Part shown: in pieces, positions 1-64,000 of the stretch
Layout: every line of letters starts with the position of its first letter
How positions within the stretch are numbered: the stretch's first letter is position 1
From: Flavobacterium sp. 9
Lineage (GTDB): Bacteria > Bacteroidota > Bacteroidia > Flavobacteriales > Flavobacteriaceae
DNA length: 64,000 nt
Direction of reading: 5' to 3'
NCBI RefSeq assembly: GCF_002754195.1
Contig: NZ_PEEU01000001.1
Span: forward strand, 4,526,001-4,590,000
Position numbers and translations under genes: made by a program
The notes under the pieces: model-generated
What the model was told of the DNA's origin: nothing
The model's database searches: none
Seen by the model: only the letters and a program-made list of their open reading frames with translations

Positions 1-2144
1 TTGTCAAATACAGGAATAACAGTGTAGATTTTTCCATCATTATAGGTATAAGTCGCGTTTGTTGTTTGTTCTTTAAATTCTAAACGATCTCCCGTAAGTT
101 GATAAATATTAAAGGAAGAAACATCAGAAGGTTTGTCCCAATTAATTTCGGTTGTGCCATCACAAACTAAACTGGTATTGATATTCAAATCATAAGAAAC
201 AGTGAAGCTGTCAGAGATATAATCAATACTATTAATAGTCATTTTTAATTTTGCTTTCGAAAATTTTTGTTCTGTTGGCGTATAAGTAAATTGTTCGCTA
301 TCCAGATTTATATTATTTGTGATAATTTCCCAAGTCTGTCCATTATTATAACTGATAGATAATTGTCCGGAGATACCAGAAAATGAAGAATCCCATTTGA
401 AAGGAGAAATAGTTTTACCATCATAAGGGAAATTATCATTAATAACAGGGTAATTCCATTCAAATTGATTTTTCAATTCATATTCATAAGCTATACTGTA
501 TTCCTGTGACGCATTCGAGATATATGAACCACTAACATTGATAGTATAAGATCCAGATGAGGGATTTTCGATAGTGACTTGCTCTACAGTATTAATTTTA
601 TCTTTTCCTCTTACGGCTTGTTGATCAGGTACATCGGGATTAAGAATCCATGGTAAGAAAGTGGTGTTGTCAGCCGAAATAACTTCGATGTCTAAATCGT
701 TTACCAAACTTATGTTACTGTTGATTGCAGCGGGTAAATCGTTCCAGACTAATGTAATTTTTAAGTTTTTTGCATTTTCCGGAACGGTAATAGTATGTGA
801 GTTTATTTGATCAGATGTCAAATTACCCGATATAATTCTATTTTCGTTGATCGTTTTCAAACATTTATCAGCATTGATATTACCATAACCATAAGTAAAA
901 TCAGGACCTGGATTACCTAAATCTTTGGCACTATTAATTAAAATTGCTTTTGTGAGTGCATTAGTTAGAGAGATATTATTTGTAGACTTATAATGTTGTT
1001 TCATAAGCGTAATAATTCCTGTAGCTACTGCTGTAGAATTTGAAGTTCCTTGTGTGCTAAAGGCCACTAATTCGGGTTTTATCCGGCCGTCATAAGCCGG
1101 ACCTTTCGAAGAAAACGGCATAATTACTTCGTTTTGGTCAATACAACCTAATACGATACTATTTTTGGATTGCTTAAAATTACCGGTAATAGATTTATAA
1201 CCCTGAAGTCCTGTATTGCCAGAGGAAAAGCAATGTGTCAAATCAGTATTTGAGAATAATTGAGAATCATAAGCATTAGCAAGCGAGCCATAAAAATTCT
1301 CAATCTCTGTTCCGTAGGAATGATTTTGAGTGGTGGCGCCTTGTAAAGTCGTTACTTCATCAGGATAAATATTCAAAAAGTCAGACGATAGTATCTTAGC
1401 TTTTTGAGCGACTCCTTTTCCTAATGCAGAACTATTTCCTAATCCCGAAACTATAGTTGCCATTGCAGTTGCATGGCTCGATACAATTGTAGATTGTGTC
1501 GAAGAAGGAATGTTTTTATTTAAGAGATCAATATCATTTACATCAAAAAAATCATCCTTGATAGCTACAATTTGATTTTCACCTGTTAAAAGAGGAAAAT
1601 TAGTATTGGCTTTATTTATAGAATTGATAGTAAAATTTTGGTCTATTATTTTAGATTCACTTTTGGGGAGCAGTGCTTCCTGCGAAACAGAAGATACGCT
1701 GCTTAAAGATATAATCTCCTCCATAATTTTTTTAGAATCACTTTTTATCATTACAAGATGGTTATCCAGTATTTTAATATCAGAAATGTTCCTTGATTTC
1801 AAGTCAATAATTAACGCTGTGACACTATCAGTTGCAATTATATACTGCTTATTTTCCTTATGATTTGAAAAATTGGAAGGTAATTTCCATAAGCTATTAA
1901 CAGGGAGAGTTTTTTTTAGAAACTGATTAGATTTCAAACTTTCATTTTCAACAATACAGAAAATACCATCTAATTTTTTTACAATCTTGAATTTGTTTTG
2001 ATGTGCATTTTCTAAAGAGGTAAGATAGTATTTCTCCAATTTTCTTCCGTTTTCTTTCTTGACGTATTGTTTCCATTGATCAGAACTCTGTGAGAAACAG
2101 ATTGTCGTTATGATAAAAAAGAGAAAAGTAATTTGTTTCTTCAT
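1..2144 (-). CDS. Secreted S8 (subtilisin-like) serine protease, C-terminus cut off by the window edge
   Basis: The frame is open from an ATG at 2144 to base 1, about 714 residues, so the C-terminus lies outside the window. The start MKKQITFLFFI is a typical signal peptide ending near CFSQS. The subtilase triad can be read in order: Asp in VAIKDDFFDV (about residue 196), His in SSHATAMA (about 224) and Ser in TQGTSNSTAVA (about 365). About 160 residues before the Asp look like a propeptide. After the catalytic domain comes a beta-rich part (NPSSGSYTINVSGSY) like the jelly-roll that follows many S8 domains, then a fibronectin-like stretch. The protein is probably exported and may end in a type IX sorting domain, but that end is not visible. 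Family assignment is firm; the substrate is unknown. Confidence 0.88.
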   Translation of the reverse strand, partial: MKKQITFLFFIITTICFSQSSDQWKQYVKKENGRKLEKYYLTSLENAHQNKFKIVKKLDGIFCIVENESLKSNQFLKKTLPVNSLWKLPSNFSNHKENKQYIIATDSVTALIIDLKSRNISDIKILDNHLVMIKSDSKKIMEEIISLSSVSSVSQEALLPKSESKIIDQNFTINSINKANTNFPLLTGENQIVAIKDDFFDVNDIDLLNKNIPSSTQSTIVSSHATAMATIVSGLGNSSALGKGVAQKAKILSSDFLNIYPDEVTTLQGATTQNHSYGTEIENFYGSLANAYDSQLFSNTDLTHCFSSGNTGLQGYKSITGNFKQSKNSIVLGCIDQNEVIMPFSSKGPAYDGRIKPELVAFSTQGTSNSTAVATGIITLMKQHYKSTNNISLTNALTKAILINSAKDLGNPGPDFTYGYGNINADKCLKTINENRIISGNLTSDQINSHTITVPENAKNLKITLVWNDLPAAINSNISLVNDLDIEVISADNTTFLPWILNPDVPDQQAVRGKDKINTVEQVTIENPSSGSYTINVSGSYISNASQEYSIAYEYELKNQFEWNYPVINDNFPYDGKTISPFKWDSSFSGISGQLSISYNNGQTWEIITNNINLDSEQFTYTPTEQKFSKAKLKMTINSIDYISDSFTVSYDLNINTSLVCDGTTEINWDKPSDVSSFNIYQLTGDRLEFKEQTTNATYTYNDGKIYTVIPVFD

Positions 2145-2719
2145 TTACTGTAGATGTTAGGGCAATTGTAAACATTCTTATTAATCGTACTTGAATTGAC
2201 TATTGCAGCTCTTTTTTACGTCGCAATTGAGATAAAACAAAGATGAAATTGTATTTAATGATTTCAATTTAAATATTTATGCGTTGTAGGTAAATCAAAT
2301 TTATTAAAATATTTGTAAAAATTTTATGATTTTTTATTTTCTACGCAATCTGCAAAATCTGTATCGTAATATTCTTTTTTTATAGCCCTTTTTGTGTTTT
2401 AAATAGTCTCTAAAATCGCAAAATCATTTTTTAACACATCCTGCATTAGATAAAATTTATAAACGATATTATTTAATGTAACAAATTGATTTGTATTGAG
2501 TTATTGGTTTTGCTGGGCTTTCCGTAATAATCAAACAATTATTACCAAAAAAGTTACATAAAATTATTTAACAAAAATTGTTAAAATTGTTAAATAGTTA
2601 ATTTATAAGTATTTTAAGATTAAAAATTATATAAATTTGATGACAAATATTACAATATTTTGTGAAGACCCCCTATTTACCAACTTATTTTAAAAACCCA
2701 AATAACCTATTTATTATTT
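2145..2719. other. Intergenic region between divergent protease genes
   Basis: This 575-bp, very AT-rich gap separates two divergently transcribed exported proteases. A TAAATTTG at 2632-2639 fits the TAnnTTTG promoter element for the plus-strand gene, but it would leave a leader of about 75 nt and has no clear TTG at the usual upstream distance. No gene, tRNA or strong hairpin was seen. Confidence 0.5.
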
Positions 2720-3550
2720 ATGAAAAAAATTAAATCAATTTTAGCTCTATCATTTATAGCGCTAACGATTTTGTCCTGTAACAAAGAAGATCAGGCAGAT
2801 CAATCAAACCAAGCATCTCTTAAAGTAACTCCAGAAGTGTTAAATAAGCTTAGAGCACTTTCATTAAATGCTACAGATGTTCAAGTGATTAAAAACACTA
2901 AGTTAGACGGTACCATTGAGGACGCATTCCTTGTAGAAGGAGATATTATCGTTACTCAGGATCAATTAAGTAAAATGGATCTTCATGGAGGTATTACTAC
3001 AGAGCAATACCGTACTACTAATTTAGTATCTGCTCCAAGAACTATTAAAGTTGTTGGATTAACAGGAACTGGAACAACAGCGTTAAGTACAAATATGCGT
3101 GCTGGATTACAAGCGGCTATAAATAGATACAATAATCTAGGATTGTCTATTAACTTCACGCTAACCTTTAGTTCAAGTACTTCAGGTGCAAATATTGTTG
3201 TCCGGAGACAAACGGGATCTGCTGGTGGAGTAGCAGGTTTCCCTTCAGGAGGAGCACCTTATAATTCAGTTACTTTATATTCTGGATTAGATACTTATTC
3301 AACAGGTGTAAATGCACACGTTTCTGCACACGAAATTGGTCACTGTATTGGTTTACGTCATACAGATTGGTTCAGCCGTCAAAGTTGTGGACAGAATTCA
3401 AATGAAGGAACAGCTGGTGTTGGAGCAATTCAAATCCCGGGAACACCTTCTGGATATGATGCGACTTCGTATATGAGAGCATGTTTCGGTTCAAATGAAA
3501 CTGGAGCATTCAATTCTAACGATATTACAGCTCTTAATTATTTATACTAA
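2720..3550 (+). CDS. M57-type (HEIGH) zinc metalloprotease, lipoprotein
   Basis: This 276-residue protein starts with a lipoprotein signal whose lipobox LTILSC puts the lipidated cysteine at residue 20. A short pro-region follows. The zinc site is HEIGH at residues 204-208 and continues GLRHTD, giving the HExxHxxGxxH ligands His204, His208 and His214. A Met-turn-like SYMRA follows near residue 256. This pattern matches the dual-action HEIGH metallopeptidases (peptidase family M57), which are common in Bacteroidota. The likely role is proteolysis at the cell surface or in the periplasm; the substrate is unknown. The gene stands alone and ends at a strong terminator. Confidence 0.85.
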   Translation: MKKIKSILALSFIALTILSCNKEDQADQSNQASLKVTPEVLNKLRALSLNATDVQVIKNTKLDGTIEDAFLVEGDIIVTQDQLSKMDLHGGITTEQYRTTNLVSAPRTIKVVGLTGTGTTALSTNMRAGLQAAINRYNNLGLSINFTLTFSSSTSGANIVVRRQTGSAGGVAGFPSGGAPYNSVTLYSGLDTYSTGVNAHVSAHEIGHCIGLRHTDWFSRQSCGQNSNEGTAGVGAIQIPGTPSGYDATSYMRACFGSNETGAFNSNDITALNYLY

Positions 3551-3581
3551 AAATTAAATTAAGGGGTCTTTACAAAATATA

Positions 3582-3613
3582 AGAGGCTGCTTCATAATTA
3601 TGAAGCAGCCTCT
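3582..3613. terminator. Rho-independent terminator after the M57 protease gene
   Basis: AGAGGCTGCTTCAT and ATGAAGCAGCCTCT form a near-perfect 14-bp stem followed by TTTTTG on the plus strand. It lies 31 bp after the protease stop codon. Confidence 0.85.
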
Positions 3614-3683
3614 CTTTTTGTTGGATATAAGTGCAATCATTCTATAATCAGGTAAATGCTTTTGAAAAGTAGATCAAAAACAA

Positions 3684-3717
3684 AAAAGCCTTTAAACATT
3701 AAGTTTAAAGGCTTTTG
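3684..3717 (-). terminator. Terminator of the downstream tRNA-Ser copy
   Basis: AAAAGCCTTTAAAC pairs with GTTTAAAGGCTTTT. Read on the minus strand the stem is followed by a T-rich tail, so it ends transcripts coming from the tRNA at 3749-3836. Confidence 0.75.
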
Positions 3718-3748
3718 ATTTTTAAAGTTTCTTTTGAGAAACTTCTAC

Positions 3749-3836
3749 TGGCGGAGAAAGAGGGATTCGAACCCCCGGACCTGTTACAGTCAACAGTTTT
3801 CAAGACTGCCGCATTCGACCGCTCTGCCATTTCTCC
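3749..3836 (-). tRNA. tRNA-Ser (anticodon UGA), copy 1
   Basis: On the minus strand the acceptor stem GGAGAAA pairs with TTTCTCC, followed by G and an encoded CCA (3749-3751). The anticodon loop in CAGTCTTGAAAACTG places TGA as anticodon, which reads UCA serine codons. A long variable arm and the T-loop GGTTCGAATCC are present, as expected for tRNA-Ser. The gene is 88 bp including CCA and is identical to the copy at 3976-4063. Confidence 0.96.
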
Positions 3837-3868
3837 AGTATGTTGCAATCGTTTTGTGATTGCGAGTG

Positions 3869-3876
3869 CAAATATA
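3869..3876 (-). promoter_or_regulatory. TAnnTTTG promoter element for tRNA-Ser copy 1
   Basis: TATATTTG on the minus strand matches the Bacteroidota TAnnTTTG element and sits 32 bp before the mature tRNA 5' end. The same element at the same distance precedes copy 2, so each tRNA is probably transcribed on its own. Confidence 0.6.
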
Positions 3877-3944
3877 AGGGGATTTTTCGATTCTGAAAAT
3901 TTTTTTCGAACTATTTACAAAGAAAATTATATAATAAAAACAAA

Positions 3945-3969
3945 AAACCCTCAACAATGTTGAGGGTTT
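3945..3969 (-). terminator. Terminator of tRNA-Ser copy 2
   Basis: AAACCCTCAACA and TGTTGAGGGTTT form a 12-bp hairpin. On the minus strand it is followed by TTTTTTG. It lies directly downstream of the tRNA at 3976-4063. Confidence 0.8.
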
Positions 3970-3975
3970 AAATAC

Positions 3976-4063
3976 TGGCGGAGAAAGAGGGATTCGAACC
4001 CCCGGACCTGTTACAGTCAACAGTTTTCAAGACTGCCGCATTCGACCGCTCTGCCATTTCTCC
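3976..4063 (-). tRNA. tRNA-Ser (anticodon UGA), copy 2
   Basis: The sequence is the same 88-bp tRNA-Ser(UGA) as at 3749-3836, with encoded CCA at 3976-3978. The upstream leader is also nearly the same between the two copies, so the whole unit of promoter and tRNA was duplicated in tandem. The terminators of the two copies are different. Confidence 0.96.
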
Positions 4064-4095
4064 AGTATGTCGCGATCATTTCGTGATTGCGAGTG

Positions 4096-4103
4096 CAAAT
4101 ATA
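4096..4103 (-). promoter_or_regulatory. TAnnTTTG promoter element for tRNA-Ser copy 2
   Basis: TATATTTG on the minus strand lies 32 bp before the tRNA 5' end, the same spacing as in copy 1. Confidence 0.6.
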
Positions 4104-4212
4104 GTGCGCTTTTCCGATTATAAAAACTTTTTCAGCGATTTTTTTAAGATAATTTTTAAGTGTCTAATTATCAGTATTTACTAAAACAATATTTTATTGT
4201 TAAATAATGTAA

Positions 4213-4602
4213 TTAGTCTAAAATCGGGGTTGGTTTCTTGTTTTCGTCTACTGCAACAAACGAAAAAGTTCCTGAAACTACAGTCTCACGAAGCTCCGAA
4301 TACATTTGTTCCATGAAAATATCAACATGAATTTTGCAACTTGTTCTTCCTACCGTGACAACTTTTGCTACTAATTCGATTAAAGTTCCTGCTGGAATTG
4401 CTTTTTTAAAATCAATTTGACCGGTCGAAATCGTCACTACTTTTTTTCTGCTGAATCTGGTCGCACAAATAAAAGCGACTTCATCCATCAAATGAAGTGC
4501 AGTTCCTCCAAATAAAGTGTCATAATGGTTCGTTGTACTCGGAAAAACAGCTTTGAATATATGTGTTTCAGATTTTGTAATTCTTTCTTCTAATGTCGTC
4601 AT
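4213..4602 (-). CDS. Acyl-CoA thioesterase, hotdog fold (YciA/BACH-like)
   Basis: This 129-residue single-domain protein has the hotdog thioesterase pattern: FGGTALHLMDEVAFICATR carries the conserved Asp on the long helix, followed by GQIDFKKAIPAGTLIELVAKV and TSCKIHVDIF. Proteins of this kind hydrolyse acyl-CoA esters in the cytoplasm and usually form dimers or hexamers. The length fits one complete hotdog domain. The gene is last in the minus-strand run, starting one base after the stop of the ribBA-like gene, so the two are probably translated together. The preferred acyl chain cannot be read from the sequence. Confidence 0.85.
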   Translation of the reverse strand: MTTLEERITKSETHIFKAVFPSTTNHYDTLFGGTALHLMDEVAFICATRFSRKKVVTISTGQIDFKKAIPAGTLIELVAKVVTVGRTSCKIHVDIFMEQMYSELRETVVSGTFSFVAVDENKKPTPILD

Positions 4603-4603
4603 A

Positions 4604-5737
4604 TTAATAGCTTACGTATTCGGTAATTTCAAGTCCGTATCCAATCATTCCGACACGTTTTGTTTGCTCTGTATTTGATACCAATCTAATTTTTGAAATA
4701 TCAATATCATGCAAAATTTGGGCTCCAATTCCATAATCTTTACTATCAATAATTACTTTTGGAGCTTTCATTGTTCCTTCAGCTTGTAAAGCTTTAAGTT
4801 CAGAAATACGGCTTAATAAGTTTACCGCTTGCATATCCTGATTAATGAAAATTACAGCACCTTTTCCGTTTTCATTAATAACTTTAAACATGCCGTCTAA
4901 TTGTTGTTCAGCATTATTGGTTAAAGTTCCTAATAAATCATTATTTACCTGAGAAGAGTGGATTCTGGTTAAGATTGGTTCTCCAAGATTCCATGTTCCT
5001 TTAGTTAGAGCAATATGAATTTGTTTGTTTGTCGTTTGTTCGTAAGCTCTTAATCTAAAAGTTCCAAAACGAGTCTCAATATCAAAATCTTCTTTTTTTA
5101 CAATCAAACTATCGTGTTGCATTCTGTAAGCAACCAAATCTTCAATAGAGACCAATTTAAGATTGAATTTCTTAGCCACTTTTACCAATTCAGGTAAACG
5201 AGACATAGTTCCGTCTTCGTTTAAAATTTCACAGATTACACCAGCAGATTTAAATCCTGCCAATCTTGCAAAATCAATTGCAGCTTCTGTGTGTCCGGTT
5301 CTTCTTAAAACTCCACCTTGTTTGGCAACCAAAGGGAAAATATGTCCAGGTCTTGCTAATTCATGTGGCTTCACATTTGAATCTGTCAAAGCCAATACAG
5401 TTTTAGCTCTGTCAGCTGCGGAAATTCCGGTAGTTACACCATGTCCTTTTAAATCTACTGAAACCGTAAAAGCAGTTTCCATATGATCCGTATTATTGCT
5501 AACCATTGGTCTTAAGTCCAATTCTTTACAACGACTTTCTGTTAGTGGAGCGCAAATTAAACCACGTCCATGAGTAGCCATAAAATTGATCATTTCCGGA
5601 GTTACTTTTTCGGCAGCAGCCAAAAAATCACCTTCATTTTCGCGATCTTCATCATCGACTACAATGATAACCCTACCTTGACGAATATCTTCTATAGCTT
5701 CTTCAATGGTATTCAATTGTATTTTTGTTGTTGACAT
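4604..5737 (-). CDS. ribB: 3,4-dihydroxy-2-butanone-4-phosphate synthase with a degenerate GTP cyclohydrolase II-like domain
   Basis: The N-terminal ~205 residues are a complete RibB domain: VIVVDDEDRENEGD carries the acidic metal-binding residues and GHTEAAIDFARLAG is the conserved C-terminal motif. It makes the four-carbon precursor of riboflavin from ribulose 5-phosphate. The C-terminal ~170 residues keep the RibA fold and its ending (DYGIGAQILHDI, GYGLEITEYV). However, the stretch at about residues 250-280, which normally holds the three zinc cysteines (GDxFGSxRCDCG), reads NNDLLGTLTNNAEQQL with no cysteine. The usual DxR catalytic motif is DSK, and the GRGIGL motif is missing. I infer an active RibB and an inactive or repurposed RibA half; a separate ribA would be expected elsewhere. 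Confidence 0.9.
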   Translation of the reverse strand: MSTTKIQLNTIEEAIEDIRQGRVIIVVDDEDRENEGDFLAAAEKVTPEMINFMATHGRGLICAPLTESRCKELDLRPMVSNNTDHMETAFTVSVDLKGHGVTTGISAADRAKTVLALTDSNVKPHELARPGHIFPLVAKQGGVLRRTGHTEAAIDFARLAGFKSAGVICEILNEDGTMSRLPELVKVAKKFNLKLVSIEDLVAYRMQHDSLIVKKEDFDIETRFGTFRLRAYEQTTNKQIHIALTKGTWNLGEPILTRIHSSQVNNDLLGTLTNNAEQQLDGMFKVINENGKGAVIFINQDMQAVNLLSRISELKALQAEGTMKAPKVIIDSKDYGIGAQILHDIDISKIRLVSNTEQTKRVGMIGYGLEITEYVSY

Positions 5738-5739
5738 AA

Positions 5740-7200
5740 TTATTGTGGATTTTGAGCTGGAAAAAACCGCTCGGAAATTTTTTGAATTAGTTGTGAAATT
5801 GGAGTAATAATAGCATCAAAGTTTATTAATCCGTTGTCGTTTGTCGCACGATACGTTAATAATATTGCCAATGGTGATAATACAAACGATGACATCCATG
5901 AACCCATAAATGGAGTCATACCGCCTTCTTGCGAAAGTCTTTTTCCAAAAGTGTTGATGAAATGGAAGGTGATAAAGATCAAAACGGCAAAGACAATTGG
6001 TAAACCAAGTCCTCCTTTGCGAATAATAGCACCTAATGGAGCGCCAATAAAAAACATTAAGAAACAAGCAAAAGCAATTACAAACTTCTCGTATAAAGCT
6101 GTTAAATGTTTGTTGATATCTCGTTGTTTGTCTTTTAAATCTTTTTGAGTCGATTCAATAGAGTAGATGTTGCTGGTTAAATTGCTGCTGGCCATTCTTA
6201 AAATTTCTGCCTTTTGTTTGTTTTTATATAACGACAAAAGATCATTTGGCAACGGTTTCTTCTTTTTAGTAGAATCTACTTTTATTGGTATTGCAGATTT
6301 TCGAATTCCAACACGTTGATTTATATTTTCTGAAAAAGAAAGAATTTCATTGTTCAGGTTTTTATTTAGAGAGTCAAGAGTGTAGCGCAATTCGCTAACG
6401 TTTAACATTGCGTTTGTACCACTTATGCTTTCTTTATCTTCATCGACTTTATTTAATTCAGATAAGTCGATATTGATAATTTGTTTCTTAAACTTGCCTT
6501 TTATAAAAGGAAGTTTAGCACGGTCTTCGTATTTTTTCGGAGTAACATCTTGATAGTAGTAACCATCATTTAAAACCAACTTTAAGATACTTGATTTCTC
6601 GTTACTGATTAATTTTCCGTCTTTGGCTTTGATAACGGTTTTGTTTTCTCCCATATTATTGGGTTTCTCGTGGATTGTAATTCCAGTCAGAATGTTTCCG
6701 TTTTCACCGGATTTTTTGTTCACCTTAATGTTGTAGAAACCAACATCATTAAACTGACCTTCGGCAATTGCCATTGCGGGTTTTGCCTGAGCGATATTTT
6801 TACGGAAGTTCGTAAATTTATATTCTGCATATGGAATCACGTTATTGGCGAACCAAAACGCAACAATGCTTAAAAAGAATATGAATATAATCAAAACCCG
6901 CATCGCTCTTTGCAATGAAATCCCGGAAGATTTCATTGCGGCGAATTCATAATTCTCGGCTAAATTTCCAAACGTCATAATCGAAGCCAATAAAACCGAT
7001 AGCGGTAAAACCAGCGGAATAATCCTCGGCATCGAAAATAGCAGGAATTTTAAAACCAATATCAAATCGAGGTCTTTACCCGCAAGTTCTGCGATAAAAA
7101 GCCATACGGTTTGAAGTATGAATATGAAAAAAAGGATTACAAATACCGTGGTAAATGTAAGTAAGAATGTTTTTAGTAAGTATTTGTCTAAAATTTTCAA
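5740..7200 (-). CDS. LptF/LptG family permease (YjgP/YjgQ)
   Basis: This 486-residue inner-membrane protein has three membrane segments near the N-terminus (MKILDKYLLKTFLLTF onward, the PRIIPLVLPLSVLLASIMTFG region, and one near residue 110). A large periplasmic beta-jellyroll region follows, and three more membrane segments lie after about residue 365. LptF and LptG form the membrane part of the LptB2FG ABC transporter that lifts lipopolysaccharide onto the periplasmic bridge. ENYEFAAMKSSGISL matches the coupling-helix region of the family. The central part carries a longer charged insertion than E. coli LptF/G (about residues 255-360). Whether it is LptF or LptG cannot be decided here. The gene lies between lolA-like and ribB genes with gaps of a few bases. 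Confidence 0.88.
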   Translation of the reverse strand: MKILDKYLLKTFLLTFTTVFVILFFIFILQTVWLFIAELAGKDLDLILVLKFLLFSMPRIIPLVLPLSVLLASIMTFGNLAENYEFAAMKSSGISLQRAMRVLIIFIFFLSIVAFWFANNVIPYAEYKFTNFRKNIAQAKPAMAIAEGQFNDVGFYNIKVNKKSGENGNILTGITIHEKPNNMGENKTVIKAKDGKLISNEKSSILKLVLNDGYYYQDVTPKKYEDRAKLPFIKGKFKKQIINIDLSELNKVDEDKESISGTNAMLNVSELRYTLDSLNKNLNNEILSFSENINQRVGIRKSAIPIKVDSTKKKKPLPNDLLSLYKNKQKAEILRMASSNLTSNIYSIESTQKDLKDKQRDINKHLTALYEKFVIAFACFLMFFIGAPLGAIIRKGGLGLPIVFAVLIFITFHFINTFGKRLSQEGGMTPFMGSWMSSFVLSPLAILLTYRATNDNGLINFDAIITPISQLIQKISERFFPAQNPQ

Positions 7201-7207
7201 CCTTGAA

Positions 7208-7900
7208 TTAATCTAATTTATTGATGTAGTACTTTGGATATTTGCTCGCTACAAAGGTAAATTGATTTTTTGATAAAGGTTGATTGGTTTTAAAAGAATT
7301 AACGGTCAAAGTTGTTTTTGTTCCATTTTTTCCAGTTTCAATCAAATTATAGATGTGTTTTGTCTGAACATCAATACCTAAAAGAATCTCTTTTCTTTGA
7401 TCTTTTGTATTTGTAGGAGCCAATTTGATATATTGAATTTTTCTTCCCTTTACATTTTGAACAATATCCATGTTGTATTTGTATCCGGAATTAAAGAAAG
7501 TAAGCATCTTTGATGGCGTAATAGCAGTATCGTCTTTTTCGTTTACTTTAGATATAGTAACTTCTTCATCTTCAGGATTTATGGTGTATGTTTTTTGTCC
7601 GTCAAACATCTTAGTAACGCCCATAAAATTCAATACATATTGATTGCCTTTCATTGTTACATTTCCTTTGCTGTCCTGATTGATATTTTCTTTTGCATTA
7701 TTCAAAGAATATTTAAAGTCGATAACAATGTTGTCATAGCTTTTTATTTTAGAAGTTACTTCGTTCAATAAATCTTTCGCTTTTTTATCCTGAGCTTGAA
7801 TAGAAGTGAAGCTCAAAAGCAAAATAATTGCCATTTGAAGACACTTTTTAGTCATGTTTGCGATAGAATTGTGGTTGATTTCTTGAATTTTTGTTTTCAT
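7208..7900 (-). CDS. LolA-like outer-membrane lipoprotein carrier protein
   Basis: This is a periplasmic protein with a LolA/LolB-type half-barrel. The signal peptide ends at SFTSIQAQ, and the mature part begins KAKDLLNEVTSKIKSYDNIVIDFKY, a typical LolA opening. Later features are GNVTMKGNQYVLNFMG, LGIDVQTKHIYNL and FTFVASKYP. LolA carries lipoproteins across the periplasm to the outer membrane. The frame extends up to an ATG at 7945 inside the end of ftsK. I chose the ATG at 7900, eight bases after the ftsK stop. An ATG at 7855 directly before the hydrophobic core is also possible. Its neighbours FtsK and LptF/G suit an envelope-maintenance operon. Confidence 0.82.
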   Translation of the reverse strand: MKTKIQEINHNSIANMTKKCLQMAIILLLSFTSIQAQDKKAKDLLNEVTSKIKSYDNIVIDFKYSLNNAKENINQDSKGNVTMKGNQYVLNFMGVTKMFDGQKTYTINPEDEEVTISKVNEKDDTAITPSKMLTFFNSGYKYNMDIVQNVKGRKIQYIKLAPTNTKDQRKEILLGIDVQTKHIYNLIETGKNGTKTTLTVNSFKTNQPLSKNQFTFVASKYPKYYINKLD

Positions 7901-7907
7901 GATTGGA

Positions 7908-10355
7908 TTAATTTTGTTCATTATTAAAAAATTGATCAAGAGCACTCAAATCAGATATGTTCACACTTCGTGCTTTACTGCCTTCAAACGGACCAACAAT
8001 TCCAGCTGATTCCAGCTGATCGATCAAACGACCGGCTCTGTTGTATCCTAATTTTAATTTTCTTTGCAATAATGAAGCTGAACCTTGCTGCGCGTTAACA
8101 ATAATCTCAGCAGCTTCTCTAAATAAAGTATCTCTTTCGGAAATATCCATATCAAGATTAATGCCAGTTTCTTCTCCAACAAACTCCGGAAGCAAATATG
8201 CTGTGGCATAAGCTTTTTGGGAACCAATAAAATCCGTAATTTTTTCGACCTCAGGAGTGTCAATAAATGCACATTGTACACGAACAACATCATTTCCGTT
8301 GGTATATAATAAATCTCCACGACCAATTAATTGATCGGCTCCTTGCGTGTCCAGAATAGTTCTCGAGTCAATTTTTGAAGTTACTCTAAAAGCAATTCTG
8401 GCAGGGAAATTCGCCTTAATCAAACCTGTAATAACGTTAACAGATGGTCTTTGTGTTGCAATAATCAAGTGAATACCAATTGCACGCGCTAACTGAGCCA
8501 AACGAGCAATAGGAATTTCTACCTCTTTTCCGGCAGTCATAATCAAATCGGCAAACTCATCGACAACTAATATAATATAAGGCAGAAAACGATGTCCGGC
8601 TTCGGGATTTAGTTTTCTCGCTTTAAATTTTTCGTTGTATTCTTTAATATTACGAACCATTGCGTCTTTCAATAATGAATAACGATTGTCCATTTCAACG
8701 CAAAGTGAGTTTAAAGTGTTCACGACTTTTGCATTGTCTGTAATAATAGCGTCTCCAGCATCAGGAAGTTTGGCTAAATAATGTCTTTCTATTTTATTGA
8801 ACAGCGTAAGTTCTACTTTTTTCGGATCGACCAAAACGAATTTTACTTCGGCTGGATGTTTTTTGTATAAAAGAGAAGTCAGAACCGCATTTAAACCAAC
8901 AGATTTTCCTTGTCCTGTAGCACCCGCCATCAATAAGTGAGGCATTTTTGCTAAATCGACCACAAAAGTTTCGTTCGAAATTGTTTTTCCTAAAGCAATT
9001 GGCAACTCCATTTCGGCTTCCTGAAATTTAGCTGATCCAATAACGCTTTTCATAGAAACCATAGTAGGATTCTTGTTCGGTACCTCAATACCAATTGTTC
9101 CTTTTCCTGGAATTGGCGCGATAATACGAATTCCTAATGCAGAAAGTGACAAAGCAATATCATCTTCTAAACTTTTAATTTTAGAGATTCTGATTCCTGC
9201 TTCCGGTACAATTTCGTATAAAGTTACAGATGGACCAACGGTCGCTTTAATCTGTGCAATTTCAATTTTATAGTTACGAAGAGTATCTACAATTTTGTTT
9301 TTATTTTCTTCTAATTCTTCCTGATTAATCGTGATTCCTCCAGTCGAATATTCTTTTAATAAATCGATCGTTGGAAATTTATAATTCGATAAATCTAAAG
9401 TAGGATCAAACAATCCAAAATCTGCAACAAGGCGAGAAGCCAGGTTTTCTTCGATAATATCTTCTTCTTCAGCTTTTTCGATAACAAATTCTTCAGTGTG
9501 TACCGGAGCTGTTGTTACAGGATTAATATCCATTTGAAGAGGTTTTAAAACCGGATTTAAATCAATTTCCGAAGAATGATTTATTGTTGGTTTTAAAGCT
9601 TCTTTGTTTAATTCGAATTGAGAAACTTCAGTTTTTAAGTGAATATTGTCTAATTCCGGATCTTCTTCAATCGCAAATTCTTCCAGATTGTATGCGCTTT
9701 CTGGTTGTTGAGGCGTTTTTATCGAATTTAATTCGGAGTTGAATTCTTTTTTAGTAGAATCAAAATACGACTGAATTTTTTCAGGAGAAAGTTTGATTTT
9801 AAAAATCAGATAAACGATTAACCCGAAAAGCAAGGTCAATAAAGTTCCTGTTTTTCCGATGTAATCCTGTAGAAATAAATTTAATTCATAACCAATTGTT
9901 CCGCCTAATTCAGGTGCTGAAGTGGCGAAAAATCCAAATAGAACAGAAACAATGATAATAGCAAATAAGTCCCAAAACCATATGTTTTTTAGTTTTTTTA
10001 GAGATAATTCTAATGCTAAAAACATTCCGGTAAGGAAAAATAGTCGAACTAATACAAAAGAAGCAATTCCAAATCCTCTATATACGATCAGGTCGGCGAG
10101 ATAAGCTCCAAATTTTCCGAGCCAGTTCTCTACGATTTCAGTACGGTCGCTAAGCTGGCTAACTGCACTTTGGTCAGCTTGCCATTGTCCGTTGACGTAA
10201 AAAGAAATGAATGCAACTAATAATGCAACTGAAAAGAGTATCAAAAGGCATCCCAAAACAAACTTTTGTTGTTTGGTTAATTTCCAGGACTTTATCGTCT
10301 CAGCTTTTGGTTCGTTTTTTTTGTCTAAAGTTTCTTTTTTTGTTGTTTTTGCCAT
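7908..10355 (-). CDS. ftsK: DNA translocase FtsK/SpoIIIE
   Basis: This 815-residue protein has a short charged N-terminus, four membrane segments within the first ~190 residues, a linker of about 130 residues, and then the motor. The Walker A motif is GATGQGKSVGLN (about residues 474-485) and Walker B is YIILVVDEFADLI. The RecA-like core continues through ATQRPSVNVITGLIKANFPARIAF. The C-terminus (LLQRKLKLGYNRAGRLIDQLE) is the winged-helix gamma domain that reads KOPS-type polar DNA motifs. FtsK anchors at the division septum, pumps the chromosome and helps XerCD resolve dimers. The linker is much shorter than in E. coli, as is usual in this phylum. It follows dgkA after an 18-bp gap. Confidence 0.96.
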   Translation of the reverse strand: MAKTTKKETLDKKNEPKAETIKSWKLTKQQKFVLGCLLILFSVALLVAFISFYVNGQWQADQSAVSQLSDRTEIVENWLGKFGAYLADLIVYRGFGIASFVLVRLFFLTGMFLALELSLKKLKNIWFWDLFAIIIVSVLFGFFATSAPELGGTIGYELNLFLQDYIGKTGTLLTLLFGLIVYLIFKIKLSPEKIQSYFDSTKKEFNSELNSIKTPQQPESAYNLEEFAIEEDPELDNIHLKTEVSQFELNKEALKPTINHSSEIDLNPVLKPLQMDINPVTTAPVHTEEFVIEKAEEEDIIEENLASRLVADFGLFDPTLDLSNYKFPTIDLLKEYSTGGITINQEELEENKNKIVDTLRNYKIEIAQIKATVGPSVTLYEIVPEAGIRISKIKSLEDDIALSLSALGIRIIAPIPGKGTIGIEVPNKNPTMVSMKSVIGSAKFQEAEMELPIALGKTISNETFVVDLAKMPHLLMAGATGQGKSVGLNAVLTSLLYKKHPAEVKFVLVDPKKVELTLFNKIERHYLAKLPDAGDAIITDNAKVVNTLNSLCVEMDNRYSLLKDAMVRNIKEYNEKFKARKLNPEAGHRFLPYIILVVDEFADLIMTAGKEVEIPIARLAQLARAIGIHLIIATQRPSVNVITGLIKANFPARIAFRVTSKIDSRTILDTQGADQLIGRGDLLYTNGNDVVRVQCAFIDTPEVEKITDFIGSQKAYATAYLLPEFVGEETGINLDMDISERDTLFREAAEIIVNAQQGSASLLQRKLKLGYNRAGRLIDQLESAGIVGPFEGSKARSVNISDLSALDQFFNNEQN

Positions 10356-10373
10356 TATGGGGTTTCCTATTGC

Positions 10374-10748
10374 CTATATAAATTTTGGTATATAAATAAT
10401 CAAGCCTATTGCGATCGCTGTCATTGCGGCAAAAAATACTGCACCAGCGGCAATATCTTTTATAAATCCGATTCGTCTGCTGTAATCAGGATGAATAAAA
10501 TCAGCTATTTTTTCAACAGCCGTATTCAATCCTTCAACGCTTAAAACTAAGCCGATTGCTAATGTTTGGCAAAGCCATTCGGTTTGCGAAATATGAAAAT
10601 AAAAACCAGCAATGGTCATGAAAATTCCCAATGAGAATTGAACCATGATACTGTGCTCTGTTTTTATAAGTTTTACAGCACCGTTAAAAGCATAAGTCAT
10701 GCTTTTAAGACGGCCTGTAACAAAAGTATTGTCTTTTTGAAATTCCAT
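10374..10748 (-). CDS. dgkA: Diacylglycerol/undecaprenol kinase family protein
   Basis: This 124-residue integral membrane protein has the DgkA signature VEGLNTAVEKIADF with the catalytic Glu and Asn, then DIAAGAVFFAAMTAIAIG. Three transmembrane helices are visible. Family members phosphorylate diacylglycerol or undecaprenol at the inner membrane; in organisms outside the enterics the physiological substrate is often undecaprenol, so the substrate here is open. The gene is nine bases downstream of tpx and just upstream of ftsK, all on the minus strand. Confidence 0.9.
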   Translation of the reverse strand: MEFQKDNTFVTGRLKSMTYAFNGAVKLIKTEHSIMVQFSLGIFMTIAGFYFHISQTEWLCQTLAIGLVLSVEGLNTAVEKIADFIHPDYSRRIGFIKDIAAGAVFFAAMTAIAIGLIIYIPKFI

Positions 10749-10757
10749 TTATTGGTA

Positions 10758-11255
10758 TTATAGTGCTGCTAAAGCTGCTTCGTAATTTGGTTCGTTTGCG
10801 ATTTCAGCAACTTGTTCTGTATGAGTAATTTTTCCATCAGCATCAACAACAATGATCGCTCTTGAATGTAAACCAGCCAATGGCCCGTCAACGATTTCTA
10901 AACCGTTTGTTTTACCAAACGTACCTTCTTGAAAGTCAGATAAGTTTACAACATTTGCTAATCCTTCAGCACCACAAAAACGTTTTTGAGCAAAAGGTAA
11001 ATCTCTTGAAATACATAAAACTGTAGTGTTCTCTAAGTTGCTTGCACTTTCGTTGAATTTTCTAACTGAAGTCGCACAAGTTCCTGTATCGATACTTGGG
11101 AAAATGTTTAAAACTAATTTTTTTCCTGCGAAATCGCTTAGTGAAGCAACTGATAAATCGTTTTGTACTAATTTGAAATCAGCAAGTTGCGATCCAACTG
11201 TTGGTAATTCGCCTGAAGTATGAATTGGATTTCCTCCTAATGTTATTGAAGCCAT
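10758..11255 (-). CDS. tpx: Thiol peroxidase (atypical 2-Cys peroxiredoxin)
   Basis: This 165-residue protein matches Tpx along its whole length. The peroxidatic cysteine is Cys60 in SIDTGTCATSVRKFN and the resolving cysteine is Cys94 in AQKRFCGAEG, the same spacing as in E. coli Tpx. It reduces hydrogen and alkyl peroxides using thioredoxin. A TACTTTTG promoter element sits 26 bp before the ATG. Tpx is the first gene of a minus-strand run that continues through dgkA and ftsK. Confidence 0.95.
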   Translation of the reverse strand: MASITLGGNPIHTSGELPTVGSQLADFKLVQNDLSVASLSDFAGKKLVLNIFPSIDTGTCATSVRKFNESASNLENTTVLCISRDLPFAQKRFCGAEGLANVVNLSDFQEGTFGKTNGLEIVDGPLAGLHSRAIIVVDADGKITHTEQVAEIANEPNYEAALAAL

Positions 11256-11280
11256 GATTTTTGTTTAAATTAATGAGGTT

Positions 11281-11288
11281 CAAAAGTA
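11281..11288 (-). promoter_or_regulatory. TAnnTTTG promoter element of tpx
   Basis: TACTTTTG on the minus strand matches TAnnTTTG. Transcription would start about seven bases later, leaving a leader of roughly 19 nt before the tpx ATG at 11255. Confidence 0.6.
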
Positions 11289-11399
11289 AGGATTAATATT
11301 TGAATCTAAAAGTATTTGTTGTGGGTTGTCGCTACAATTAAGCTAGTAATAAGATAACGAATAATTTGAGGATTTATGTTATCAACGTGATGTTTTGTC

Positions 11400-11492
11400 T
11401 TTGCGAGGAACGAAGCAATATCACTATAGTTTGCGTTTTTATTTTGTAAAGTTTGATTATTGTTAGTGTGGTTGCTTCGTTCCTCGCAATGA
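11400..11492. repeat. Palindromic intergenic repeat (GCGAGGAACGAAGCAA type)
   Basis: TTTGCGAGGAACGAAGCAA near 11400 returns inverted as TTGCTTCGTTCCTCGCAA near 11474-11492, with about 55 bp between the arms. A related GGAACGA word occurs in the palindromes at 41340 and 51070. The gap between tpx and the next gene (11256-11596) otherwise holds only the tpx promoter and a terminator. Confidence 0.75.
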
Positions 11493-11520
11493 CTTTGTTT
11501 GTGCAGAAAATTGAAAACCA

Positions 11521-11557
11521 AAAAAAAACGCCTCCTTGGAATGAAAGCGTTTTTTAA
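11521..11557 (-). terminator. Terminator of the peroxiredoxin/thioredoxin unit
   Basis: AAAAAACGC and GCGTTTTTT flank a short loop. On the minus strand the stem ends in a run of T. It lies about 40 bp after the stop of the small gene at 11597. Confidence 0.65.
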
Positions 11558-11596
11558 GTCATGTTTTTTTTATTTCTTCTTAAGAAAAAGCGTCGA

Positions 11597-11854
11597 TTAT
11601 TTATCGATAGAACCTAAAACACGTTTCATAAACGCATTCAAAGCTTCTTTTTTATCTGTGCCCTGAACTACCATTTTGTGTACTTCAAGCGCACCGTACA
11701 TATTTGAAATTAATTCGCCAATTACATCTAATTCTTCATCTTTTAGTGACGGAATTTCAGTCATCGCTTCCAGAACTTCAATCGTTTCAATGATGTAATC
11801 CTGATCGTTTTCTTCGATAAATTGGGTCAATTGCTTTATTACGGGTAATTTCAT
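11597..11854 (-). CDS. Small conserved protein, DUF6952-like
   Basis: This is an 85-residue acidic, mostly helical protein with no signal peptide, cysteine or membrane segment. From memory it resembles the small flavobacterial family named DUF6952; I could not check this. It is the last gene of a minus-strand set with thioredoxin and peroxiredoxin, which suggests a role tied to peroxide defence. No biochemical function is known to me. Confidence 0.7.
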   Translation of the reverse strand: MKLPVIKQLTQFIEENDQDYIIETIEVLEAMTEIPSLKDEELDVIGELISNMYGALEVHKMVVQGTDKKEALNAFMKRVLGSIDK

Positions 11855-11860
11855 TTTCTA

Positions 11861-11940
11861 GATTTTAGATTGTTAGACTACTTAGACATTTTAGACTTTT
11901 TCAAATTTTTAGAAATATCTAAGTAGTCTAAAAATCTAAG
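11861..11940. repeat. Inverted repeat between thioredoxin and the small downstream gene
   Basis: TTAGACTACTTAGA (11873-11886) pairs perfectly with TCTAAGTAGTCTAA (11918-11931), and the flanking AGATTTTAGA and TCTAAAAATCT extend it imperfectly. The hairpin fills almost the whole 103-bp gap and could attenuate or stabilise the mRNA. It resembles the other dispersed TTAG/CTAAG-rich repeats in the window. Confidence 0.7.
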
Positions 11941-11957
11941 CAAGTCTCATAATCTAA

Positions 11958-12266
11958 TTACGCAATTGCGTTTACCAAGTCGATTAAAACTTCTTGTTTG
12001 TTGGTTTGAGTTTCTCCAACTAATTGTCCGTTTACGAAAGTTGCGAATGTTGGCAAGTTGCTTACATTGGCTAATTTTCTTGATTCCGGAGAATTTTCTG
12101 CATCAACCAAAACAAAAGTGATAGCTTCATTTTCTGTTGCTAATTTTTTGAATTTTGGTTTCATAATACGGCAATTTCCACACCATGAAGCTGAATATTG
12201 TACTACTACTTTTTCGTTTTTAGCAACTAAATCTGCTAACGTATCTTCGTTTAAGTCGATTAACAT
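11958..12266 (-). CDS. Thioredoxin-family protein
   Basis: This 102-residue protein is one thioredoxin fold with active site ASWCGNCRIMKP (Cys29 and Cys32) and the cis-proline loop NLPTFATF. The dipeptide between the cysteines is Gly-Asn rather than the usual Gly-Pro, so the redox potential is likely different from housekeeping TrxA. It is cytoplasmic, with no signal peptide. It lies between a 2-Cys peroxiredoxin upstream and a small unknown gene downstream, so it is probably the dedicated reductant of that peroxiredoxin. Confidence 0.9.
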   Translation of the reverse strand: MLIDLNEDTLADLVAKNEKVVVQYSASWCGNCRIMKPKFKKLATENEAITFVLVDAENSPESRKLANVSNLPTFATFVNGQLVGETQTNKQEVLIDLVNAIA

Positions 12267-12439
12267 GTTTTTGTTTTTTGAGGTTCTGAGTTACTTAGAT
12301 TCTGAGTTGCTAAGTTTTTTAGCTTCTTTGTTTCAGCTTCTTTTGAATAATTTTTGGCAGTAAGATTTTAAGTTACTAAGGCTTTAAGAGAAAATCTTAG
12401 AGCCTTAGCATCTTAGTATCTTAGAACCTTTAAAAGGAA
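12267..12439. repeat. Low-complexity TTCTGAG/CTTAGAACC repeat patch
   Basis: Near-repeats of GGTTCTGAGTTACTTAGA lie at 12280-12325. Their inverted counterpart (CTTAGCATCTTAGTATCTTAGAACC) lies at 12403-12427. The same words recur at 35713-35751, 49476-49520 and 50905-50945. The patch separates peroxiredoxin from thioredoxin and may form a long imperfect hairpin. Confidence 0.65.
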
Positions 12440-13078
12440 TTAATTAGCGCTTAAGTACTCAGCAGTACTAATTCTGTCAGCAGACATAGCTTCTTTTCCA
12501 GCTTCCCAGTTTGCAGGACAAACTTCACCTTTTTCCTGGATATGAGTATAAGCATCAACCATACGTAAGTATTCGTTTACGTTACGACCTAATGGCATAT
12601 CGTTAACACTTTCGTGGAAGATTTTTCCAGTTTCGTCAATAAGGTAAGTAGCTCTGTAAGTTACGTTTGAACCTTCGATGATAACTGAGTCAGTTTCTTC
12701 GCTGTATTCTGTAGAATCGATATCTAAAATTCCTAAAATGTTAGATAAGTTACGGTTTGTATCCGCTAAGATTGGGTAAGTTACACCTTCAATTCCACCG
12801 TTGTTTTTTGGAGTGTTTAACCAAGCAAAGTGTACTTCGTTTGTATCACATGAAGCTCCGATTACGATAGTATTTCTTTTTTCAAATTCTGGTAATGCAG
12901 CTTGAAAGGCGTGTAATTCAGTTGGACATACAAAAGTGAAATCTTTTGGGTACCAAAACAATAATACTTTTTTGTTGTTGTTTACTGCTTCTTCAAAGAT
13001 GTTGATTTTTAAGTTGTCACCCATTTCTGAGATAGCATCTACTGCAATACTTGGGAATTTTTTTCCTACTAAAGACAT
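12440..13078 (-). CDS. 2-Cys peroxiredoxin (AhpC/Prx family)
   Basis: This 212-residue protein has the peroxidatic Cys51 in PKDFTFVCPTELHAF and the resolving Cys187 in GEVCPANW, the layout of typical 2-Cys peroxiredoxins. The catalytic Thr/Arg surroundings (PTEL; TYRATYLID) are in place. It reduces hydrogen peroxide and organic peroxides in the cytoplasm. A good promoter lies 36-67 bp upstream. The thioredoxin-like gene that follows is the likely electron donor. Confidence 0.93.
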   Translation of the reverse strand: MSLVGKKFPSIAVDAISEMGDNLKINIFEEAVNNNKKVLLFWYPKDFTFVCPTELHAFQAALPEFEKRNTIVIGASCDTNEVHFAWLNTPKNNGGIEGVTYPILADTNRNLSNILGILDIDSTEYSEETDSVIIEGSNVTYRATYLIDETGKIFHESVNDMPLGRNVNEYLRMVDAYTHIQEKGEVCPANWEAGKEAMSADRISTAEYLSAN

Positions 13079-13113
13079 ATTTTTCGTTTTACGTTAAAAA
13101 TTTATTTCTGGTG

Positions 13114-13145
13114 CAAAAGTAGGGCATAAGTAGACTTACTTACAA
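13114..13145 (-). promoter_or_regulatory. Promoter of the peroxiredoxin gene
   Basis: On the minus strand TTG (13143-13145), 21 bases and TACTTTTG (13114-13121) match the Bacteroidota TTG-spacer-TAnnTTTG promoter. The leader would be about 30 nt. Confidence 0.7.
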
Positions 13146-13203
13146 TAAGATGTAATTATAAAAATTTATTAAGTGATAGTATTTAGTTATGGTTAGCTGT
13201 AAC

Positions 13204-14817
13204 TTATTGAAGTTCAATATTTACGGGTAAGCTTCCGTTGCAAGTAGCATTTTCAAGAAATTGAATTCCTGCAATTTTTTGAAATTCTTCAAAATCCTGA
13301 TACGCCTGAATTAATCCTGAAGCCTTAGAAAGATTCGGGATTATTGGCAAAACATACGGATTTCCGAAAACATAAACGATACATTTTTTGGTTTGAAGTA
13401 ATCTTGAAAGTAAATCTAAAACTTCAGTATTAATTTCGAAATTGTTCATTGGTTTTGCCTTTGGAACAAATAATGAAATAATTATGGTTTCGAAATTTTG
13501 AAGTTCTTTTTCGATCGAAGAAATGTTTGAAACTTCTAAATTTTCAAAAGCAAATTCCGGAGATTTTAATTCTGAATTTATCGTTTTGAAGAACGTGTTT
13601 TCTACATTTTTATACAAACTCAATTTTACTAATTGATTGTTCTTTTGAGATTCAAAAGCTAATTCACTATTAGAATTATCGATAATTTTTGTAATTGAAT
13701 TTTGAGCAATTTCAAGATTCAGTTTTGATGTTTTTTCGAAATTTAATTCTCCCGAAGTAAAATTAGAATCAGCAATAATTCCAACTTTTTCTTTGGCTTT
13801 CATTATTCTGTTGAAACTTTCTTCGATACGTTCCGGCGATGCATTTTTAAGAATTGCTTCAATTCCTTCCGGAACATTTTCGGCAAAGCATAAAACATCA
13901 TTTCCGGCATTGAAAGCTTCCCATTCCAGTTCACCTTTTGTTTCATACAATTTAGAAACGCTGTGCATGTTTAGCGCATCCGAAATTACCAAACCATCAT
14001 AACCCAATTGTTTGCGTAAAAGTATTTCAATAATAGGTTTTGATAAAGTTGCCGATGTATCTTTTCCGTCATTTAAACTCGGAACCGCCAAATGTCCAAT
14101 CATAATCGAATCAACATTATTTTCGATTCCTTTAATGAACGGATATAATTCGTTTTCTAATAATTCTTCTAAAGTTTCCTTTAAAACCGGTAATCCCAAA
14201 TGCGAATCTACATTCGTGTTTCCGTGTCCGGGAAAGTGTTTCAGACAGCCTAAAACCCCAACTTCAGACATTCCGTTAAGATATTCAACAGCAAAATCAG
14301 CAACTTTTTCTTTGTTTTCGCCAAAAGAACGATATCCAATAACGGGATTATTCGGATTGTTATTAATATCTGCCAAAGGCGATAAATTATAATGAATTCC
14401 GGCAGCTTTTAAGTCTAAACCAATTTGTTTTCCAACTTCATAAACCAAAGCTGATTTACTTTCCGGCAAAGCGCCAAGCGTAATTGCATACGGATATTGT
14501 GGCGTTTTTTCGATACGCATTGCCAAACCCCATTCGGCATCAATACTGATTAAAAGTGGAGTAGAAGCAGCTTTTTGATAACGAACAATTAAGTCTTTGA
14601 TTTTTTGATAACTATCGTCATTAAAAACAACTTTTTTCTTGCTTTCATAGTTGGTTGCAGCACTGGCACGACTATGAAAAAAAGTCAATCCGCCAATGTT
14701 ATGTTCTTTTATCAAACGTTCGGTTTCCTGAATGTTTTCTTCGGTATCGTTTATGAAAACTGCAGGAAAAAAGAATTGTCCCACTTTTTGTCTTAATGCT
14801 TGTGCTGTCATTTTCAT
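13204..14817 (-). CDS. nagZ: Glycoside hydrolase family 3 beta-N-acetylglucosaminidase (NagZ type)
   Basis: The GH3 domain spans about residues 5-340. KHFPGHGNTNVDSHLG carries the Asp-Ser-His pair that acts as acid/base in NagZ, and GLVISDALNMHS carries the nucleophile Asp. The remaining ~190 residues look like the second GH3 domain found in two-domain NagZ enzymes. The position after HG is Asn where many NagZ have Asp. NagZ removes GlcNAc from GlcNAc-anhydroMurNAc muropeptides. No signal peptide is seen, so it is probably cytoplasmic. I chose the ATG at 14817, two bases after the preceding stop, over an ATG at 14841 that overlaps the GNAT gene. It ends the peptidoglycan-sugar locus. Confidence 0.88.
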   Translation of the reverse strand: MKMTAQALRQKVGQFFFPAVFINDTEENIQETERLIKEHNIGGLTFFHSRASAATNYESKKKVVFNDDSYQKIKDLIVRYQKAASTPLLISIDAEWGLAMRIEKTPQYPYAITLGALPESKSALVYEVGKQIGLDLKAAGIHYNLSPLADINNNPNNPVIGYRSFGENKEKVADFAVEYLNGMSEVGVLGCLKHFPGHGNTNVDSHLGLPVLKETLEELLENELYPFIKGIENNVDSIMIGHLAVPSLNDGKDTSATLSKPIIEILLRKQLGYDGLVISDALNMHSVSKLYETKGELEWEAFNAGNDVLCFAENVPEGIEAILKNASPERIEESFNRIMKAKEKVGIIADSNFTSGELNFEKTSKLNLEIAQNSITKIIDNSNSELAFESQKNNQLVKLSLYKNVENTFFKTINSELKSPEFAFENLEVSNISSIEKELQNFETIIISLFVPKAKPMNNFEINTEVLDLLSRLLQTKKCIVYVFGNPYVLPIIPNLSKASGLIQAYQDFEEFQKIAGIQFLENATCNGSLPVNIELQ

Positions 14818-14819
14818 TA

Positions 14820-15269
14820 TTATAAAGTCTTTTTCATACAAACGCTATTATCCATTTTTTCGTAAGGAGGATAATTCGGAATTATAGAATAACCCAGTTT
14901 TTGATATAAATTGATTGCTTCCGGTTGGTTTTTTCCGGTTTCGAGAATAGTATAAGTATAACCAACTTCTTTTGCCCAAATTTCTAATTCGGCCAAAACC
15001 TGAGATGCAATTCCTCTTTTTCGGAAATCATGATGAACAAACATTCGTTTAATTTCGGTCGTACCACTTTCTTTTTCTCTAAAAGCACCACAACCAACAG
15101 GAATGTCGTTTTCATAATAAACGAGAACATGTTTAATCTTATCGGTTTTATTAAACTGATTGTAAAAGTCGTGATCTTCACCGTCTCTAATCGCTAAATC
15201 TTTGTCCAACAAAGCAACAAGATTTATAAAGTCGATATCGTCTGAATTGGTTCGTTTTAAAGTACTCAT
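14820..15269 (-). CDS. GNAT-family N-acetyltransferase
   Basis: This 149-residue protein has the GNAT core: VPVGCGAFREKESGTTEIKRMFV, then HDFRKRGIASQVLAELE, the acetyl-CoA pyrophosphate loop of the RxxGxA type, and TILETGKNQPEAINLYQKLGY. It is cytoplasmic. It ends two bases before nagZ, so the two are probably co-translated. This raises the possibility that it acetylates an amino sugar or a peptide released from muropeptides, but the substrate cannot be read from sequence. Confidence 0.87.
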   Translation of the reverse strand: MSTLKRTNSDDIDFINLVALLDKDLAIRDGEDHDFYNQFNKTDKIKHVLVYYENDIPVGCGAFREKESGTTEIKRMFVHHDFRKRGIASQVLAELEIWAKEVGYTYTILETGKNQPEAINLYQKLGYSIIPNYPPYEKMDNSVCMKKTL

Positions 15270-15403
15270 AATTCAAAAAAGTTTAGTAAAAATAAAAGCA
15301 AGTTGCCTTATTTTTTTACCATATAAAATATTAAGCTATAAAGATTGGCTTAAATTACTTAATCTCCTGATATAAAAGAAAACTAAGCTTAATTTAAATC
15401 CAG

Positions 15404-15745
15404 TTATTTCAATTTTGCTTTCTTTTGTTTAGCCAATTGTTTTTTGGTTTCAATAGCTTTTTCTAGTCGGTTTTTGAAACGGAAAAGTTTAGGCAAACCT
15501 TCAAGTCTGTCTACCAGAGTAATTTCTTCGTAAACGATAATGGCTTTTTCTAAAACTCTAATTTCATTTTCAATATCATTTTCATTTTTATAGATCGTTG
15601 CTAATCGATCATAAGGATGATTTCCTTTAAAGCTTTCCTTGACATTTTCCTCATATAACTCAATTGCTTTTTCTAAATTTCCTGTTTTCTCGAACTCAGC
15701 TCCTTTCAAGTTGCGTTCGGCCTGCAAATTTTCATTGATTTCCAT
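15404..15745 (-). CDS. Small TPR-like protein
   Basis: This 113-residue, strongly charged helical protein resembles two to three tetratricopeptide units (KGAEFEKTGNLEKAIELYEENV; NHPYDRLATIYKNENDIENEIRVLEKAI) and ends in a lysine-rich tail. It has no signal or membrane segment. TPR proteins act as protein-binding scaffolds. It starts 23 bp after the AmpG-like permease and is probably in the same transcript. Its partner is unknown. Confidence 0.7.
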   Translation of the reverse strand: MEINENLQAERNLKGAEFEKTGNLEKAIELYEENVKESFKGNHPYDRLATIYKNENDIENEIRVLEKAIIVYEEITLVDRLEGLPKLFRFKNRLEKAIETKKQLAKQKKAKLK

Positions 15746-15768
15746 ATGTAAGATGTTTGATTTGGGGT

Positions 15769-17091
15769 TTAAACTTCTTCAGATTTCTTCCCAAAATCTT
15801 TTGGGAAAATTAAAAAACGTGATAAAATAAGACCTGGAATCGTAGCGATTATTACCCAAATAAAGAAGTGTTCATAACCTAAATATTTTTGAATAAAACC
15901 ACTTAACATTCCCGGAAGCATCATTCCTAATGCCATAAAACCTGTTGCAAGTGCATAATGTGCTGTTTTTGATTCTCCTTCGGCAACATATATTAAATAC
16001 ATCATAAAACCTGTGAAACCAAAACCGTATCCAAATTGTTCAAGAATTACAGTAATGCAGGTATATAGATTTAAAGGAGAGTTAATTTCGAAAAAATAAA
16101 AATTTAAATGAAGATGAAAAAGCTCTTGCGGCTGAAAATGAGCTAATCCAATAAAACCAAGAATAGGCAAATGCATGGCAAGAAACATTGGAAACATCCA
16201 TTTAGTCAGACCGTGTTTTGAGAGTGCGATTCCGCCTAAAATTCCTCCAACGGTTAAAGCAAAAATCCCTAAAGTTCCATAGATTATTCCAACGGCTTCA
16301 GTATCTAGTCCCATTCCGCCAATTTCTTTTTTATCAAGTAAAAACGGAGTTAACATTTTTAGTAACTGAGATTCACCAAGTCTGAAAACAAGTATAAAAG
16401 CCAGAATTATTCCAATTTGTTTTTTTTGGAAGAAACTTATAAATATAGTTGCAAAGTTTTGATGATGTGCTTTATCGGTACTTTCTGATGCATTTATTTC
16501 GTCTTTTGGAGTAAAAATGAAATTGTAAATCGTAATAAATGTCATTAATAAACCAACAAAAATCATGGTATAAGACCAGGCTTTTGTATTGTCACCATAT
16601 TTATGTTCTAAATAGCCGGCAAGCAAAACAATTAATCCGTTTCCGGCAAGCATCGAAAGTCTGTAAAATGTGCTTCTGATTCCAAGGAAAAAAGATTGCT
16701 GTTCTTTTGGTAAAACCAATAAATAAAAGCCATCAGTCGCAATATCATTCGAAGCCGAAGCAAAAGCTGCGACCCAGAAAATTGCTAAAGTCATTATAAA
16801 AAAGCCACTCGCAGGAATCGTAAATCCGACCAGTAAAAAGGCAATCGAAATTAATAATTGCATCGATAAAAACCATTTTCTTTTAGTTCCCGTCAACTCA
16901 ATAAACGGACTCCAAAGCGGTTTTATAACCCAAGGTAAGTATAATAAACTGGTATAAACGCCAATGTCTTCGTTTGAAATACCCAGATTCTTGTACATAA
17001 TTACAGAAACTGAGATAATTACGGCATATGGCAAACCGGATGCAAAATTTAGAAACGGAATCCAGAACCAGGGTTTATTATCTATTTTCAT
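15769..17091 (-). CDS. AmpG-like MFS permease for muropeptides
   Basis: This 440-residue protein has about twelve hydrophobic helices. The N-terminal pattern (FASGLPYAVIISVSVIMYKNLG, then PWVIKPLWSPFIE) and ASNDIATDGFYL match AmpG, which imports GlcNAc-anhydroMurNAc peptides and disaccharides across the inner membrane using the proton gradient. It overlaps the glycosidase gene upstream by 14 bp and is followed by the small TPR gene. The neighbours AnmK, MurQ and NagZ act directly on what AmpG imports, which supports the call. Confidence 0.85.
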   Translation of the reverse strand: MKIDNKPWFWIPFLNFASGLPYAVIISVSVIMYKNLGISNEDIGVYTSLLYLPWVIKPLWSPFIELTGTKRKWFLSMQLLISIAFLLVGFTIPASGFFIMTLAIFWVAAFASASNDIATDGFYLLVLPKEQQSFFLGIRSTFYRLSMLAGNGLIVLLAGYLEHKYGDNTKAWSYTMIFVGLLMTFITIYNFIFTPKDEINASESTDKAHHQNFATIFISFFQKKQIGIILAFILVFRLGESQLLKMLTPFLLDKKEIGGMGLDTEAVGIIYGTLGIFALTVGGILGGIALSKHGLTKWMFPMFLAMHLPILGFIGLAHFQPQELFHLHLNFYFFEINSPLNLYTCITVILEQFGYGFGFTGFMMYLIYVAEGESKTAHYALATGFMALGMMLPGMLSGFIQKYLGYEHFFIWVIIATIPGLILSRFLIFPKDFGKKSEEV

Positions 17092-18652
17092 CAGGTTGTG
17101 CAGGGGTATAGATTTTATAATTCTTTTTTAAGTCGATTGCAGTCGGTGTACTTTCGTTCGCAAAATAATCAATAAATGTTACAGCGCAAGCTTTGTACTG
17201 TTTCATTTTTTCGGCAGGAATAGAAAATACAATTGTTCCGTCATATTGATTAACCGCGATTTTGTCAACTATTTTCGAAGGATCATTAATATCTACATTA
17301 GAGACATTTTCTCCGCCGTAAATTACCATATAACGAACCTGAGTGTTCAATGGAGATTTAATATTTAATACATATTTATTAGTGCTGTCTTTTTGAAATT
17401 CATTTAAAACCGGAATATCAATTACAATATGTTTCAAATTAGGAACCGCAGCCGGAAGTGCCGGATATTTATATTGGTTTTCTGCTAATAAACGAACAAC
17501 ATCAAAGTTTTTATCTATGAACCATTTAGAACTGAAATAGGCGCTTCCGCCAACATTTTTAAAACTTCTGGCAAAATCAACCTGATTTGGAATTTCAGTT
17601 GCAAAGTTCCAGCTTTTGTCACCGTCGCCTCTGATTTTATAAGAAGCGTGTCCAATATAAATGGCAGTATTATTAGAATTTTCAGACCACCATTTTACTA
17701 ATTTCGAATAAGAAGCTCTCGGATTATTCATGCTCCAATACAATTGAGGCGCGATATAATCAATCCATTTTTGGTCCATCCATAAAACAGGATCTGCATA
17801 CAAATCATCGTAATTTGCTGTCGATTGAGTTTCAGAACCTTTTGGATCTACTGATTTATTACGCCAAACCCCAAACGGACTTATCCCGAATTGTACCCAA
17901 GGTTTGCTTGTTTTAATCATTGTCGAAATAGTGTGAACAAAGTTGCTCACATTGGCACGACGCCAATCGCCAAGGCTTAAACCTGCGCCATATTTTTTGT
18001 AAGATACAGTATCATTAAATGTTTTTCCGGGAACAGTATAAGGATAAAAATAATCATCAAAATGAATTGCATCGATATCGTATTTATCGACAACTTCTTT
18101 TACAACTTTAGTCAAATGTTCCTGAACTTCAGGCAAAGCAGGATCATAATAGATTTTTCCGCCATATTCAATCATCCATTCCGGATGTTTAAAAATGTCG
18201 TGATTTGGGCTTAATTGTTGTTTGTTTAGATCGAAAGTAGCACGATAAGGATTCAGCCACGCGTGAAATTCGAAACCTCTTTTGTGTGCTTCCTCAATCA
18301 TCCAAGCCAATACATCATAATACGGATTTGGTGCCTGACCTTCTTTCCCTGTTAAAAATCGAGACCACGGAGCAAGTTCTGAAGGATAAAGAGCATCTCC
18401 AACACTTCTAACCTGAACAATTACGGCATTATAGTTTAGTTTTTTATAAGCGTCTAAAATCTCAATATAATCTGCTTTTTCTTTTTCTACACCATCGGTG
18501 GCAGTTTTTGGCCAGTCGATATTTACAACGGTTGCAATCCAGACACCTCTAAATTCGTTTTTAGGATGTGCAGTTCTTTCCTGTGCATTGGATTTCCATC
18601 CAAAGAAAAATAAAAATATAATAGAGAATAATAGTTGCTGATTTTTATGCAT
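17078..18652 (-). CDS. Exported GHL10/DUF187 glycosidase (DigH/YddW-like)
   Basis: This 524-residue protein has an N-terminal signal peptide ending at KSNAQ, then the GHL10 TIM barrel: FRGVWIATVVNIDWP, YNAVIVQVRSVGDALYPS, FEFHAWLNPYRA and DAIHFDDYFYPY, with acidic catalytic candidates in the last motif. The C-terminal ~110 residues are beta-rich, like a fibronectin-type module. E. coli YddW, renamed DigH, is a published glycosidase that cuts peptidoglycan glycan strands lacking stem peptides. I infer a similar role in trimming glycan chains in the periplasm or at the cell surface. No lipobox cysteine is seen. The start gives 94 bp of spacing from the NagX-like gene. Confidence 0.85.
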   Translation of the reverse strand: MHKNQQLLFSIIFLFFFGWKSNAQERTAHPKNEFRGVWIATVVNIDWPKTATDGVEKEKADYIEILDAYKKLNYNAVIVQVRSVGDALYPSELAPWSRFLTGKEGQAPNPYYDVLAWMIEEAHKRGFEFHAWLNPYRATFDLNKQQLSPNHDIFKHPEWMIEYGGKIYYDPALPEVQEHLTKVVKEVVDKYDIDAIHFDDYFYPYTVPGKTFNDTVSYKKYGAGLSLGDWRRANVSNFVHTISTMIKTSKPWVQFGISPFGVWRNKSVDPKGSETQSTANYDDLYADPVLWMDQKWIDYIAPQLYWSMNNPRASYSKLVKWWSENSNNTAIYIGHASYKIRGDGDKSWNFATEIPNQVDFARSFKNVGGSAYFSSKWFIDKNFDVVRLLAENQYKYPALPAAVPNLKHIVIDIPVLNEFQKDSTNKYVLNIKSPLNTQVRYMVIYGGENVSNVDINDPSKIVDKIAVNQYDGTIVFSIPAEKMKQYKACAVTFIDYFANESTPTAIDLKKNYKIYTPAQPDENR

Positions 18653-18746
18653 TTCAATCTTTTTTAACAGAAACCAAAAATAGTTTTTTTAGATGAGTAT
18701 AAGAAATTATAATTTTAGAATAGTTCCTCTTGTTTTTTCGTCGAAT

Positions 18747-20015
18747 TTATACTTTAAAAATCATGCCCTTTTTGTAAAAATACCATAAAACACAACTCCA
18801 TAGAAGAATATATAGTACTGAATAAGTAAGGGACGATATCATTTGATTTTCAAAAAGTGGACTAATCCAGTATTGGTAGGCATAATCTCTAACGTTTATT
18901 TGTTCCGAAATATTTTCCGGGTTCTGAACTTTAATTAATGCAAGTGCGCGAGGCAATATTCCGGAAACGAAAAATACAATCATTGGATTTACGCCCCAAC
19001 TCAATAAAAATTTCGTCCATTTTTTGTTTTCCAATACATCTACAATATAGTAAATCAACGTAAGAAGTAAAAGTGCAATTCCAGCAGTAAATAAAACGTA
19101 AGAACTCGTCCAAAGCGCTTTGTTTATTGGGAAAAATACAGACCATAATAATCCTGAAAGAATTAATATAATACTGATGATTCCCATTTTTTTGGCGATT
19201 TCCAGTTTTGGCAAAGGCTTCAGAAGTAATTGCCCAATTAGTAAGCCAATTATTCCGTTTGCGATAGTTGGTATAGTGCTTAGAATTCCTTCTGGATCCC
19301 AGGTTTTAGTAGCAATATACATATGATCTTTTAGTAAAATACTGTCTAACCATGAAGCCAAATTAGTGATAGGTTCAAGGTTTGAGTAACCAATTCCCGG
19401 AACAGGAATCAACGTCATTATTGCCCAATATCCCAATAAAATTGAAGAACTCAGAATGATTTGAGTTTTTATAGTTGTTTTTAAATAGATAATCGAAACA
19501 AAGAAATACACAATTCCAATGCGTTGTAGAACGCCGGGAAGTCTCACGTCTTTAAAGTTTTCGTGTCCGCCATAAGCCAGAGTCAGAAAAATTATAAATA
19601 AACTAATAGCTAAAATTGTTTTGGTTTTTAACTTAAAATCGCCAATTAAAGCATATCCAACTATAAATGTAATCGCTAAACGAACAAGCAAAAGCGGAAA
19701 TCCATCCAATCCTAAAAAGTAAATACTATTAAAAAAGTACAAAAAGAATCCGAGGCAAATAATGCGCAACGAACGTGTTATTATTTTGAGAATATTTTCG
19801 GGTTTGTCTTGTTTAACAGGCATTGCCAAAGGAACTGCAATTCCTACAACAAAAATAAAAAACGGAAATACGAGATCAGCCAGCGTGCAGCCATTCCATT
19901 TTGCGTGATCGAGAATTGGATAAACATAATCCCAGCTTCCCGGATTATTCACAACCGTCATCAATAAAACGGTAAGTCCTCTTAAAACATCAACTGAAAT
20001 AATGCGATCTTTCAT
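18747..20015 (-). CDS. NagX-like membrane acyltransferase (DUF5009/HGSNAT family)
   Basis: This 422-residue protein with about ten to twelve membrane segments begins RIISVDVLRGLTVLLMTVVNNPG and continues HAKWNGCTLADLVFPFFIFVVGIAVPLA. This is the pattern of the heparan-alpha-glucosaminide acetyltransferase/DUF5009 family and contains the conserved region with the acceptor His. The family includes NagX of bacterial GlcNAc utilisation clusters. It probably acetylates a glucosamine unit using cytoplasmic acetyl-CoA, or transports an amino sugar; the exact role is not established. Its place between AnmK and a glycan-cleaving enzyme supports action on peptidoglycan sugars. Confidence 0.83.
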   Translation of the reverse strand: MKDRIISVDVLRGLTVLLMTVVNNPGSWDYVYPILDHAKWNGCTLADLVFPFFIFVVGIAVPLAMPVKQDKPENILKIITRSLRIICLGFFLYFFNSIYFLGLDGFPLLLVRLAITFIVGYALIGDFKLKTKTILAISLFIIFLTLAYGGHENFKDVRLPGVLQRIGIVYFFVSIIYLKTTIKTQIILSSSILLGYWAIMTLIPVPGIGYSNLEPITNLASWLDSILLKDHMYIATKTWDPEGILSTIPTIANGIIGLLIGQLLLKPLPKLEIAKKMGIISIILILSGLLWSVFFPINKALWTSSYVLFTAGIALLLLTLIYYIVDVLENKKWTKFLLSWGVNPMIVFFVSGILPRALALIKVQNPENISEQINVRDYAYQYWISPLFENQMISSLTYSVLYILLWSCVLWYFYKKGMIFKV

Positions 20016-20349
20016 TTTTCTATTTTATTTAATTCGTTTGGGGCAATTATTTTTAACACATTGTCTCGAAGCTTAATATAATTAAGTTAAGCTTTTAGAA
20101 AATAAAATTAATCTCGCAAAGGCGCGAAGTCGCAAAGTTTTGTCATTTCGACCGAAGGGAGAAATCACACGCGTAGCTCGACAAAGATTGGCGACATTAC
20201 TTTACGGAGTTTCTTGTGTGATTTCTCCCTTCGGTCGAAATGACAATATTGTATTTAGACTTTGCGACTTCGCGACTTTGCGAGAGATTTATTCGCCATC
20301 GTCCCGACGCTTCGGGATAGATTTTTTCTTAACTTCATGACATTCTATA
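20016..20349. other. Intergenic gap filled by a nested palindrome
   Basis: No gene is supported in this 334-bp gap. The open frame at 20140-20340 is an artefact of the palindrome at 20109-20290. The rest is AT-rich. Confidence 0.7.
20109..20290. repeat. Composite nested palindrome (two repeat families)
   Basis: The inner arms TGTCATTTCGACCGAAGGGA... (20141-20170) and its exact complement (20216-20245) form a perfect 30-bp inverted repeat around about 45 bp. The outer arms read AATCTCGCAAAGGCGCGAAG (20110 on) and CTTCGCGACTTTGCGAGAGATT (20269-20290). Related inner arms occur at 23309, 41073, 41340 and 51120, and related outer arms at 23411 and 51029. Confidence 0.85.
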
Positions 20350-21558
20350 TTAATTGGGTAATGAAATTTTCCCCATAGTTACAGATGGGATTCCTTGATG
20401 AGAACCAAAATTAAAATCTTCTCCCGCTACAGTTTGATTGGCAAGAATGGCAAATAAAACCGCTTCTTTGGCATCGCCTGAAATTCCTAAATCATCACTT
20501 TTGTGAAATGTACAAGGCAATAATTCTTTTAACCATTTTACTAATAATGGATTATGCGTTCCTCCGCCAGACATATAGATTTTGAAATCTTCAAGTTTAG
20601 AAGCGCTTTTTTTAACAGCATAATGAATGGCTTCGGCAATTGTTTCGGCACTAAAACGCGTTAAAGTCGCCAATAAATCTGATGCTGAAATTGTATCAAT
20701 ATTGCTTTTTGCCAAAGCAGCTTTTACATAAGCTTCGCCAAAAAGTTCCGGACCAATAGTTTTTGGAAATTCCTGACTGAAAAATGTATCGTCTTTCAAG
20801 TTGTCTAATAACGATTGATTTACAGTTCCTTGTTGCGCGATTTCGGCATCTTTGTCGTAACTTTTTTCAGGAAAATATTGTTTTGTAAAAAGATCAATTA
20901 AGGTATTTCCGGTTCCGGTATCGGTTACAAAAGTTTCTTCGGCATTTAGGGAAGCGGGTAGAAAAGTAAAATTGGCAATTCCGCCCATGTTAAGCATAAT
21001 GCGGTTTTCGCCCTTTTTTCCAAATAAAAAATAATCGCCATAAACCGCCAATGGAGCGCCTTCGCCACCTGCTGCAATATGTTTTTGTCTAAAATCAGAC
21101 AAAGTAATAATGCCTGTTTTTACTGCAATATGATCGCCATCTCCAATTTGTAAAGTAGCATTTGGAAATTTTTCTTGTTGATGCAAAAACTTTGGCGCAT
21201 GCAAAACCGTTTGACCGTGCGAAGCAATTAAATCAATTTCATCAGCAGAAATATTTCGTTTTCTAAGAAAAGCGTTGATCATTTCGGCATGCAAAATACC
21301 AATCCATTCGTTAAGCATTACCAAATGCTGAAAATCAATTTCTTTCTTCGCAAAAACTTTACGGATCTCAATTTTAATTTCTTCCGAGTAATCGATAGTT
21401 TCAAATTGAGTTACTTTGACAGCGGTATTTTGGCCTGAGCCCGAAATTTCGCATAACGCAATATCGAGTCCGTCAAGCGAAGTTCCGGACATTAATCCGA
21501 TTATTTTTCGGGTTTCTTTTTGTGCGATTTGGTAAAGTGCGCTTATATTTTTGTTCAT
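20350..21558 (-). CDS. anmK: Anhydro-N-acetylmuramic acid kinase
   Basis: This 402-residue protein has the AnmK signature IGLMSGTSLDGLDIAL (nucleotide-binding and catalytic start), HGQTVLHAP, MLNMGGIANFTF and DTGTGNTLIDLF. AnmK opens the 1,6-anhydro ring of anhydroMurNAc and phosphorylates it to MurNAc 6-phosphate, the substrate of MurQ encoded two genes upstream. It is cytoplasmic and of normal family length. The N-terminal 15 residues before KIIGLMSG are somewhat longer than usual. It follows the sodium symporter after 68 bp. Confidence 0.94.
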   Translation of the reverse strand: MNKNISALYQIAQKETRKIIGLMSGTSLDGLDIALCEISGSGQNTAVKVTQFETIDYSEEIKIEIRKVFAKKEIDFQHLVMLNEWIGILHAEMINAFLRKRNISADEIDLIASHGQTVLHAPKFLHQQEKFPNATLQIGDGDHIAVKTGIITLSDFRQKHIAAGGEGAPLAVYGDYFLFGKKGENRIMLNMGGIANFTFLPASLNAEETFVTDTGTGNTLIDLFTKQYFPEKSYDKDAEIAQQGTVNQSLLDNLKDDTFFSQEFPKTIGPELFGEAYVKAALAKSNIDTISASDLLATLTRFSAETIAEAIHYAVKKSASKLEDFKIYMSGGGTHNPLLVKWLKELLPCTFHKSDDLGISGDAKEAVLFAILANQTVAGEDFNFGSHQGIPSVTMGKISLPN

Positions 21559-21626
21559 GAAAATTGAATTTTATGAAATCTGTTGAATTGAAATGCTAAA
21601 ATCAGATTATTTTACATAGAAATGAC

Positions 21627-23132
21627 TTAAAAAGAGATTTTTTCTTCAGAAGTTTTGCTTGTAAAATAAAGTCCGATATAAGTGAATAATCCGTTTAAGA
21701 TTATAAGTTCATTATCAAAAGTATAACCTATAATTGAAGCCGAATGTTCACTCACAAAATACGTCAAAATTGGAGCGATAATACAAATTACAGGCACAAT
21801 TTTGTCGTTTACGCGTCTTGATTTTTGTAATAATCCAAAAGCATATAATCCTAATAATGGTCCGTAAGTATAAGATGCCGCTCTGAAAATTAAAGCCACT
21901 ACAGAACTATCATTAAAAGAATTTAAGACAATAATCACGAGAAATAATAGTATCGAAAATCCAAAATGAACTAAATGTCTTCTTCTGATATTGTTGTTGT
22001 TTGAGAGATTTTCTGTTTTGTCCATTCCCATAAAATCCACACAAAATGAAGTGGTTAAAGCCGTCAATGCCGAATCTGTCGTAGCAAAAGTAGCGGCGAT
22101 AATTCCTAATAGAAAAACAAATGCCGGAACAATTGACAAATGATTCAATGCAATTTCCGGGAAAAGTAAATCTGTTCTTGGTTTTCCGGTTACTAAATCT
22201 AGCGGAGTTGAAATGCCGTTTTTGTTTGCGTAGATGTATAATAAAGCGCCTAAACTTAGAAAAATAATGTTGATAAGCACAAATACGCCCGTAAACGTAA
22301 ACATGTTTTTTTGTGCTTCGCCGATATTTTTGCAACTCAGGTTTTTTTGCATTAAATCCTGATCAAGTCCAACCATTGCAATGGTTACAAAGATTCCGCC
22401 AAGGATTTGTTTTACAAAATGATATTTGCTGGTTAAGAAATTATCAAAGAAAAATACTTGCGAATAGTTGCTTTTTCGAATGGTTGAAACAGATTCAATT
22501 ACGCTTAAATTCAAACTGTCGCACACAAAATAAATGGTGATAAAAACAGAAGTAACTAAGAAAAAAGTCTGTAAAGTATCCGTAATAATAATGGTTTTTA
22601 AACCGCTTTTGTAAGTATATAAAAATATTAGAGTCAAGGCTAAAAACACCGTCATAGGAAATGGAATTCCATAAAAATCAAAGACATAACGCTGTAAAAC
22701 AATAACCACTAAATACAATCGAAATGCCGAACTTACGGTTCTGCTTACCAAAAAAATCGACGCAGCAGTTTTATAACTGTTTGTTCCCATTCTTTGTTCG
22801 ATATAACCGTAAATAGATGTAAGGTTCATTCGATAATATAACGGAAGTAATACTTTGGCGATAATAATAAACCCAATCGCGTTTCCTAAAATGAACTGAA
22901 AATACTTGAATTGTTCTCCGTTTGGCGATCCGACTTCGCCAGGAACCGAAATAAAAGTCACGCCGGATAATGCGGTTCCAATCATTCCAAAAGCAACTAA
23001 ATACCATTTAGAATTTTTATTGGCTTTAAAAAACGAATCATTGTCTTGTCCTTTTTTACTTATGACTTGAGAAATGAGTAATAATAGTCCAAAATATACG
23101 ATGATAAAAATTAAGATGGTGCTTGAAGACAT
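21627..23132 (-). CDS. Sodium:solute symporter (SSS family)
   Basis: This 501-residue protein has about thirteen membrane helices. It starts STILIFIIVYFGLLLLISQ and carries GTALSGVTFISVPGEVG, the sodium-site region of the family, and GIIAATFATTDSALTALTT, a strongly conserved SSS motif. It couples sodium entry to uptake of a solute such as a sugar or sialic acid-like compound. Its place between MurQ and AnmK suggests MurNAc, anhydroMurNAc or another cell-wall sugar as the cargo, which is an inference from context. Confidence 0.87.
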   Translation of the reverse strand: MSSSTILIFIIVYFGLLLLISQVISKKGQDNDSFFKANKNSKWYLVAFGMIGTALSGVTFISVPGEVGSPNGEQFKYFQFILGNAIGFIIIAKVLLPLYYRMNLTSIYGYIEQRMGTNSYKTAASIFLVSRTVSSAFRLYLVVIVLQRYVFDFYGIPFPMTVFLALTLIFLYTYKSGLKTIIITDTLQTFFLVTSVFITIYFVCDSLNLSVIESVSTIRKSNYSQVFFFDNFLTSKYHFVKQILGGIFVTIAMVGLDQDLMQKNLSCKNIGEAQKNMFTFTGVFVLINIIFLSLGALLYIYANKNGISTPLDLVTGKPRTDLLFPEIALNHLSIVPAFVFLLGIIAATFATTDSALTALTTSFCVDFMGMDKTENLSNNNNIRRRHLVHFGFSILLFLVIIVLNSFNDSSVVALIFRAASYTYGPLLGLYAFGLLQKSRRVNDKIVPVICIIAPILTYFVSEHSASIIGYTFDNELIILNGLFTYIGLYFTSKTSEEKISF

Positions 23133-23458
23133 TTTGGTTTTGGATTAGTTATGAAATTATTTTTTAATTTGGTTGGTGTAATTTAAAAGTTCAATTAAAC
23201 ACAAATTTCACGAATTGTCACTAATTTATTTGTGAAATTAATTTGTAATATTTGTTGCCACATGAAAGTCCAATTAGACACAATAGTCCCGAAGCTAAAA
23301 CACAATATTGTCATTTCGACGGAGGAGAAATCTTCGTAAGTCGCTCGACAAAGATTAAAGATTTTGCATGCGGAGTTTCTTGTGGAGATTCCTCGTTCCT
23401 CGGAATGACAAAACTTCGCGACTTTGCGAGAGATTCACTTTTTAAACTATTCTCTACT
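23133..23458. other. Intergenic gap with palindromic repeats
   Basis: The 326-bp gap between murQ and the symporter holds no gene. It contains an AACACAAATTTCACGAATTG-type stretch near 23197-23245 (related to 24359-24462) and the palindrome at 23309-23436. Confidence 0.65.
23309..23436. repeat. GTCATTTCGA-type palindrome with one outer arm
   Basis: TGTCATTTCGACGGAGGAGA at 23309 is answered by GAGATTCCTCGTTCCTCGGAATGACA ending at 23410. Between the arms the sequence CTCGACAAAGATT matches the core at 20178-20190. The following CTTCGCGACTTTGCGAGAGATT (23414-23435) is the same outer arm as at 20269-20290, but its partner on the left is absent. Confidence 0.75.
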
Positions 23459-24280
23459 TTATTTCTTAGCGCTATTCTCCTGTAAAACAGCTCTGACGCT
23501 TTTGTGTTTTTGCAGTAATTCGGCAGCAAGATCGTGTTCGATATTAAGTTCTTCCATGATCATTTTAATGGCTCTTTTTACTAATTTTTCGTTAGACAAT
23601 TGCATGTCAACCATTTTGTTGCCTTTGATTTTTCCCAGTTTAATCATAACCGAAGTTGAGATCATATTTAAGGTTAGTTTTTGAGCGGTTCCGGCTTTCA
23701 TACGAGTACTTCCCGTTAAAAATTCAGGACCTACGACGACTTCTATTGGATAATCGGCGACTTCAGCAATTAAACCTTTGCTAATGCAGGAAATACTACC
23801 GGTTTTAATGTTGTTTTCTTTTGCTTTTTTGAGTCCGCCTAAAACGTACGGCGTGTTTCCCGAAGCAGCGATTCCGATAATAAAATCCAGACTCGAGATT
23901 TGATGTTTGGATAAATCCTTCCAGGCTTGTTCGGTATCGTCTTCAGCATTTTCGACTGCTTTTCTTATTGCAGTATCTCCACCGGCAATAATTCCGATAA
24001 TCATATCGTGTGGAACGCCAAAAGTTGGAGGACATTCAGAAGCATCCAGAATCCCGATACGTCCGGAAGTTCCGGCTCCAATATAAAATAACCGTCCGCC
24101 AAGCTGCATTTTTTTTACGATTGCTTTTACCAGTTTTTCAATCTTCGGAATTTGTTTTTCAACAATAAGTGGTACTTTTTTATCTTCGGTATTTATGTTT
24201 ATGAGCAATTCTTTGGTGCTCATTTGGTCTAAATTTTTATACAGAGATTCTTGTTCAGTTTCAGGGTTTTTGTTTGGCAT
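23459..24280 (-). CDS. murQ: N-acetylmuramic acid 6-phosphate etherase
   Basis: This 273-residue SIS-domain protein has the MurQ signature FYIGAGTSGRIGILDASECPPTFG, with the catalytic Glu in ASEC, and EVVVGPEFLTGSTRMKAGTAQKL further on. It cleaves the lactyl ether of MurNAc 6-phosphate to give GlcNAc 6-phosphate and D-lactate in the cytoplasm. The length is slightly short of the usual ~300 residues but all core motifs are present. It sits between SusD and the sodium symporter in the peptidoglycan-sugar locus and directly follows AnmK in the pathway. Confidence 0.95.
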   Translation of the reverse strand: MPNKNPETEQESLYKNLDQMSTKELLININTEDKKVPLIVEKQIPKIEKLVKAIVKKMQLGGRLFYIGAGTSGRIGILDASECPPTFGVPHDMIIGIIAGGDTAIRKAVENAEDDTEQAWKDLSKHQISSLDFIIGIAASGNTPYVLGGLKKAKENNIKTGSISCISKGLIAEVADYPIEVVVGPEFLTGSTRMKAGTAQKLTLNMISTSVMIKLGKIKGNKMVDMQLSNEKLVKRAIKMIMEELNIEHDLAAELLQKHKSVRAVLQENSAKK

Positions 24281-24358
24281 AACAAATAAATTGTGGTTAT
24301 TTTATAAAAAATCGGGGTATAGTGTTATCGTTTGGGCATAAATATTATGAATCAATTT

Positions 24359-24462
24359 TGAACACGAATTTCACAAATTAACACTAATTAGGTTTGTGAA
24401 ATTAATTTCGCAAACTAAGCTAGCCTATTAAAATTTGTGCAAATCTGTGAAATTCGTGTTTA
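24359..24462. repeat. Inverted repeat CACGAATTTCACA/TGTGAAATTCGTG
   Basis: AACACGAATTTCACA near 24360 pairs with TGTGAAATTCGTGTT near 24448-24462. Between the arms the words TTTGTGAAATTAATTTCGCAAA add smaller stems. It lies in the 236-bp gap between susD and murQ and could mark an mRNA processing or termination point within the operon. Confidence 0.75.
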
Positions 24463-24516
24463 CAATATTTATGTTGGACTATAAATGAATTATATCATAC
24501 CCCAATTTTACAATTT

Positions 24517-25794
24517 TTAGATAGCAGGATCTGGAGGCGTGTTTGTATTATTATTTCTCTCAGAATCCGGATAAGGATACCAGTTACGGTTTCTTTCGGC
24601 TCCGGCTGTTCCTGCGCCCGGACGATCAAATCTTCTGCTGTCTTCCAGTTTCAGGCTTGACATATACATTTCGATACAGCGATTTCTGTAAATCTCGGTT
24701 AAAATTGCAGATTTTGTAATCGCTCCGGTATATGGCGCAAGATTAGCTCCAATTCCGTAAGTATCAGCCGCAGCAGTTTTGGTTAAAACTTTATTTAATT
24801 CTATAATTGCTTGTGGTAAATTGTCTTTACGCGCATATCCTTCAGCTTTGATTAACATCATTTCGCCAGGTAAATAAAGCGGAATTGGTTTAATATTAGA
24901 ATCAAAGAAACCAGTTGCAACCGTAGGATTTGAACCTGGTTTAATGTAGAAATTCAATCTTCCGTCTGCGCTATCAGGCGCTAAACTTGCTGGTAATCCT
25001 AAGGTTAAATCAACAGGTTGAAAAACATTATTTGTCGTAATCGAAATATAAGCAATTGGGTTTGCACTAATCTGATCGAAAGCAAAAATTGATTTAACCG
25101 AAAGATCAACCATTCCTGCATAAGTAATGGCATTGTCATAATCTCCAGCCATTAAATAGGTTCTTGCCAAAAGCGCATAAACGGAATTTTTATAATTAAC
25201 TCCGGCTACCAAACCAGAAAATCCTGTTGCTTTGTCCAATAAAGGTTCCGTTGCTTTTAGAATTTTAATTGCTTCTGTTAACACATCTGCTCTGGAATCA
25301 AAAGTGGCATTTTTTCCTGTTTTTAAAGGTACACTTTGAAAATATTGTACAAGAGTTGTAATCGCCATTGCTTTAAAAATTGTAGCATGAACAAGAACAC
25401 TTGCTTTTTCGTTTTCCGAAGTTAATACATCAATATGATCGATAACTTTTTGAGATTCAGATTTAATCACAAGACATTGTGACCATAGATTGTTTACGAC
25501 TTGATTTTTGGTCGAAAGAACGCCGCCACCAACAGAAAGTTCACCTTCGTCAACATTTCCGGCATTTAGCAATCGCAATTCTTTTGTTGTAAATCCGTTT
25601 CCTGTAATCGTGTTGTAAACAGGACTTATACGTTCGATAGTCCAAAGTTGCTGTAATCCATTGGCAGCACCAATGACTCCTTCTCTGGTTCCAAAAACCA
25701 ACTCCAAAGATGGTTTTGTTGGGTCAACATAATCTTCATTACAACTTGCAAAAAGCAATGTAAGAGCTACTATAGGGATGAATATTTTTTTCAT
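24517..25794 (-). CDS. SusD/RagB-like nutrient-binding lipoprotein
   Basis: This 425-residue protein has a lipoprotein signal (KKIFIPIVALTLLFASCNED, lipid Cys in FASC). Helical TPR-like SusD features follow: VVNNLWSQCLVIKSESQKVIDHID, YALLARTYLMAGDYDNAITYAG, and the late EMMLIKAEGYARKDNLPQAIIELNKV with EIYRNRCIEMYMSSLKLEDSRRF. SusD proteins form a lid over the SusC channel on the cell surface and bind the glycan or peptide cargo. It starts 15 bp after susC. It is shorter than many SusD proteins (about 500 residues). Cargo is inferred from neighbours to be peptidoglycan fragments. Confidence 0.9.
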   Translation of the reverse strand: MKKIFIPIVALTLLFASCNEDYVDPTKPSLELVFGTREGVIGAANGLQQLWTIERISPVYNTITGNGFTTKELRLLNAGNVDEGELSVGGGVLSTKNQVVNNLWSQCLVIKSESQKVIDHIDVLTSENEKASVLVHATIFKAMAITTLVQYFQSVPLKTGKNATFDSRADVLTEAIKILKATEPLLDKATGFSGLVAGVNYKNSVYALLARTYLMAGDYDNAITYAGMVDLSVKSIFAFDQISANPIAYISITTNNVFQPVDLTLGLPASLAPDSADGRLNFYIKPGSNPTVATGFFDSNIKPIPLYLPGEMMLIKAEGYARKDNLPQAIIELNKVLTKTAAADTYGIGANLAPYTGAITKSAILTEIYRNRCIEMYMSSLKLEDSRRFDRPGAGTAGAERNRNWYPYPDSERNNNTNTPPDPAI

Positions 25795-25809
25795 GATGTT
25801 TTTGTTTGA

Positions 25810-28800
25810 TTAAAATTGAACTTTTACGGCCAATGAGTATGAACTTGGAATTGGCACTGTTCCAAAATTGTATTTCGCAACCGATGATTGTCCGCCAGAA
25901 TTGGTTTCCGGATCAAAACTGGTGAAATTATCCCATGAAATCAGGTTTCTTCCACTAGCTGTAATCGTTAAATCATCAAAGAAGTTGTTTAATTTTCCGA
26001 AAGAATAATTCAAAGAAACTTCTCTTAATTTCAGGTAACTTCCGTCAACAACTCTAAACTCTTCAATATTATAAATCGACCAGATATAACCACGAGGTAA
26101 TTCTCCGTTAAGCTCTTTGGTTACAATTGTTCCTGATCCTACACCTTGTCTGGTTCTGTAATCGGCATCAAAAACATCTACGCCCTGAACGCCATCAAAT
26201 AATACTGAAAGTCCCCATTTTTTGTAATTCACATTGGCTCCAAAGGCAATCACATAATCCGGATTTGGATTACCAATTTGTTTGTTCAAAATAGTTCCTG
26301 TTGGTTGTCCGTTCGCATCTCTTTGTGGCGCTCCGGTAGCCACATCACCTTTTTCAGTTTGAGGATATCCGTCTGGAGTTAGTAATAAACTTCCGTCTGA
26401 ATTTCGGGCAAAATAAGTACCGTAGAAAATCCCGATTGGTTTGTTCATTTCTACAAAAACAGGCGCTCCGGCTAAATTACTGTCTAATTTAAAACGTTGT
26501 TGTGGTAATCCTGTTACTTTATTTCTGTTGCTGCTATAGTTTACAAAAACGTCAACATGTAAATTCTCTTTTTTGATAAGGTCATATTTCAAATTGATTT
26601 CATACCCTTTATTGTTCATTTGTCCAATGTTTTTAATGGTATTTGTAGCTCCTTCAGAAGCCGCCAATTGAACTGGTAACAACAAATCATCAATATCTGC
26701 ATTGTAATAACTGAAAGATAAATTCAGACGATCTTTCAAGAAACCAAAATCACCACCAACTTCATATGTAACACTTTGCTCCGGTTTTAAGTCTAAGTTT
26801 CCTTGTTTGAATCCTTCAATAGTAAAAGTACTATTTCCTAAAAGAGTTCCTGTAGAATAGTTGGTAAAACGGGCATAAGGTTTAATAGCCGTTAAACTTC
26901 CTGATTTTCCCCAAGAAGCTCTAAAACGTACCGAACTTACAGCGTCATGAATTCCTTCCATAAATTTTTCGTCAGAAAGTACATAACTCGCACTTGCTTT
27001 TGGATAAAATTGAGATCGGTTATCGCTTGAGAAAATAGTAGATGCATCTTGTCTTCCGGCAATTGTCAGATAAAGTTTGTCTTTGTATCCAACAGTTTCC
27101 TGAAGATAATATCCCCATAAATTGTATTTGGACTGACTGGAACTTGGCGAACCCGGAATCAGTGTATTAAAAGCATTTATAGTTTCAATAAATGGTTTTA
27201 GATTACGACCTTCGATAGCAGCAAAATCGTCACGATAGGTTTGTACGTTGTAACCTCCATAAGTTGTAGCTTTCCATTTATCATTGATATTCCAAAGATA
27301 TCTTAAGTTCAAATCGTTGTTAAATTGTACAACTCTGTTGCTGGCTTCAGAAACATAACCGTCGTTGTAATACGCAGGATTCACCACATAAGGATATCTT
27401 GGAATAAATACATTTCCTCTTTGGTTGTAATTGTCGATACCAAAAATCAAATCGGCATTGAAATTTTTAAAAGGAGTATAATTCAACTGTAAATCCGAAA
27501 TAATACGATCTGTATTTTGTGTGATTTTGAAATCCTCAATTATCGAAAGCGGATTAACTCTGTTTGGATCAACAGCCATTAAATTGCCATTAATATCTCT
27601 TCGATGAATGTCGTATGTGTTATTGGTAATATTGATCGCATTAATTGGACTCCAGAAAACGTTCCCATCCGGTTTTTCATTCGAACTTGAATTCACGTAA
27701 TTTAATCCTACCGTAGCAGACAATTTTGAATTGAAATCATGTTTTAATCTCACTTTGGCACCGGCTCTTTTGAAATCGGTATTTTTTACAATTCCTTCGT
27801 TTACCAAATAGCCAAGAGAAGCAAAATATTTAGTTTTTTCATCTCCGCCTTGAAGAGAGAAGTAAGTGTCAGTTCCAACGCCTGTACCAAAAATATCATC
27901 TTGATAATCGTATCTTTTTACATCAGTAGTTCTGGTTTCAAGATTTCGACCAAGAACAGTTACTGTAGTTGGACTTGCAGGATTTCCCTGAATTGGGAAT
28001 AATGCAGGAGAAGTGCTCACAAACTGTTTGTCAGACATATTCATATCCAGTTTTTTTCGGATTTGGTTTGAAGTCACGCTCGTCGAAAAAGTATATCTCG
28101 TTTCGCCTGCTACACCTTTTTTAGTCGTAATTAAAACCACACCGTTTGCAGCTCTTGATCCGTAGATTGCTGCGGCAGCACCTCCGTTCAAAACTTCTAC
28201 GCTTTGTATGTCATTCGGATTAATATCTGCAGATCTGTTTTGACCAATTTGCATATTTGAGTTTCCGGTCGTAACATTCAGGTTGGTTACATTGGTTGTG
28301 GCATTGTTCAAAACCACACCGTCAATAACATATAATGGATCAGAAGAACCTAAAATAGATGAAGTTCCTCTAAGTTTGATGCTGAAACCTCCGGCAGGAT
28401 CTCCTGAGTTTTGAGAAACCTGTGCTCCGGCAATTTTTCCCTGCAAAGCTGTCGAAAGACCTCCGGGTTGCGCTTTAACCAAATCTTCACCTTTTATACT
28501 TGTTACAGCATTTCCAAGTTCTTTACGTGTTGCACGAACTGTAGAACCCAAAACAACAACTTCAGAAAGTGTGTTGAGCTCTTCGGTCATTTTAAGATTA
28601 ACGGAGTTGGTGCCGGCTGTAATTTTGACTTTTTTAGACGCAAATCCAACAAAAGTAAAAACGAGAGTTTCGCCTTCGTTTACAGCGATGCTGAATTTTC
28701 CGTCTAAATCAGTTACGGTACTTTTAGAGGTTCCTTCAATCAAAACGGATACTCCTGGTAGAGAAAGTCCGTCAGTACTACTCGTAATTGTACCGGTTAC

Positions 28801-28872
28801 GGTTTTTGTTTGCGCAAGAACGGGTTGAGCAAACAAAATAATTCCAAATAAAATAAATAATAGTTTTTTCAT
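25810..28872 (-). CDS. SusC/RagA-family TonB-dependent outer-membrane receptor
   Basis: This 1020-residue protein starts with a signal peptide ending at QPVLAQ. A carboxypeptidase-like regulatory domain follows (TVTGTITSSTDGLSLPGVSVLIEGTS). Next comes the plug with the SusC marker NPNDIQSVEVLNGGAAAAIYGSRAANGVVLITTKKG, and then the 22-strand barrel ending at AVKVQF, with the terminal Phe typical of outer-membrane barrels. With SusD it forms a TonB-powered importer. As first gene of the peptidoglycan-sugar locus, divergent from a DeoR regulator, it probably imports muropeptides or glycan chains. The cargo is inference. Confidence 0.93.
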   Translation of the reverse strand: MKKLLFILFGIILFAQPVLAQTKTVTGTITSSTDGLSLPGVSVLIEGTSKSTVTDLDGKFSIAVNEGETLVFTFVGFASKKVKITAGTNSVNLKMTEELNTLSEVVVLGSTVRATRKELGNAVTSIKGEDLVKAQPGGLSTALQGKIAGAQVSQNSGDPAGGFSIKLRGTSSILGSSDPLYVIDGVVLNNATTNVTNLNVTTGNSNMQIGQNRSADINPNDIQSVEVLNGGAAAAIYGSRAANGVVLITTKKGVAGETRYTFSTSVTSNQIRKKLDMNMSDKQFVSTSPALFPIQGNPASPTTVTVLGRNLETRTTDVKRYDYQDDIFGTGVGTDTYFSLQGGDEKTKYFASLGYLVNEGIVKNTDFKRAGAKVRLKHDFNSKLSATVGLNYVNSSSNEKPDGNVFWSPINAINITNNTYDIHRRDINGNLMAVDPNRVNPLSIIEDFKITQNTDRIISDLQLNYTPFKNFNADLIFGIDNYNQRGNVFIPRYPYVVNPAYYNDGYVSEASNRVVQFNNDLNLRYLWNINDKWKATTYGGYNVQTYRDDFAAIEGRNLKPFIETINAFNTLIPGSPSSSQSKYNLWGYYLQETVGYKDKLYLTIAGRQDASTIFSSDNRSQFYPKASASYVLSDEKFMEGIHDAVSSVRFRASWGKSGSLTAIKPYARFTNYSTGTLLGNSTFTIEGFKQGNLDLKPEQSVTYEVGGDFGFLKDRLNLSFSYYNADIDDLLLPVQLAASEGATNTIKNIGQMNNKGYEINLKYDLIKKENLHVDVFVNYSSNRNKVTGLPQQRFKLDSNLAGAPVFVEMNKPIGIFYGTYFARNSDGSLLLTPDGYPQTEKGDVATGAPQRDANGQPTGTILNKQIGNPNPDYVIAFGANVNYKKWGLSVLFDGVQGVDVFDADYRTRQGVGSGTIVTKELNGELPRGYIWSIYNIEEFRVVDGSYLKLREVSLNYSFGKLNNFFDDLTITASGRNLISWDNFTSFDPETNSGGQSSVAKYNFGTVPIPSSYSLAVKVQF

Positions 28873-29045
28873 TTTAAAATATTTGTTTGGTTAGAAAACC
28901 TAAATATAGGGATTAATTCTAATAAATGAATTTTTTTGCAATATTTTTATTTAGAATATAATAAAATGCATAAAAACGCAATAATAATTGTTTTATAATG
29001 CTATTTTGAACTTTGTAGAAGTGATTTGAAAATATTAATGTTCAA

Positions 29046-29067
29046 ATCGTGCACGATAATGCATTAT
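29046..29067. promoter_or_regulatory. Candidate operator: two overlapping 12-bp palindromes
   Basis: ATCGTGCACGAT (29046-29057) and ATAATGCATTAT (29056-29067) are both perfect palindromes that share two bases. They lie directly upstream of the promoter element of the DeoR gene, so a bound repressor could control it and, across the gap, susC. Confidence 0.5.
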
Positions 29068-29071
29068 ATTT

Positions 29072-29079
29072 TATATTTG
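29072..29079 (+). promoter_or_regulatory. TAnnTTTG promoter element of the DeoR-family gene
   Basis: TATATTTG matches TAnnTTTG. Transcription would begin near 29086, giving a leader of only about seven bases before the ATG at 29093. Confidence 0.55.
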
Positions 29080-29092
29080 TTAAAAAATTAAA

Positions 29093-29842
29093 ATGCTTAA
29101 AAAAGAAAGACATCAATTTATCATGGATAAATTTAAGAATGTCGAAAAAATAAATACGATTGATCTTGCCTTAGAATTGAACATTTCTGAGGATACAATA
29201 CGTAGGGATTTTAATGAATTACACAACAAAGGACTCATCAATAAAGTATATGGTGCCGCTTTTCCTGTAAAAGAAAAATCAAATAATGTATTTGATATTA
29301 CCATTATTAATGAAGACAAAAAGATAATAGTAGGACAAAAAGCGTTGTCGTTTTTAAGCGAAGGACAAGTGATTATAATGACCGGAGGAACGACCAATTT
29401 ATCTTTTTGCAAACTTATTCCAATAGATTTCTCCGCTACTATATATACGTATAGTTTGCCTATTGCTATGCAGTTATCACAACATCCTAATATCGAGTTG
29501 ATTTTTATTGGAGGCAAATTACAGAAAAAAGCCATGGTAACCGTTGGCATCGACGTAGTTCAGGTTTTGTCTAAAATCAGAGCCGATGTTTGTTTTCTGG
29601 GCGTAAGCAGTTTAGACGTCAATCAAGGACTTACCGAAATGGGATATGAAGTCTCAATCATCAAAAAAGAAATGATCAACGCCTCAGACAAAGTTATTGT
29701 TCTGGCAACCTCAGATAAAATAAACGGCAAAATGCCACATCAGGTTTGTGGTCTCGACAAAATAGATGCAATCGTAACGGAGCTAAACCCAAAAAGTTCC
29801 AGAATTAGAAGTTTTGTAGAAGCTGGAGCTAGAGTGTATTGA
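29093..29842 (+). CDS. DeoR/GlpR-family transcriptional regulator
   Basis: This 249-residue protein has an N-terminal DeoR helix-turn-helix (RHQFIMDKFKNVEKINTIDLALELNISEDTIRRDFNELHNKGL). The C-terminal DeoRC sugar-phosphate sensor carries GQVIIMTGGTTNLSFCKLIP, FIGGKLQ and CFLGVSSLDVNQGLTEMGYE. Members usually repress catabolic operons and are released by a phosphorylated sugar. Divergent placement next to susC makes it the likely local regulator, with MurNAc 6-phosphate or GlcNAc 6-phosphate as plausible effectors. That is inference from context. Confidence 0.88.
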   Translation: MLKKERHQFIMDKFKNVEKINTIDLALELNISEDTIRRDFNELHNKGLINKVYGAAFPVKEKSNNVFDITIINEDKKIIVGQKALSFLSEGQVIIMTGGTTNLSFCKLIPIDFSATIYTYSLPIAMQLSQHPNIELIFIGGKLQKKAMVTVGIDVVQVLSKIRADVCFLGVSSLDVNQGLTEMGYEVSIIKKEMINASDKVIVLATSDKINGKMPHQVCGLDKIDAIVTELNPKSSRIRSFVEAGARVY

Positions 29843-29905
29843 TTGTATTGCGTTATTTTGCAGTTTTTTTGTTTAAAATAACATGTAAAGTATATGATTT
29901 ATCAG

Positions 29906-29937
29906 AAACTTCTTAAGTAATTAGGAAGTTTTTTTAT
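29906..29937 (+). terminator. Terminator after the DeoR gene
   Basis: AAACTTC and GAAGTTT form a short stem followed by TTTTT on the plus strand, 64 bp after the stop codon. Confidence 0.6.
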
Positions 29938-30108
29938 GTTCATGTTAATTAAAAAAGATTACGACAATTTATTGAACTACATCCCGAAAAAATAATAATA
30001 TTCGTAATAAAAATAGTTTTATATTCGTAGTAATTAATCCTAATTTGATGCTGTAAATCTATAGAGTTTAGCATAGCCAAAAAATAAACTAATTAATAAA
30101 ACGATAAT

Positions 30109-30639
30109 ATGAAATTAATCAAGAAAAATGAACTTGAAAAAACAATAGGTAAAAAAGGCTTTTGGTCGCCTAAAAAAATAGTTGGGCTATGTGAATACGG
30201 GGCAGGTATCGAAGAAATTGATGATGCTTTAGGGGCACAAAACTTTTTTAAAGTAAAACCATTGGTAAATTTTACTAAACATTCTGATGGAATTGAAGTT
30301 TCAATCATGCATAATTTCAAACTTTATTATCTTGCTATTAATAATTCTGATATAAAAAGTATAACTCTGGAATCAGGTGGAATAATTGATATTGAAGAAC
30401 GTTCTGTACTTAAAAGAGCAATTGTTGGAGGGTTAATATTAGGGCCAATTGGTGCCGTTTTAGGTGGAGTAAGTGGAGTGAAGGATAAAATAATTAAAGA
30501 TAACGATAGTCTTATAATTATTGCTCAGTCTGATGGAAAAGAACAAGCTTTGATATGTACTATAAAAAAAGGTAAGACACAGGAACTTGCAAAGTTTTTT
30601 ATAGAGAACTTTAGAAATTCATTCAGCGTCAATAAATAG
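30109..30639 (+). CDS. Unrecognised protein with a glycine-rich hydrophobic segment
   Basis: I do not recognise this 176-residue protein. The first ~100 residues look like a compact, PH-like beta domain (LVNFTKHSDGIEVSIMHNF; YLAINNSDIKSITLE). Residues 105-125 are a glycine-rich hydrophobic stretch (RAIVGGLILGPIGAVLGGVSG) of the kind seen in small membrane-associating proteins. The C-terminus (SLIIIAQSDGKEQALICTIKKG) is again beta-like. There is no signal peptide. The gene stands alone after a 266-bp AT-rich gap and ends 137 bp before a strong hairpin. Confidence 0.65.
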   Translation: MKLIKKNELEKTIGKKGFWSPKKIVGLCEYGAGIEEIDDALGAQNFFKVKPLVNFTKHSDGIEVSIMHNFKLYYLAINNSDIKSITLESGGIIDIEERSVLKRAIVGGLILGPIGAVLGGVSGVKDKIIKDNDSLIIIAQSDGKEQALICTIKKGKTQELAKFFIENFRNSFSVNK

Positions 30640-30775
30640 GTTCGAAATCATTGCAGTTCTTTAGGTCTTTGAAGTCTTCAGGAAAACAATATTATTATAA
30701 ATTGTGCGCTGTAAGATTCCAATTGCTATCGGAATCTGATTTAATATCTGTTCAAATAAATCAATTAAGAAAATA

Positions 30776-30810
30776 AAAAACCCTCGATTTTTGAAAATCG
30801 AGGGTTTTCT
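30776..30810. terminator. Strong bidirectional terminator hairpin
   Basis: AAAACCCTCGATTTT and AAAATCGAGGGTTTT form a 15-bp stem with A and T tracts on either side. Nearly the same hairpin occurs at 34455-34488, where it also sits just past a copy of the 77-residue gene. Confidence 0.8.
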
Positions 30811-30839
30811 GTTTGTTGTAAACTTTATAATTAGAAAAC

Positions 30840-30935
30840 CTATTCCAAACTCAAATAAGGATTTAAAACTTCGGTTAATTCATTGAGTCAATAAAAGTTA
30901 TTTTCAAGTTTGAGAATTTGGTTATAATAAATTCC
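30840..30935 (-). pseudogene. Decayed fragment of the 77-residue gene found at 34514
   Basis: Read on the minus strand in one frame, this stretch gives NQILKLENNFY, a stop, then LNELTEVLNPYLSLE and a stop. It aligns to the C-terminus of the intact gene at 34514-34747 (NEIVNLENSFYWLNELAEVLNPYLSVE). A TGG Trp codon has become TGA, and similarity is lost upstream, so the N-terminal part is gone. The neighbouring hairpin is shared too. Confidence 0.8.
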
Positions 30936-30948
30936 ATAGTTTTTGTTT

Positions 30949-31509
30949 TTAAAAATTATATCCAATTCTTAAGTGTAAATCAACAGCTACTTCTCCTTTT
31001 TCGGTATTTATTTTTTCTAAAAAATATCTGTAACCAAGACCAAACCCAGTTTCATAATGAAAATGATTTCCTAAGTTTCTGCGGATACTCCATTTAGGAA
31101 TAATAGAAATGTTAGTTATTGCATCAACATCACTATTTGAAATGACAAATAAATCAGGTTGATATTTTAAATTCAATGCAATGAAATTAGCACTGTTGTT
31201 CGCTGTTGTTTTATTGTTACGAGCTCTTTTTTCAATATTGTAATAATATCTTGGTTCCAATGTAATTACAGGAACAAGTACGGTACCAATCTTGGTGTCA
31301 GATGCTCCTCCAAAAAAACCTGCATCAAGGCCTAATTCACTTTTTAATGATAAGTTAGAAATCAATCTGGTTTCGTTATTGACCCAAAAGCCTAAAAAAC
31401 CGGTTTCTATTCCAAAAATAGATTTTTCTAATGTTGCTTTATTTTGCGATATACTCTTTGTTCCAAATGTTAATACGAGTAAAAGAGTTATTATTTTTGA
31501 TAGTTTCAT
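30949..31509 (-). CDS. Small exported beta-barrel-like protein
   Basis: This 186-residue protein has a signal peptide (MKLSKIITLLLVLTFGTKSISQ) and alternating beta strands (NLSLKSELGLDAGFFGG; VLVPVITLEPRYYYNIEKRA; FHYETGFGLGYRYF), ending in VDLHLRIGYNF. The C-terminal aromatic residue after a beta strand is typical of outer-membrane barrels recognised by BamA. The length suits eight strands. It is the third gene of a minus-strand set with another barrel-like gene and a lipoprotein. Specific function is unknown. Confidence 0.75.
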   Translation of the reverse strand: MKLSKIITLLLVLTFGTKSISQNKATLEKSIFGIETGFLGFWVNNETRLISNLSLKSELGLDAGFFGGASDTKIGTVLVPVITLEPRYYYNIEKRARNNKTTANNSANFIALNLKYQPDLFVISNSDVDAITNISIIPKWSIRRNLGNHFHYETGFGLGYRYFLEKINTEKGEVAVDLHLRIGYNF

Positions 31510-31520
31510 ACTCTAAATTA

Positions 31521-32087
31521 TTAATATATTTCTATTCCTATTTTAAATCCGGCGCTTTCAATATTGTTATAGTCATTTTTTCGATTATCCTGCTTGATAA
31601 ATGTTTTATATAAGTTCTGGTGAGAGTAGCACAATTCAAAATTGCCAAGTATTTTTTTTGCAATCACAAATCGATAGTCGACACCTATTCGTAATAAAAC
31701 ACCAAATTTTTCTACTTGCCCCAAATGTCCGCCTAAATCAAACGAAGTTAACAGGCTTTCTTTTGTGTCATTCAAAACCCATTTAATTCCGCCAGTAATT
31801 GGGATGTAATCAATGTTTGGCTGGTTGATAGATTCATAACCACTACTTGCTGTAAAAGCAAAACATTTAGAGATGTAATAGTTTAAGTGTATGCTTGTGC
31901 CTAATATTTTAGATTTTGTACTAGTTTCGGATATTTCATCATGTTCTGATGGTATACTGAAATCATAAGGGAATAGGATTAGCGCTGATAAATCAACGCT
32001 AAATCCTTTCTTTTTAAATTCGTTTTCCTGACAATAAACCATTATCGGAATTAAGAATATAATACTAAAATACCATTTTAAACCCAT
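31521..32087 (-). CDS. Exported beta-barrel-like protein
   Basis: I chose the ATG at 32087, which gives MGLKWYFSIIFLIPIMVYCQ, a normal signal peptide. A longer start at 32117 would put ten extra polar residues ahead of it. The mature part is beta-rich (FSVDLSALILFPYDF; IHLNYYISKCFAFTASSGYESI; GVLLRIGVDYRFVIAKKI) and ends AGFKIGIEIY, with an aromatic final residue fitting an outer-membrane barrel of about eight strands. It overlaps the end of the lipoprotein gene upstream by 23 bp and precedes a second barrel gene by 11 bp, so the three look co-expressed. Confidence 0.75.
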   Translation of the reverse strand: MGLKWYFSIIFLIPIMVYCQENEFKKKGFSVDLSALILFPYDFSIPSEHDEISETSTKSKILGTSIHLNYYISKCFAFTASSGYESINQPNIDYIPITGGIKWVLNDTKESLLTSFDLGGHLGQVEKFGVLLRIGVDYRFVIAKKILGNFELCYSHQNLYKTFIKQDNRKNDYNNIESAGFKIGIEIY

Positions 32088-33675
32088 ACCATTTTCCGTG
32101 TTTGTTTGCCATTCCATATATGTTTATTCCCGTGACTTTAGGATTTTTGAAATCAAATTTTAAGTCATTAAAACCAGTTTTAACATTAAAATCACCACCA
32201 TTCCCAGCTCCAAAAGTGTAGATGATTTTTGGAGTAACGAATCCCCAGTCAAATGTCTTTTGCCTATCAGAACAATTAGTACATTTTGCGCCTAGATTAT
32301 AATACTGCACAATAGTCTGACCTCTTTGATTTAGTATCACTCCAATTTCATTTATTGGTTTGTTATTTGATTTCATGATGTTTTCAGCTTGCGGGTAAAT
32401 TTGTCCATAGAATAACTTTCGAATTTCATATTCAGTAAGATCTTTACCTATAAAGTCGGCAGCAACTTCAATTATCATGTCAAGTTTTTTAATTGGTAAA
32501 TTAGGGATAGGTTTGTCTGTTCCAGCATATATTGCATTATTATAACTGTTTAAACTTGTGTAAAGTTTTCCAGAGTCCGCTACATAATAATTCACGATCA
32601 TACTGTTGTAAGGATTGCTAAAAACTTTTGAATTGTCAAAAAACCATGTTACACTATTTACTCCAAGAGCAACTGAATCTGTATTTTCTTCTCTCCAAAT
32701 TCCAGTCCAACCCCTAAATTGATGTTTTACATTAACTCCAATTGAGAATGCTAAAAATAAGTTTACATTATAATATTTTAGTTTTACCCGACGTTTACTC
32801 TCGTAATTGGTTGTACATATTTTTGTTTGTCCAAAAAGATTTGCTAGCCAGGGACTACTTGGATTACATATTTGAAGATTATCTACAACATTGTTAAAGA
32901 CAGGGTCAGTAGAAGCCATGACGGCTTGCGTTGACATTGATTTTGCAGAGATATTGGTTAAAGAATTAGAAATGTTTTCAGTTCCTTTATCATCTACAAA
33001 TGAGCTTATATGAGCTGTAACCTGTTTTAAACCACCATTAGGATTAAATTTTGGATATTTTTGATGCACATTTACTTCTCCAATATCGCTCAGTGATTTA
33101 ATTTGATAAATACTCATGAAAGTATACAGTTCATTTATATTTTCTTTATTGCAAAATAAAATTCCCTGATCCGTATATTTATATATTATGTTGTCAACTT
33201 GTATCTCTGCATTTTCATTTAGAAGACTTAGGAATAATTCGTCACCTATTATATCTTCTACTATATCGTAGTGATCAATTATTTGTTCGTCTAGTATTGT
33301 TTCATTTACTATTTGTGAGGTGCTTTTAGCATTTATTGATTTATTAGTCAATTGCTTTTCTTTAATTTTTCCAAAGTGCTTTTGAATTTCTTTAATTTCC
33401 GTTTCATCATTGACAATAGGTTTTAAAGAATAAAAATCTTTTCTATAAAATTTCTCTTCTAACATGGAAGCAATCTCATCATTGCCTTCGTTTTTAGATG
33501 TATTGTAAAATTCAGAGAAAGTAGTTTTATTTGGAAAAGAAAGTCTTCCATCTTCAATGTTAATTTTATCCATCGAAGCTATTTTTTCATTTGATTCACT
33601 ATTTTGATCTTTTTCGCAAGATAAACAGCAAGTTAGTATTGAAAATAATACTAAAAATAATTTTCCATTCTGCAT
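32065..33675 (-). CDS. Unrecognised large lipoprotein
   Basis: This 536-residue protein starts with a lipoprotein signal (LFLVLFSILTCCLSCEKD, lipid Cys in CLSC). A charged helical region of ~150 residues follows, then a beta-rich C-terminal half. Around residues 280-340 it has KRRVKLKYYNVNLFLAFSIG and KHQFRGWTGIWREENTD, and four cysteines (ICNPS, KICTTN, KCTNCSD) might pair. I do not recognise the family. It is probably anchored at the outer membrane or cell surface. It overlaps the downstream barrel-like gene and is divergent from an XRE regulator 122 bp away, so these may form one regulated surface unit. Confidence 0.75.
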   Translation of the reverse strand: MQNGKLFLVLFSILTCCLSCEKDQNSESNEKIASMDKINIEDGRLSFPNKTTFSEFYNTSKNEGNDEIASMLEEKFYRKDFYSLKPIVNDETEIKEIQKHFGKIKEKQLTNKSINAKSTSQIVNETILDEQIIDHYDIVEDIIGDELFLSLLNENAEIQVDNIIYKYTDQGILFCNKENINELYTFMSIYQIKSLSDIGEVNVHQKYPKFNPNGGLKQVTAHISSFVDDKGTENISNSLTNISAKSMSTQAVMASTDPVFNNVVDNLQICNPSSPWLANLFGQTKICTTNYESKRRVKLKYYNVNLFLAFSIGVNVKHQFRGWTGIWREENTDSVALGVNSVTWFFDNSKVFSNPYNSMIVNYYVADSGKLYTSLNSYNNAIYAGTDKPIPNLPIKKLDMIIEVAADFIGKDLTEYEIRKLFYGQIYPQAENIMKSNNKPINEIGVILNQRGQTIVQYYNLGAKCTNCSDRQKTFDWGFVTPKIIYTFGAGNGGDFNVKTGFNDLKFDFKNPKVTGINIYGMANKHGKWYGFKMVF

Positions 33676-33780
33676 AATTACTGGTTTTAGATTGTTAATA
33701 TTTTCAAAACTAAACCAATATTTACCTATAATTTATAGGTTATGCTTTATAATTATCGCTTAAAATAATAAGTTATTTCT

Positions 33781-33788
33781 TATTTTTG
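33781..33788 (+). promoter_or_regulatory. TAnnTTTG promoter element of the XRE gene
   Basis: TATTTTTG matches TAnnTTTG and ends ten bases before the ATG at 33798. The in-frame TTG at 33786 lies inside this element, so it is unlikely to be the translation start. Confidence 0.55.
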
Positions 33789-33797
33789 CAAGAAAAA

Positions 33798-34160
33798 ATG
33801 ATTGGGGAAAAAATCAGAAAAATCAGAATTATTAAGGGATATTCTCAGGAGTATATTGCTGATTTATTAGAAATATCGCAATCTGCGTACTCTGATATTG
33901 AAAGAGGTAAGACAAAAATTAATTTAGAAAGATTAAGGGAAGTAGCTTTAATTTTTGAACTTGATGTTAATTATATAATGAATTTTCATGAAAATCAATT
34001 CTCAACAAAGACAATTCAAACTAATTCAAAAGAAATTGATAATGAAGAAAGAATAGTAGAAGTATTTGATATAGAGCGTGAATTATATAAAGAACAGATT
34101 GCTAATTTAAAAAATGAAATTGCTTATTTGAGAAGTAAATTGGATAAAAATAAGTCATAA
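33798..34160 (+). CDS. XRE-family helix-turn-helix regulator with coiled-coil tail
   Basis: Starting at the ATG at 33798, the protein has 120 residues. Residues 1-63 are a Cro/C1-type DNA-binding domain (IRKIRIIKGYSQEYIADLLEISQSAYSDIERGK). The C-terminal ~40 residues (REXXKEQIANLKNEIAYLRSKL-like) form a coiled coil, probably for dimerisation. It is divergent from the lipoprotein and barrel genes and may regulate them. Such short XRE proteins are common in accessory regions. Confidence 0.85.
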   Translation: MIGEKIRKIRIIKGYSQEYIADLLEISQSAYSDIERGKTKINLERLREVALIFELDVNYIMNFHENQFSTKTIQTNSKEIDNEERIVEVFDIERELYKEQIANLKNEIAYLRSKLDKNKS

Positions 34161-34513
34161 TTTATTTCAACGAATTAGAAATCTACATATCGGCGCAAGC
34201 CTGTCGCTCGTGAATGAAGCGAATTCTAAGTAATAAGAAATTTTGTAAATAGTTGAGTTTACTATTAATTAGTTCACTTTTTTATTTTTTTGTCTTTTGA
34301 AGATTTAAGCAATCCTATGTAAGTTAATATTTCAATTATTAATTCTATCATGAAATTTAAATTTTAATGTAATTGATTAAATGTATTACAATAATTTGAT
34401 TTTAAAAAGTAATTCCACAAAGTAGATTAACAATTATAGACTTAATAAATAAATAGAAAACCTCGATCTTCAAAAATCGAGGTTTTCTATTTATTATAAA
34501 TTTCAATAAAAAC
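34161..34513. other. Intergenic gap
   Basis: This 353-bp gap holds no supported gene. A short GC-richer patch near 34190-34220 (GGCGCAAGCCTGTCGCTCG) stands out in the AT-rich background but matches nothing else in the window. The terminator of the next gene lies at 34455-34488. Confidence 0.55.
34455..34488 (-). terminator. Terminator of the 77-residue gene
   Basis: AGAAAACCTCGAT and ATCGAGGTTTTCT form a 13-bp stem 26 bp past the stop codon. It is a near copy of the hairpin at 30776-30810. Confidence 0.8.
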
Positions 34514-34747
34514 TTATTCCACACTCAAATAAGGATTTAAAACTTCGGCTAATTCATTGAGCCAATAAAAGCTGTTTTCGAGGTTGACGATTTCGTTATG
34601 AAATGTTTTGTCTTCTCTCATAAGTCCTAAAGCTAGTATATAATTTACTTGCCTTATTGCTTTTGCCATTTCTTCTGGCTCTATTGTATTGTTGAAAAAA
34701 TCTGTCAGCCTTTTTTCGGCTTCTTTTGAAAGGGTGTTTGTACTCAT
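34514..34747 (-). CDS. Small helical protein of unknown function
   Basis: This 77-residue acidic protein is predicted mostly helical (KEAEKRLTDFFNNTIEPEEMAKAIRQVNYILALGLM; SFYWLNELAEVLNP). There is no signal, cysteine or known motif. A decayed second copy of its C-terminal third lies at 30840-30935 with the same trailing terminator, so the coding sequence is real and has been duplicated. I do not recognise the family. Confidence 0.7.
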   Translation of the reverse strand: MSTNTLSKEAEKRLTDFFNNTIEPEEMAKAIRQVNYILALGLMREDKTFHNEIVNLENSFYWLNELAEVLNPYLSVE

Positions 34748-35003
34748 AATTTACATTGTGTGAATATAAAACCCGTGTAGTAATGAGATTACTTGATTAA
34801 AAGCAATCAAATGACCATACCACAAGAGTAAAGTTTTTAATATCAACATTCTGTAAATTAGGAATTGTAAATATAATGAAATTTTGACTAATAAATAGGT
34901 TTTTTCCTTCAAATAAAAAAAATGTTTTTAAGATAGAAAATACAGTTCACAAGGCGTAAAAAGAGTTTTGGTCTAAAATTAAAATAGTTATTTTTACAAA
35001 ATT

Positions 35004-35442
35004 ATGATCGAAAAAATTTTAGCCGACTATATCAGTTTTATTAGAGGTTTTGAAACTTTATTAAAAAAGAAATATAAACAAGATAAAAATCCATGTTCGT
35101 TTTTACATACCTTTTTTGAAAGAAAAGGAACTATTGAAGGAATTGATTATTGGTTTCATGGGAAGTGGCTGTACGGCTGAAAAAGACGGTATTATATATG
35201 AGTATGACATTACTATAAACGAAATTAAGTTTTCGCAATGGAAATTTTCAGAGTTTATTAGAACACATTCTGAGTATCAAAAATTAAATTTTAGTCCTGA
35301 TTATATTGAATATGAATTATATCAACTTATAAATAAAGGAATATTAGGTTGGTTAATTATTGAAGGAATAGAAGGAACTCCTTTTGGATGTGTTTTTATG
35401 AGTTACAGAGTTCTTCAGGAACCGCCTTTTCTTATAAATTAA
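35004..35442 (+). pseudogene. Frameshifted DUF6896-like gene
   Basis: An ATG at 35004 opens a frame of 58 codons (MIEKILADYISFIRGFETLLKK... ending WFHGKWLYG, stop at 35178). The next frame continues without a break as SGCTAEKDGIIYEYDITINEI up to the stop ending at 35442. Joining the two at FHG|SGC near 35160-35165 gives one protein of about 145 residues; a single extra base in CATGGGAAGT explains the shift. The joined product resembles the small DUF6896 family as I remember it (HG-GC motif then acidic, aromatic C-terminal half). Either the gene is recently broken or the base is a sequencing error. Confidence 0.7.
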
Positions 35443-35477
35443 TTTTTTCGAAAAGTTTCTTATAAAACCAAAAGCCC

Positions 35478-35554
35478 TAGCCCTGATGGGAGGGAAAATC
35501 CTTTTATGCCGGGGTTCGGCATAAAAGATTGGAAGGACAGCAGGAAATAGCTTC
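35478..35554 (+). ncRNA. Candidate structured RNA element, copy 1 (Flavo-1-like)
   Basis: This ~77-nt element starts TAGCCCTGATGGG, has a central hairpin CTTTTATGCC-GGGGTTC-GGCATAAAAG, and ends CAGCAGGAAATAGCTTC. It matches elements on the opposite strand at 41241-41317 and 48762-48839. The central stem reads ATGCC/GGCAT here and GTGGC/GCCAC or GTGCC/GGCAC in the others, so base pairs are kept while bases change. I suspect the Flavo-1 RNA motif but could not check. Confidence 0.55.
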
Positions 35555-35759
35555 AAATCGAAATTCTGATAAAACTAATTCCATTCTGGTTGTTGATTAA
35601 TGTACGAGTTTAAGTTTCAAAAGCCTTCAACTACGCTCAGGGTGACACTTGGGGTAAATTCCAATAGAAAAAAATCCAAATTTCAATTCAAGAAAACACG
35701 ATCAAAGAAAAAAACTTAGAACCTTAGCGTCTCAGTATCTTAGAACCTTAAAAATTACC

Positions 35760-35767
35760 TATTTTTG
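35760..35767 (+). promoter_or_regulatory. TAnnTTTG promoter element of the FAD/Fe-S dehydrogenase gene
   Basis: TATTTTTG matches TAnnTTTG. Its last base is the first base of the GTG at 35767, so that GTG is probably not translated and the ATG at 35788 is the start. Confidence 0.55.
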
Positions 35768-35787
35768 TGAAATCATATTCAGCAAAA

Positions 35788-38694
35788 ATGTCAATAGTTA
35801 AAGAGTTAGAACAATTATCAGAATCCTTAGAAGGAACACTTTTATACGACGATCTTCATAAAACGCTTTATTCGACCGATGCTTCGGTGTATCGAATCAG
35901 ACCAAAAGCGGTTGCCGTGCCTAAAACGATAGAAGATATTAGTAAACTAATCAAGTTTGCGGGGAAACATCATATTTCGATTACGCCAAGAACTGCCGGA
36001 ACTTCACTGGCGGGACAAACGGTTGGTGACGGAATTGTGGTTGATGTTTCGAAGAATTTTACCAAGATTCTGAATTTTGACCCGATTAAAAAAACGGTTA
36101 CGGTTCAGCCTGGCGTGATTCGCGATGAACTGAATTTATTTCTGAAACCTCACGGCGTATTTTTTGGTCCGAATACTTCGACTTCAAATCGTTGTATGAT
36201 TGGCGGAATGGTGGGAAATAATTCTTCGGGAACTACTTCGATTCGATATGGCGTAACGCGCGATAAAATTGTCGAAATCAAAGGAATTTTGAGTGATGGT
36301 TCTGAAGTGGTTTTTAAAGAACTGACTTCGGCTGAATTTATCGAGAAAACCAAAGGTGACACTTTAGAAAATAAAATATATAAAAGCCTTTACGACGAAC
36401 TTTCGATAAAAGCGACACAAGACGAAATTATAAAAGAGTTTCCGAAACCTGAAATTCACAGAAGAAATACAGGTTATGCGGTTGATATTTTATTAAAATC
36501 GGATTTGTTTGGAGGAACGGAACCAACAATTAACGTTGGAAAACTGCTTTGCGGAAGTGAAGGAACGCTGGCTTTTACTTATGAAATTACGTTGAAAGTT
36601 GATGATTTGCCGCCTGCCAATAATATTATGGTTGTGGCGCATTATCATAGCATTCAGGAATCGCTGGAATCTGTTGTTGTGGCAATGAAACACCATTTGT
36701 ATACAGCAGAAATGATCGACGACACGATTTTGGATTGTACTAAAACGAATCGGGAACAATCTAAAAACAGGTTCTTTTTGGTTGGTGAACCTAAAGCGAT
36801 TATGATGTTTGAGGTCGCTTCGCATGATGCTGAAGATGCCGAGAATCAGGCGAATGCTTTAATGGCGGATTTAGAGAAAAACAATTTTGGATATGCGCTT
36901 GTAAAAATTTACGGTGCTGATATTGAAAAAGTAAATGAACTTAGAAAAGCCGGTCTTGGACTTTTAGGAAGTATTGTTGGAGATAATAAAGCAGCCGATT
37001 CTATTGAAGATACGGCGGTTGAGTTGAGAGATTTACCAGCTTATATTGAAGAGTTTTCGGCAATGATGTTGCGTCACGGACAGGAAGCGATTTATTATGC
37101 GCATGCTGGTGCGGGAGAACTGCATTTGCGTCCGGTTTTGAATTTGAAGAAAACATCTGACTTAAAATTATTCAGAACTATTGCGACTGATGTTGCGATT
37201 TTGGTTAAAAAATATAGAGGATCTTTAAGTGGTGAACACGGCGACGGAATTGTGCGTGGAGAATTTATTCCGTTTATGATTGGCGAAACGAATTATGAAT
37301 TGCTGAAAAGAATCAAATTGGCGTTTGACCCGAATTCGGTTTTGAATATTGGGAAGATTGTAAACGCCTTGAAAATGGACGAAAATCATCGTGTAGTTTC
37401 GGGCAGAGTTGAACCGGATATTAAGACATTTCAGGATTTCTCAGATAGTTTAGGAATTTTGCGTGCTGCCGAGAAATGCAATGGTTCTGGAGATTGTAGA
37501 AAATTGCCATCGGCAGGAGGAGCAATGTGTCCGAGTTATCGTGCGACCAAAAATGAAAAAGAAACGACGCGTGCAAGAGCGAATGCGTTACGTGAATATT
37601 TGACTTATTCTGAGAAAGAAAACAAATTTGATCAGAAAGAATTATACGAAGTTTTTGAGTTGTGTGTAAGCTGTAAAGCCTGCGCAAGTGAATGTCCGAG
37701 TAATGTTGACGTTGCAACTCTTAAAGCAGAATTTTTATATCAATATCAAAAAGCAAACGGATTTTCGACTCGAAATAAGATTTTTGCGCACAATGCAAAA
37801 CTGAATAAAATGGGAAGTTTGTTTCCGTCGATTACAAATTTTATTTCGAATCAATCTCTCGTTAAAAAAAGTATGGGAATTGCGCCGGAGAGACAAGTTC
37901 CGCTTTTGGCGAAAAAGACTTTCAAGAAATGGTACGAAAATCATAAACCACAAAGTAATAATTTCCCAAACGGACAAGTGTATTTGTTTAATGACGAATT
38001 CACGAATTATTATGATGTGAATATCGGAATCGACGCTTTCGAATTATTAACCAAATTAGGTTACGAAGTTTTAATCGTGGATCATGAAGAAAGCGGAAGA
38101 ACGTATTTATCGAAAGGTTTTTTGGAAGAAGCCAAGAAAATTGCAAATATCAATGTCAATATTTTCAAGGATTTAATTTCCGCGAAAGCGCCTTTAATAG
38201 GAATAGAACCTTCGGCAATTTTGACTTTTAGAGACGAATATTTACGTTTGGCAGATGATAAAGAAAGTGCTGAAAAAGTATCGCAAAGCGCTTTCACGAT
38301 TGAAGAATTCTTTAAAAAAGAAATTTTAGACGGAAAAATAAAAGCGGATTCATTCTCGGATGAAAAGAAAGAAATCAAAATTCACGGACATTGTCATCAG
38401 AAATCTTTGAGTTCTGTAGAAGCAACTTTCGCAATGCTGAATTTGCCAACCAATAATACGGTTACAATTTACAATTCGGGTTGTTGCGGAATGGCGGGAT
38501 CTTTTGGTTACGAAAAAGAACATTATCAGGTGAGTATGCAAATGGGTGAAGATACGTTATTCCCAAAAGTACGTGCAACCGCTCAAAATGTAAAAATTGC
38601 AGCAGCAGGGACAAGTTGTCGCCATCAAATTTATGACGGAACAAGTAGAGAAGCGCAACATCCGGTGAGTATTTTGAAAAGCTGTTTGCGTTGA
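35788..38694 (+). CDS. Fused FAD-linked and Fe-S-binding oxidoreductase (D-lactate/glycolate dehydrogenase type)
   Basis: This ~968-residue protein joins two enzymes in one chain. The N-terminal half is a GlcD/Dld-like FAD domain: YRIRPKAVAVPKTIEDI, TPRTAGTSLAGQTVGDGIVVD, GGMVGNNSSGTTS, and a C-terminal cap with HAGAGELHLRP and SGEHGDGIVRG. The second half has Fe-S clusters (CNGSGDCRKLPSAGGAMCPSY; CVSCKACASECPSNVDV), then GlpC-like CCG motifs (HGHCHQKSL; NSGCCGMAGSFGYEK). Such fusions oxidise D-lactate or other D-2-hydroxyacids and pass electrons to the quinone pool or cytochromes. D-lactate is a product of MurQ, so a metabolic link with the upstream locus is possible but unproven. I chose the ATG at 35788. 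Confidence 0.9.
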   Translation: MSIVKELEQLSESLEGTLLYDDLHKTLYSTDASVYRIRPKAVAVPKTIEDISKLIKFAGKHHISITPRTAGTSLAGQTVGDGIVVDVSKNFTKILNFDPIKKTVTVQPGVIRDELNLFLKPHGVFFGPNTSTSNRCMIGGMVGNNSSGTTSIRYGVTRDKIVEIKGILSDGSEVVFKELTSAEFIEKTKGDTLENKIYKSLYDELSIKATQDEIIKEFPKPEIHRRNTGYAVDILLKSDLFGGTEPTINVGKLLCGSEGTLAFTYEITLKVDDLPPANNIMVVAHYHSIQESLESVVVAMKHHLYTAEMIDDTILDCTKTNREQSKNRFFLVGEPKAIMMFEVASHDAEDAENQANALMADLEKNNFGYALVKIYGADIEKVNELRKAGLGLLGSIVGDNKAADSIEDTAVELRDLPAYIEEFSAMMLRHGQEAIYYAHAGAGELHLRPVLNLKKTSDLKLFRTIATDVAILVKKYRGSLSGEHGDGIVRGEFIPFMIGETNYELLKRIKLAFDPNSVLNIGKIVNALKMDENHRVVSGRVEPDIKTFQDFSDSLGILRAAEKCNGSGDCRKLPSAGGAMCPSYRATKNEKETTRARANALREYLTYSEKENKFDQKELYEVFELCVSCKACASECPSNVDVATLKAEFLYQYQKANGFSTRNKIFAHNAKLNKMGSLFPSITNFISNQSLVKKSMGIAPERQVPLLAKKTFKKWYENHKPQSNNFPNGQVYLFNDEFTNYYDVNIGIDAFELLTKLGYEVLIVDHEESGRTYLSKGFLEEAKKIANINVNIFKDLISAKAPLIGIEPSAILTFRDEYLRLADDKESAEKVSQSAFTIEEFFKKEILDGKIKADSFSDEKKEIKIHGHCHQKSLSSVEATFAMLNLPTNNTVTIYNSGCCGMAGSFGYEKEHYQVSMQMGEDTLFPKVRATAQNVKIAAAGTSCRHQIYDGTSREAQHPVSILKSCLR

Positions 38695-39065
38695 GATATG
38701 GCACGCGGATTTGACGGATTCACTTCGTGAAAGCGCGGATTATGACGGATTTTTTTTGTTTATCTTGAGTTTAGTCACGTATCAAAAGATTTTTGTTTCA
38801 CGCAGATTTTACAGATCTAAGCAGAATTAAGTAGATTTTTATTTAAAATAATTTGCACATATCTGCTTAAATTATTTTAAATCTGCGTGAAATTTATATT
38901 AAAAGAATCCGCGCTAATCAGTTTAATCCGCACAATCAGCGGGCAAAAAATATTCTAATAAAAACAAAATCGCTTTATATGTTTGAAATCAAGATAATTT
39001 TTACATTATTTGCAAAATAAAACCATAAAGACTGAAAGATATTAATTTTAAAAGCAAAATCACAT
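38695..39065. other. Intergenic gap with CACGCAGATTT palindrome
   Basis: This 371-bp gap contains CGCGGATTTGACGGATTC-type words near 38704-38750 and the inverted repeat at 38796-38893. No gene is supported. Confidence 0.6.
38796..38893. repeat. Inverted repeat TTTCACGCAGATTT
   Basis: TTTCACGCAGATTT (38797-38810) pairs exactly with AAATCTGCGTGAAA (38879-38892); inner words CTAAGCAGA and TCTGCTTAA add to the stem. It belongs to the same family as the tandem repeats at 47100-47339. Confidence 0.8.
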
Positions 39066-41000
39066 ATGGCATTATCAGGTTTATTCCGTAAAAAGACGGT
39101 ACAAGATATTCTGAAACAAGTTGCAAAAAATGAAGCAGATGGGCATAATGCATTAGGAAAGCATTTGACCACTAGGGATTTAACTGCATTTGGAATCGCA
39201 GCAATTGTTGGTGCAGGGATTTTTAGTACTATCGGAAAAGCCAGTGCAGATGGTGGTCCAGCCGTTATCTTCTTGTTTTTGTTTACAGCACTTGCTTGTA
39301 GTTTTGCCGCTTTTGCTTACGCCGAATTTGCTTCGATGGTTCCGGTTTCCGGAAGTGCTTATACGTACTCGTATGTTGCTTTTGGAGAAATTATCGCCTG
39401 GATTATTGGTTGGGCTTTAATCATGGAATATGCTGTTGGGAATATTACGGTCGCGATTTCGTGGAGTGATTATTTTACGGGACTGCTCCAGAGTGGCGGG
39501 ATTCATTTGCCACAGTGGATTCAAATGGATTATTTAACTGCTTCAAACGGATTTAAAGACGCTACTGCTTTAATGCAAGGCGGAAAATCATACGAAAATT
39601 TAAGTACTGCTTTACAAGCTTCTTATACGGCGTGGACTACAGCGCCAACAATTGGTTCTTTTCACTTTGTGGCTGATTTACCGGCTTTATTTATCATTAT
39701 TTTAATTACAGCATTGGTTTACAGAGGAATGAAAGAATCTCGTAACGCCAGTAATGCAATGGTAGTTGTAAAACTTTGTATTGTACTTTTGGTTATTGCG
39801 GTTGGTATATTTTATGTTGATACGGCTAATTGGGATCCGTTTGCACCAAATGGAGTTAGCGGAGTTCTAAAAGGAGTTTCGGCAGTTTTCTTTGCTTATA
39901 TTGGTTTTGATGCAATCTCTACAACTGCAGAAGAATGTAAAAATCCGCAACGTGATTTACCGCGCGGAATGATGTGGGCGATTATCATTTGTACTATTTT
40001 ATATATCGCCATTGCCTTGGTTTTAACCGGAATGGTGCGTTATAACGAATTGAATGTTGGAGATCCTCTGGCGTTTGTTTTCGATAAATTAAACCTAAAA
40101 TGGATGTCGGGAATTATTGCCGTAAGTGCGGTGGTTGCTATGGCGAGCGTTTTATTGGTTTTCCAAATGGGACAACCTCGTATCTGGATGAGTATGAGCC
40201 GTGACGGTTTATTGCCAAAGAAATTTTCTACTGTACATCCAAAATTCAAAACACCATCTTTTGCTACAATTGTAACAGGTTTTGTGGTTGCGGTTCCAGC
40301 TTTGTTTTTGAATTTAACAATGGTGACAGATTTATGTAGTATTGGTACTTTGTTTGCCTTTGTATTGGTTTGTGCAGGAGTTTTGGTATTGCAGAATAAA
40401 ACGGATATTCCAAGAGGAAAATTTAAAACACCTTATATTAATTCTAAATTTATTTTGCCTGTTTTATTGATTGCGGGATTGTATTATGCTTTTGCTTTTA
40501 ATAATAAAGCGACAATGGCTTTTATAAATAATGAAGCGCAAACAAATGATGCGACGACAATTATTACCTCTTTGAATAAAGAAGAATCAACTAAAGTTTT
40601 CAATTATTTAGAAAGTATTGATGTTCACAATAAAACTGCCGAAACATCAGATTTAGAGCATTTATTAAGCCAATATCAAGACGACGACGCTAAATATGCT
40701 GAGGTTGTAAAAGGTTTGCCAATCAATGATTCTTTAAAATACGAATCAGGTTTCAGTTTATTCAAACATAAAATTCCAATGTGGATTTTCATATTTGTTT
40801 TGATTGGATTGACTGTTTGGGCTTTCAGACAAAATCTTTCTCTAATTCCGTTATTAGGACTTATTTGTTGTCTTTATATGATGGCAGAATTAAGTGTTTG
40901 GAACTGGATTTACTTCACAGTTTGGTTATTACTTGGATTGGTTATTTACTTTACTTATAGTCGAAAAAATAGTAAACTGAATACTATTACTGAAGCTTAG
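39066..41000 (+). CDS. APC-family amino-acid permease (cationic amino acid transporter type)
   Basis: This 644-residue inner-membrane protein begins with a short amphipathic stretch, then the APC core: LTAFGIAAIVGAGIFSTIG is the substrate-binding first helix, and SGSAYTYSYVAFGEIIAWIIGWALIMEYAVGN is typical of the CAT group. FFAYIGFDAISTTAEECKNPQRDLPRG is the helix-6 region. About fourteen helices are expected. Between the helix near residue 470 and the last three there is a soluble segment of ~85 residues (about 480-565), rich in Asp, Glu and Lys, that simple APC carriers lack. It imports an amino acid; which one is not visible. Confidence 0.9.
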   Translation: MALSGLFRKKTVQDILKQVAKNEADGHNALGKHLTTRDLTAFGIAAIVGAGIFSTIGKASADGGPAVIFLFLFTALACSFAAFAYAEFASMVPVSGSAYTYSYVAFGEIIAWIIGWALIMEYAVGNITVAISWSDYFTGLLQSGGIHLPQWIQMDYLTASNGFKDATALMQGGKSYENLSTALQASYTAWTTAPTIGSFHFVADLPALFIIILITALVYRGMKESRNASNAMVVVKLCIVLLVIAVGIFYVDTANWDPFAPNGVSGVLKGVSAVFFAYIGFDAISTTAEECKNPQRDLPRGMMWAIIICTILYIAIALVLTGMVRYNELNVGDPLAFVFDKLNLKWMSGIIAVSAVVAMASVLLVFQMGQPRIWMSMSRDGLLPKKFSTVHPKFKTPSFATIVTGFVVAVPALFLNLTMVTDLCSIGTLFAFVLVCAGVLVLQNKTDIPRGKFKTPYINSKFILPVLLIAGLYYAFAFNNKATMAFINNEAQTNDATTIITSLNKEESTKVFNYLESIDVHNKTAETSDLEHLLSQYQDDDAKYAEVVKGLPINDSLKYESGFSLFKHKIPMWIFIFVLIGLTVWAFRQNLSLIPLLGLICCLYMMAELSVWNWIYFTVWLLLGLVIYFTYSRKNSKLNTITEA

Positions 41001-41033
41001 ATAATTATAAATTATTAGTTATTAATTATAAAT

Positions 41034-41070
41034 GAAAACCGTTCTGAGATTATTTTCATGACGGTTTTTT
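41034..41070 (+). terminator. Terminator after the amino-acid permease gene
   Basis: AAAACCGT and ACGGTTTT close an 18-bp loop and are followed by TTTTT. The loop holds TCTGAGATTATTTTCA, related to the hairpin at 41551-41587. Confidence 0.6.
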
Positions 41071-41240
41071 TTTGTCATTTCGACGGAGGAGAAATCACAC
41101 TAGAAGATCGACAACGATTGGTTACTGTGCTTTTATGGCACGCGGATGACACTGATTCGCTATTGCGAAAACGCAGATTTACACTGATTTTGCCGGCTTT
41201 TTTGTCATTTCGATTTCGATGATAATACCGATTTTTTTTA

Positions 41241-41317
41241 GGAGCTAATCCCGCTATCCGTTTCAATCTTTTGTGGCGAACCCCGCCACAAAAGGATTTT
41301 CACTTCTATCGGGGCTA
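41241..41317 (-). ncRNA. Candidate structured RNA element, copy 2 (Flavo-1-like)
   Basis: Read on the minus strand it starts TAGCCCCGATAGAAGTG, has the hairpin TTTTGTGGC-GGGGTTC-GCCACAAAA, and ends GCGGGATTAGCTCC. Compared with copy 3, the outer pair CCTG/CAGG is CCCG/CGGG here, a compensated change. It lies between the permease and DUF695 genes, in no clear relation to either. Confidence 0.6.
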
Positions 41318-41339
41318 GTTCAATCATTTTCGTCTAATT

Positions 41340-41497
41340 TGTCATTTCGAGGAACGAGAAATCTTCACAAGTAACTCCGCAAAGTTTAGAATTAATAATT
41401 ATGTATTTCATCATTATCAAGCTTTAAAATCTTAATAGTGATTTTTGATTTTGGTTGTCGAGTTTCTTGTGAAGATTTCTCGTTCCTCGAAATGACA
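41340..41497. repeat. GTCATTTCGAGGAACGAGAAATC palindrome
   Basis: The arm at 41341-41370 (GTCATTTCGAGGAACGAGAA then ATCTTCACAA) is matched inverted at 41468-41496 (TTGTGAAGATTTCTCGTTCC then TCGAAATGAC). About 100 bp separate the arms. It is one of the GTCATTTCGA family. Confidence 0.8.
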
Positions 41498-41550
41498 AGA
41501 TTGTGTTATTAATTGTGAAGGATTAATCCATTGAAAATGATACAAAGCAA

Positions 41551-41587
41551 AAAACCGTTCTGAAAACAATCTCAGAACGGGTTTTTT
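41551..41587. terminator. Hairpin terminator upstream of the DUF695 gene
   Basis: CCGTTCTGA and TCAGAACGG form a 9-bp stem flanked by AAAA and TTTTTT. Nearly the same hairpin closes the next gene at 42768-42806, so the DUF695 gene sits between two copies. Confidence 0.7.
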
Positions 41588-41665
41588 GTAAATGTTTTTT
41601 TATTCTTTTAAAAGCTTTTTCTTAGGTTTGTCTCCAGTAAATTTTTAATTTAATTTTTTTGATAC

Positions 41666-42760
41666 ATGGGTTTTTTCGATAAGATATTGGGTAAAAAAGA
41701 ATCTCCAATAGTAACATACAGTGATTTTTGGAATTGGTTCTTAAAACATGAAAAAGAGTTTTTTAAAGTTGTTAAAAGCAGGCAGAATATTAACAAAGAT
41801 TTCTTTAATAGACTAGCTCCAAAGCTTGATGAACTTCATGAAGGAATTTATTTCTTGACTGGAATGTTTAATGATCAAACTGCTGAATTAATTCTCACTC
41901 CCGATGGAATAATTAAAAATATTTACATGGTTGAAGATTTAGTAAATAATGCTCCACAAATTAATGGTTGGAAATTTACAGCTCTTAAATCAGGATCTAA
42001 TAGGAAAGATTTTAGTATTAATTATGATGGAATTAAATTTAGCACTGAAAATTTAAAATTTTACCCTAATGTAGATGAAGATTATCCTGATGAAATAGAT
42101 TTAATCATTTCGTACGATAGTTACAATGAAGAGAAAAAATCACTAATAACTAATGCTGTTTACATTTTTTTGGATAATTATTTAGGTGAATTGTATACAG
42201 TTACTTTAATCGATAAATTGAAAGTCGTTGGAGTAAATGATATTTCCCAAGAATTAATTCCAATGGAAAAATTAAAAGATTATCTAATCTGGAGAGAAAA
42301 AGAATTTATAGAAAAATACGAAGGCACCAGACATAACACTGAAAATGATGGTTATGCAAATTTTGAATGGGAAAGAGAAGATAACAAAGTTGTATTAGCT
42401 CTTATTAATACAACATTATTAGAATGGGATAAAAAAGCATCACATCCATGGATTATTACTGTTGGAATTCCATTTAAAAAAACAGATGAAAGTGGCTTGC
42501 CTGATGATGAAACCTACAAATTATTAGATGAAATTGAAGAAGAAATAATGTTTAGTCTTCCAGATTCAGATGGATATTTAAATATTGGTCGAGAAACGTC
42601 AGATGGTAAAAGAGAAATCTTTTTTGCTTGTAAAGAATTCAGAAAACCTCCAAAAGTTTTAGATCAGATAATTAAAAAATACAGTCAAAAATTTGAGATG
42701 GATTATGAAATCTACAAAGACAAATATTGGCAATCTTTTAAGCATTTTGAACAAAATTAA
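41666..42760 (+). CDS. DUF695-domain protein
   Basis: This 364-residue cytoplasmic protein has two parts. Residues 1-190 have a beta-alpha pattern (WFLKHEKEFFKVVKSRQNINKDFFNRLAPKLDELHEGIYFL) that I know only as a companion region. The C-terminal ~140 residues carry the DUF695 pattern: NKVVLALINTTLLEWDKKASHPWIITVGIPF, EIFFACKEFRKPPKVLDQI and the ending YKDKYWQSFKHF. The biochemical role is unknown. The gene is alone, bounded by two similar terminators. Confidence 0.82.
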   Translation: MGFFDKILGKKESPIVTYSDFWNWFLKHEKEFFKVVKSRQNINKDFFNRLAPKLDELHEGIYFLTGMFNDQTAELILTPDGIIKNIYMVEDLVNNAPQINGWKFTALKSGSNRKDFSINYDGIKFSTENLKFYPNVDEDYPDEIDLIISYDSYNEEKKSLITNAVYIFLDNYLGELYTVTLIDKLKVVGVNDISQELIPMEKLKDYLIWREKEFIEKYEGTRHNTENDGYANFEWEREDNKVVLALINTTLLEWDKKASHPWIITVGIPFKKTDESGLPDDETYKLLDEIEEEIMFSLPDSDGYLNIGRETSDGKREIFFACKEFRKPPKVLDQIIKKYSQKFEMDYEIYKDKYWQSFKHFEQN

Positions 42761-42764
42761 ATAA

Positions 42765-42808
42765 CAAAAACCCGTTCTGAAAATAATCTCAGAGCGGGTT
42801 TTTTTATT
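42765..42808. terminator. Shared terminator of the DUF695 gene and the convergent GH57 gene
   Basis: AACCCGTTCTGA and TCAGAGCGGGTT form a stem with one mismatch or wobble, followed by TTTTTTT. It lies just after the DUF695 stop and 25 bp after the stop of the gene on the other strand. Confidence 0.8.
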
Positions 42809-42832
42809 TGAATTAATAAAGTTTAAAAGAAT

Positions 42833-45800
42833 TTACTTCTTGATAATCTTTTGCATGGTTTCTTTTCCATTTTCCAATCGGATTGTGATGAAATAAAGTC
42901 CGGTACTCAAACGACTTACATCGATGGTATTTGTATTGGATTTTCCTTCCTGAACAATACTTCCTTGTGCCGAAATTATGCTATAATCAGTTATTGGAAT
43001 AGTAGAGTTTACCTGCAAAGTGTTATTTACAGGATTTGGGAATAAACGAACAGCATAACTTTCTTCTTCAGTTGTTGGAGCTGCAATCAATTTAGAAGTT
43101 GTTGAACCCCAAGTATACGAGTAACCATCTGTTTTATTCAATAAATCGGCGGTTTGATTTGCAGAACCGCTCGAACCATTATTAAAAATCACATTTACAG
43201 ATGTTGGCCCTGTTATGGTATATTTATAAAAACCATTTGTATCGGCTACCATTGCAACTCCCGGCCAGGTTGTGTTGGCAATACTTCCTGATGGAACAGC
43301 ATTCCAATAATGTACTTTTGGAATTCCAGTCCAGTTTGTTGGAGGTTTGAAATAAACCGTAAGAGTTGGAACCGCATTAAAAGTATAAACTTCGGTTTTT
43401 ACTGCTGAAGAAACTCCGCTGGTATTAACTACAAAAGCTTTTAAAGTTGTATTTGCAGTAAAGGCAAATGATTTAGAACCAATTGCAGATGCTGAACTTG
43501 TAGTTGGCGTTGTTCCGTCTAAAGTGAAATAAATAGTCGAAGATGTTTGGTTTGCCGTCAAAACAACATTTACAGTAGTTCCTGTTGTAAATGTTCCGCC
43601 TGGTTTTGAATTTGTAAAATCAGGAGCAATTACAGGACATCTATTGGAAGGTTCTGCACCCAACCAAGCCGAATCGTAGAATTTAATTCCCGCAGTAGTG
43701 CTCAAATCGGCAGTTTTAAGACTTCCGTCATTAAACAATAAATTCGTTGCACTTACTGTCGACGGAAAAGTATATTTGTACCAATCTCCACAATCCTGAG
43801 TCATTGCAACTCCAGGGTACGTTACTGCAGGAGCAGTTCCGGTTGGTGACCAATAATATATTTTTATAGCAGAATTCCAGTTTGTTGGTTTTTTAAAGTA
43901 AACCGTAAAAGTAGTTGGCGTACTAAAAGTATAAGTTTCTGTTTTAACGGCAGAACTTGTTCCCGCTACATTTTTAGCAAAAGCTTTAAGTGTAGTTGTG
44001 CTGTTTATCACCAATGTTTTGGAACCTACCGAAGAAGCCGAAGCCGTTGTTGGCGTTGTTCCGTCTAAGGTGTAATAAATTGTCGAAGTGTTTACGTTTG
44101 CTGTCAAAGTCAGGTTTACAGTTGTTCCGGTTGTGAAAGATCCGCCTGCTTGCGAAATTGTAAAATCAGGAGCTATTACAGTTGAACATCTGTTTGCAGG
44201 TTCAGAAGCTAACCAAGCGCCATCATAAAACTTAATTCCGCCAGTAGCACTTAAGTCGCCAGTTTTTAATGTGCCGTCGTTAAATAATAAATTTGAAGCC
44301 GTTACAGTCGACGGGAAAGTATATTTATACCAATCTCCACAATCCTGTGTCATCGCTACTCCAGAATATGTTACTGCGGGAGCAGTTCCGGTTGGCAACC
44401 AATAATATACTTTTACAGCAGCGTTCCAATTTGCAGGTTTTTTAAAATAAACCGTGAATTCCGGAATTGCTCCAATCGTATAAGTTTTAGTAACAATCTC
44501 AGATTGATTTCCGTCTTTATCTACCGCAAATGCTTTAACAGTTGTAGTTTGCGCAATATTCAGCGTTTTTGTAGATTCGACAAAAGCAGACGAAAGAGTA
44601 GGAGTAGAACCGTCAGTTGTGTAATATAATTTTGGTTTAGGATCTGTGCTGTCAGTTGCTGTAATTGTCACATCTATTGCTGTTGTAGAATTACTTGTAT
44701 CTGGAGTAAAAGCAATTTTTGGAGCAACATCCAGATTTTTTCCAACCCAAACGTGCTGAATTTTAGACTTGGTCACATTCCCTTTTTTATCTGTAACTTC
44801 AACATAATAATCTAATAATTTCTCAGATATTCCTGCAATTTCTGCCGAATATTGATTGGCAATTACATCAGGAAGCATGTATAAATCAGCTTGAGGATTA
44901 TTGGTGAAATTCCCTTTAGGGAAAACTCTTTCCGTCATAGGTAATGTTACCCAGCTTCCCACTTCGGCACCACCGGCATAAGTTTCATTTTGATTTGAGG
45001 AAAGACTGTTTTTTCCATCGACATCTACACGATATTTTAATTCAGATCTTTCGATTCCGCTTACATCATAAGCAAAAGTGTATACCGTAAAATCTGCCGA
45101 ATTCAGAAAATCTTTATAGGCATAAGGCGCTCCATATCCTTTTTCGCCAGGATTATAAGGCCAACGTTGCGGAATAAATACAGACGGTTTTGTAGCATCT
45201 ACACCAGGATGAGCATCCAGAGTAGGTTTTGCAAATTGCACACATCGGTTAACGGCCAAAGTTGTTTTTATTTCTAAATCTTCGGCCAGACCGTAATAAG
45301 CATTTCCGCTATCGTAACCCGCCATTAAAAAATGCCAAGCTTTTTCGGCAGGACTTACAGCAGCTGTTGGATTTACAATTTCGCTCATTCTAAGATTATT
45401 TCCTTCCAGTTGCTCCGCCATGATTGCATGGTTTTCTCCGGCAGTTGTAATCGCTTGATTCATCATATCTTCAGTCCAGCCATTTGGATTGAATTTTTTC
45501 GTAACCGGATCAAAAAATGGCCACAACCAATTTGTAAATTGCGGATGTCCAAAATCGCCATCAGCATTTACCCAAGCTCCGTCTTCAACATGCACAACTG
45601 CAGATTCAGGAACAGGATTATCTTGTAAATATTGCGGAATAGTAGTCGGAATATTTCCGTTGGCTGCCGATGCATGCGAAAATCCCGTAACCGATTCGTT
45701 GTAATACGAAGAACCTCCGCCCCAAGCGTTATCGCCATCATGCGCAAATAATACCAAAGGAGGTCTTGGCGAAGTCGAAGCTTTTGCAACAATTGGAGCA

Positions 45801-46756
45801 ATCAGCGAAGTACCAATTGTAGCATATCCATCTTCATAACTCTCATAATCAGCCATAGGAACCACAGTAATTTTGTATTCCTGTGCTGTTTCCGGATCAA
45901 CATATTTTGCCTTGTACGGAAGATAAGAATACGGCACGGCAAACTGACCGCCACGAGCATCTTTTTGAGCCGAAAACCAAGTGTTTCCAGTAGTTTCTAC
46001 CTGATCTGCTTTATTAGGAACATCGCACATTGTACCGCCAGAACCGTATTTTATTGGATAATCAGCAAGTGTTCTCGATAAATGGCTGTTGGCAATAACA
46101 GACCATTCGATACCACATTCCGTCAAGGTTTTTATAATCCTTTCAGAAAAAGCACATTCTGCAGGCCAATATCCTTTAGAATCATGAGAGCCAAATAATT
46201 GTGCGCTGTAATATTGATGCGCTTTAATTTCTTTTTTCAAAGCCTCGTCGCTCAAAAGTGGCGAAAGCGCATGATGCATCGTAAACGAAACAACTTCCAT
46301 ACGAGGAAATCCGCCCGAGGTTTTCCAACCTTTAGCATCTTTAATATTCTGCGTCCAGGAATTAGAATATCCCCATTGATTGGCTTGAGCAAGTTCATTA
46401 ACGTTTTCCATCAAAGAACCTCCGTAAGTAATTTGCGCTCCGGCTTTGGCCAAATCCCTAATCGAATTAATAGCATTTTTTGGTGCAAATTGATAAGCTG
46501 CAACACGATCACCGGTGCCAAAAATTTCTTCAAGATTGTTTGTAGGATGCGCAAGTCCATTTTTGTCATTATTAGCCCCAGAAACTTTTAAATCCTGAGA
46601 CTCTTTTACGATCTGATATCGGTTCGGATTCTTTTTACTTATATCTCCCCAATATGTGGGCTGATGCAAGTGCCATAAGTAAGATGTATTCACCTGTGCC
46701 TGCAAAAAAGCAAAGGGAATTAGTAGCGCATAAAGCAAAAGTAAGGTTTTTTTCAT
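42833..46756 (-). CDS. Secreted GH57-type glucan-active enzyme with repeated carbohydrate-binding modules and T9SS sorting domain
   Basis: This 1307-residue protein has a signal peptide (residues 1-21). The GH57 catalytic domain starts TSYLWHLHQPTYWGD. The likely nucleophile is Glu200 in GYWPAECAFS and the likely acid/base is Asp340 in LFAHDGDNAWGGG. From about residue 680 three units follow. Each has a chitobiase C-terminal-like Ig module (YYTTDGSTPT, YYTLDGTTPT, YFTLDGTTPT) and a starch-binding CBM26-like module (FTVYFKKPANWNAAVKVYYW; two more near 947 and 1132), repeating every ~184 residues. The last ~70 residues (VRLFPNPVNNTLQV... ENGKETMQKIIKK) are a type A T9SS sorting domain. GH57 enzymes act on alpha-glucans, so starch or glycogen is the probable substrate. 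Confidence 0.92.
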   Translation of the reverse strand: MKKTLLLLYALLIPFAFLQAQVNTSYLWHLHQPTYWGDISKKNPNRYQIVKESQDLKVSGANNDKNGLAHPTNNLEEIFGTGDRVAAYQFAPKNAINSIRDLAKAGAQITYGGSLMENVNELAQANQWGYSNSWTQNIKDAKGWKTSGGFPRMEVVSFTMHHALSPLLSDEALKKEIKAHQYYSAQLFGSHDSKGYWPAECAFSERIIKTLTECGIEWSVIANSHLSRTLADYPIKYGSGGTMCDVPNKADQVETTGNTWFSAQKDARGGQFAVPYSYLPYKAKYVDPETAQEYKITVVPMADYESYEDGYATIGTSLIAPIVAKASTSPRPPLVLFAHDGDNAWGGGSSYYNESVTGFSHASAANGNIPTTIPQYLQDNPVPESAVVHVEDGAWVNADGDFGHPQFTNWLWPFFDPVTKKFNPNGWTEDMMNQAITTAGENHAIMAEQLEGNNLRMSEIVNPTAAVSPAEKAWHFLMAGYDSGNAYYGLAEDLEIKTTLAVNRCVQFAKPTLDAHPGVDATKPSVFIPQRWPYNPGEKGYGAPYAYKDFLNSADFTVYTFAYDVSGIERSELKYRVDVDGKNSLSSNQNETYAGGAEVGSWVTLPMTERVFPKGNFTNNPQADLYMLPDVIANQYSAEIAGISEKLLDYYVEVTDKKGNVTKSKIQHVWVGKNLDVAPKIAFTPDTSNSTTAIDVTITATDSTDPKPKLYYTTDGSTPTLSSAFVESTKTLNIAQTTTVKAFAVDKDGNQSEIVTKTYTIGAIPEFTVYFKKPANWNAAVKVYYWLPTGTAPAVTYSGVAMTQDCGDWYKYTFPSTVTASNLLFNDGTLKTGDLSATGGIKFYDGAWLASEPANRCSTVIAPDFTISQAGGSFTTGTTVNLTLTANVNTSTIYYTLDGTTPTTASASSVGSKTLVINSTTTLKAFAKNVAGTSSAVKTETYTFSTPTTFTVYFKKPTNWNSAIKIYYWSPTGTAPAVTYPGVAMTQDCGDWYKYTFPSTVSATNLLFNDGSLKTADLSTTAGIKFYDSAWLGAEPSNRCPVIAPDFTNSKPGGTFTTGTTVNVVLTANQTSSTIYFTLDGTTPTTSSASAIGSKSFAFTANTTLKAFVVNTSGVSSAVKTEVYTFNAVPTLTVYFKPPTNWTGIPKVHYWNAVPSGSIANTTWPGVAMVADTNGFYKYTITGPTSVNVIFNNGSSGSANQTADLLNKTDGYSYTWGSTTSKLIAAPTTEEESYAVRLFPNPVNNTLQVNSTIPITDYSIISAQGSIVQEGKSNTNTIDVSRLSTGLYFITIRLENGKETMQKIIKK

Positions 46757-46988
46757 AATTCAATTTTAGTTAGTTAAGTGGTTATTTTTTTGTTAAAAGT
46801 ATATTTTATTAACATTAAAATTATTTAATAATCTGAAATTGATTAACTACAACGTTTTAGTGTTTACAACTTTTTATAATTAGTGAAGAAAAAAAACTTT
46901 ATTCGCATAATTTGTTGGTTTATTTTGAAGAATTGATGTATTGTGTTTTTAATTATTTGAAAATGAGTAAGTAATGTTTTTTGAAACA

Positions 46989-47024
46989 AAAAATCCGCTT
47001 AGAGAAGACTCTAGCGGATTTTAA
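46989..47024. terminator. Isolated terminator hairpin
   Basis: AAAATCCGCT (46990-46999) pairs with AGCGGATTTT (47013-47022). It could end a transcript reading through from the PLP-enzyme gene on the minus strand, or protect the GH57 promoter. Confidence 0.65.
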
Positions 47025-47099
47025 ACAACCTAATAAAAAATCGTGCAAATTTATTTATAAAGAAGTGTTTTGTTTTTGTAAGAAATGATAAAGCTTTTT

Positions 47100-47339
47100 C
47101 ACGCAGATTTAAAAGAATTAAAGCAGATGCATGCAGATTAATTTAATAAAAATTGATTTAAATCTGCCTGAATCTGTGAAATCTGCTTGAAACAATTTAA
47201 ACGATTACTAAACTTTTTTTCACGCAGATTTAAAAGATTTAAGCAGATGCGCGCAGATTAGTTTAATAAAAATCGATTTAAATCTGCCTGACTCAGTGAA
47301 ATCTGCGTGAAACAATTAAACTATTACTAAACTTTTTTT
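47100..47339. repeat. Two ~120-bp tandem repeats with internal inverted symmetry
   Basis: Copy 1 (47100-47220) and copy 2 (47221-47339) both run CACGCAGATTTAAAAGA, then GCAGATTA-TTTAATAAAAAT, then GATTTAAATCTGCCTGA, then TGAAATCTGC-TGAAACAATT and ACTAAACTTTTTTT. Within each, CACGCAGATTT and AAATCTGC-TGA are inverted. A third copy starts at 47340 (CGCGCAGATCC) and breaks off. Confidence 0.85.
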
Positions 47340-47477
47340 CGCGCAGATCCTGCAGTTTTAGCCGTTTCTTTTTATAGGTTTCTATAAAAGATCGGGATAA
47401 TTCCCCAAATCTGCGCGAAGAAAATCTTTAGTAAATCTGCATTAATCAGTAGAATCAGCAAAATCCGTGGGCTAAAT

Positions 47478-48680
47478 CTATAGGATTCCAAGTTCTACCA
47501 TACATTCCTTCATCATTTCGTAAGTGCGCTGAATATCGTTATCCAAACCAATCGAGAAACGAATCAGACCATCAGTCAATCCCATTTCTTGTTGCTCTTC
47601 AAGCGGAATTTCACTAGAAGTCGAAGTTCCAGGCGCGCTAAATAATGTTTTGTAAAATCCTAAACTTACCGCCAAATATCCAAGGTTTCTTGCTTGCATT
47701 AACTCCATTAATTCATTGGCTTTAGCCAAAGTTCCAACGTCAATTGTCAACATTCCGCCAAAACCATATTCCGGATTAATCATCGTTTTGTACAATTCAT
47801 GACTCGGGTGACTTTTTAATCCCGGATAAACCGTTTTTAAACCGTCATTTTCAAATTGATCTGCCAGATAATGAGCATTATGACTGTGTTGTTTAATTCT
47901 AATATGAAGCGTTCGAAGATTTTTCATCACCGAAGCAGATCTCAAACTATCCATAGTTGGTCCCAAAAGCATACTCGCTCCAGAGTTCACATTTTTAAGC
48001 GAATTGATAAATTCTTTCGATGCACAAGTTACGCCACCAACCGTATCGCTGCTTCCGTTAATGTATTTTGTCAAACTATGAATCACAATATCAGCGCCTA
48101 ATTTTGCAGGAGAAACCGACAAAGGCGAAAAGGTATTATCAACAACCAATTTCAAATTATGCTTTTTAGCAATTTGAGCCAAACCAGCAATATCGGCAAC
48201 TTCTAATAACGGATTACTAACCGTTTCGCAATACAAAACTTTCGTATTTGGCGTAATTGCCGCTTCAACAATATCCAGTTTTGTAATGTCAACAAAGCTT
48301 GTTTCAATCCCAAAACGAGGCGTAAAATTCTTTAAAAAAGCATAAGTTCCACCATAAATTGTTCTGCTTGAAACGATATGATCGCCAGCACCGCATAACT
48401 GCAATAAAGTAGGCGTAATTGCGCCCATTCCTGAAGCCGAAACATTTGCAGTTTCTGTTCCTTCCATCGCTGCCAAAGCCTGATCTAAATACAAATTACT
48501 TGGCGAAGAATGGCGCGAATACAAATAACAGCCTTCCATATTGCCTTCAAAAGTATCGAACATTGTTTTTGCCGATAAAAACGTATAAGTCGAAGAATCA
48601 GAAATCGAAGGATTCACTCCTCCAAATTCCCCAAAATATTGCAAGTCCTGAATTTTATCAGCTGGATTAAAGTTTTTCAT
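47478..48680 (-). CDS. PLP-dependent Cys/Met metabolism enzyme (cystathionine gamma-synthase / methionine gamma-lyase type)
   Basis: This 400-residue protein is a fold-type I PLP enzyme of the trans-sulfuration family. The PLP lysine is Lys205 in IHSLTKYINGSSDTVGG, the cofactor Asp is in LVVDNTFSP (residue 181), and SASGMGAI binds the phosphate. The usual YSRxxNPT motif reads YSRHSSPS here. The MGL cysteine after Tyr-Gly is Gly (IYGGTYAF), so a classic methionine gamma-lyase is less likely. It is divergent from an Lrp/AsnC regulator. In Pseudomonas putida the Lrp-type MdeR lies next to and controls methionine gamma-lyase, which keeps sulfur-amino-acid breakdown a fair guess. Exact reaction is open. 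Confidence 0.85.
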   Translation of the reverse strand: MKNFNPADKIQDLQYFGEFGGVNPSISDSSTYTFLSAKTMFDTFEGNMEGCYLYSRHSSPSNLYLDQALAAMEGTETANVSASGMGAITPTLLQLCGAGDHIVSSRTIYGGTYAFLKNFTPRFGIETSFVDITKLDIVEAAITPNTKVLYCETVSNPLLEVADIAGLAQIAKKHNLKLVVDNTFSPLSVSPAKLGADIVIHSLTKYINGSSDTVGGVTCASKEFINSLKNVNSGASMLLGPTMDSLRSASVMKNLRTLHIRIKQHSHNAHYLADQFENDGLKTVYPGLKSHPSHELYKTMINPEYGFGGMLTIDVGTLAKANELMELMQARNLGYLAVSLGFYKTLFSAPGTSTSSEIPLEEQQEMGLTDGLIRFSIGLDNDIQRTYEMMKECMVELGIL

Positions 48681-48701
48681 AATAGTTTTTTTGTTTTGTT
48701 T

Positions 48702-48753
48702 GTTTCAAGTTTCAGGTTTCAAGTTCCAACAACCTGAAACTTGAAACCTGAAA
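48702..48753. repeat. Inverted repeat in the leader of the PLP-enzyme gene
   Basis: GTTTCAAGTTTCAGGTT (48702-48718) pairs with AACCTGAAACTTGAAAC (48731-48747), 17 bp perfect, with extra copies of TTTCAAGT/ACTTGAAA in the loop and flank. It begins 22 bp upstream of the ATG, so it could be an mRNA leader hairpin. Confidence 0.75.
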
Positions 48754-48761
48754 CATTTTTT

Positions 48762-48839
48762 GAAGCTATTTCCTGCTATCCGTTTCAATCTTTTGTGCCG
48801 AACCCCGGCACAAAAGGATTTTCACTTCTATCAGGGCTA
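48762..48839 (-). ncRNA. Candidate structured RNA element, copy 3 (Flavo-1-like)
   Basis: On the minus strand it starts TAGCCCTGATAGAAGTG, has the hairpin TTTTGTGCC-GGGGTTC-GGCACAAAA, and ends GCAGGAAATAGCTTC. It differs from copy 2 at paired positions. It is oriented toward the PLP-enzyme gene, so it may be in that gene's leader or be a separate transcript. Confidence 0.6.
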
Positions 48840-48934
48840 GGCACTCAGTTTCAAAATAAATTCTATTCAAAATAACATCTTATTAGAAAAATAATCAATA
48901 ATGTGTTTAATAATTAGATTTTAAAACTATTATA

Positions 48935-48966
48935 TTGTATTTATAAAGATTATTATTCTAAATTTG
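48935..48966 (+). promoter_or_regulatory. Promoter of the Lrp/AsnC gene
   Basis: TTG (48935-48937), 21 bases and TAAATTTG (48959-48966) fit the Bacteroidota promoter. The leader would be about 47 nt. Confidence 0.65.
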
Positions 48967-49019
48967 ATTCAGAAAACTCAAATCGCTAGATTTTCTTTCA
49001 TTTCCTAAAACCATAAAAA

Positions 49020-49475
49020 ATGACTTTAGACGCCACCGACAAAAAACTCTTGGTTCTATTACAAACCGACAGTAAAAAAACAACCAAAGAATTGTCTTTA
49101 AAACTTAACCTTTCGGTAACTGCTGTTTACGAAAGAATCAAAAAGTTAGAACGCGAAGGAATAATCAAAAACTACGTAGCTTTAGTCGACAAATCAAAAA
49201 TGGAAAAGGGATTTGTAGTTTTCTGTCATTTAAAACTCATTCAGCATACTAAAGAATTCCTAACCAAATTCGAAAGCGAAGTCATCAAACTCAACGAAGT
49301 TTTAGAATGCCATCACGTCAGTGGCGATTACGATTATATCCTAAAAGTTCTCGTAAAAGACATGGAAGCTTACCGCGAATTTTTAGTAACCAAACTCACA
49401 ACCTTACAGCATATTGGCAGCACACAAAGTATGTTTATGATTAGTGAAGTCAAGAATTCGACGGTTATTTTTTAG
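49020..49475 (+). CDS. Lrp/AsnC-family transcriptional regulator
   Basis: This 151-residue protein has the N-terminal AsnC helix-turn-helix (TDKKLLVLLQTDSKKTTKELSLKLNLSVTAVYERIKKLEREGII). The C-terminal RAM domain carries ECHHVSGDYDYILKVLVKDMEAYREFL, the amino-acid sensing region. It is full length. Divergent from the PLP-dependent sulfur-amino-acid enzyme, it probably regulates that gene in response to an amino acid such as methionine or leucine. This is inferred from gene order. Confidence 0.92.
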   Translation: MTLDATDKKLLVLLQTDSKKTTKELSLKLNLSVTAVYERIKKLEREGIIKNYVALVDKSKMEKGFVVFCHLKLIQHTKEFLTKFESEVIKLNEVLECHHVSGDYDYILKVLVKDMEAYREFLVTKLTTLQHIGSTQSMFMISEVKNSTVIF

Positions 49476-49605
49476 AGGTACTGAGGTTCTGAGTTGCTAA
49501 GGTTCTGAGGTTTTAGAGTTTTAGGGGCAAAGGTTCAGAGGTTCAAAGCGACAAAAGTTTATTTTAGAGACACACAGCAGTGCGTCTAAAACAGGATGAG
49601 TTTTT
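49476..49605. repeat. Direct repeat, left copy, flanking the toxin-antitoxin segment
   Basis: The sequence runs GGTACTGAGGTTCTGAGTTG, then CTAAGGTTCTGAGGTTTTAG, GGTTCAAAGCGACAAA, then AGAGACACACAGCAGTGCGTCTAAAA. A second copy with the same word order lies at 50899-51010. Confidence 0.75.
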
Positions 49606-49615
49606 AAATTTTTAT

Positions 49616-49755
49616 TTTTGAATTGCCTCCAGCTTTAGCTGGAGTTTATATAAATTCCAATTGAATGGCTTTAGCCAAACTTTACTATTTTGGCTAAAGC
49701 CTTCTTTTTGTTCTCCTATTAATATCTCCAGTTAAAACTGGAGGCAATTCAAAAG
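49616..49755. repeat. MITE-like 140-bp palindrome
   Basis: The ends TTTTGAATTGCCTCCAG and CTGGAGGCAATTCAAAA are perfect inverted repeats of 17 bp. Inside, CCAGCTTTAGCTGGAG is itself palindromic, and ATGGCTTTAGCCAAA is matched by TTTTGGCTAAAGCC. There is no coding capacity. Confidence 0.8.
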
Positions 49756-49889
49756 CTGAATTTTTACATCTTTACGATTTTATAAGAAGTAAAAAAATCT
49801 GCATTATCTGCTAAATCTGCGAGAAAAACTTTTTATAATTCCAGAAATGATTTTTTTAAATTTGAAACTAATAATAAATACCTATAGTA

Positions 49890-50261
49890 ATGGAACAATG
49901 GAAACCAATATCATTAGATGACCTCTATGATGGAATTCAGAAAACAGAAAAAGATCTGGATGAAGAATTGAAAAACTTTTGGGATTTGATTAAAATTGAT
50001 CCAATAAAATGGGAGGAGAAAGAATATGGAGTAATGGGAGGTGGTTTCTGGGTTGTCGCTATTTTTGGTCATCAAGTAATTTGGTATAATGATATTGAAG
50101 AAGGATTTAATATTTCTGACTATAAAACATTTGGAAAAATTGAAGATTATTGGTGCGATCAAGACGAGCTTGTTCATGTAATTTACAGATTGGTTGAATT
50201 TGTGAAAGGTGAAAGAGGAGCTATAGGAGGAAGACGTGGTTCGGCAGAAAGTATGCTCTAA
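49890..50261 (+). CDS. Unrecognised small acidic protein
   Basis: This 123-residue protein has no signal peptide. It is rich in Trp, Asp and Glu (LDEELKNFWDLIKIDPIKWEEKEYGVMGGGFWVVAIFG; HQVIWYNDIEEGFNISDYKTFGKIEDYWCDQDELVHVIYRLVEF). The compact, acidic, aromatic make-up is like that of many bacterial immunity or SMI1-like proteins, but I cannot place it in a family. It lies between the MITE-like palindrome and a toxin-antitoxin pair. Confidence 0.65.
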   Translation: MEQWKPISLDDLYDGIQKTEKDLDEELKNFWDLIKIDPIKWEEKEYGVMGGGFWVVAIFGHQVIWYNDIEEGFNISDYKTFGKIEDYWCDQDELVHVIYRLVEFVKGERGAIGGRRGSAESML

Positions 50262-50330
50262 TTAAAAAGAAAATAGCCTTAACAAAAATCAAAGCTAAAA
50301 AGACTTAAATTTGAATAAAATATACGTACA

Positions 50331-50576
50331 ATGGAAACAAAAGAACTCAGACGTAAGCTGATAAAAGATTTTGGAAAATTCATTGAGGATGATTCTAAAT
50401 TAGAAATTTTAGAAAGCATTTTTGATGCCATAAATCATGACGAAAAAAAATCGATTGTTTCCGATTCTCATTATGATATAGTTGCTGAGGAAAGAGAAAA
50501 GTATCTCTCAAATGAAAAAGAAGTAAGTTCTTGGGAAGAAGCTGAACAGCGATTGAATGCGAAATATGGGTTTTAA
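50331..50576 (+). CDS. Type II antitoxin of a RelE/ParE-type pair
   Basis: This 81-residue protein starts with a helical region (KELRRKLIKDFGKFIEDDSKLEILESIFDAI) and ends SSWEEAEQRLNAKYGF, a flexible tail like those that wrap around ParE/RelE toxins. Its stop overlaps the toxin start, the standard arrangement for a co-translated antitoxin-toxin operon with the antitoxin first. No clear DNA-binding motif is visible. The leader is about 70 bp after the unrecognised gene. Confidence 0.82.
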   Translation: METKELRRKLIKDFGKFIEDDSKLEILESIFDAINHDEKKSIVSDSHYDIVAEEREKYLSNEKEVSSWEEAEQRLNAKYGF

Positions 50577-50856
50577 GATTAAAATTTTACCCCTGGCAGA
50601 AAATGAAATTGATGAGTCTATTGAATTCTACGAAAGTAGACGAAAAGGCTTGGGAAAACAATTTCTAACGTATTTAAAATCGCATCTACAAGTTTTAAAA
50701 ACTCATCCGGAATTATTTGAAATAAAGAAGAAGCCAGGTTATCGTGAATTAACTTTAGTCAAATTTCCATTTGTAATTATATATGAAATTATAGAAAGTG
50801 AAGTAATCATCTATTCTGTTTTTCATACGTCAAGAAGTCCTCAAAGAAAACCTTAA
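50566..50856 (+). CDS. RelE/ParE-family toxin
   Basis: This ~96-residue basic protein has the ParE/RelE fold pattern: FKIKILPLAENEIDESIEFYESRRKGLGKQFL, then FEIKKKPGYRELTLVKFPFVIIYEI and IIYSVFHTSRSPQRKP. The Arg/Lys/His-rich end matches plasmid-stabilisation-type toxins. ParE members poison gyrase and RelE members cut mRNA on the ribosome; which applies here is open. I chose the ATG at 50566, inside the antitoxin stop region. An ATG at 50557 would add three residues. Confidence 0.87.
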   Translation: MGFKIKILPLAENEIDESIEFYESRRKGLGKQFLTYLKSHLQVLKTHPELFEIKKKPGYRELTLVKFPFVIIYEIIESEVIIYSVFHTSRSPQRKP

Positions 50857-50898
50857 GAAAGAGGTGCAAAGATGTAAAGGTTCAAAGCGACAAAGACT

Positions 50899-51010
50899 TT
50901 TAAAGGTACTGAGATTCTGAGTTACTAAGGTTCTGAGGTTTTAGGAACAAAGGTTCAAAGTGACAAAGGTTTTCCGTAGAGACGCACAGCAGTGAGTCTA
51001 AAATTGGATG
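50899..51010. repeat. Direct repeat, right copy, flanking the toxin-antitoxin segment
   Basis: The sequence runs GGTACTGAGATTCTGAGTTA, then CTAAGGTTCTGAGGTTTTAG, GGTTCAAAGTGACAAA, then AGAGACGCACAGCAGTGAGTCTAAAA, the same order as at 49476-49605. Confidence 0.75.
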
Positions 51011-51028
51011 TTTTTTTAAGATTTTAAA

Positions 51029-51228
51029 AATAATCTCGCGAAGACGCAGAGTCGCAAAGTTTTTTTTAATTTTTGTTATTCTGGGGAACGAAGGGTCTTC
51101 GCAACGACAATCCAATCTTTGTCGAGTTTCTTGTGAAGATTTCTCCTTCGTCGAAATGACAAATAGCACCATACAATAATTGTTTAAAAAAGAAAACTTT
51201 GCGACTTTGCGTCTTCGCGAGACTAAAA
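51029..51228. repeat. Composite nested palindrome
   Basis: The outer arms TAATCTCGCGAAGACGCAGA (51029 on) and TGCGTCTTCGCGAGACTAAA (ending about 51230) pair imperfectly through AGTCGCAAAGTTTT/AAAACTTTGCGACT. The inner part contains CTTTGTCGAGTTTCTTGTGA and TCGTCGAAATGACA of the GTCATTTCGA family. The architecture is the same as at 20109-20290. Confidence 0.8.
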
Positions 51229-51369
51229 AAAAACAAAAACTTAGCAAACCTTACTTAAATTCATAATCCAAAAAAAGCCATGTGCCTTTGTGTCTTCTTG
51301 CAAAAAAACTTCCCTTAAATTTCACACAAAAAACATTGAGATTTAAACTTTAAACAAAACTTTATTCCT

Positions 51370-51377
51370 TAATTTTG
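51370..51377 (+). promoter_or_regulatory. TAnnTTTG promoter element of lpdA
   Basis: TAATTTTG matches TAnnTTTG and would give a leader of about 21 nt before the ATG at 51405. Confidence 0.55.
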
Positions 51378-51404
51378 TATCGCTAAAAATAAAATAGACA
51401 AACT

Positions 51405-52808
51405 ATGAGTTCATTTGACGTAGTCATTATAGGTTCAGGTCCTGGCGGATATGTATCAGCAATTCGTTGCGCACAATTAGGTTTCAAAACTGCAATTGTA
51501 GAAAAATATAATTCATTAGGCGGAACTTGCCTTAACGTTGGTTGTATTCCTTCAAAAGCACTATTATCTTCTTCTCATCATTATGCTGAAATTGCACATT
51601 TTGCAGATCACGGAATCGAAGTTTCTGGAGATGTAAAAATCAATTTAGAGAAAATGATTGCTCGTAAACAAGCAGTTGTAGATCAAACCGTAGGTGGAAT
51701 CAACTACTTAATGGATAAAAATAAAATTACTGTTTTCAATGGTTTAGGTTCTTTCGTAGACGCAACACACATTGCAGTTGCAAAAGCTGACGGAACATCA
51801 GAAACTATCGAAACTAAATATGCTGTAATCGCAACAGGTTCAAAACCATCTTCTTTGCCATTCATTAAAATTGACAAAGAAAGAATCATCACTTCTACAG
51901 AAGCTTTAGCTTTAAAAGAAGTTCCAAAACACTTAGTAATTATTGGTGGTGGAGTTATTGGAATCGAGCTTGGACAAGTTTACCTACGTTTAGGAGCGCA
52001 AGTTTCTGTAGTAGAATTCATGGACAGAATCATTCCTGGAATGGATAGTTCTTTATCTAAAGAATTAACTAAAGTATTGAAAAAACAAGGAATGAAATTC
52101 TACGTTTCTCATAAAGTAAAATCAGTAGAAAGAAACGGCGATGCTGTAGTTGTTCAGGCTGAAAATGCAAAGGGAGAAACTATTACTCTTGAAGGAGATT
52201 ATTCATTAGTTTCTGTTGGTCGTCGTCCTTACACAGACGGATTAAACGCTGACAAAGCCGGAGTTAAAATTTCAGAAAGAGGACAAGTTGAAGTAAATGA
52301 TCATTTACAAACTAATGTTCCTAATATCTATGCAATTGGTGACGTTGTTCGTGGAGCAATGTTGGCACACAAAGCAGAAGAAGAAGGAACTATGGTTGCT
52401 GAAATCTTAGCTGGTCAAAAACCACATATTGATTATAACTTAATTCCTGGTGTAGTTTACACTTGGCCGGAAGTTGCTGCAGTTGGACAAACTGAAGAGC
52501 AAGTAAAAGCTTCAGGAACAGAATATAAAGTTGGAAGTTTCCCATTCAAAGCTTTAGGTCGTGCAAGAGCAAGTGGAGATCTTGACGGATTCGTAAAAAT
52601 CATTGCTGATGCTAAAACTGATGAGGTTTTAGGAGTTCACATGATTGGAGCTCGTACAGCTGATTTAATTGCAGAAGCAGTTACAGCAATGGAATTCAGA
52701 GCGTCTGCTGAAGATATTTCAAGAATGAGCCACGCGCATCCAACTTTCGCAGAAGCGGTAAAAGAAGCTGCTTTGGCTGCGACTGATAATAGAGCATTAC
52801 ACGTATAA
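51405..52808 (+). CDS. lpdA: Dihydrolipoyl dehydrogenase
   Basis: This 467-residue protein has FAD-binding GSGPGGYVSAI at the start. The redox-active disulfide is Cys42/Cys47 in GGTCLNVGCIPSK, the NAD-binding segment is IIGGGVIGIELG, and IYAIGDV is the second FAD motif. The C-terminal catalytic pair is His445 and Glu450 in HAHPTFAEA. It re-oxidises the lipoyl arm of pyruvate, 2-oxoglutarate or branched-chain dehydrogenase complexes, or the glycine cleavage system. The gene is alone, with its own promoter and a strong terminator, so it probably serves several complexes. Confidence 0.96.
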   Translation: MSSFDVVIIGSGPGGYVSAIRCAQLGFKTAIVEKYNSLGGTCLNVGCIPSKALLSSSHHYAEIAHFADHGIEVSGDVKINLEKMIARKQAVVDQTVGGINYLMDKNKITVFNGLGSFVDATHIAVAKADGTSETIETKYAVIATGSKPSSLPFIKIDKERIITSTEALALKEVPKHLVIIGGGVIGIELGQVYLRLGAQVSVVEFMDRIIPGMDSSLSKELTKVLKKQGMKFYVSHKVKSVERNGDAVVVQAENAKGETITLEGDYSLVSVGRRPYTDGLNADKAGVKISERGQVEVNDHLQTNVPNIYAIGDVVRGAMLAHKAEEEGTMVAEILAGQKPHIDYNLIPGVVYTWPEVAAVGQTEEQVKASGTEYKVGSFPFKALGRARASGDLDGFVKIIADAKTDEVLGVHMIGARTADLIAEAVTAMEFRASAEDISRMSHAHPTFAEAVKEAALAATDNRALHV

Positions 52809-52829
52809 TTTACGTAAAATTATAATTTT

Positions 52830-52867
52830 AAAAAACCGCCGAGATTTATATTTCGGCGGTTTTTTTA
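52830..52867. terminator. Shared terminator of lpdA and the convergent secreted-protein gene
   Basis: AAAAACCGCCGA and TTCGGCGGTTTTTTT form a strong GC-rich stem with T runs in both directions. The convergent gene's stop codon lies within the T run. Confidence 0.88.
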
Positions 52868-53518
52868 TTGTTTTAATATTTTAAAAGTATAATAAGTTTC
52901 TTTGTTTTGAGTGTATACACTGTAGGTTTCATTTTCTTCATTGTATAATTTATAAAGATATTTATCGCCTTTAATGCTTAAGTTCTTTCTCGATATATTA
53001 TTACTTTCAATGAATTCCAATTCAAATTCGCAGCTTCCTTTTTTTCTGAAATTTAATTTTGAAAAAGTTCCGTCAAAAAACTTTTCGATCCATAAATTAT
53101 CACTTAAAGTAACTTCAACTTTGTTGCCGTCGTTTTCAAAATAATAATATTTCGAAATCGTATTAAAATGATTGCATTGCTCTTTGGTTATTTTTTGAAC
53201 AGGTTTTTCATTTTGCATTGACCAACTACTTTCCTGAGCTTTGTTTGGAAAAAGTGCGACAAATTCATTACAGTTTTTCTGTAACCTGAAAAAGATTTGT
53301 TCAAAAACTGTTTTTTGAGTTATACTGTCTTTAAATCTTGCCAAATAAGGCGTTATATGAGCATTATTAATAGTATTAATTCTAATTTCGTTATTCAAAT
53401 CGATATTCTGAACCAGAGATTTGCAGATTTCAACATTTAGAGAATCAACTGATTTTATAGATTGTGATCTCGAAAAATTAACGCAAAGTAACAGAACTAC
53501 AAAAAGATATTTTTTCAT
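52865..53518 (-). CDS. Exported protein of unknown function
   Basis: This 217-residue protein begins with a signal peptide (KKYLFVVLLLCVNFSRSQ). The middle part has helices (EICKSLVQNIDLNNEIR; FEQIFFRLQKNCNEFVALF), and the C-terminal half is strongly beta (VEVTLSDNLWIEKFFDG; YKLYNEENETYSVYTQNKETYYTFKIL). It has paired cysteines that may form a disulfide. I do not recognise the family. It is probably periplasmic or secreted. Confidence 0.7.
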   Translation of the reverse strand: MKKYLFVVLLLCVNFSRSQSIKSVDSLNVEICKSLVQNIDLNNEIRINTINNAHITPYLARFKDSITQKTVFEQIFFRLQKNCNEFVALFPNKAQESSWSMQNEKPVQKITKEQCNHFNTISKYYYFENDGNKVEVTLSDNLWIEKFFDGTFSKLNFRKKGSCEFELEFIESNNISRKNLSIKGDKYLYKLYNEENETYSVYTQNKETYYTFKILKQ

Positions 53519-53683
53519 CGAAAGCTAAAGTTTTAGTCAAATATAGTTGTTTAGTAAAAATATTTAGAATTTTTAATTTTATTCTTTTAATCTTAATGTC
53601 AGAAAATGTAAAATTCAATAAAAATTTTGTAAATTAGATGTGGAATTCAGATGTTATCTTTACTTCTTTAAAAAGATAACATT

Positions 53684-54226
53684 ATGAAAAATAGATATAT
53701 AACTCCGATTCTACTCGGAGCAGGAATTGCATTTATACTTTATTCCTGTCGTTCAAATATTCCGCAAAAAGCTGTTGCAATTTCTAATTTTGACAAAGCT
53801 AAATATCTGGGAAAATGGTTTGAAATTGCAAGATTAGATTATAAATGGGAAAAAGGTTTAGACAACGTAACTGCCGAATATTCATTAAACGATAACGGCA
53901 CGATTAAAGTTGATAACAGGGGCTATAATGTCAAAAAAGACAAATGGGAGGAAAGCATCGGGAAAGCCAAGTTCGTCAAAAAGGACAATGTAGGTATGCT
54001 TAAGGTTTCATTTTTTGGTCCTTTTTATTCTGGTTATAATATTATTGCGGTCGACGCAGATTACAAATATGCTCTTGTTGCCGGCGAGAGCTTAAAATAT
54101 ATGTGGATACTTTCGAGAGAAACGACTATTCCAGAAAGCATCAAAGCTGATTTTCTAATTAAAGCCCAGGAAATAGGTTATAATGTTTTGGACCTTGTCT
54201 GGGTAAAACATGACAAAAGAGGTTGA
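53684..54226 (+). CDS. blc: Lipocalin-family outer-membrane lipoprotein (Blc-like)
   Basis: This 180-residue protein has a lipoprotein signal with lipobox in AFILYSCRSN. The mature part has the lipocalin signature YLGKWFEIARLDYKWEKGLDNVTAEYSL and the second conserved motif YKYALVAGESLKYMWILSRE. Blc-type lipocalins bind fatty acids or lysophospholipids at the inner face of the outer membrane and are linked to membrane stress. The length matches Blc. It stands alone and ends at a strong terminator one base past the stop. Confidence 0.9.
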   Translation: MKNRYITPILLGAGIAFILYSCRSNIPQKAVAISNFDKAKYLGKWFEIARLDYKWEKGLDNVTAEYSLNDNGTIKVDNRGYNVKKDKWEESIGKAKFVKKDNVGMLKVSFFGPFYSGYNIIAVDADYKYALVAGESLKYMWILSRETTIPESIKADFLIKAQEIGYNVLDLVWVKHDKRG

Positions 54227-54265
54227 AAAAGAAACCCGACAGTTATAGGCTGTCGGGTTTCTTTT
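54227..54265. terminator. Shared terminator of blc and the convergent doxX-like gene
   Basis: AAAAGAAACCCGACAG and CTGTCGGGTTTCTTTT form a perfect 16-bp stem with a six-base loop, suited to ending transcripts from both sides. Confidence 0.9.
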
Positions 54266-54284
54266 ATTTTAGTTCGAAAATGAT

Positions 54285-54659
54285 TTATGCAGTGAAAACA
54301 CTTTTGTAATTATCCCAATATCTGTAAATCAAAAATAAGTTAGCCAGGAATAATAAAGCCGCAATTGGCAGACCATCCGGAGTAAGAAAATAGTTGATAA
54401 ACAAAATATTTACCGTTATAGGTAAAATCAAAATATTGGCTAATGTTACATAACGTCCCGTTACAAACGCAATTCCGCAAAGTAATTCTATTGATTTTGC
54501 TAAAGGCATTAAATAAGTAGAAGCCATCAAACCAACATTAAAGGCTTTGAAATCTCCCGTTGTTTCAGGCTCAGGCATTAAATGAAAGAAGAAACTAATA
54601 GAGGCAAACAATAACAACAGACCAATCAAAACACGGACAATAATGGTAGCAATTTTCAT
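54285..54659 (-). CDS. DoxX-family small membrane protein
   Basis: This 124-residue protein has four hydrophobic helices (IIVRVLIGLLLLFASISFFFHL; LMASTYLMPLAKSIELLCGIAFVTG; YVTLANILILPITVNILFINYFL; IAALLFLANLFLIYRYW). The KSIELLCGIAFVTGRY segment matches the DoxX family. Family members are inner-membrane proteins of mostly unknown role, some tied to thiosulfate or stress chemistry. It is monocistronic here. Confidence 0.82.
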   Translation of the reverse strand: MKIATIIVRVLIGLLLLFASISFFFHLMPEPETTGDFKAFNVGLMASTYLMPLAKSIELLCGIAFVTGRYVTLANILILPITVNILFINYFLTPDGLPIAALLFLANLFLIYRYWDNYKSVFTA

Positions 54660-54930
54660 AATACTAGGATTTTTAATGGGTTAAAAATGTATAATTTATT
54701 TTTGGAAAACGTTACAATCTAAATTCTCTAATAAAGTGAAAGTCAAATTTTAAAGCCGTTCTATTGAGAATTTTACCATCTTTATAATCTTATTTTAAGA
54801 TTTCAATAATGCTATATCAAATATAACGAATTTTTCCTTACGAAATTGTTGTTTTATTAACAGTTTTGGTGTTTTATTTTTGGTTTTTGCCGTAATTGCG
54901 GAAAGCCAATAATTTTTAAGGATTATTTTA
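54660..54930. other. Intergenic gap upstream of pabB
   Basis: AT-rich DNA between divergent genes. No gene, repeat or strong hairpin was seen apart from the pabB promoter just downstream. Confidence 0.5.
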
Positions 54931-54958
54931 TTGAAGGATTTTTTTTGTCGTAATTTTG
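54931..54958 (+). promoter_or_regulatory. Promoter of the pabB-like gene
   Basis: TTG (54931-54933), 17 bases and TAATTTTG (54951-54958) match the Bacteroidota promoter exactly. Transcription would start near 54965, after the first possible TTG start at 54956. Confidence 0.7.
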
Positions 54959-54979
54959 AAGTCTAAAATTTACCCATTT

Positions 54980-56266
54980 TTGAGAGTTTCAATTCATAAA
55001 CATATTTCAAATCCAGAGCAGTTTAAACAACAACTTCTAGCTTGGTCACAACAATTTCGTGAGGTCGTTTTTTTGGACAGTAATTCTTATCCACAAGAAT
55101 ATTCAAGCTTCAATTGTTTGCTGGCTGTAGACGCTTTTACATCTTTAAAAACCGATTTTCATAATGCTTTTGAAGATTTAAAACAATATCAGCAAACTAC
55201 AAAAGACTGGCTTTTTGGATATTTGACTTACGATCTGAAAAATGACATTGAAGATTTAAAATCAGCTAATTTTGATGGTTTAGATTTTCCGGATATGTTT
55301 TTCTTTCAACCAAAAAAAATATTCTTATTGAAAGAAAATCAACTCGAAATTCAATATTTATTTCTTTGTGATGATGAGGTTGAAGATGATTTTAATGAGA
55401 TAGTCGAAAGTCAAAAGTCGAAAGTCGAAAGTCAGATGTCTTTAGAGATCGAACAAAGAATTTCAAAAGATTTATATATAGAAAAAGTAACAAAAATGCT
55501 TGAGCATATTCATAAAGGCGATATGTATGAAGCTAATTTTTGTATGGAATTTTTTGCTGAAAATGCGACTATAAATCCTTTAGAAAAGTTTGAGAAACTG
55601 AACGCTATTTCGCAAGCGCCATTTTCAGTTTTCTTTAAAAATCACAAACAATATTTACTTTCGGCTTCACCGGAAAGATATCTGAAGAAATCAGGAGAGA
55701 ATTTGATTTCGCAACCTATAAAAGGAACATCAAAACGATCTTCAGATCCAATCGAAGACGAAAAATCAAAGCAATATTTAGAATCTGACGCTAAAGAACG
55801 TGCCGAAAATATCATGATTACTGATCTTGTTCGGAATGATTTGTCGCATACCGCACAAAAAGGTTCTGTTGAAGTTGCAGAACTTTGTAAAATCTATTCG
55901 TTTCTGCAAGTGCACCAAATGATTTCGACGATAACGTCTAAAATAGATCCACAATATTCGCCAATAGAAGTTTTGAAAACGACTTTTCCAATGGGAAGTA
56001 TGACTGGAGCGCCAAAAATTTCGGTTATGAAAATCATCGAAAATCTGGAAGAAACAAAACGTGGTTTGTACAGCGGATCAGTTGGATATTTTACTCCCGA
56101 AGGTGATTTCGATTTTAATGTTGTGATAAGAAGTATTTTGTACAATCAGGAAAATAAATACGTTTCGTTTTCTGTTGGAAGCGCCATTACATCGTTATCA
56201 ATTCCTGAAAAAGAATACGAAGAATGTTTGTTGAAAGCTAAGGCGATGCATGAGGTTTTGCAGTAA
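54980..56266 (+). CDS. pabB: Chorismate-binding enzyme, aminodeoxychorismate synthase component I type
   Basis: The C-terminal ~260 residues are the chorismate-utilising domain: KMLEHIHKGDMYEANFCMEF, FSVFFKNHKQYLLSASPERYL, QPIKGTSKRS, ENIMITDLVRNDLSHTA, and FPMGSMTGAPKISVMKIIE with RGLYSGSVGYF. The enzyme makes 4-amino-4-deoxychorismate for folate, using ammonia from a PabA partner. No ATG fits the N-terminus. The first in-frame TTG (54956) lies inside the promoter element, so I chose the TTG at 54980, with moderate certainty. At about residues 140-153 a heptamer DNA repeat encodes a low-complexity linker (ESQKSKVESQ). Component I of anthranilate synthase is the main alternative, but the length (about 430) favours PabB. 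Confidence 0.85.
   Translation: MRVSIHKHISNPEQFKQQLLAWSQQFREVVFLDSNSYPQEYSSFNCLLAVDAFTSLKTDFHNAFEDLKQYQQTTKDWLFGYLTYDLKNDIEDLKSANFDGLDFPDMFFFQPKKIFLLKENQLEIQYLFLCDDEVEDDFNEIVESQKSKVESQMSLEIEQRISKDLYIEKVTKMLEHIHKGDMYEANFCMEFFAENATINPLEKFEKLNAISQAPFSVFFKNHKQYLLSASPERYLKKSGENLISQPIKGTSKRSSDPIEDEKSKQYLESDAKERAENIMITDLVRNDLSHTAQKGSVEVAELCKIYSFLQVHQMISTITSKIDPQYSPIEVLKTTFPMGSMTGAPKISVMKIIENLEETKRGLYSGSVGYFTPEGDFDFNVVIRSILYNQENKYVSFSVGSAITSLSIPEKEYEECLLKAKAMHEVLQ
55403..55440 (+). repeat. GTCGAAA heptamer tandem repeat inside pabB
   Basis: Five units in a row read GTCGAAA, GTCAAAA, GTCGAAA, GTCGAAA, GTCAGAT, followed by GTC. They fall in the linker between the N-terminal part and the catalytic domain and are translated as repeated Ser/Lys/Val/Glu/Gln. 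Confidence 0.85.
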
Positions 56267-56419
56267 AAGTTAGCTGCGAATTGGTGTGATTTTTTTGCCC
56301 GCGGATTTTACGGGTTAAACCGATAAACGCGATTTTTTCTTTTTAATCTTTGGCAAAAAAATATCACGCTTAACAATTCATTTAAAAATAGATCGAATTT
56401 AATTTTCTACTTTTATCAA

Positions 56420-57733
56420 ATGTTTTCAAAATTTCAAAATCACATCTCGTCCAGATTTCCATTTTTGGAAGATAAAAAACTATTTCTAGCAGTTAGCGGC
56501 GGATTAGACAGCATGGTTTTATTGCATTTATTACAGCAATTACCGTATGAAATTGCCGTTTTGCATTGTAATTTTCAATTGCGCGGATTAGAAAGTTTTG
56601 GCGATCAGAGTTTTATTCAGAATTATTGTGACCAAAATGAAATTCCGGTTTTTATCACGCAATTTGACACCGAAGCTTTTGCAAAAGATTATAAATTATC
56701 GACTCAGGTTGCGGCACGCGAGTTGCGCTACAGTTGGTTTTATGAACTTCTCGAAACAGAGAATTTCGATTATATTCTAACAGCGCATCATGCCGATGAT
56801 AATCTGGAAACTTTTATAATTAATCTAACGCGAGGAACGGGATTAGATGGATTAATTGGAATTCCGGAAGAAAATGACCGAATTATTCGTCCGCTTTTGC
56901 CATTTTCCAGAGATGAAATTCTGAAATATGCGCAGGAAAATAATATCGACTGGAGAGAAGACAGCAGCAATGCATCCAATAAATATCTTCGGAATAAAAT
57001 TCGCCATGATTTAGTTCCGATGTTAAAAGAAATCAATCCTAACTTTTTGAATGCTTTTCAAAAAACACAATCCTATTTGCAGGAATCTCAAGTAATGGTC
57101 GAAGATGCGTCGATTATGATTTATCAGCAAGTAGCAAGTGAAGTTGGTGATGATATACATTTTGATCTAAATCAACTCAAAAAACTACCTAATTATAAAT
57201 CATATTTGTATCAATGGCTGAATGAATTTGGCTTTTTGGCTTGGAATGATATTTATGATTTGGTAGATAGTCAATCTGGGAAACAAGTAATTTCGGCTGA
57301 ATTTAGATTGCTGAAAAACAGAGATACGTTGATTTTGAGTCCAATTTCTGAAATTTCAGAGAAAGAAGAATTTGAAATTCAGGAAAGCGATCAAGACGTT
57401 AATTTTCCCTTAAAATTGAGGCTTTGTCAAGTAGACGACATTAGTATAGATTCAAATAAAGCTATCTTTGTGGACGCTGAAAAAATCCAATTCCCTTTGA
57501 TTTTGCGTAAATGGAATGAAGGGGATGTTTTTCATCCTTTTGGAATGCAGGGGAAGTCTAAAAAAGTAAGTAAGCTTTTTAAAGATGAGAAATTATCGTT
57601 GATTGAAAAGGAAAAAATATGGATTTTGTGTTCTGATAATCAAATTGTTTGGGTTATTGGAATCAGACAAGACGAACGCTTTAAAATTGAAAACACCACA
57701 AATAGAATACTTAAAATTGAATTACAATCATGA
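56420..57733 (+). CDS. tilS: tRNA(Ile)-lysidine synthase
   Basis: This 437-residue protein has the PP-loop LAVSGGLDSMVLL (residues 23-35), then HCNFQLRG, TAHHADDNLETFIINLTRGTGLDGL, and EDSSNASNKYLRNKIRHDLVP. The C-terminal TilS substrate-binding domain has LRKWNEGDVFHPFGMQGKSKKVSKLF. It attaches lysine to C34 of the minor isoleucine tRNA (CAU) so that it reads AUA. It is essential in nearly all bacteria and full length here. The dsbD start overlaps its stop codon by four bases (ATGA), so the two are co-translated. Confidence 0.95.
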   Translation: MFSKFQNHISSRFPFLEDKKLFLAVSGGLDSMVLLHLLQQLPYEIAVLHCNFQLRGLESFGDQSFIQNYCDQNEIPVFITQFDTEAFAKDYKLSTQVAARELRYSWFYELLETENFDYILTAHHADDNLETFIINLTRGTGLDGLIGIPEENDRIIRPLLPFSRDEILKYAQENNIDWREDSSNASNKYLRNKIRHDLVPMLKEINPNFLNAFQKTQSYLQESQVMVEDASIMIYQQVASEVGDDIHFDLNQLKKLPNYKSYLYQWLNEFGFLAWNDIYDLVDSQSGKQVISAEFRLLKNRDTLILSPISEISEKEEFEIQESDQDVNFPLKLRLCQVDDISIDSNKAIFVDAEKIQFPLILRKWNEGDVFHPFGMQGKSKKVSKLFKDEKLSLIEKEKIWILCSDNQIVWVIGIRQDERFKIENTTNRILKIELQS

Positions 57734-59829
57734 AATTTAATCAATATCATCAAACTATAATGCCGAAAAATACTTGGACTAAACACATTTTATTTTTACT
57801 GCTTTTCTTGTTTGCTTTTGCAAAAGGGAATGCTCAAATTCTGGAGCCGGTAAAATGGACTTCTAAAATTGAAAAAAAATCAGGAAACAATGCTGTTTTG
57901 GTTTTTGATGGAACAATCGAAAAAGATTGGCATATGTATTCGCAGTTTACTCCAGACGGTGGTCCGCTTGCGTTGGAAATTACATTTAAAAATCAAAAAG
58001 GAAATTACGAACTTATTGGCAAAGCCAAAGAAGGAAAAACAGGAACTGCTTTTAATGACGTTTTTGGAGTAAACGAAACTTTCTTTGAAGGTAAAGCTCA
58101 TATCGAACAGGAAATAAAAATCATTAACCCAAATTTAAAAACGGTTGATGTTGACTTTGATTTTCAGGTTTGTAAAGAAGTTTGTATCAATTCGAATAAA
58201 AAATTCTCAATAGCAATTCCGTCTACTTTCAAAATGGACGCAGTTGCCACTGTAACGGAATCAAAATTAGATGAAACTAAAGTAGTAGGTTTGGCTGTTG
58301 ATACGGTAAAACCAGTTGTAGAAACTGCTAAAAAAGAGACTTCAAAAACAGAAGTTGCTGAAGCTTCAGCAAAAGAAGAAATTCCTGCACCGGCTCCAAC
58401 AAGAAGTTTATGGTCAATCTTTTTTGTAGCCTTTATTTCAGGATTTGCTGCATTGTTGACACCTTGCGTTTTCCCAATGATTCCTATGACAGTAAGTTTC
58501 TTTACAAAACAAAGCAAAAGCAGAGCAAAAGGAATTAGAAACGCTATTATTTATGGTTTTTCAATTATTGCTATTTATGTTGTTTTAGGTTTAATCGTTA
58601 CTAAAGTATTTGGCGCAGATGCATTAAATGCGTTGTCTACAGATGTTTGGTTTAACTTAATTTTCTTCGTGATTTTGATCATTTTTGCTACTTCGTTTTT
58701 GGGAGCTTTCGAAATTATGCTACCAAATTCATGGGCAAACAAAGCAGATCAACAAGCAGACAGAGGCGGATTAGTTGGGATATTGTTTATGGCTTTGGCT
58801 TTGGCAATTGTATCTTTTTCTTGTACAGGACCAATTGTTGGAACTTTATTAGTTGAAGCAGCTTCAAACGGTGGAATCGCTCCAATTGTTGGAATGTTAG
58901 GATTCTCATTGGCATTAGCTTTACCATTTATGTTATTTGCAATGTTCCCGGGATGGTTAAATTCATTACCAAAATCTGGTGGATGGTTGAATACTGTGAA
59001 AGTAGTTTTAGGGTTTTTAGAATTAGCTTTAGCGTTTAAATTTTTATCAAATGCTGATTTAGTACTTCAGTTACACTTTTTAGAAAGAGAAGTATTTATC
59101 GCAATTTGGATCGCCATTTTTGCAGCTCTGACTTTATATTTATTCGGAAAAATTACATTGCCACACGATAGTCCATTGCATCATATTTCAGTAGGAAGAT
59201 TGTATTTAGGATTGCTTACGCTTGTATTTACAGTATATTTAATTCCTGGACTTTGGGGAGCGCCTTTGAAATTAATCAGTGCTTTTCCACCACCACCACA
59301 ATATAGTGAAAGTCCGTTTGGAGTTGGCGGATCTTCAAATTCAAACGTTAATGCAGAATCGGCAAAAGGTTTGCCTGACGGAGCAGAATTAGGTCCGCAT
59401 GGAATTATGGTTTTTCATGATTATGAAGATGGATTAGCTTATGCAAAATCAATCAACAAACCGATTATGCTTGATTTTACAGGTTATGCTTGTGTAAACT
59501 GTAGAAAAATGGAAAACAACGTTTGGTCTGAACCAACAATTTTACCAATATTGAAAAACGATGTGGTTTTGATTTCTCTTTATGTAGATGATAAACGTGA
59601 GTTGCCAAAAGAAGAGCAATTTGTAACTAAATCCGGTGATAAAATTATTACTGTTGGTGATAAATGGACAGATTTTATGATCTCAAAATATAAAACAAAT
59701 ACGCAGCCATTATATGTTATAACAGACTTGGAAGGAAAGAATCTAAACAGTTCAAAACCTACAATTAGTTATGTTAGCGCTGATGAATATTTGCATTGGC
59801 TAAAAGAAGGAATTGGAAATTTTAAATAG
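57730..59829 (+). CDS. dsbD: Thiol:disulfide interchange protein DsbD
   Basis: This 699-residue protein has three parts. After a signal peptide ending at KGNAQ comes the periplasmic alpha domain with the pair in FQVCKEVCIN. The eight-helix membrane part follows, with LTPCVFPMIPMTVSFF and SFSCTGPIVGTLL carrying the two redox cysteines. The C-terminal thioredoxin-like domain has FTGYACVNCRKMENNVW. It moves electrons from cytoplasmic thioredoxin to periplasmic partners. The ATG at 57730 overlaps the tilS stop; an ATG at 57769 gives a more compact signal peptide and may be the true start. A Thr/Ala/Lys-rich linker lies before the membrane part. Confidence 0.94.
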   Translation: MKFNQYHQTIMPKNTWTKHILFLLLFLFAFAKGNAQILEPVKWTSKIEKKSGNNAVLVFDGTIEKDWHMYSQFTPDGGPLALEITFKNQKGNYELIGKAKEGKTGTAFNDVFGVNETFFEGKAHIEQEIKIINPNLKTVDVDFDFQVCKEVCINSNKKFSIAIPSTFKMDAVATVTESKLDETKVVGLAVDTVKPVVETAKKETSKTEVAEASAKEEIPAPAPTRSLWSIFFVAFISGFAALLTPCVFPMIPMTVSFFTKQSKSRAKGIRNAIIYGFSIIAIYVVLGLIVTKVFGADALNALSTDVWFNLIFFVILIIFATSFLGAFEIMLPNSWANKADQQADRGGLVGILFMALALAIVSFSCTGPIVGTLLVEAASNGGIAPIVGMLGFSLALALPFMLFAMFPGWLNSLPKSGGWLNTVKVVLGFLELALAFKFLSNADLVLQLHFLEREVFIAIWIAIFAALTLYLFGKITLPHDSPLHHISVGRLYLGLLTLVFTVYLIPGLWGAPLKLISAFPPPPQYSESPFGVGGSSNSNVNAESAKGLPDGAELGPHGIMVFHDYEDGLAYAKSINKPIMLDFTGYACVNCRKMENNVWSEPTILPILKNDVVLISLYVDDKRELPKEEQFVTKSGDKIITVGDKWTDFMISKYKTNTQPLYVITDLEGKNLNSSKPTISYVSADEYLHWLKEGIGNFK

Positions 59830-59973
59830 TTTTTTTTAAGAATATAGAAAATAGAATATAGAGGAAAGATGTTGGGACTTGAATATTGTGTGTGAAGATT
59901 TTGCAATATTTACTAATCAAAAGTCTACAATCTGAAATCTAAAATATAATAAGGGGTTGAATTAATTCAAAAT

Positions 59974-60013
59974 AAAAAGCACTCTAAGTGATAAACTGAG
60001 AGTGCTTTTTTTA
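59974..60013 (+). terminator. Terminator of the tilS-dsbD unit
   Basis: AAAAAGCACTCT (59974-59985) pairs with AGAGTGCTTTTT (59999-60010), followed by more T. Confidence 0.85.
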
Positions 60014-60065
60014 TTTGGTTTCTAAAATCTATACTCTATTCTCTATATTCTATCTTCTTTCAAGT

Positions 60066-60103
60066 AAAAATCCCTCTAAGCTAAAACTTAGAGGGATTTT
60101 TTA
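60066..60103 (-). terminator. Terminator of amtB
   Basis: AAAAATCCCTCTAAG and CTTAGAGGGATTTTTT form a 15-bp stem just past the amtB stop codon on the minus strand. Confidence 0.85.
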
Positions 60104-60130
60104 ATTAGGCAAAAGGGGGGAATTAATTTC

Positions 60131-61447
60131 TTATAAGAATTCTCCGTGTTGAGAGATGTCTAATCCTAATTCTTCTTTTTCTTCAGTAACTCTTAGTGGA
60201 GTAATTTTATTTACAACAAAGAATAAAACATATGAACCTACAAAAGCAAAGATTGAAACAACTACTAAAGCAATTAATTGGTTGATGAATAAAGTTGGAG
60301 TTCCAAAAATTAAACCTTGATTGTCTCCAACAGCCGGGTTAATTGCTTTTGAAGCAAAAACTCCTGTCAACAACATACCAACCATTCCACCAACACCGTG
60401 ACAAGCAAATACATCTAATGCATCATCAATTTTACCTTTAGGGAATTTGCTTACTACAAGGTTACTAACGATTGCAGCAAAAGCTCCGATGAAAATTGCA
60501 TGAGGAATGCTTACGAAACCGGCAGCAGGCGTAATGGCAACAAGACCAACAACAGCTCCAATACAAGCTCCAAGTGCAGATAATTTGTGTCCTATAATTT
60601 TGTCAAGGAAAACCCAAGCCATAGCAGCAGCGGCAGCAGCAACAGTTGTAGTTCCTAAAGCTTGTACAGCTAAACCGTTAGATCCTAATGCAGAACCTGC
60701 GTTGAAACCGAACCATCCAAACCATAATAAACCTGTTCCTAATAATACATAAGTGATTCTTGCAGGGTTAACTTTTTGAATTTTTCTTTTTCCTAAGAAG
60801 ATCGCTCCGGCTAATGCAGCCCAACCAGCACTCATGTGTACTACAGTTCCTCCAGCGAAGTCAAGAACTCCCATTTTAAAGAAAATCCCTTCTGGATGCC
60901 AAGTCATGTGACATAAAGGTGCGTATATAAATAGAATGAATAAAACCATGAATAATAAATAAGCCCAGAAACGAACACGTTCTGCAAAAGCACCTGTAAT
61001 TAAAGCAGGAGTAATGATGGCAAATTTTGCTTGAAATAATGCGAATAACATGAAAGGAATTGTTGGTGCAAGACTCCAGGCAGTACTAGTGCCAACGCCT
61101 TGAAAGAATAAATTTGGAAGTGGATTTCCAATGATTCCGCCAATAGTTGGTCCGAACGCCAAGCCAAAAGCAACAATAACCCATAAAATAGTAACAATTA
61201 CCATTGCCATAAAACTTTGTAGCATGGTGCTGATAACGTTTTTCTTACCTACCATTCCTCCGTAGAAAAATCCTAGTCCTGGAGTCATAAGCAATACAAA
61301 TGCAGTTGCTACGATCATCCAAGCTGTATCTCCTGTATCAAACTTTACAGCTTCAGCCGGAATTGGGTTATCAGTCAGGATAAAGTTTGAAATAAAGGTT
61401 AGTACCAAAATAGTGATAAGAATCACACTTAAAATAATTTTTCGCAT
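60131..61447 (-). CDS. amtB: Ammonium transporter
   Basis: This 438-residue protein has a signal-like first helix, then the Amt core of eleven helices. It carries DTAWMIVATAFVLLMTPGLGFFYGGMV, DFAGGTVVHMSAGWAALAGAIFLGKR with the first pore histidine, and DVFACHGVGGMVGMLLTGVFA with the second. The C-terminal tail (LRVTEEKEELGLDISQHGEF) is the cytoplasmic part that PII proteins contact. It brings ammonium into the cell when nitrogen is scarce. No glnK/PII gene lies beside it in this window, unlike many operons. Confidence 0.95.
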   Translation of the reverse strand: MRKIILSVILITILVLTFISNFILTDNPIPAEAVKFDTGDTAWMIVATAFVLLMTPGLGFFYGGMVGKKNVISTMLQSFMAMVIVTILWVIVAFGLAFGPTIGGIIGNPLPNLFFQGVGTSTAWSLAPTIPFMLFALFQAKFAIITPALITGAFAERVRFWAYLLFMVLFILFIYAPLCHMTWHPEGIFFKMGVLDFAGGTVVHMSAGWAALAGAIFLGKRKIQKVNPARITYVLLGTGLLWFGWFGFNAGSALGSNGLAVQALGTTTVAAAAAAMAWVFLDKIIGHKLSALGACIGAVVGLVAITPAAGFVSIPHAIFIGAFAAIVSNLVVSKFPKGKIDDALDVFACHGVGGMVGMLLTGVFASKAINPAVGDNQGLIFGTPTLFINQLIALVVVSIFAFVGSYVLFFVVNKITPLRVTEEKEELGLDISQHGEFL

Positions 61448-61785
61448 AGTTATTTAGTTTTAAATTTTTTATAAAAGTATAAAATCAATCGACACCCCTA
61501 TAAAAAATGCAGTCAGATAGTTAATTTTTGTTAATTTTTAAATTTGACCCCCTAAATTTTGCGTGTATTTGTTAAAATGAACTTAAAATTTGCAATTTGT
61601 TAATCAAAAAATTAGATTTTAAGATGTTTGCGCGATCTGTTAACAAAAAAGCGTGAGAATATTTGTATTTTTAAGAGTAATTCTGTCTAAATATTTAATG
61701 TATTGATTGAAATGATTAGAATTATAAATAAAAAAGGCATCAGATGAATTTCTCAAATGATGCCTTTTTTATAAAAAGAGTTTGT
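61448..61785. other. AT-rich control region of amtB
   Basis: This 338-bp gap holds the amtB leader and, at its other end, the terminator of the next gene. On the minus strand TATACTTTTATA near 61470-61481 is a weak match to the promoter element. Several GTTAATTTTT words lie near 61518-61540. No gene was seen. Confidence 0.5.
61731..61772 (-). terminator. Terminator of the amidohydrolase pair
   Basis: AAAAAGGCATCA and TGATGCCTTTTTT flank a 15-base loop, directly after the stop of the gene at 61786. Confidence 0.82.
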
Positions 61786-63093
61786 TTATTTCTGGTTGTA
61801 CTTTGCTTTGAATTTATCATTCAGTTTGGTTTGGAAAGTTTCCAGATTAATGGTTCTTCCCTGAATAAAAGCACTTGTCAATTTATTAGTTCTCATATCC
61901 AGCGCATCGCCATCAGAGATAAAAAGAGTAGCATCTTTTCCTGTTTCTAATGTACCGCAAATATCGTCGATACCTAATAATTTTGCTGTATTTGAAGTAA
62001 TAAGCTGTAAAGCTTTTTCTTTGTCGAGACCAAAAGCAGCGCAAGTTCCTGCTAAAAACGGAAGATTTCTAACACTCATACGTTCATGATCACCGCTGTT
62101 TTCAAGACCAACGATAATACCTTTATCGGTAAGTATTTTAGCCATTTTGTATGGTAAATTTACATCCTGATCATCACTTGTAGGCAATTCGTGAACACGT
62201 CTTAGGAGAACACCAACATTATATTTCTGTAAAACATCAGCAGATTTATAAGCTTCGAATCCGCCAACAATAACAATCTTTTTGACTTGATTGTCAACTG
62301 CCAATTGTATCGCATCTACGATTTGTTTTTCTTCATCTGCGTGGATATAAAGTGTTTGAGTTCCGTCAAAAAGCCCTTTTGTAGCTTCAAGAACCAGGTT
62401 TCTTTCTTTTGGAGCATCTTGATTGTATGCTTTTGCATTTTTTAGAAAAGCAGCAACTTCTTCAGTCTGTTTAGGATAATCTTTATTGGCTTCTATAATT
62501 CCCGGTTCGTACCAAGTTCCCGATCTTCTGAAACCAGAAGGGAAATTAAGATGAATTCCGTCATTTTCTTTGATAATAGCGTCACTCCAGCTCCAGGCAT
62601 CCAATTGTACTACAGAAGAAGTTCCTGAAATTCGGCCACCGCGAGGCGTAACCTGAGTGATCAAAACACCATTTGGGCGAACAGTTTCTACCACTTTCGA
62701 TTCAGAATTATAAGCGATGATACTTCTCACATTCGGATTAAAACTTCCAATTTCTTCCTGATCGTCTGATGATTTTACAGCATCAATTTCGACTAAACCT
62801 AATGTTGCGTTCGGAACAATAAATCCTGGATAAACGTGTTTTCCACTCGCATCAATTGTAGTGTCGTAGGCATTTGCAGCAAGTCTGATGGTTGTCGCAT
62901 CTGCAACCAAAGTAATTTTTCCGTCTTTAAATCCAATCGCACTATTTTGAATAACAGTTCCGTTGCCTAAATGTGCTGTAGCATTTAGAATCAAAACCGA
63001 TTTGCTTTGTTTGGGTGCAGGTATTTGCTGTGCTTTTATGTGTAGCGAAGCACAAAATACGAGCAATATTATATATATGTTTTTATTGATCAT
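61786..63093 (-). CDS. Exported amidohydrolase-like protein lacking the usual HxH metal motif
   Basis: This 435-residue protein has a signal peptide (NIYIILLVFCASLHIKAQ). The amidohydrolase composite domain follows: SVLILNATAHLGNGTVI, GKITLVADATT, and IDASGKHVYPGFIVPNATLGLVEI. At the last site most family members have PGFID-x-H-x-H, but here the sequence is PGFIVPNATLG, so the first two metal histidines are missing. Later parts (IHADEEKQI; RRVHELPTSDDQD; LLGIDDICGTLETGKDATLFISDG) keep the family pattern. It follows a second amidohydrolase gene in the same direction. The two may form a complex in which this one is structural, or it may use other ligands. Confidence 0.82.
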   Translation of the reverse strand: MINKNIYIILLVFCASLHIKAQQIPAPKQSKSVLILNATAHLGNGTVIQNSAIGFKDGKITLVADATTIRLAANAYDTTIDASGKHVYPGFIVPNATLGLVEIDAVKSSDDQEEIGSFNPNVRSIIAYNSESKVVETVRPNGVLITQVTPRGGRISGTSSVVQLDAWSWSDAIIKENDGIHLNFPSGFRRSGTWYEPGIIEANKDYPKQTEEVAAFLKNAKAYNQDAPKERNLVLEATKGLFDGTQTLYIHADEEKQIVDAIQLAVDNQVKKIVIVGGFEAYKSADVLQKYNVGVLLRRVHELPTSDDQDVNLPYKMAKILTDKGIIVGLENSGDHERMSVRNLPFLAGTCAAFGLDKEKALQLITSNTAKLLGIDDICGTLETGKDATLFISDGDALDMRTNKLTSAFIQGRTINLETFQTKLNDKFKAKYNQK

Positions 63094-63134
63094 GATATCT
63101 GTTTTTTATCTTTTCTGATTTTTTAACGCTTAAA

Positions 63135-64000
63135 TTATTGCTCTAAAGTATCACAGTGATATTCTATTTTCTCTTTTTTGGTAGGTGCTTGTGTTGCCAT
63201 TCCTTTGTTTTTTTCCTGTAACATTTGTCCAATCAACAAGCCTCTTTCTTTAGTAATTGCCAATTGTTTTTCGGCATCTTTTTGAATGTCAAAATATACC
63301 ACACCATCAACAATTGTTTTTTCAACTACAGCATAAATAGACAAAGGATTATCGCTCCATAAAACAACATCGGCATCTTTACCCACTTTTAGACTTCCTA
63401 CTTTATCATCGATATGTAATAATTTAGCAGGATTCAGAGTTACAAATTTCCAGGCATCTTCTTCAGATATATTTCCGTATTTAACTGCTTTTGCAGCTTC
63501 CTGATTTAGTCTTCTTGACATTTCGGCATCATCAGAATTATAAGCAACAACAAGACCTGCATTATGCATAATTGGTCCGTTAAACGGAATTGCATCATTT
63601 ACTTCAAATTTATAAGCCCACCAATCAGAGAAAGTTGAAGCACCAACTCCGTGTTCTTTCATTTTATCAGCAACCTTATAACCTTCAAGAATATGAGTGA
63701 AAGTGTTTACTCTAAAATTGAATTTTTCCGTAACATTCATCAACATCAAAATCTCAGATTCTACATAAGAGTGACACGTGATGAAACGCTCTTTATTGAT
63801 AATTTCGGCTAAAGTTTTCATTTCTAAATCTACTCTTGGAGCCTTTCCTTTTTTAGAACCTGCGTTGAATTTTTTCCAGCTTTCGTCGTATTCTTTGGCA
63901 CGTTGAAAATAATCGGTAAAAACCTGTTCAACACCCATTCTGGTTTGCGGAAAACGAGTAGGATTATCAATTCCCCAATTCGCTTGTTTTACATTTTCTC
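63135..64000 (-). CDS. Amidohydrolase-family protein, N-terminus cut off by the window edge
   Basis: The frame is open from base 64000 to a stop at 63135, so the ~287 residues seen are the C-terminal part of a longer enzyme; the internal ATG at 63938 is not the real start. Histidines that would suit metal binding are in FITCHSYVESEI and NTFTHILEGYKV. WKFVTLNPAKLLHIDDKVGSLKVGKDADVVLWSDNPL is the classic C-terminal amidohydrolase pattern. It probably hydrolyses an amide or peptide bond in the periplasm. It lies 41 bp upstream of the amidohydrolase-like gene and is very likely co-transcribed. Confidence 0.87.
   Translation of the reverse strand, partial: ENVKQANWGIDNPTRFPQTRMGVEQVFTDYFQRAKEYDESWKKFNAGSKKGKAPRVDLEMKTLAEIINKERFITCHSYVESEILMLMNVTEKFNFRVNTFTHILEGYKVADKMKEHGVGASTFSDWWAYKFEVNDAIPFNGPIMHNAGLVVAYNSDDAEMSRRLNQEAAKAVKYGNISEEDAWKFVTLNPAKLLHIDDKVGSLKVGKDADVVLWSDNPLSIYAVVEKTIVDGVVYFDIQKDAEKQLAITKERGLLIGQMLQEKNKGMATQAPTKKEKIEYHCDTLEQ

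Follow-up and report, generated by a model that had tools for sequence, protein, structure and literature searches.

The described system closest to the locus reported here is the Tannerella forsythia ampG-ybbC-murTKQ operon (Tanf_08345-08385), which serves in the use of environmental muropeptides and MurNAc (PMC5388701, PMC7670621). Like our locus, it is a Bacteroidota operon with AmpG and MurQ. However, in the available parts of these sources its gene list names no SusCD, MurK stands in place of AnmK (no AnmK orthologue being predicted there), and control is by GppX, whereas our locus has a DeoR regulator. The T. forsythia operon also carries ybbC, whereas NamZ/YbbC is absent from the genome of Flavobacterium sp. 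9 (0 matches to PF07075; 3/14 control genomes have matches). The family of MurT is disputed between the parts of the papers available: it is called a sodium symporter or MFS protein in some, and a distant relative of NagX in another (PMC9007349). The T. forsythia AmpG paper does not mention TonB and contains the string SusC only in its reference list, so the crossing of the outer membrane by wall fragments is unaddressed there, and our literature searches found no published description of peptidoglycan import by SusCD.

The window analysed here is a 64,000-nucleotide stretch of the Flavobacterium sp. 9 genome (contig NZ_PEEU01000001.1, positions 4,526,001 to 4,590,000). The twelve genes listed in the first-pass annotation, with a divergent DeoR regulator at their head, were confirmed by ORF coordinates and family profile matches, and all except DeoR lie on the minus strand:

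29093..29842, plus strand, DeoR-family regulator, divergent from susC (PF00455 131 bits, PF08220 50 bits)
28965..28980, minus strand, predicted DeoR operator TGCGTTTTTATGCATT, a direct repeat with a 10-bp period, conserved in relatives
25810..28872, minus strand, SusC, TonB-dependent outer-membrane transporter (TIGR04056 625 bits, above the cut-off of 368)
24517..25794, minus strand, SusD, surface lipoprotein (fold match; Cys18 invariant in 32 orthologues)
23459..24280, minus strand, MurQ, MurNAc-6-phosphate etherase, second (locus-type) copy (NF003915 374 bits)
21627..23132, minus strand, SSF sodium/solute symporter, inner membrane (PF00474)
20350..21558, minus strand, AnmK, anhydro-MurNAc kinase (NF007149 682 bits, above the cut-off of 616)
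18747..20015, minus strand, NagX-like transmembrane acetyltransferase, DUF5009 (NF046061 168 bits, below the curated NagX equivalog cut-off of 480)
17078..18652, minus strand, GHL10 exported glycan-cleaving enzyme, DigH/Cwp19-like (PF02638 266 bits)
15769..17091, minus strand, AmpG-like MFS permease (TIGR00901 191 bits, below the cut-off of 350)
15404..15745, minus strand, small TPR protein (PF13181 28.5 bits)
14820..15269, minus strand, GNAT acetyltransferase (PF00583 67 bits)
13204..14841, minus strand, two-domain GH3 NagZ (PF00933 229 bits)

We consider it likely, with a probability of roughly 0.7, that the locus serves the inducible use of peptidoglycan glycan via the anhydro route. At the cell surface, SusD would capture soluble fragments of glycan or muropeptides, and SusC would import them with TonB energy. 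In the periplasm, the GHL10 enzyme could cleave MurNAc-GlcNAc bonds as Cwp19 does, giving GlcNAc-anhydroMurNAc, while NagX could use cytosolic acetyl-CoA to re-acetylate glucosamine from N-deacetylated glycan. By the known reactions of their families, AmpG would bring in the GlcNAc-anhydroMurNAc disaccharide, cytosolic NagZ would take off GlcNAc, AnmK would open and phosphorylate anhydroMurNAc to MurNAc-6-phosphate, and MurQ would convert this to GlcNAc-6-phosphate and D-lactate. The substrate of the SSF symporter would be a free sugar, with anhydroMurNAc or MurNAc the likeliest. DeoR would keep the locus repressed from the conserved operator, and accumulation of a sugar phosphate in the cell, its probable effector, would lift the repression.

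For the importer, susC and susD adjoin, 15 bp apart, and SusC matches solved SusC homologues (E 1.8e-68). The Pfam score of SusD is 21.8 bits, under the 27-bit cut-off; its identity is confirmed by fold, as the AlphaFold model (mean pLDDT 78.7) matches solved SusD proteins (4q69, TMq 0.67). In the structure comparison of this model the best matches named no peptidoglycan ligand, and the chitin-binding SusDs 5j5u and 8jxz were among the matches, though not the best ones. These two, together with NagX, which in the part of the source available is typical of chitin operons (PMC9007349), would fit a GlcNAc- or chitin-type locus, in which the cargo of SusCD is some other glycan that contains GlcNAc, and the adjacent Mur genes share the product GlcNAc-6-phosphate. 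However, a Pfam profile scan found no chitinase, GH18, GH19 or GH20 match in the locus, and the recurrent partners of the SusD orthogroup, MurQ (8/22 loci), NamZ (8/22) and AnmK (7/22), act on MurNAc, and we regard a chitin-type locus as quite improbable.

The first-pass annotation had tied SusCD to the murQ/anmK/ampG/nagZ set; whether SusCD is kept with murQ and anmK in relatives was examined, and the linkage was found to be conserved across the family. An orthologous SusD was present in 22/298 other Flavobacteriaceae genomes, and MurQ, AnmK, AmpG, GHL10 or NamZ was found beside 16 of these 22, compared with 0/20 loci of other SusDs (Fisher p 4.8e-7), a marker being counted when present within the stretch fetched around each SusD. 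None of the five markers was found in the remaining six (L114, L120, L122, L127, L130 and L132), of which L114 and L127 are short stretches. In the genus sample, window-type SusD was found in 10/150 genomes, and by coordinate comparison eight of the ten lie no more than 300 bp from a MurQ that shares 74% identity or more with that of the window; of the other two, G393 has such a MurQ about 9 kb off and G367 is without one. The same gene order, DeoR-SusC-SusD-MurQ-SSF-AnmK-(NagX)-GHL10-AmpG, was sought in relatives and is present in 14 of the 15 loci of the window type in a set of 80 fetched MurQ loci. Other relatives have different SusCD pairs ahead of the same MurQ-symporter core, with DeoR and the operator kept. 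NamZ occurs in 4/10 genomes with window-type SusD versus 111/140 others (p 0.011), an exclusion that is only partial. Two additions were seen in relatives, both scoring below NCBIfam cut-offs: an FAD/Fe-S oxidoreductase, a candidate for D-lactate, in L112 and L117, and an epimerase-like protein in L117 and L127.

The minus-strand run is broken by gaps of 236, 326 and 334 bp with inverted repeats, and because of these a single transcript for the whole run is doubtful. The flavobacterial promoter pattern consists of TTG, 15-23 bases and TANNTTTG; no full match was found within the operon gaps examined, the sole one in the pattern search lying between NagZ and the gene that follows. The 236-bp gap separates susD from murQ, and its inverted repeats would be compatible with SusCD being part of an unrelated unit that happens to be upstream. 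Such a coincidence is hardly credible, however, given that the same association is seen in different genera and for different SusCD pairs, against 0/20 control SusD loci.

The exported carbohydrate-active enzyme linked to susCD is the GHL10 protein, which by eye has a signal peptide and no lipobox Cys. It had been annotated as a DigH-like glycosidase; the GHL10 domain and the export stand, but its only solved relative is Cwp19 (5oq2, 354.8 bits), a lytic transglycosylase. In the part of the source available, Cwp19 yields anhydro-muropeptides and also gave reducing-end products (PMC6016235). By analogy, the locus enzyme is probably a lytic transglycosylase too, which would fit AnmK, AmpG and cytosolic NagZ in an anhydro-muropeptide route and would account for the presence of AnmK better than would a hydrolase of the DigH type by itself. 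The AmpG-like permease resembles the E. coli-type AmpG structure 9c3f (E 5e-25). NagZ matches B. subtilis NagZ 3bmx (E 2e-51), carries the motifs KHFPGHG and VDSH at 201 and 211, and is predicted to be cytosolic, with no signal peptide. When the genes of the locus were scanned with Pfam and NCBIfam profiles, no surface endo-enzyme releasing oligomers was found. This counts against the proposed role, as SusCD would then depend on other organisms to produce the fragments. Foreign wall material may be taken up by the locus.

The role of NagX in such a locus had been called undescribed. This is not so, as transacetylation of periplasmic glucosamine is proposed in the part of the source available (PMC9007349), and His37 of the NagX-like protein aligns to the catalytic, membrane-carrier His297 of HGSNAT and is thus kept. 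Of the relatives' loci, L008 and L009 have no NagX, and L010 has no more than a remnant of it. The best solved relative of the SSF symporter is 5nv9 (E 2.4e-22). Equating this symporter with T. forsythia MurT was considered and is unsupported, since in the available part of that source TfMurT is related to NagX (PMC9007349), while elsewhere it is called a sodium symporter or MFS protein.

Functions missing from the locus had been expected elsewhere in the genome. A NagB-like gene and two Amidase_2 genes, the latter not assigned as AmpD, were found there by profile search, but no PF01869-type kinase, the family to which we take MurK to belong, scored over the cut-off in the whole genome. Overall, the first-pass interpretation holds in tying SusCD to recycling genes and needed correction on the DigH-type hydrolase, the role of NagX and the genes elsewhere.

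The locus MurQ exceeds the curated equivalog cut-off (TIGR00274 324 bits, cut-off 302) and matches solved MurQ 4lzj (E 3e-75). A second MurQ, 64% identical to it, is present elsewhere in the genome. On the MurQ tree, SusCD-linked copies cluster (3 label changes versus 14.2 in shuffles; 0/500 shuffles as low). As MurQ is present in 149/150 genus genomes, while at least 30/150 among the matches listed carry one with an identity of 71% or more, the locus appears accessory. In the best explanation, the locus supplements a separate housekeeping MurQ. Alternatively, it could be an aid to self-recycling: its main task would be to regain turnover fragments that the cell itself has shed, with SusCD as a pump for recovering leaked material, and foreign walls would not serve as food. 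AmpG (below the TIGR00901 cut-off), NagZ, AnmK and MurQ, the classical recycling set, are all present, and with AnmK single-copy and NamZ absent from the genome, anhydroMurNAc recycling seems dependent on the locus; part of it may therefore be needed for self-recycling as well. As an account of the whole locus, however, this is unlikely, because the separate MurQ lies in a neighbourhood without SusC, the locus is accessory in the genus, and a dedicated DeoR with a predicted operator would fit an inducible catabolic locus.

The operator TGCRTTWTTWTGCRTT was found with at most one mismatch in 60/62 DeoR-SusC intergenic regions, is conserved in relatives across unrelated SusCD pairs, and has an exact match in the Flavobacterium sp. 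9 genome. A genome-wide search gave 3 exact and 10 one-mismatch sites, versus 7 for the reversed control pattern. No clear sugar-gene promoter was seen at operator sites outside the window in the contexts read for 7 of 11 sites, so the simplest reading is that DeoR acts as a local regulator.

A Flavobacterium johnsoniae-type locus (L027) encodes NagB/PIG-L, DeoR, SusCD, NamZ, MurQ, SSF, GH3-beta-lactamase and NagX proteins. It shares MurQ (91%), SSF (76%), DeoR (61%) and the operator with the window, and also has SusCD upstream, but this is a different SusCD pair, and the locus has a NamZ with exo activity and a GH3-beta-lactamase protein that is exported; AnmK, GHL10, AmpG and cytosolic NagZ were not seen in its 20.8-kb stretch. 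Relatives thus suggest that wall-sugar clusters form a recurring, exchangeable kit in Flavobacteriaceae. We give an even chance to the broader reading that these are a class of peptidoglycan-utilisation loci with one MurQ lineage split from housekeeping, one DeoR with its operator, and modules for import and cleavage that can be exchanged for one another (various SusCD pairs; NamZ with exported NagZ, or GHL10-AmpG-NagZ-AnmK), with the SusCD pair of the present locus as the first TonB-driven transporter identified for bringing peptidoglycan fragments across the outer membrane, used for feeding on the walls of other bacteria. SusCD tied to MurNAc catabolism is a concrete candidate for the outer-membrane passage of wall fragments in Bacteroidota, and with it bacterial necromass would become a defined food source for Flavobacterium of soil and fresh water. 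The SusD orthogroup, the locus-type MurQ and the operator are testable markers for such loci in genomes and metagenomes.

Compared with SusCD polysaccharide utilisation loci, the adjacent susC-susD, exported glycan-cleaving enzyme, transporter and regulator are alike, but the predicted substrate is peptidoglycan, the regulator is DeoR and there is no surface endo-enzyme. With Cwp19 of Clostridioides difficile and DigH of E. coli, the exported enzyme shares the GHL10 domain but is without CWB2 repeats and, by eye, without a lipoprotein signal, and it sits in a sugar utilisation locus. The same four proteins, AmpG, NagZ, AnmK and MurQ, carry out anhydro-muropeptide recycling in Gram-negative bacteria, whereas in the present locus they are linked with SusCD for outer-membrane import, with a GHL10 enzyme that is exported, and with a regulator of the DeoR family.

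The SusD of the window was searched against 299 family genomes (own genome included), independently of the MurQ loci, and gave 22 other matches at E <= 7e-46, after which the E-values leapt to 7e-10. For each of these orthologues 8 to 20 kb of surrounding DNA was scanned, and 16 of the 22 stretches contained at least one of MurQ, AnmK, AmpG, the DigH/Cwp19-like exported enzyme GHL10 or the exo-acting enzyme NamZ, compared with 0 of 20 control stretches around weaker SusD matches, taken in list order with six skipped (p = 4.8e-7). The proposal that SusCD is kept together with murQ/anmK was therefore upheld in the relatives. The link in L119 is weak, its NamZ being close to the distal end of the stretch fetched; near the SusD-orthogroup gene there, the opposite strand encodes a member of the Mur-ligase family that may be Mpl (10874-12229). 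None of the five markers was found in the other six stretches (L114, L120, L122, L127, L130 and L132), where the L114 contig is only 8.8 kb and the L127 stretch 8 kb. A small methyltransferase gene recurs in L121, L123, L126, L131, L120 and L122, four of these six having it inside a GHL10-AmpG-NagZ-AnmK run, and it is shared with such loci by the marker-less L120 and L122. Within the genus sample, 10 of 150 genomes carry the window-type SusD and, when match coordinates were compared, 8 of these 10 SusDs have a MurQ of at least 74% identity no more than 300 bp away; in G393 the distance is about 9 kb, and G367 has only a distant MurQ.

Seen from MurQ, a SusC-like gene was upstream on the same strand, within a flank of up to 10 kb, in 63/80 loci, a set skewed to this locus type because the best 80 of 324 confirmed loci were taken. 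For close Flavobacterium loci (L001-L060 and L078) this was 60/61, the remaining one, L016, having SusCD downstream of MurQ. The pairs themselves vary among the 80 (window-type SusD in 15, F. johnsoniae type in 40, another SusC in 9). The window gene order was matched in 14 of these 15 window-type loci; NagX is missing from L008 and L009 and is a remnant in L010.

MurQ itself was detected (E <= 1e-30) in 149/150 genus genomes. Among the matches listed, 30 genomes have a MurQ at least 71% identical to that of the window, and most of the other listed matches are at 63-68%. The own genome holds both kinds, the second being 64% identical to the locus copy and having no SusC in its surroundings. 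In a tree joining the window MurQ to those of 48 chosen loci (49 in all), the label SusCD required 3 changes compared with 14.2 in shuffles (0/500 as low), and one moderately supported clade (92/77) takes in 30/32 SusCD rows; L126 and L131 fall outside it, and three rows without detected SusC, two from Salegentibacter and one on a 5.7-kb contig, fall inside. By these comparisons, the MurQ of the locus is thus an accessory paralogue.

Several features of the sequence favour import of material from outside: MurQ is an accessory copy, the locus is patchily distributed, and it has its own regulator and a SusCD pair. Because the only AnmK of the own genome is that of the locus, these genes may also process anhydroMurNAc from the cell itself; scavenging and self-recycling may both be true. 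No surface endo-enzyme is encoded in the locus, which should therefore rely on soluble fragments.

All twelve genes named in the first-pass annotation were recovered by ORF and profile searches where it had placed them, with their families borne out, in a 6.33 Mb single-contig genome whose nearest loci are from Flavobacterium. AmpG and NagX scored below curated cut-offs. SusD was below the Pfam cut-off, yet its predicted structure has the SusD fold (mean pLDDT 78.7; 32 sequences). The top solved match of the SSF protein was 5nv9, annotated as a sodium:solute symporter; 5nv9 is a sialic acid transporter. The window also contains two tandem tRNA-Ser (tga) genes (3749-3836 and 3976-4063).

The one solved relative of the GHL10 protein is Cwp19 (E 8e-105), which was shown to be a lytic transglycosylase that leaves 1,6-anhydroMurNAc ends and also forms some reducing-end products (PMC6016235). 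For E. coli DigH, denuded glycans are given as the substrate, and anhydro-ends can be released (PMC12288456). Either type of cleavage would supply substrate for AmpG, NagZ, AnmK and MurQ. Profile searches of the own genome found no NamZ and no PF01869 kinase over the cut-off, and an exported GH3-beta-lactamase protein has no orthologue there (best match the locus NagZ, 35%); four PF01182 genes over the cut-off and two Amidase_2 genes are present. The role of NagX in such a locus had been said to look undescribed; for NagX, acetylation of periplasmic glucosamine has been proposed from fitness data (PMC9007349). As the locus NagX retains the carrier His, it may by analogy salvage sugars from N-deacetylated glycan. 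In relatives, an FAD/4Fe-4S oxidoreductase adjoining AnmK/MurQ (L112 and L117) could consume D-lactate from MurQ, and epimerase-like proteins (L117 and L127) could act on wall dipeptides, all being below NCBIfam cut-offs.

The deoR-susC intergenic region contains a direct repeat of 10-bp period, TGCRTTWTTWTGCRTT, a predicted operator. It was exact in 50/62 and within one mismatch in 60/62 intergenic regions, leaving out L067 (length) and L011 and L065 (which did not fit the extraction); 0.6% of dinucleotide shuffles reach one mismatch or fewer, which is no independent probability because the loci are related. It persists beside different SusCD pairs and is absent (four mismatches) from the Zobellia region L072. 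The own genome has 3 exact sites and 13 within one mismatch, compared with 7 for a control pattern, and the contexts of the 7 of 11 sites outside the window that were read suggest no wider regulon. An operator-like site with one mismatch (29849-29864) lies just 3' of deoR, before a gene at 30109-30639. Long imperfect inverted repeats fill gaps of the operon, and the window has three Flavo-1 RNAs (RF01705):

20016-20349, gap with a repeat of 47 nt, 85% complementary
23133-23458, gap with a repeat of 33 nt, 76% complementary
24281-24516, gap with a repeat of 35 nt, 83% complementary
35475-35551, Flavo-1 RNA
41243-41320, Flavo-1 RNA
48765-48842, Flavo-1 RNA

The gap repeats look like REP-type insertions, since the MurQ-SSF gap is almost missing in L008-L010. 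The repeat word GTCATTTCGA also occurs at 41074, 41204, 41341 and 41487, flanking a Flavo-1 RNA.

The enzymes of the locus are already known. In the open-licence PMC literature, no account of peptidoglycan import by a SusCD pair turned up. The T. forsythia ampG-ybbC-murTKQ operon serves environmental muropeptides, and its gene list is without SusCD, whereas the window locus has SusCD (PMC5388701, PMC7670621).
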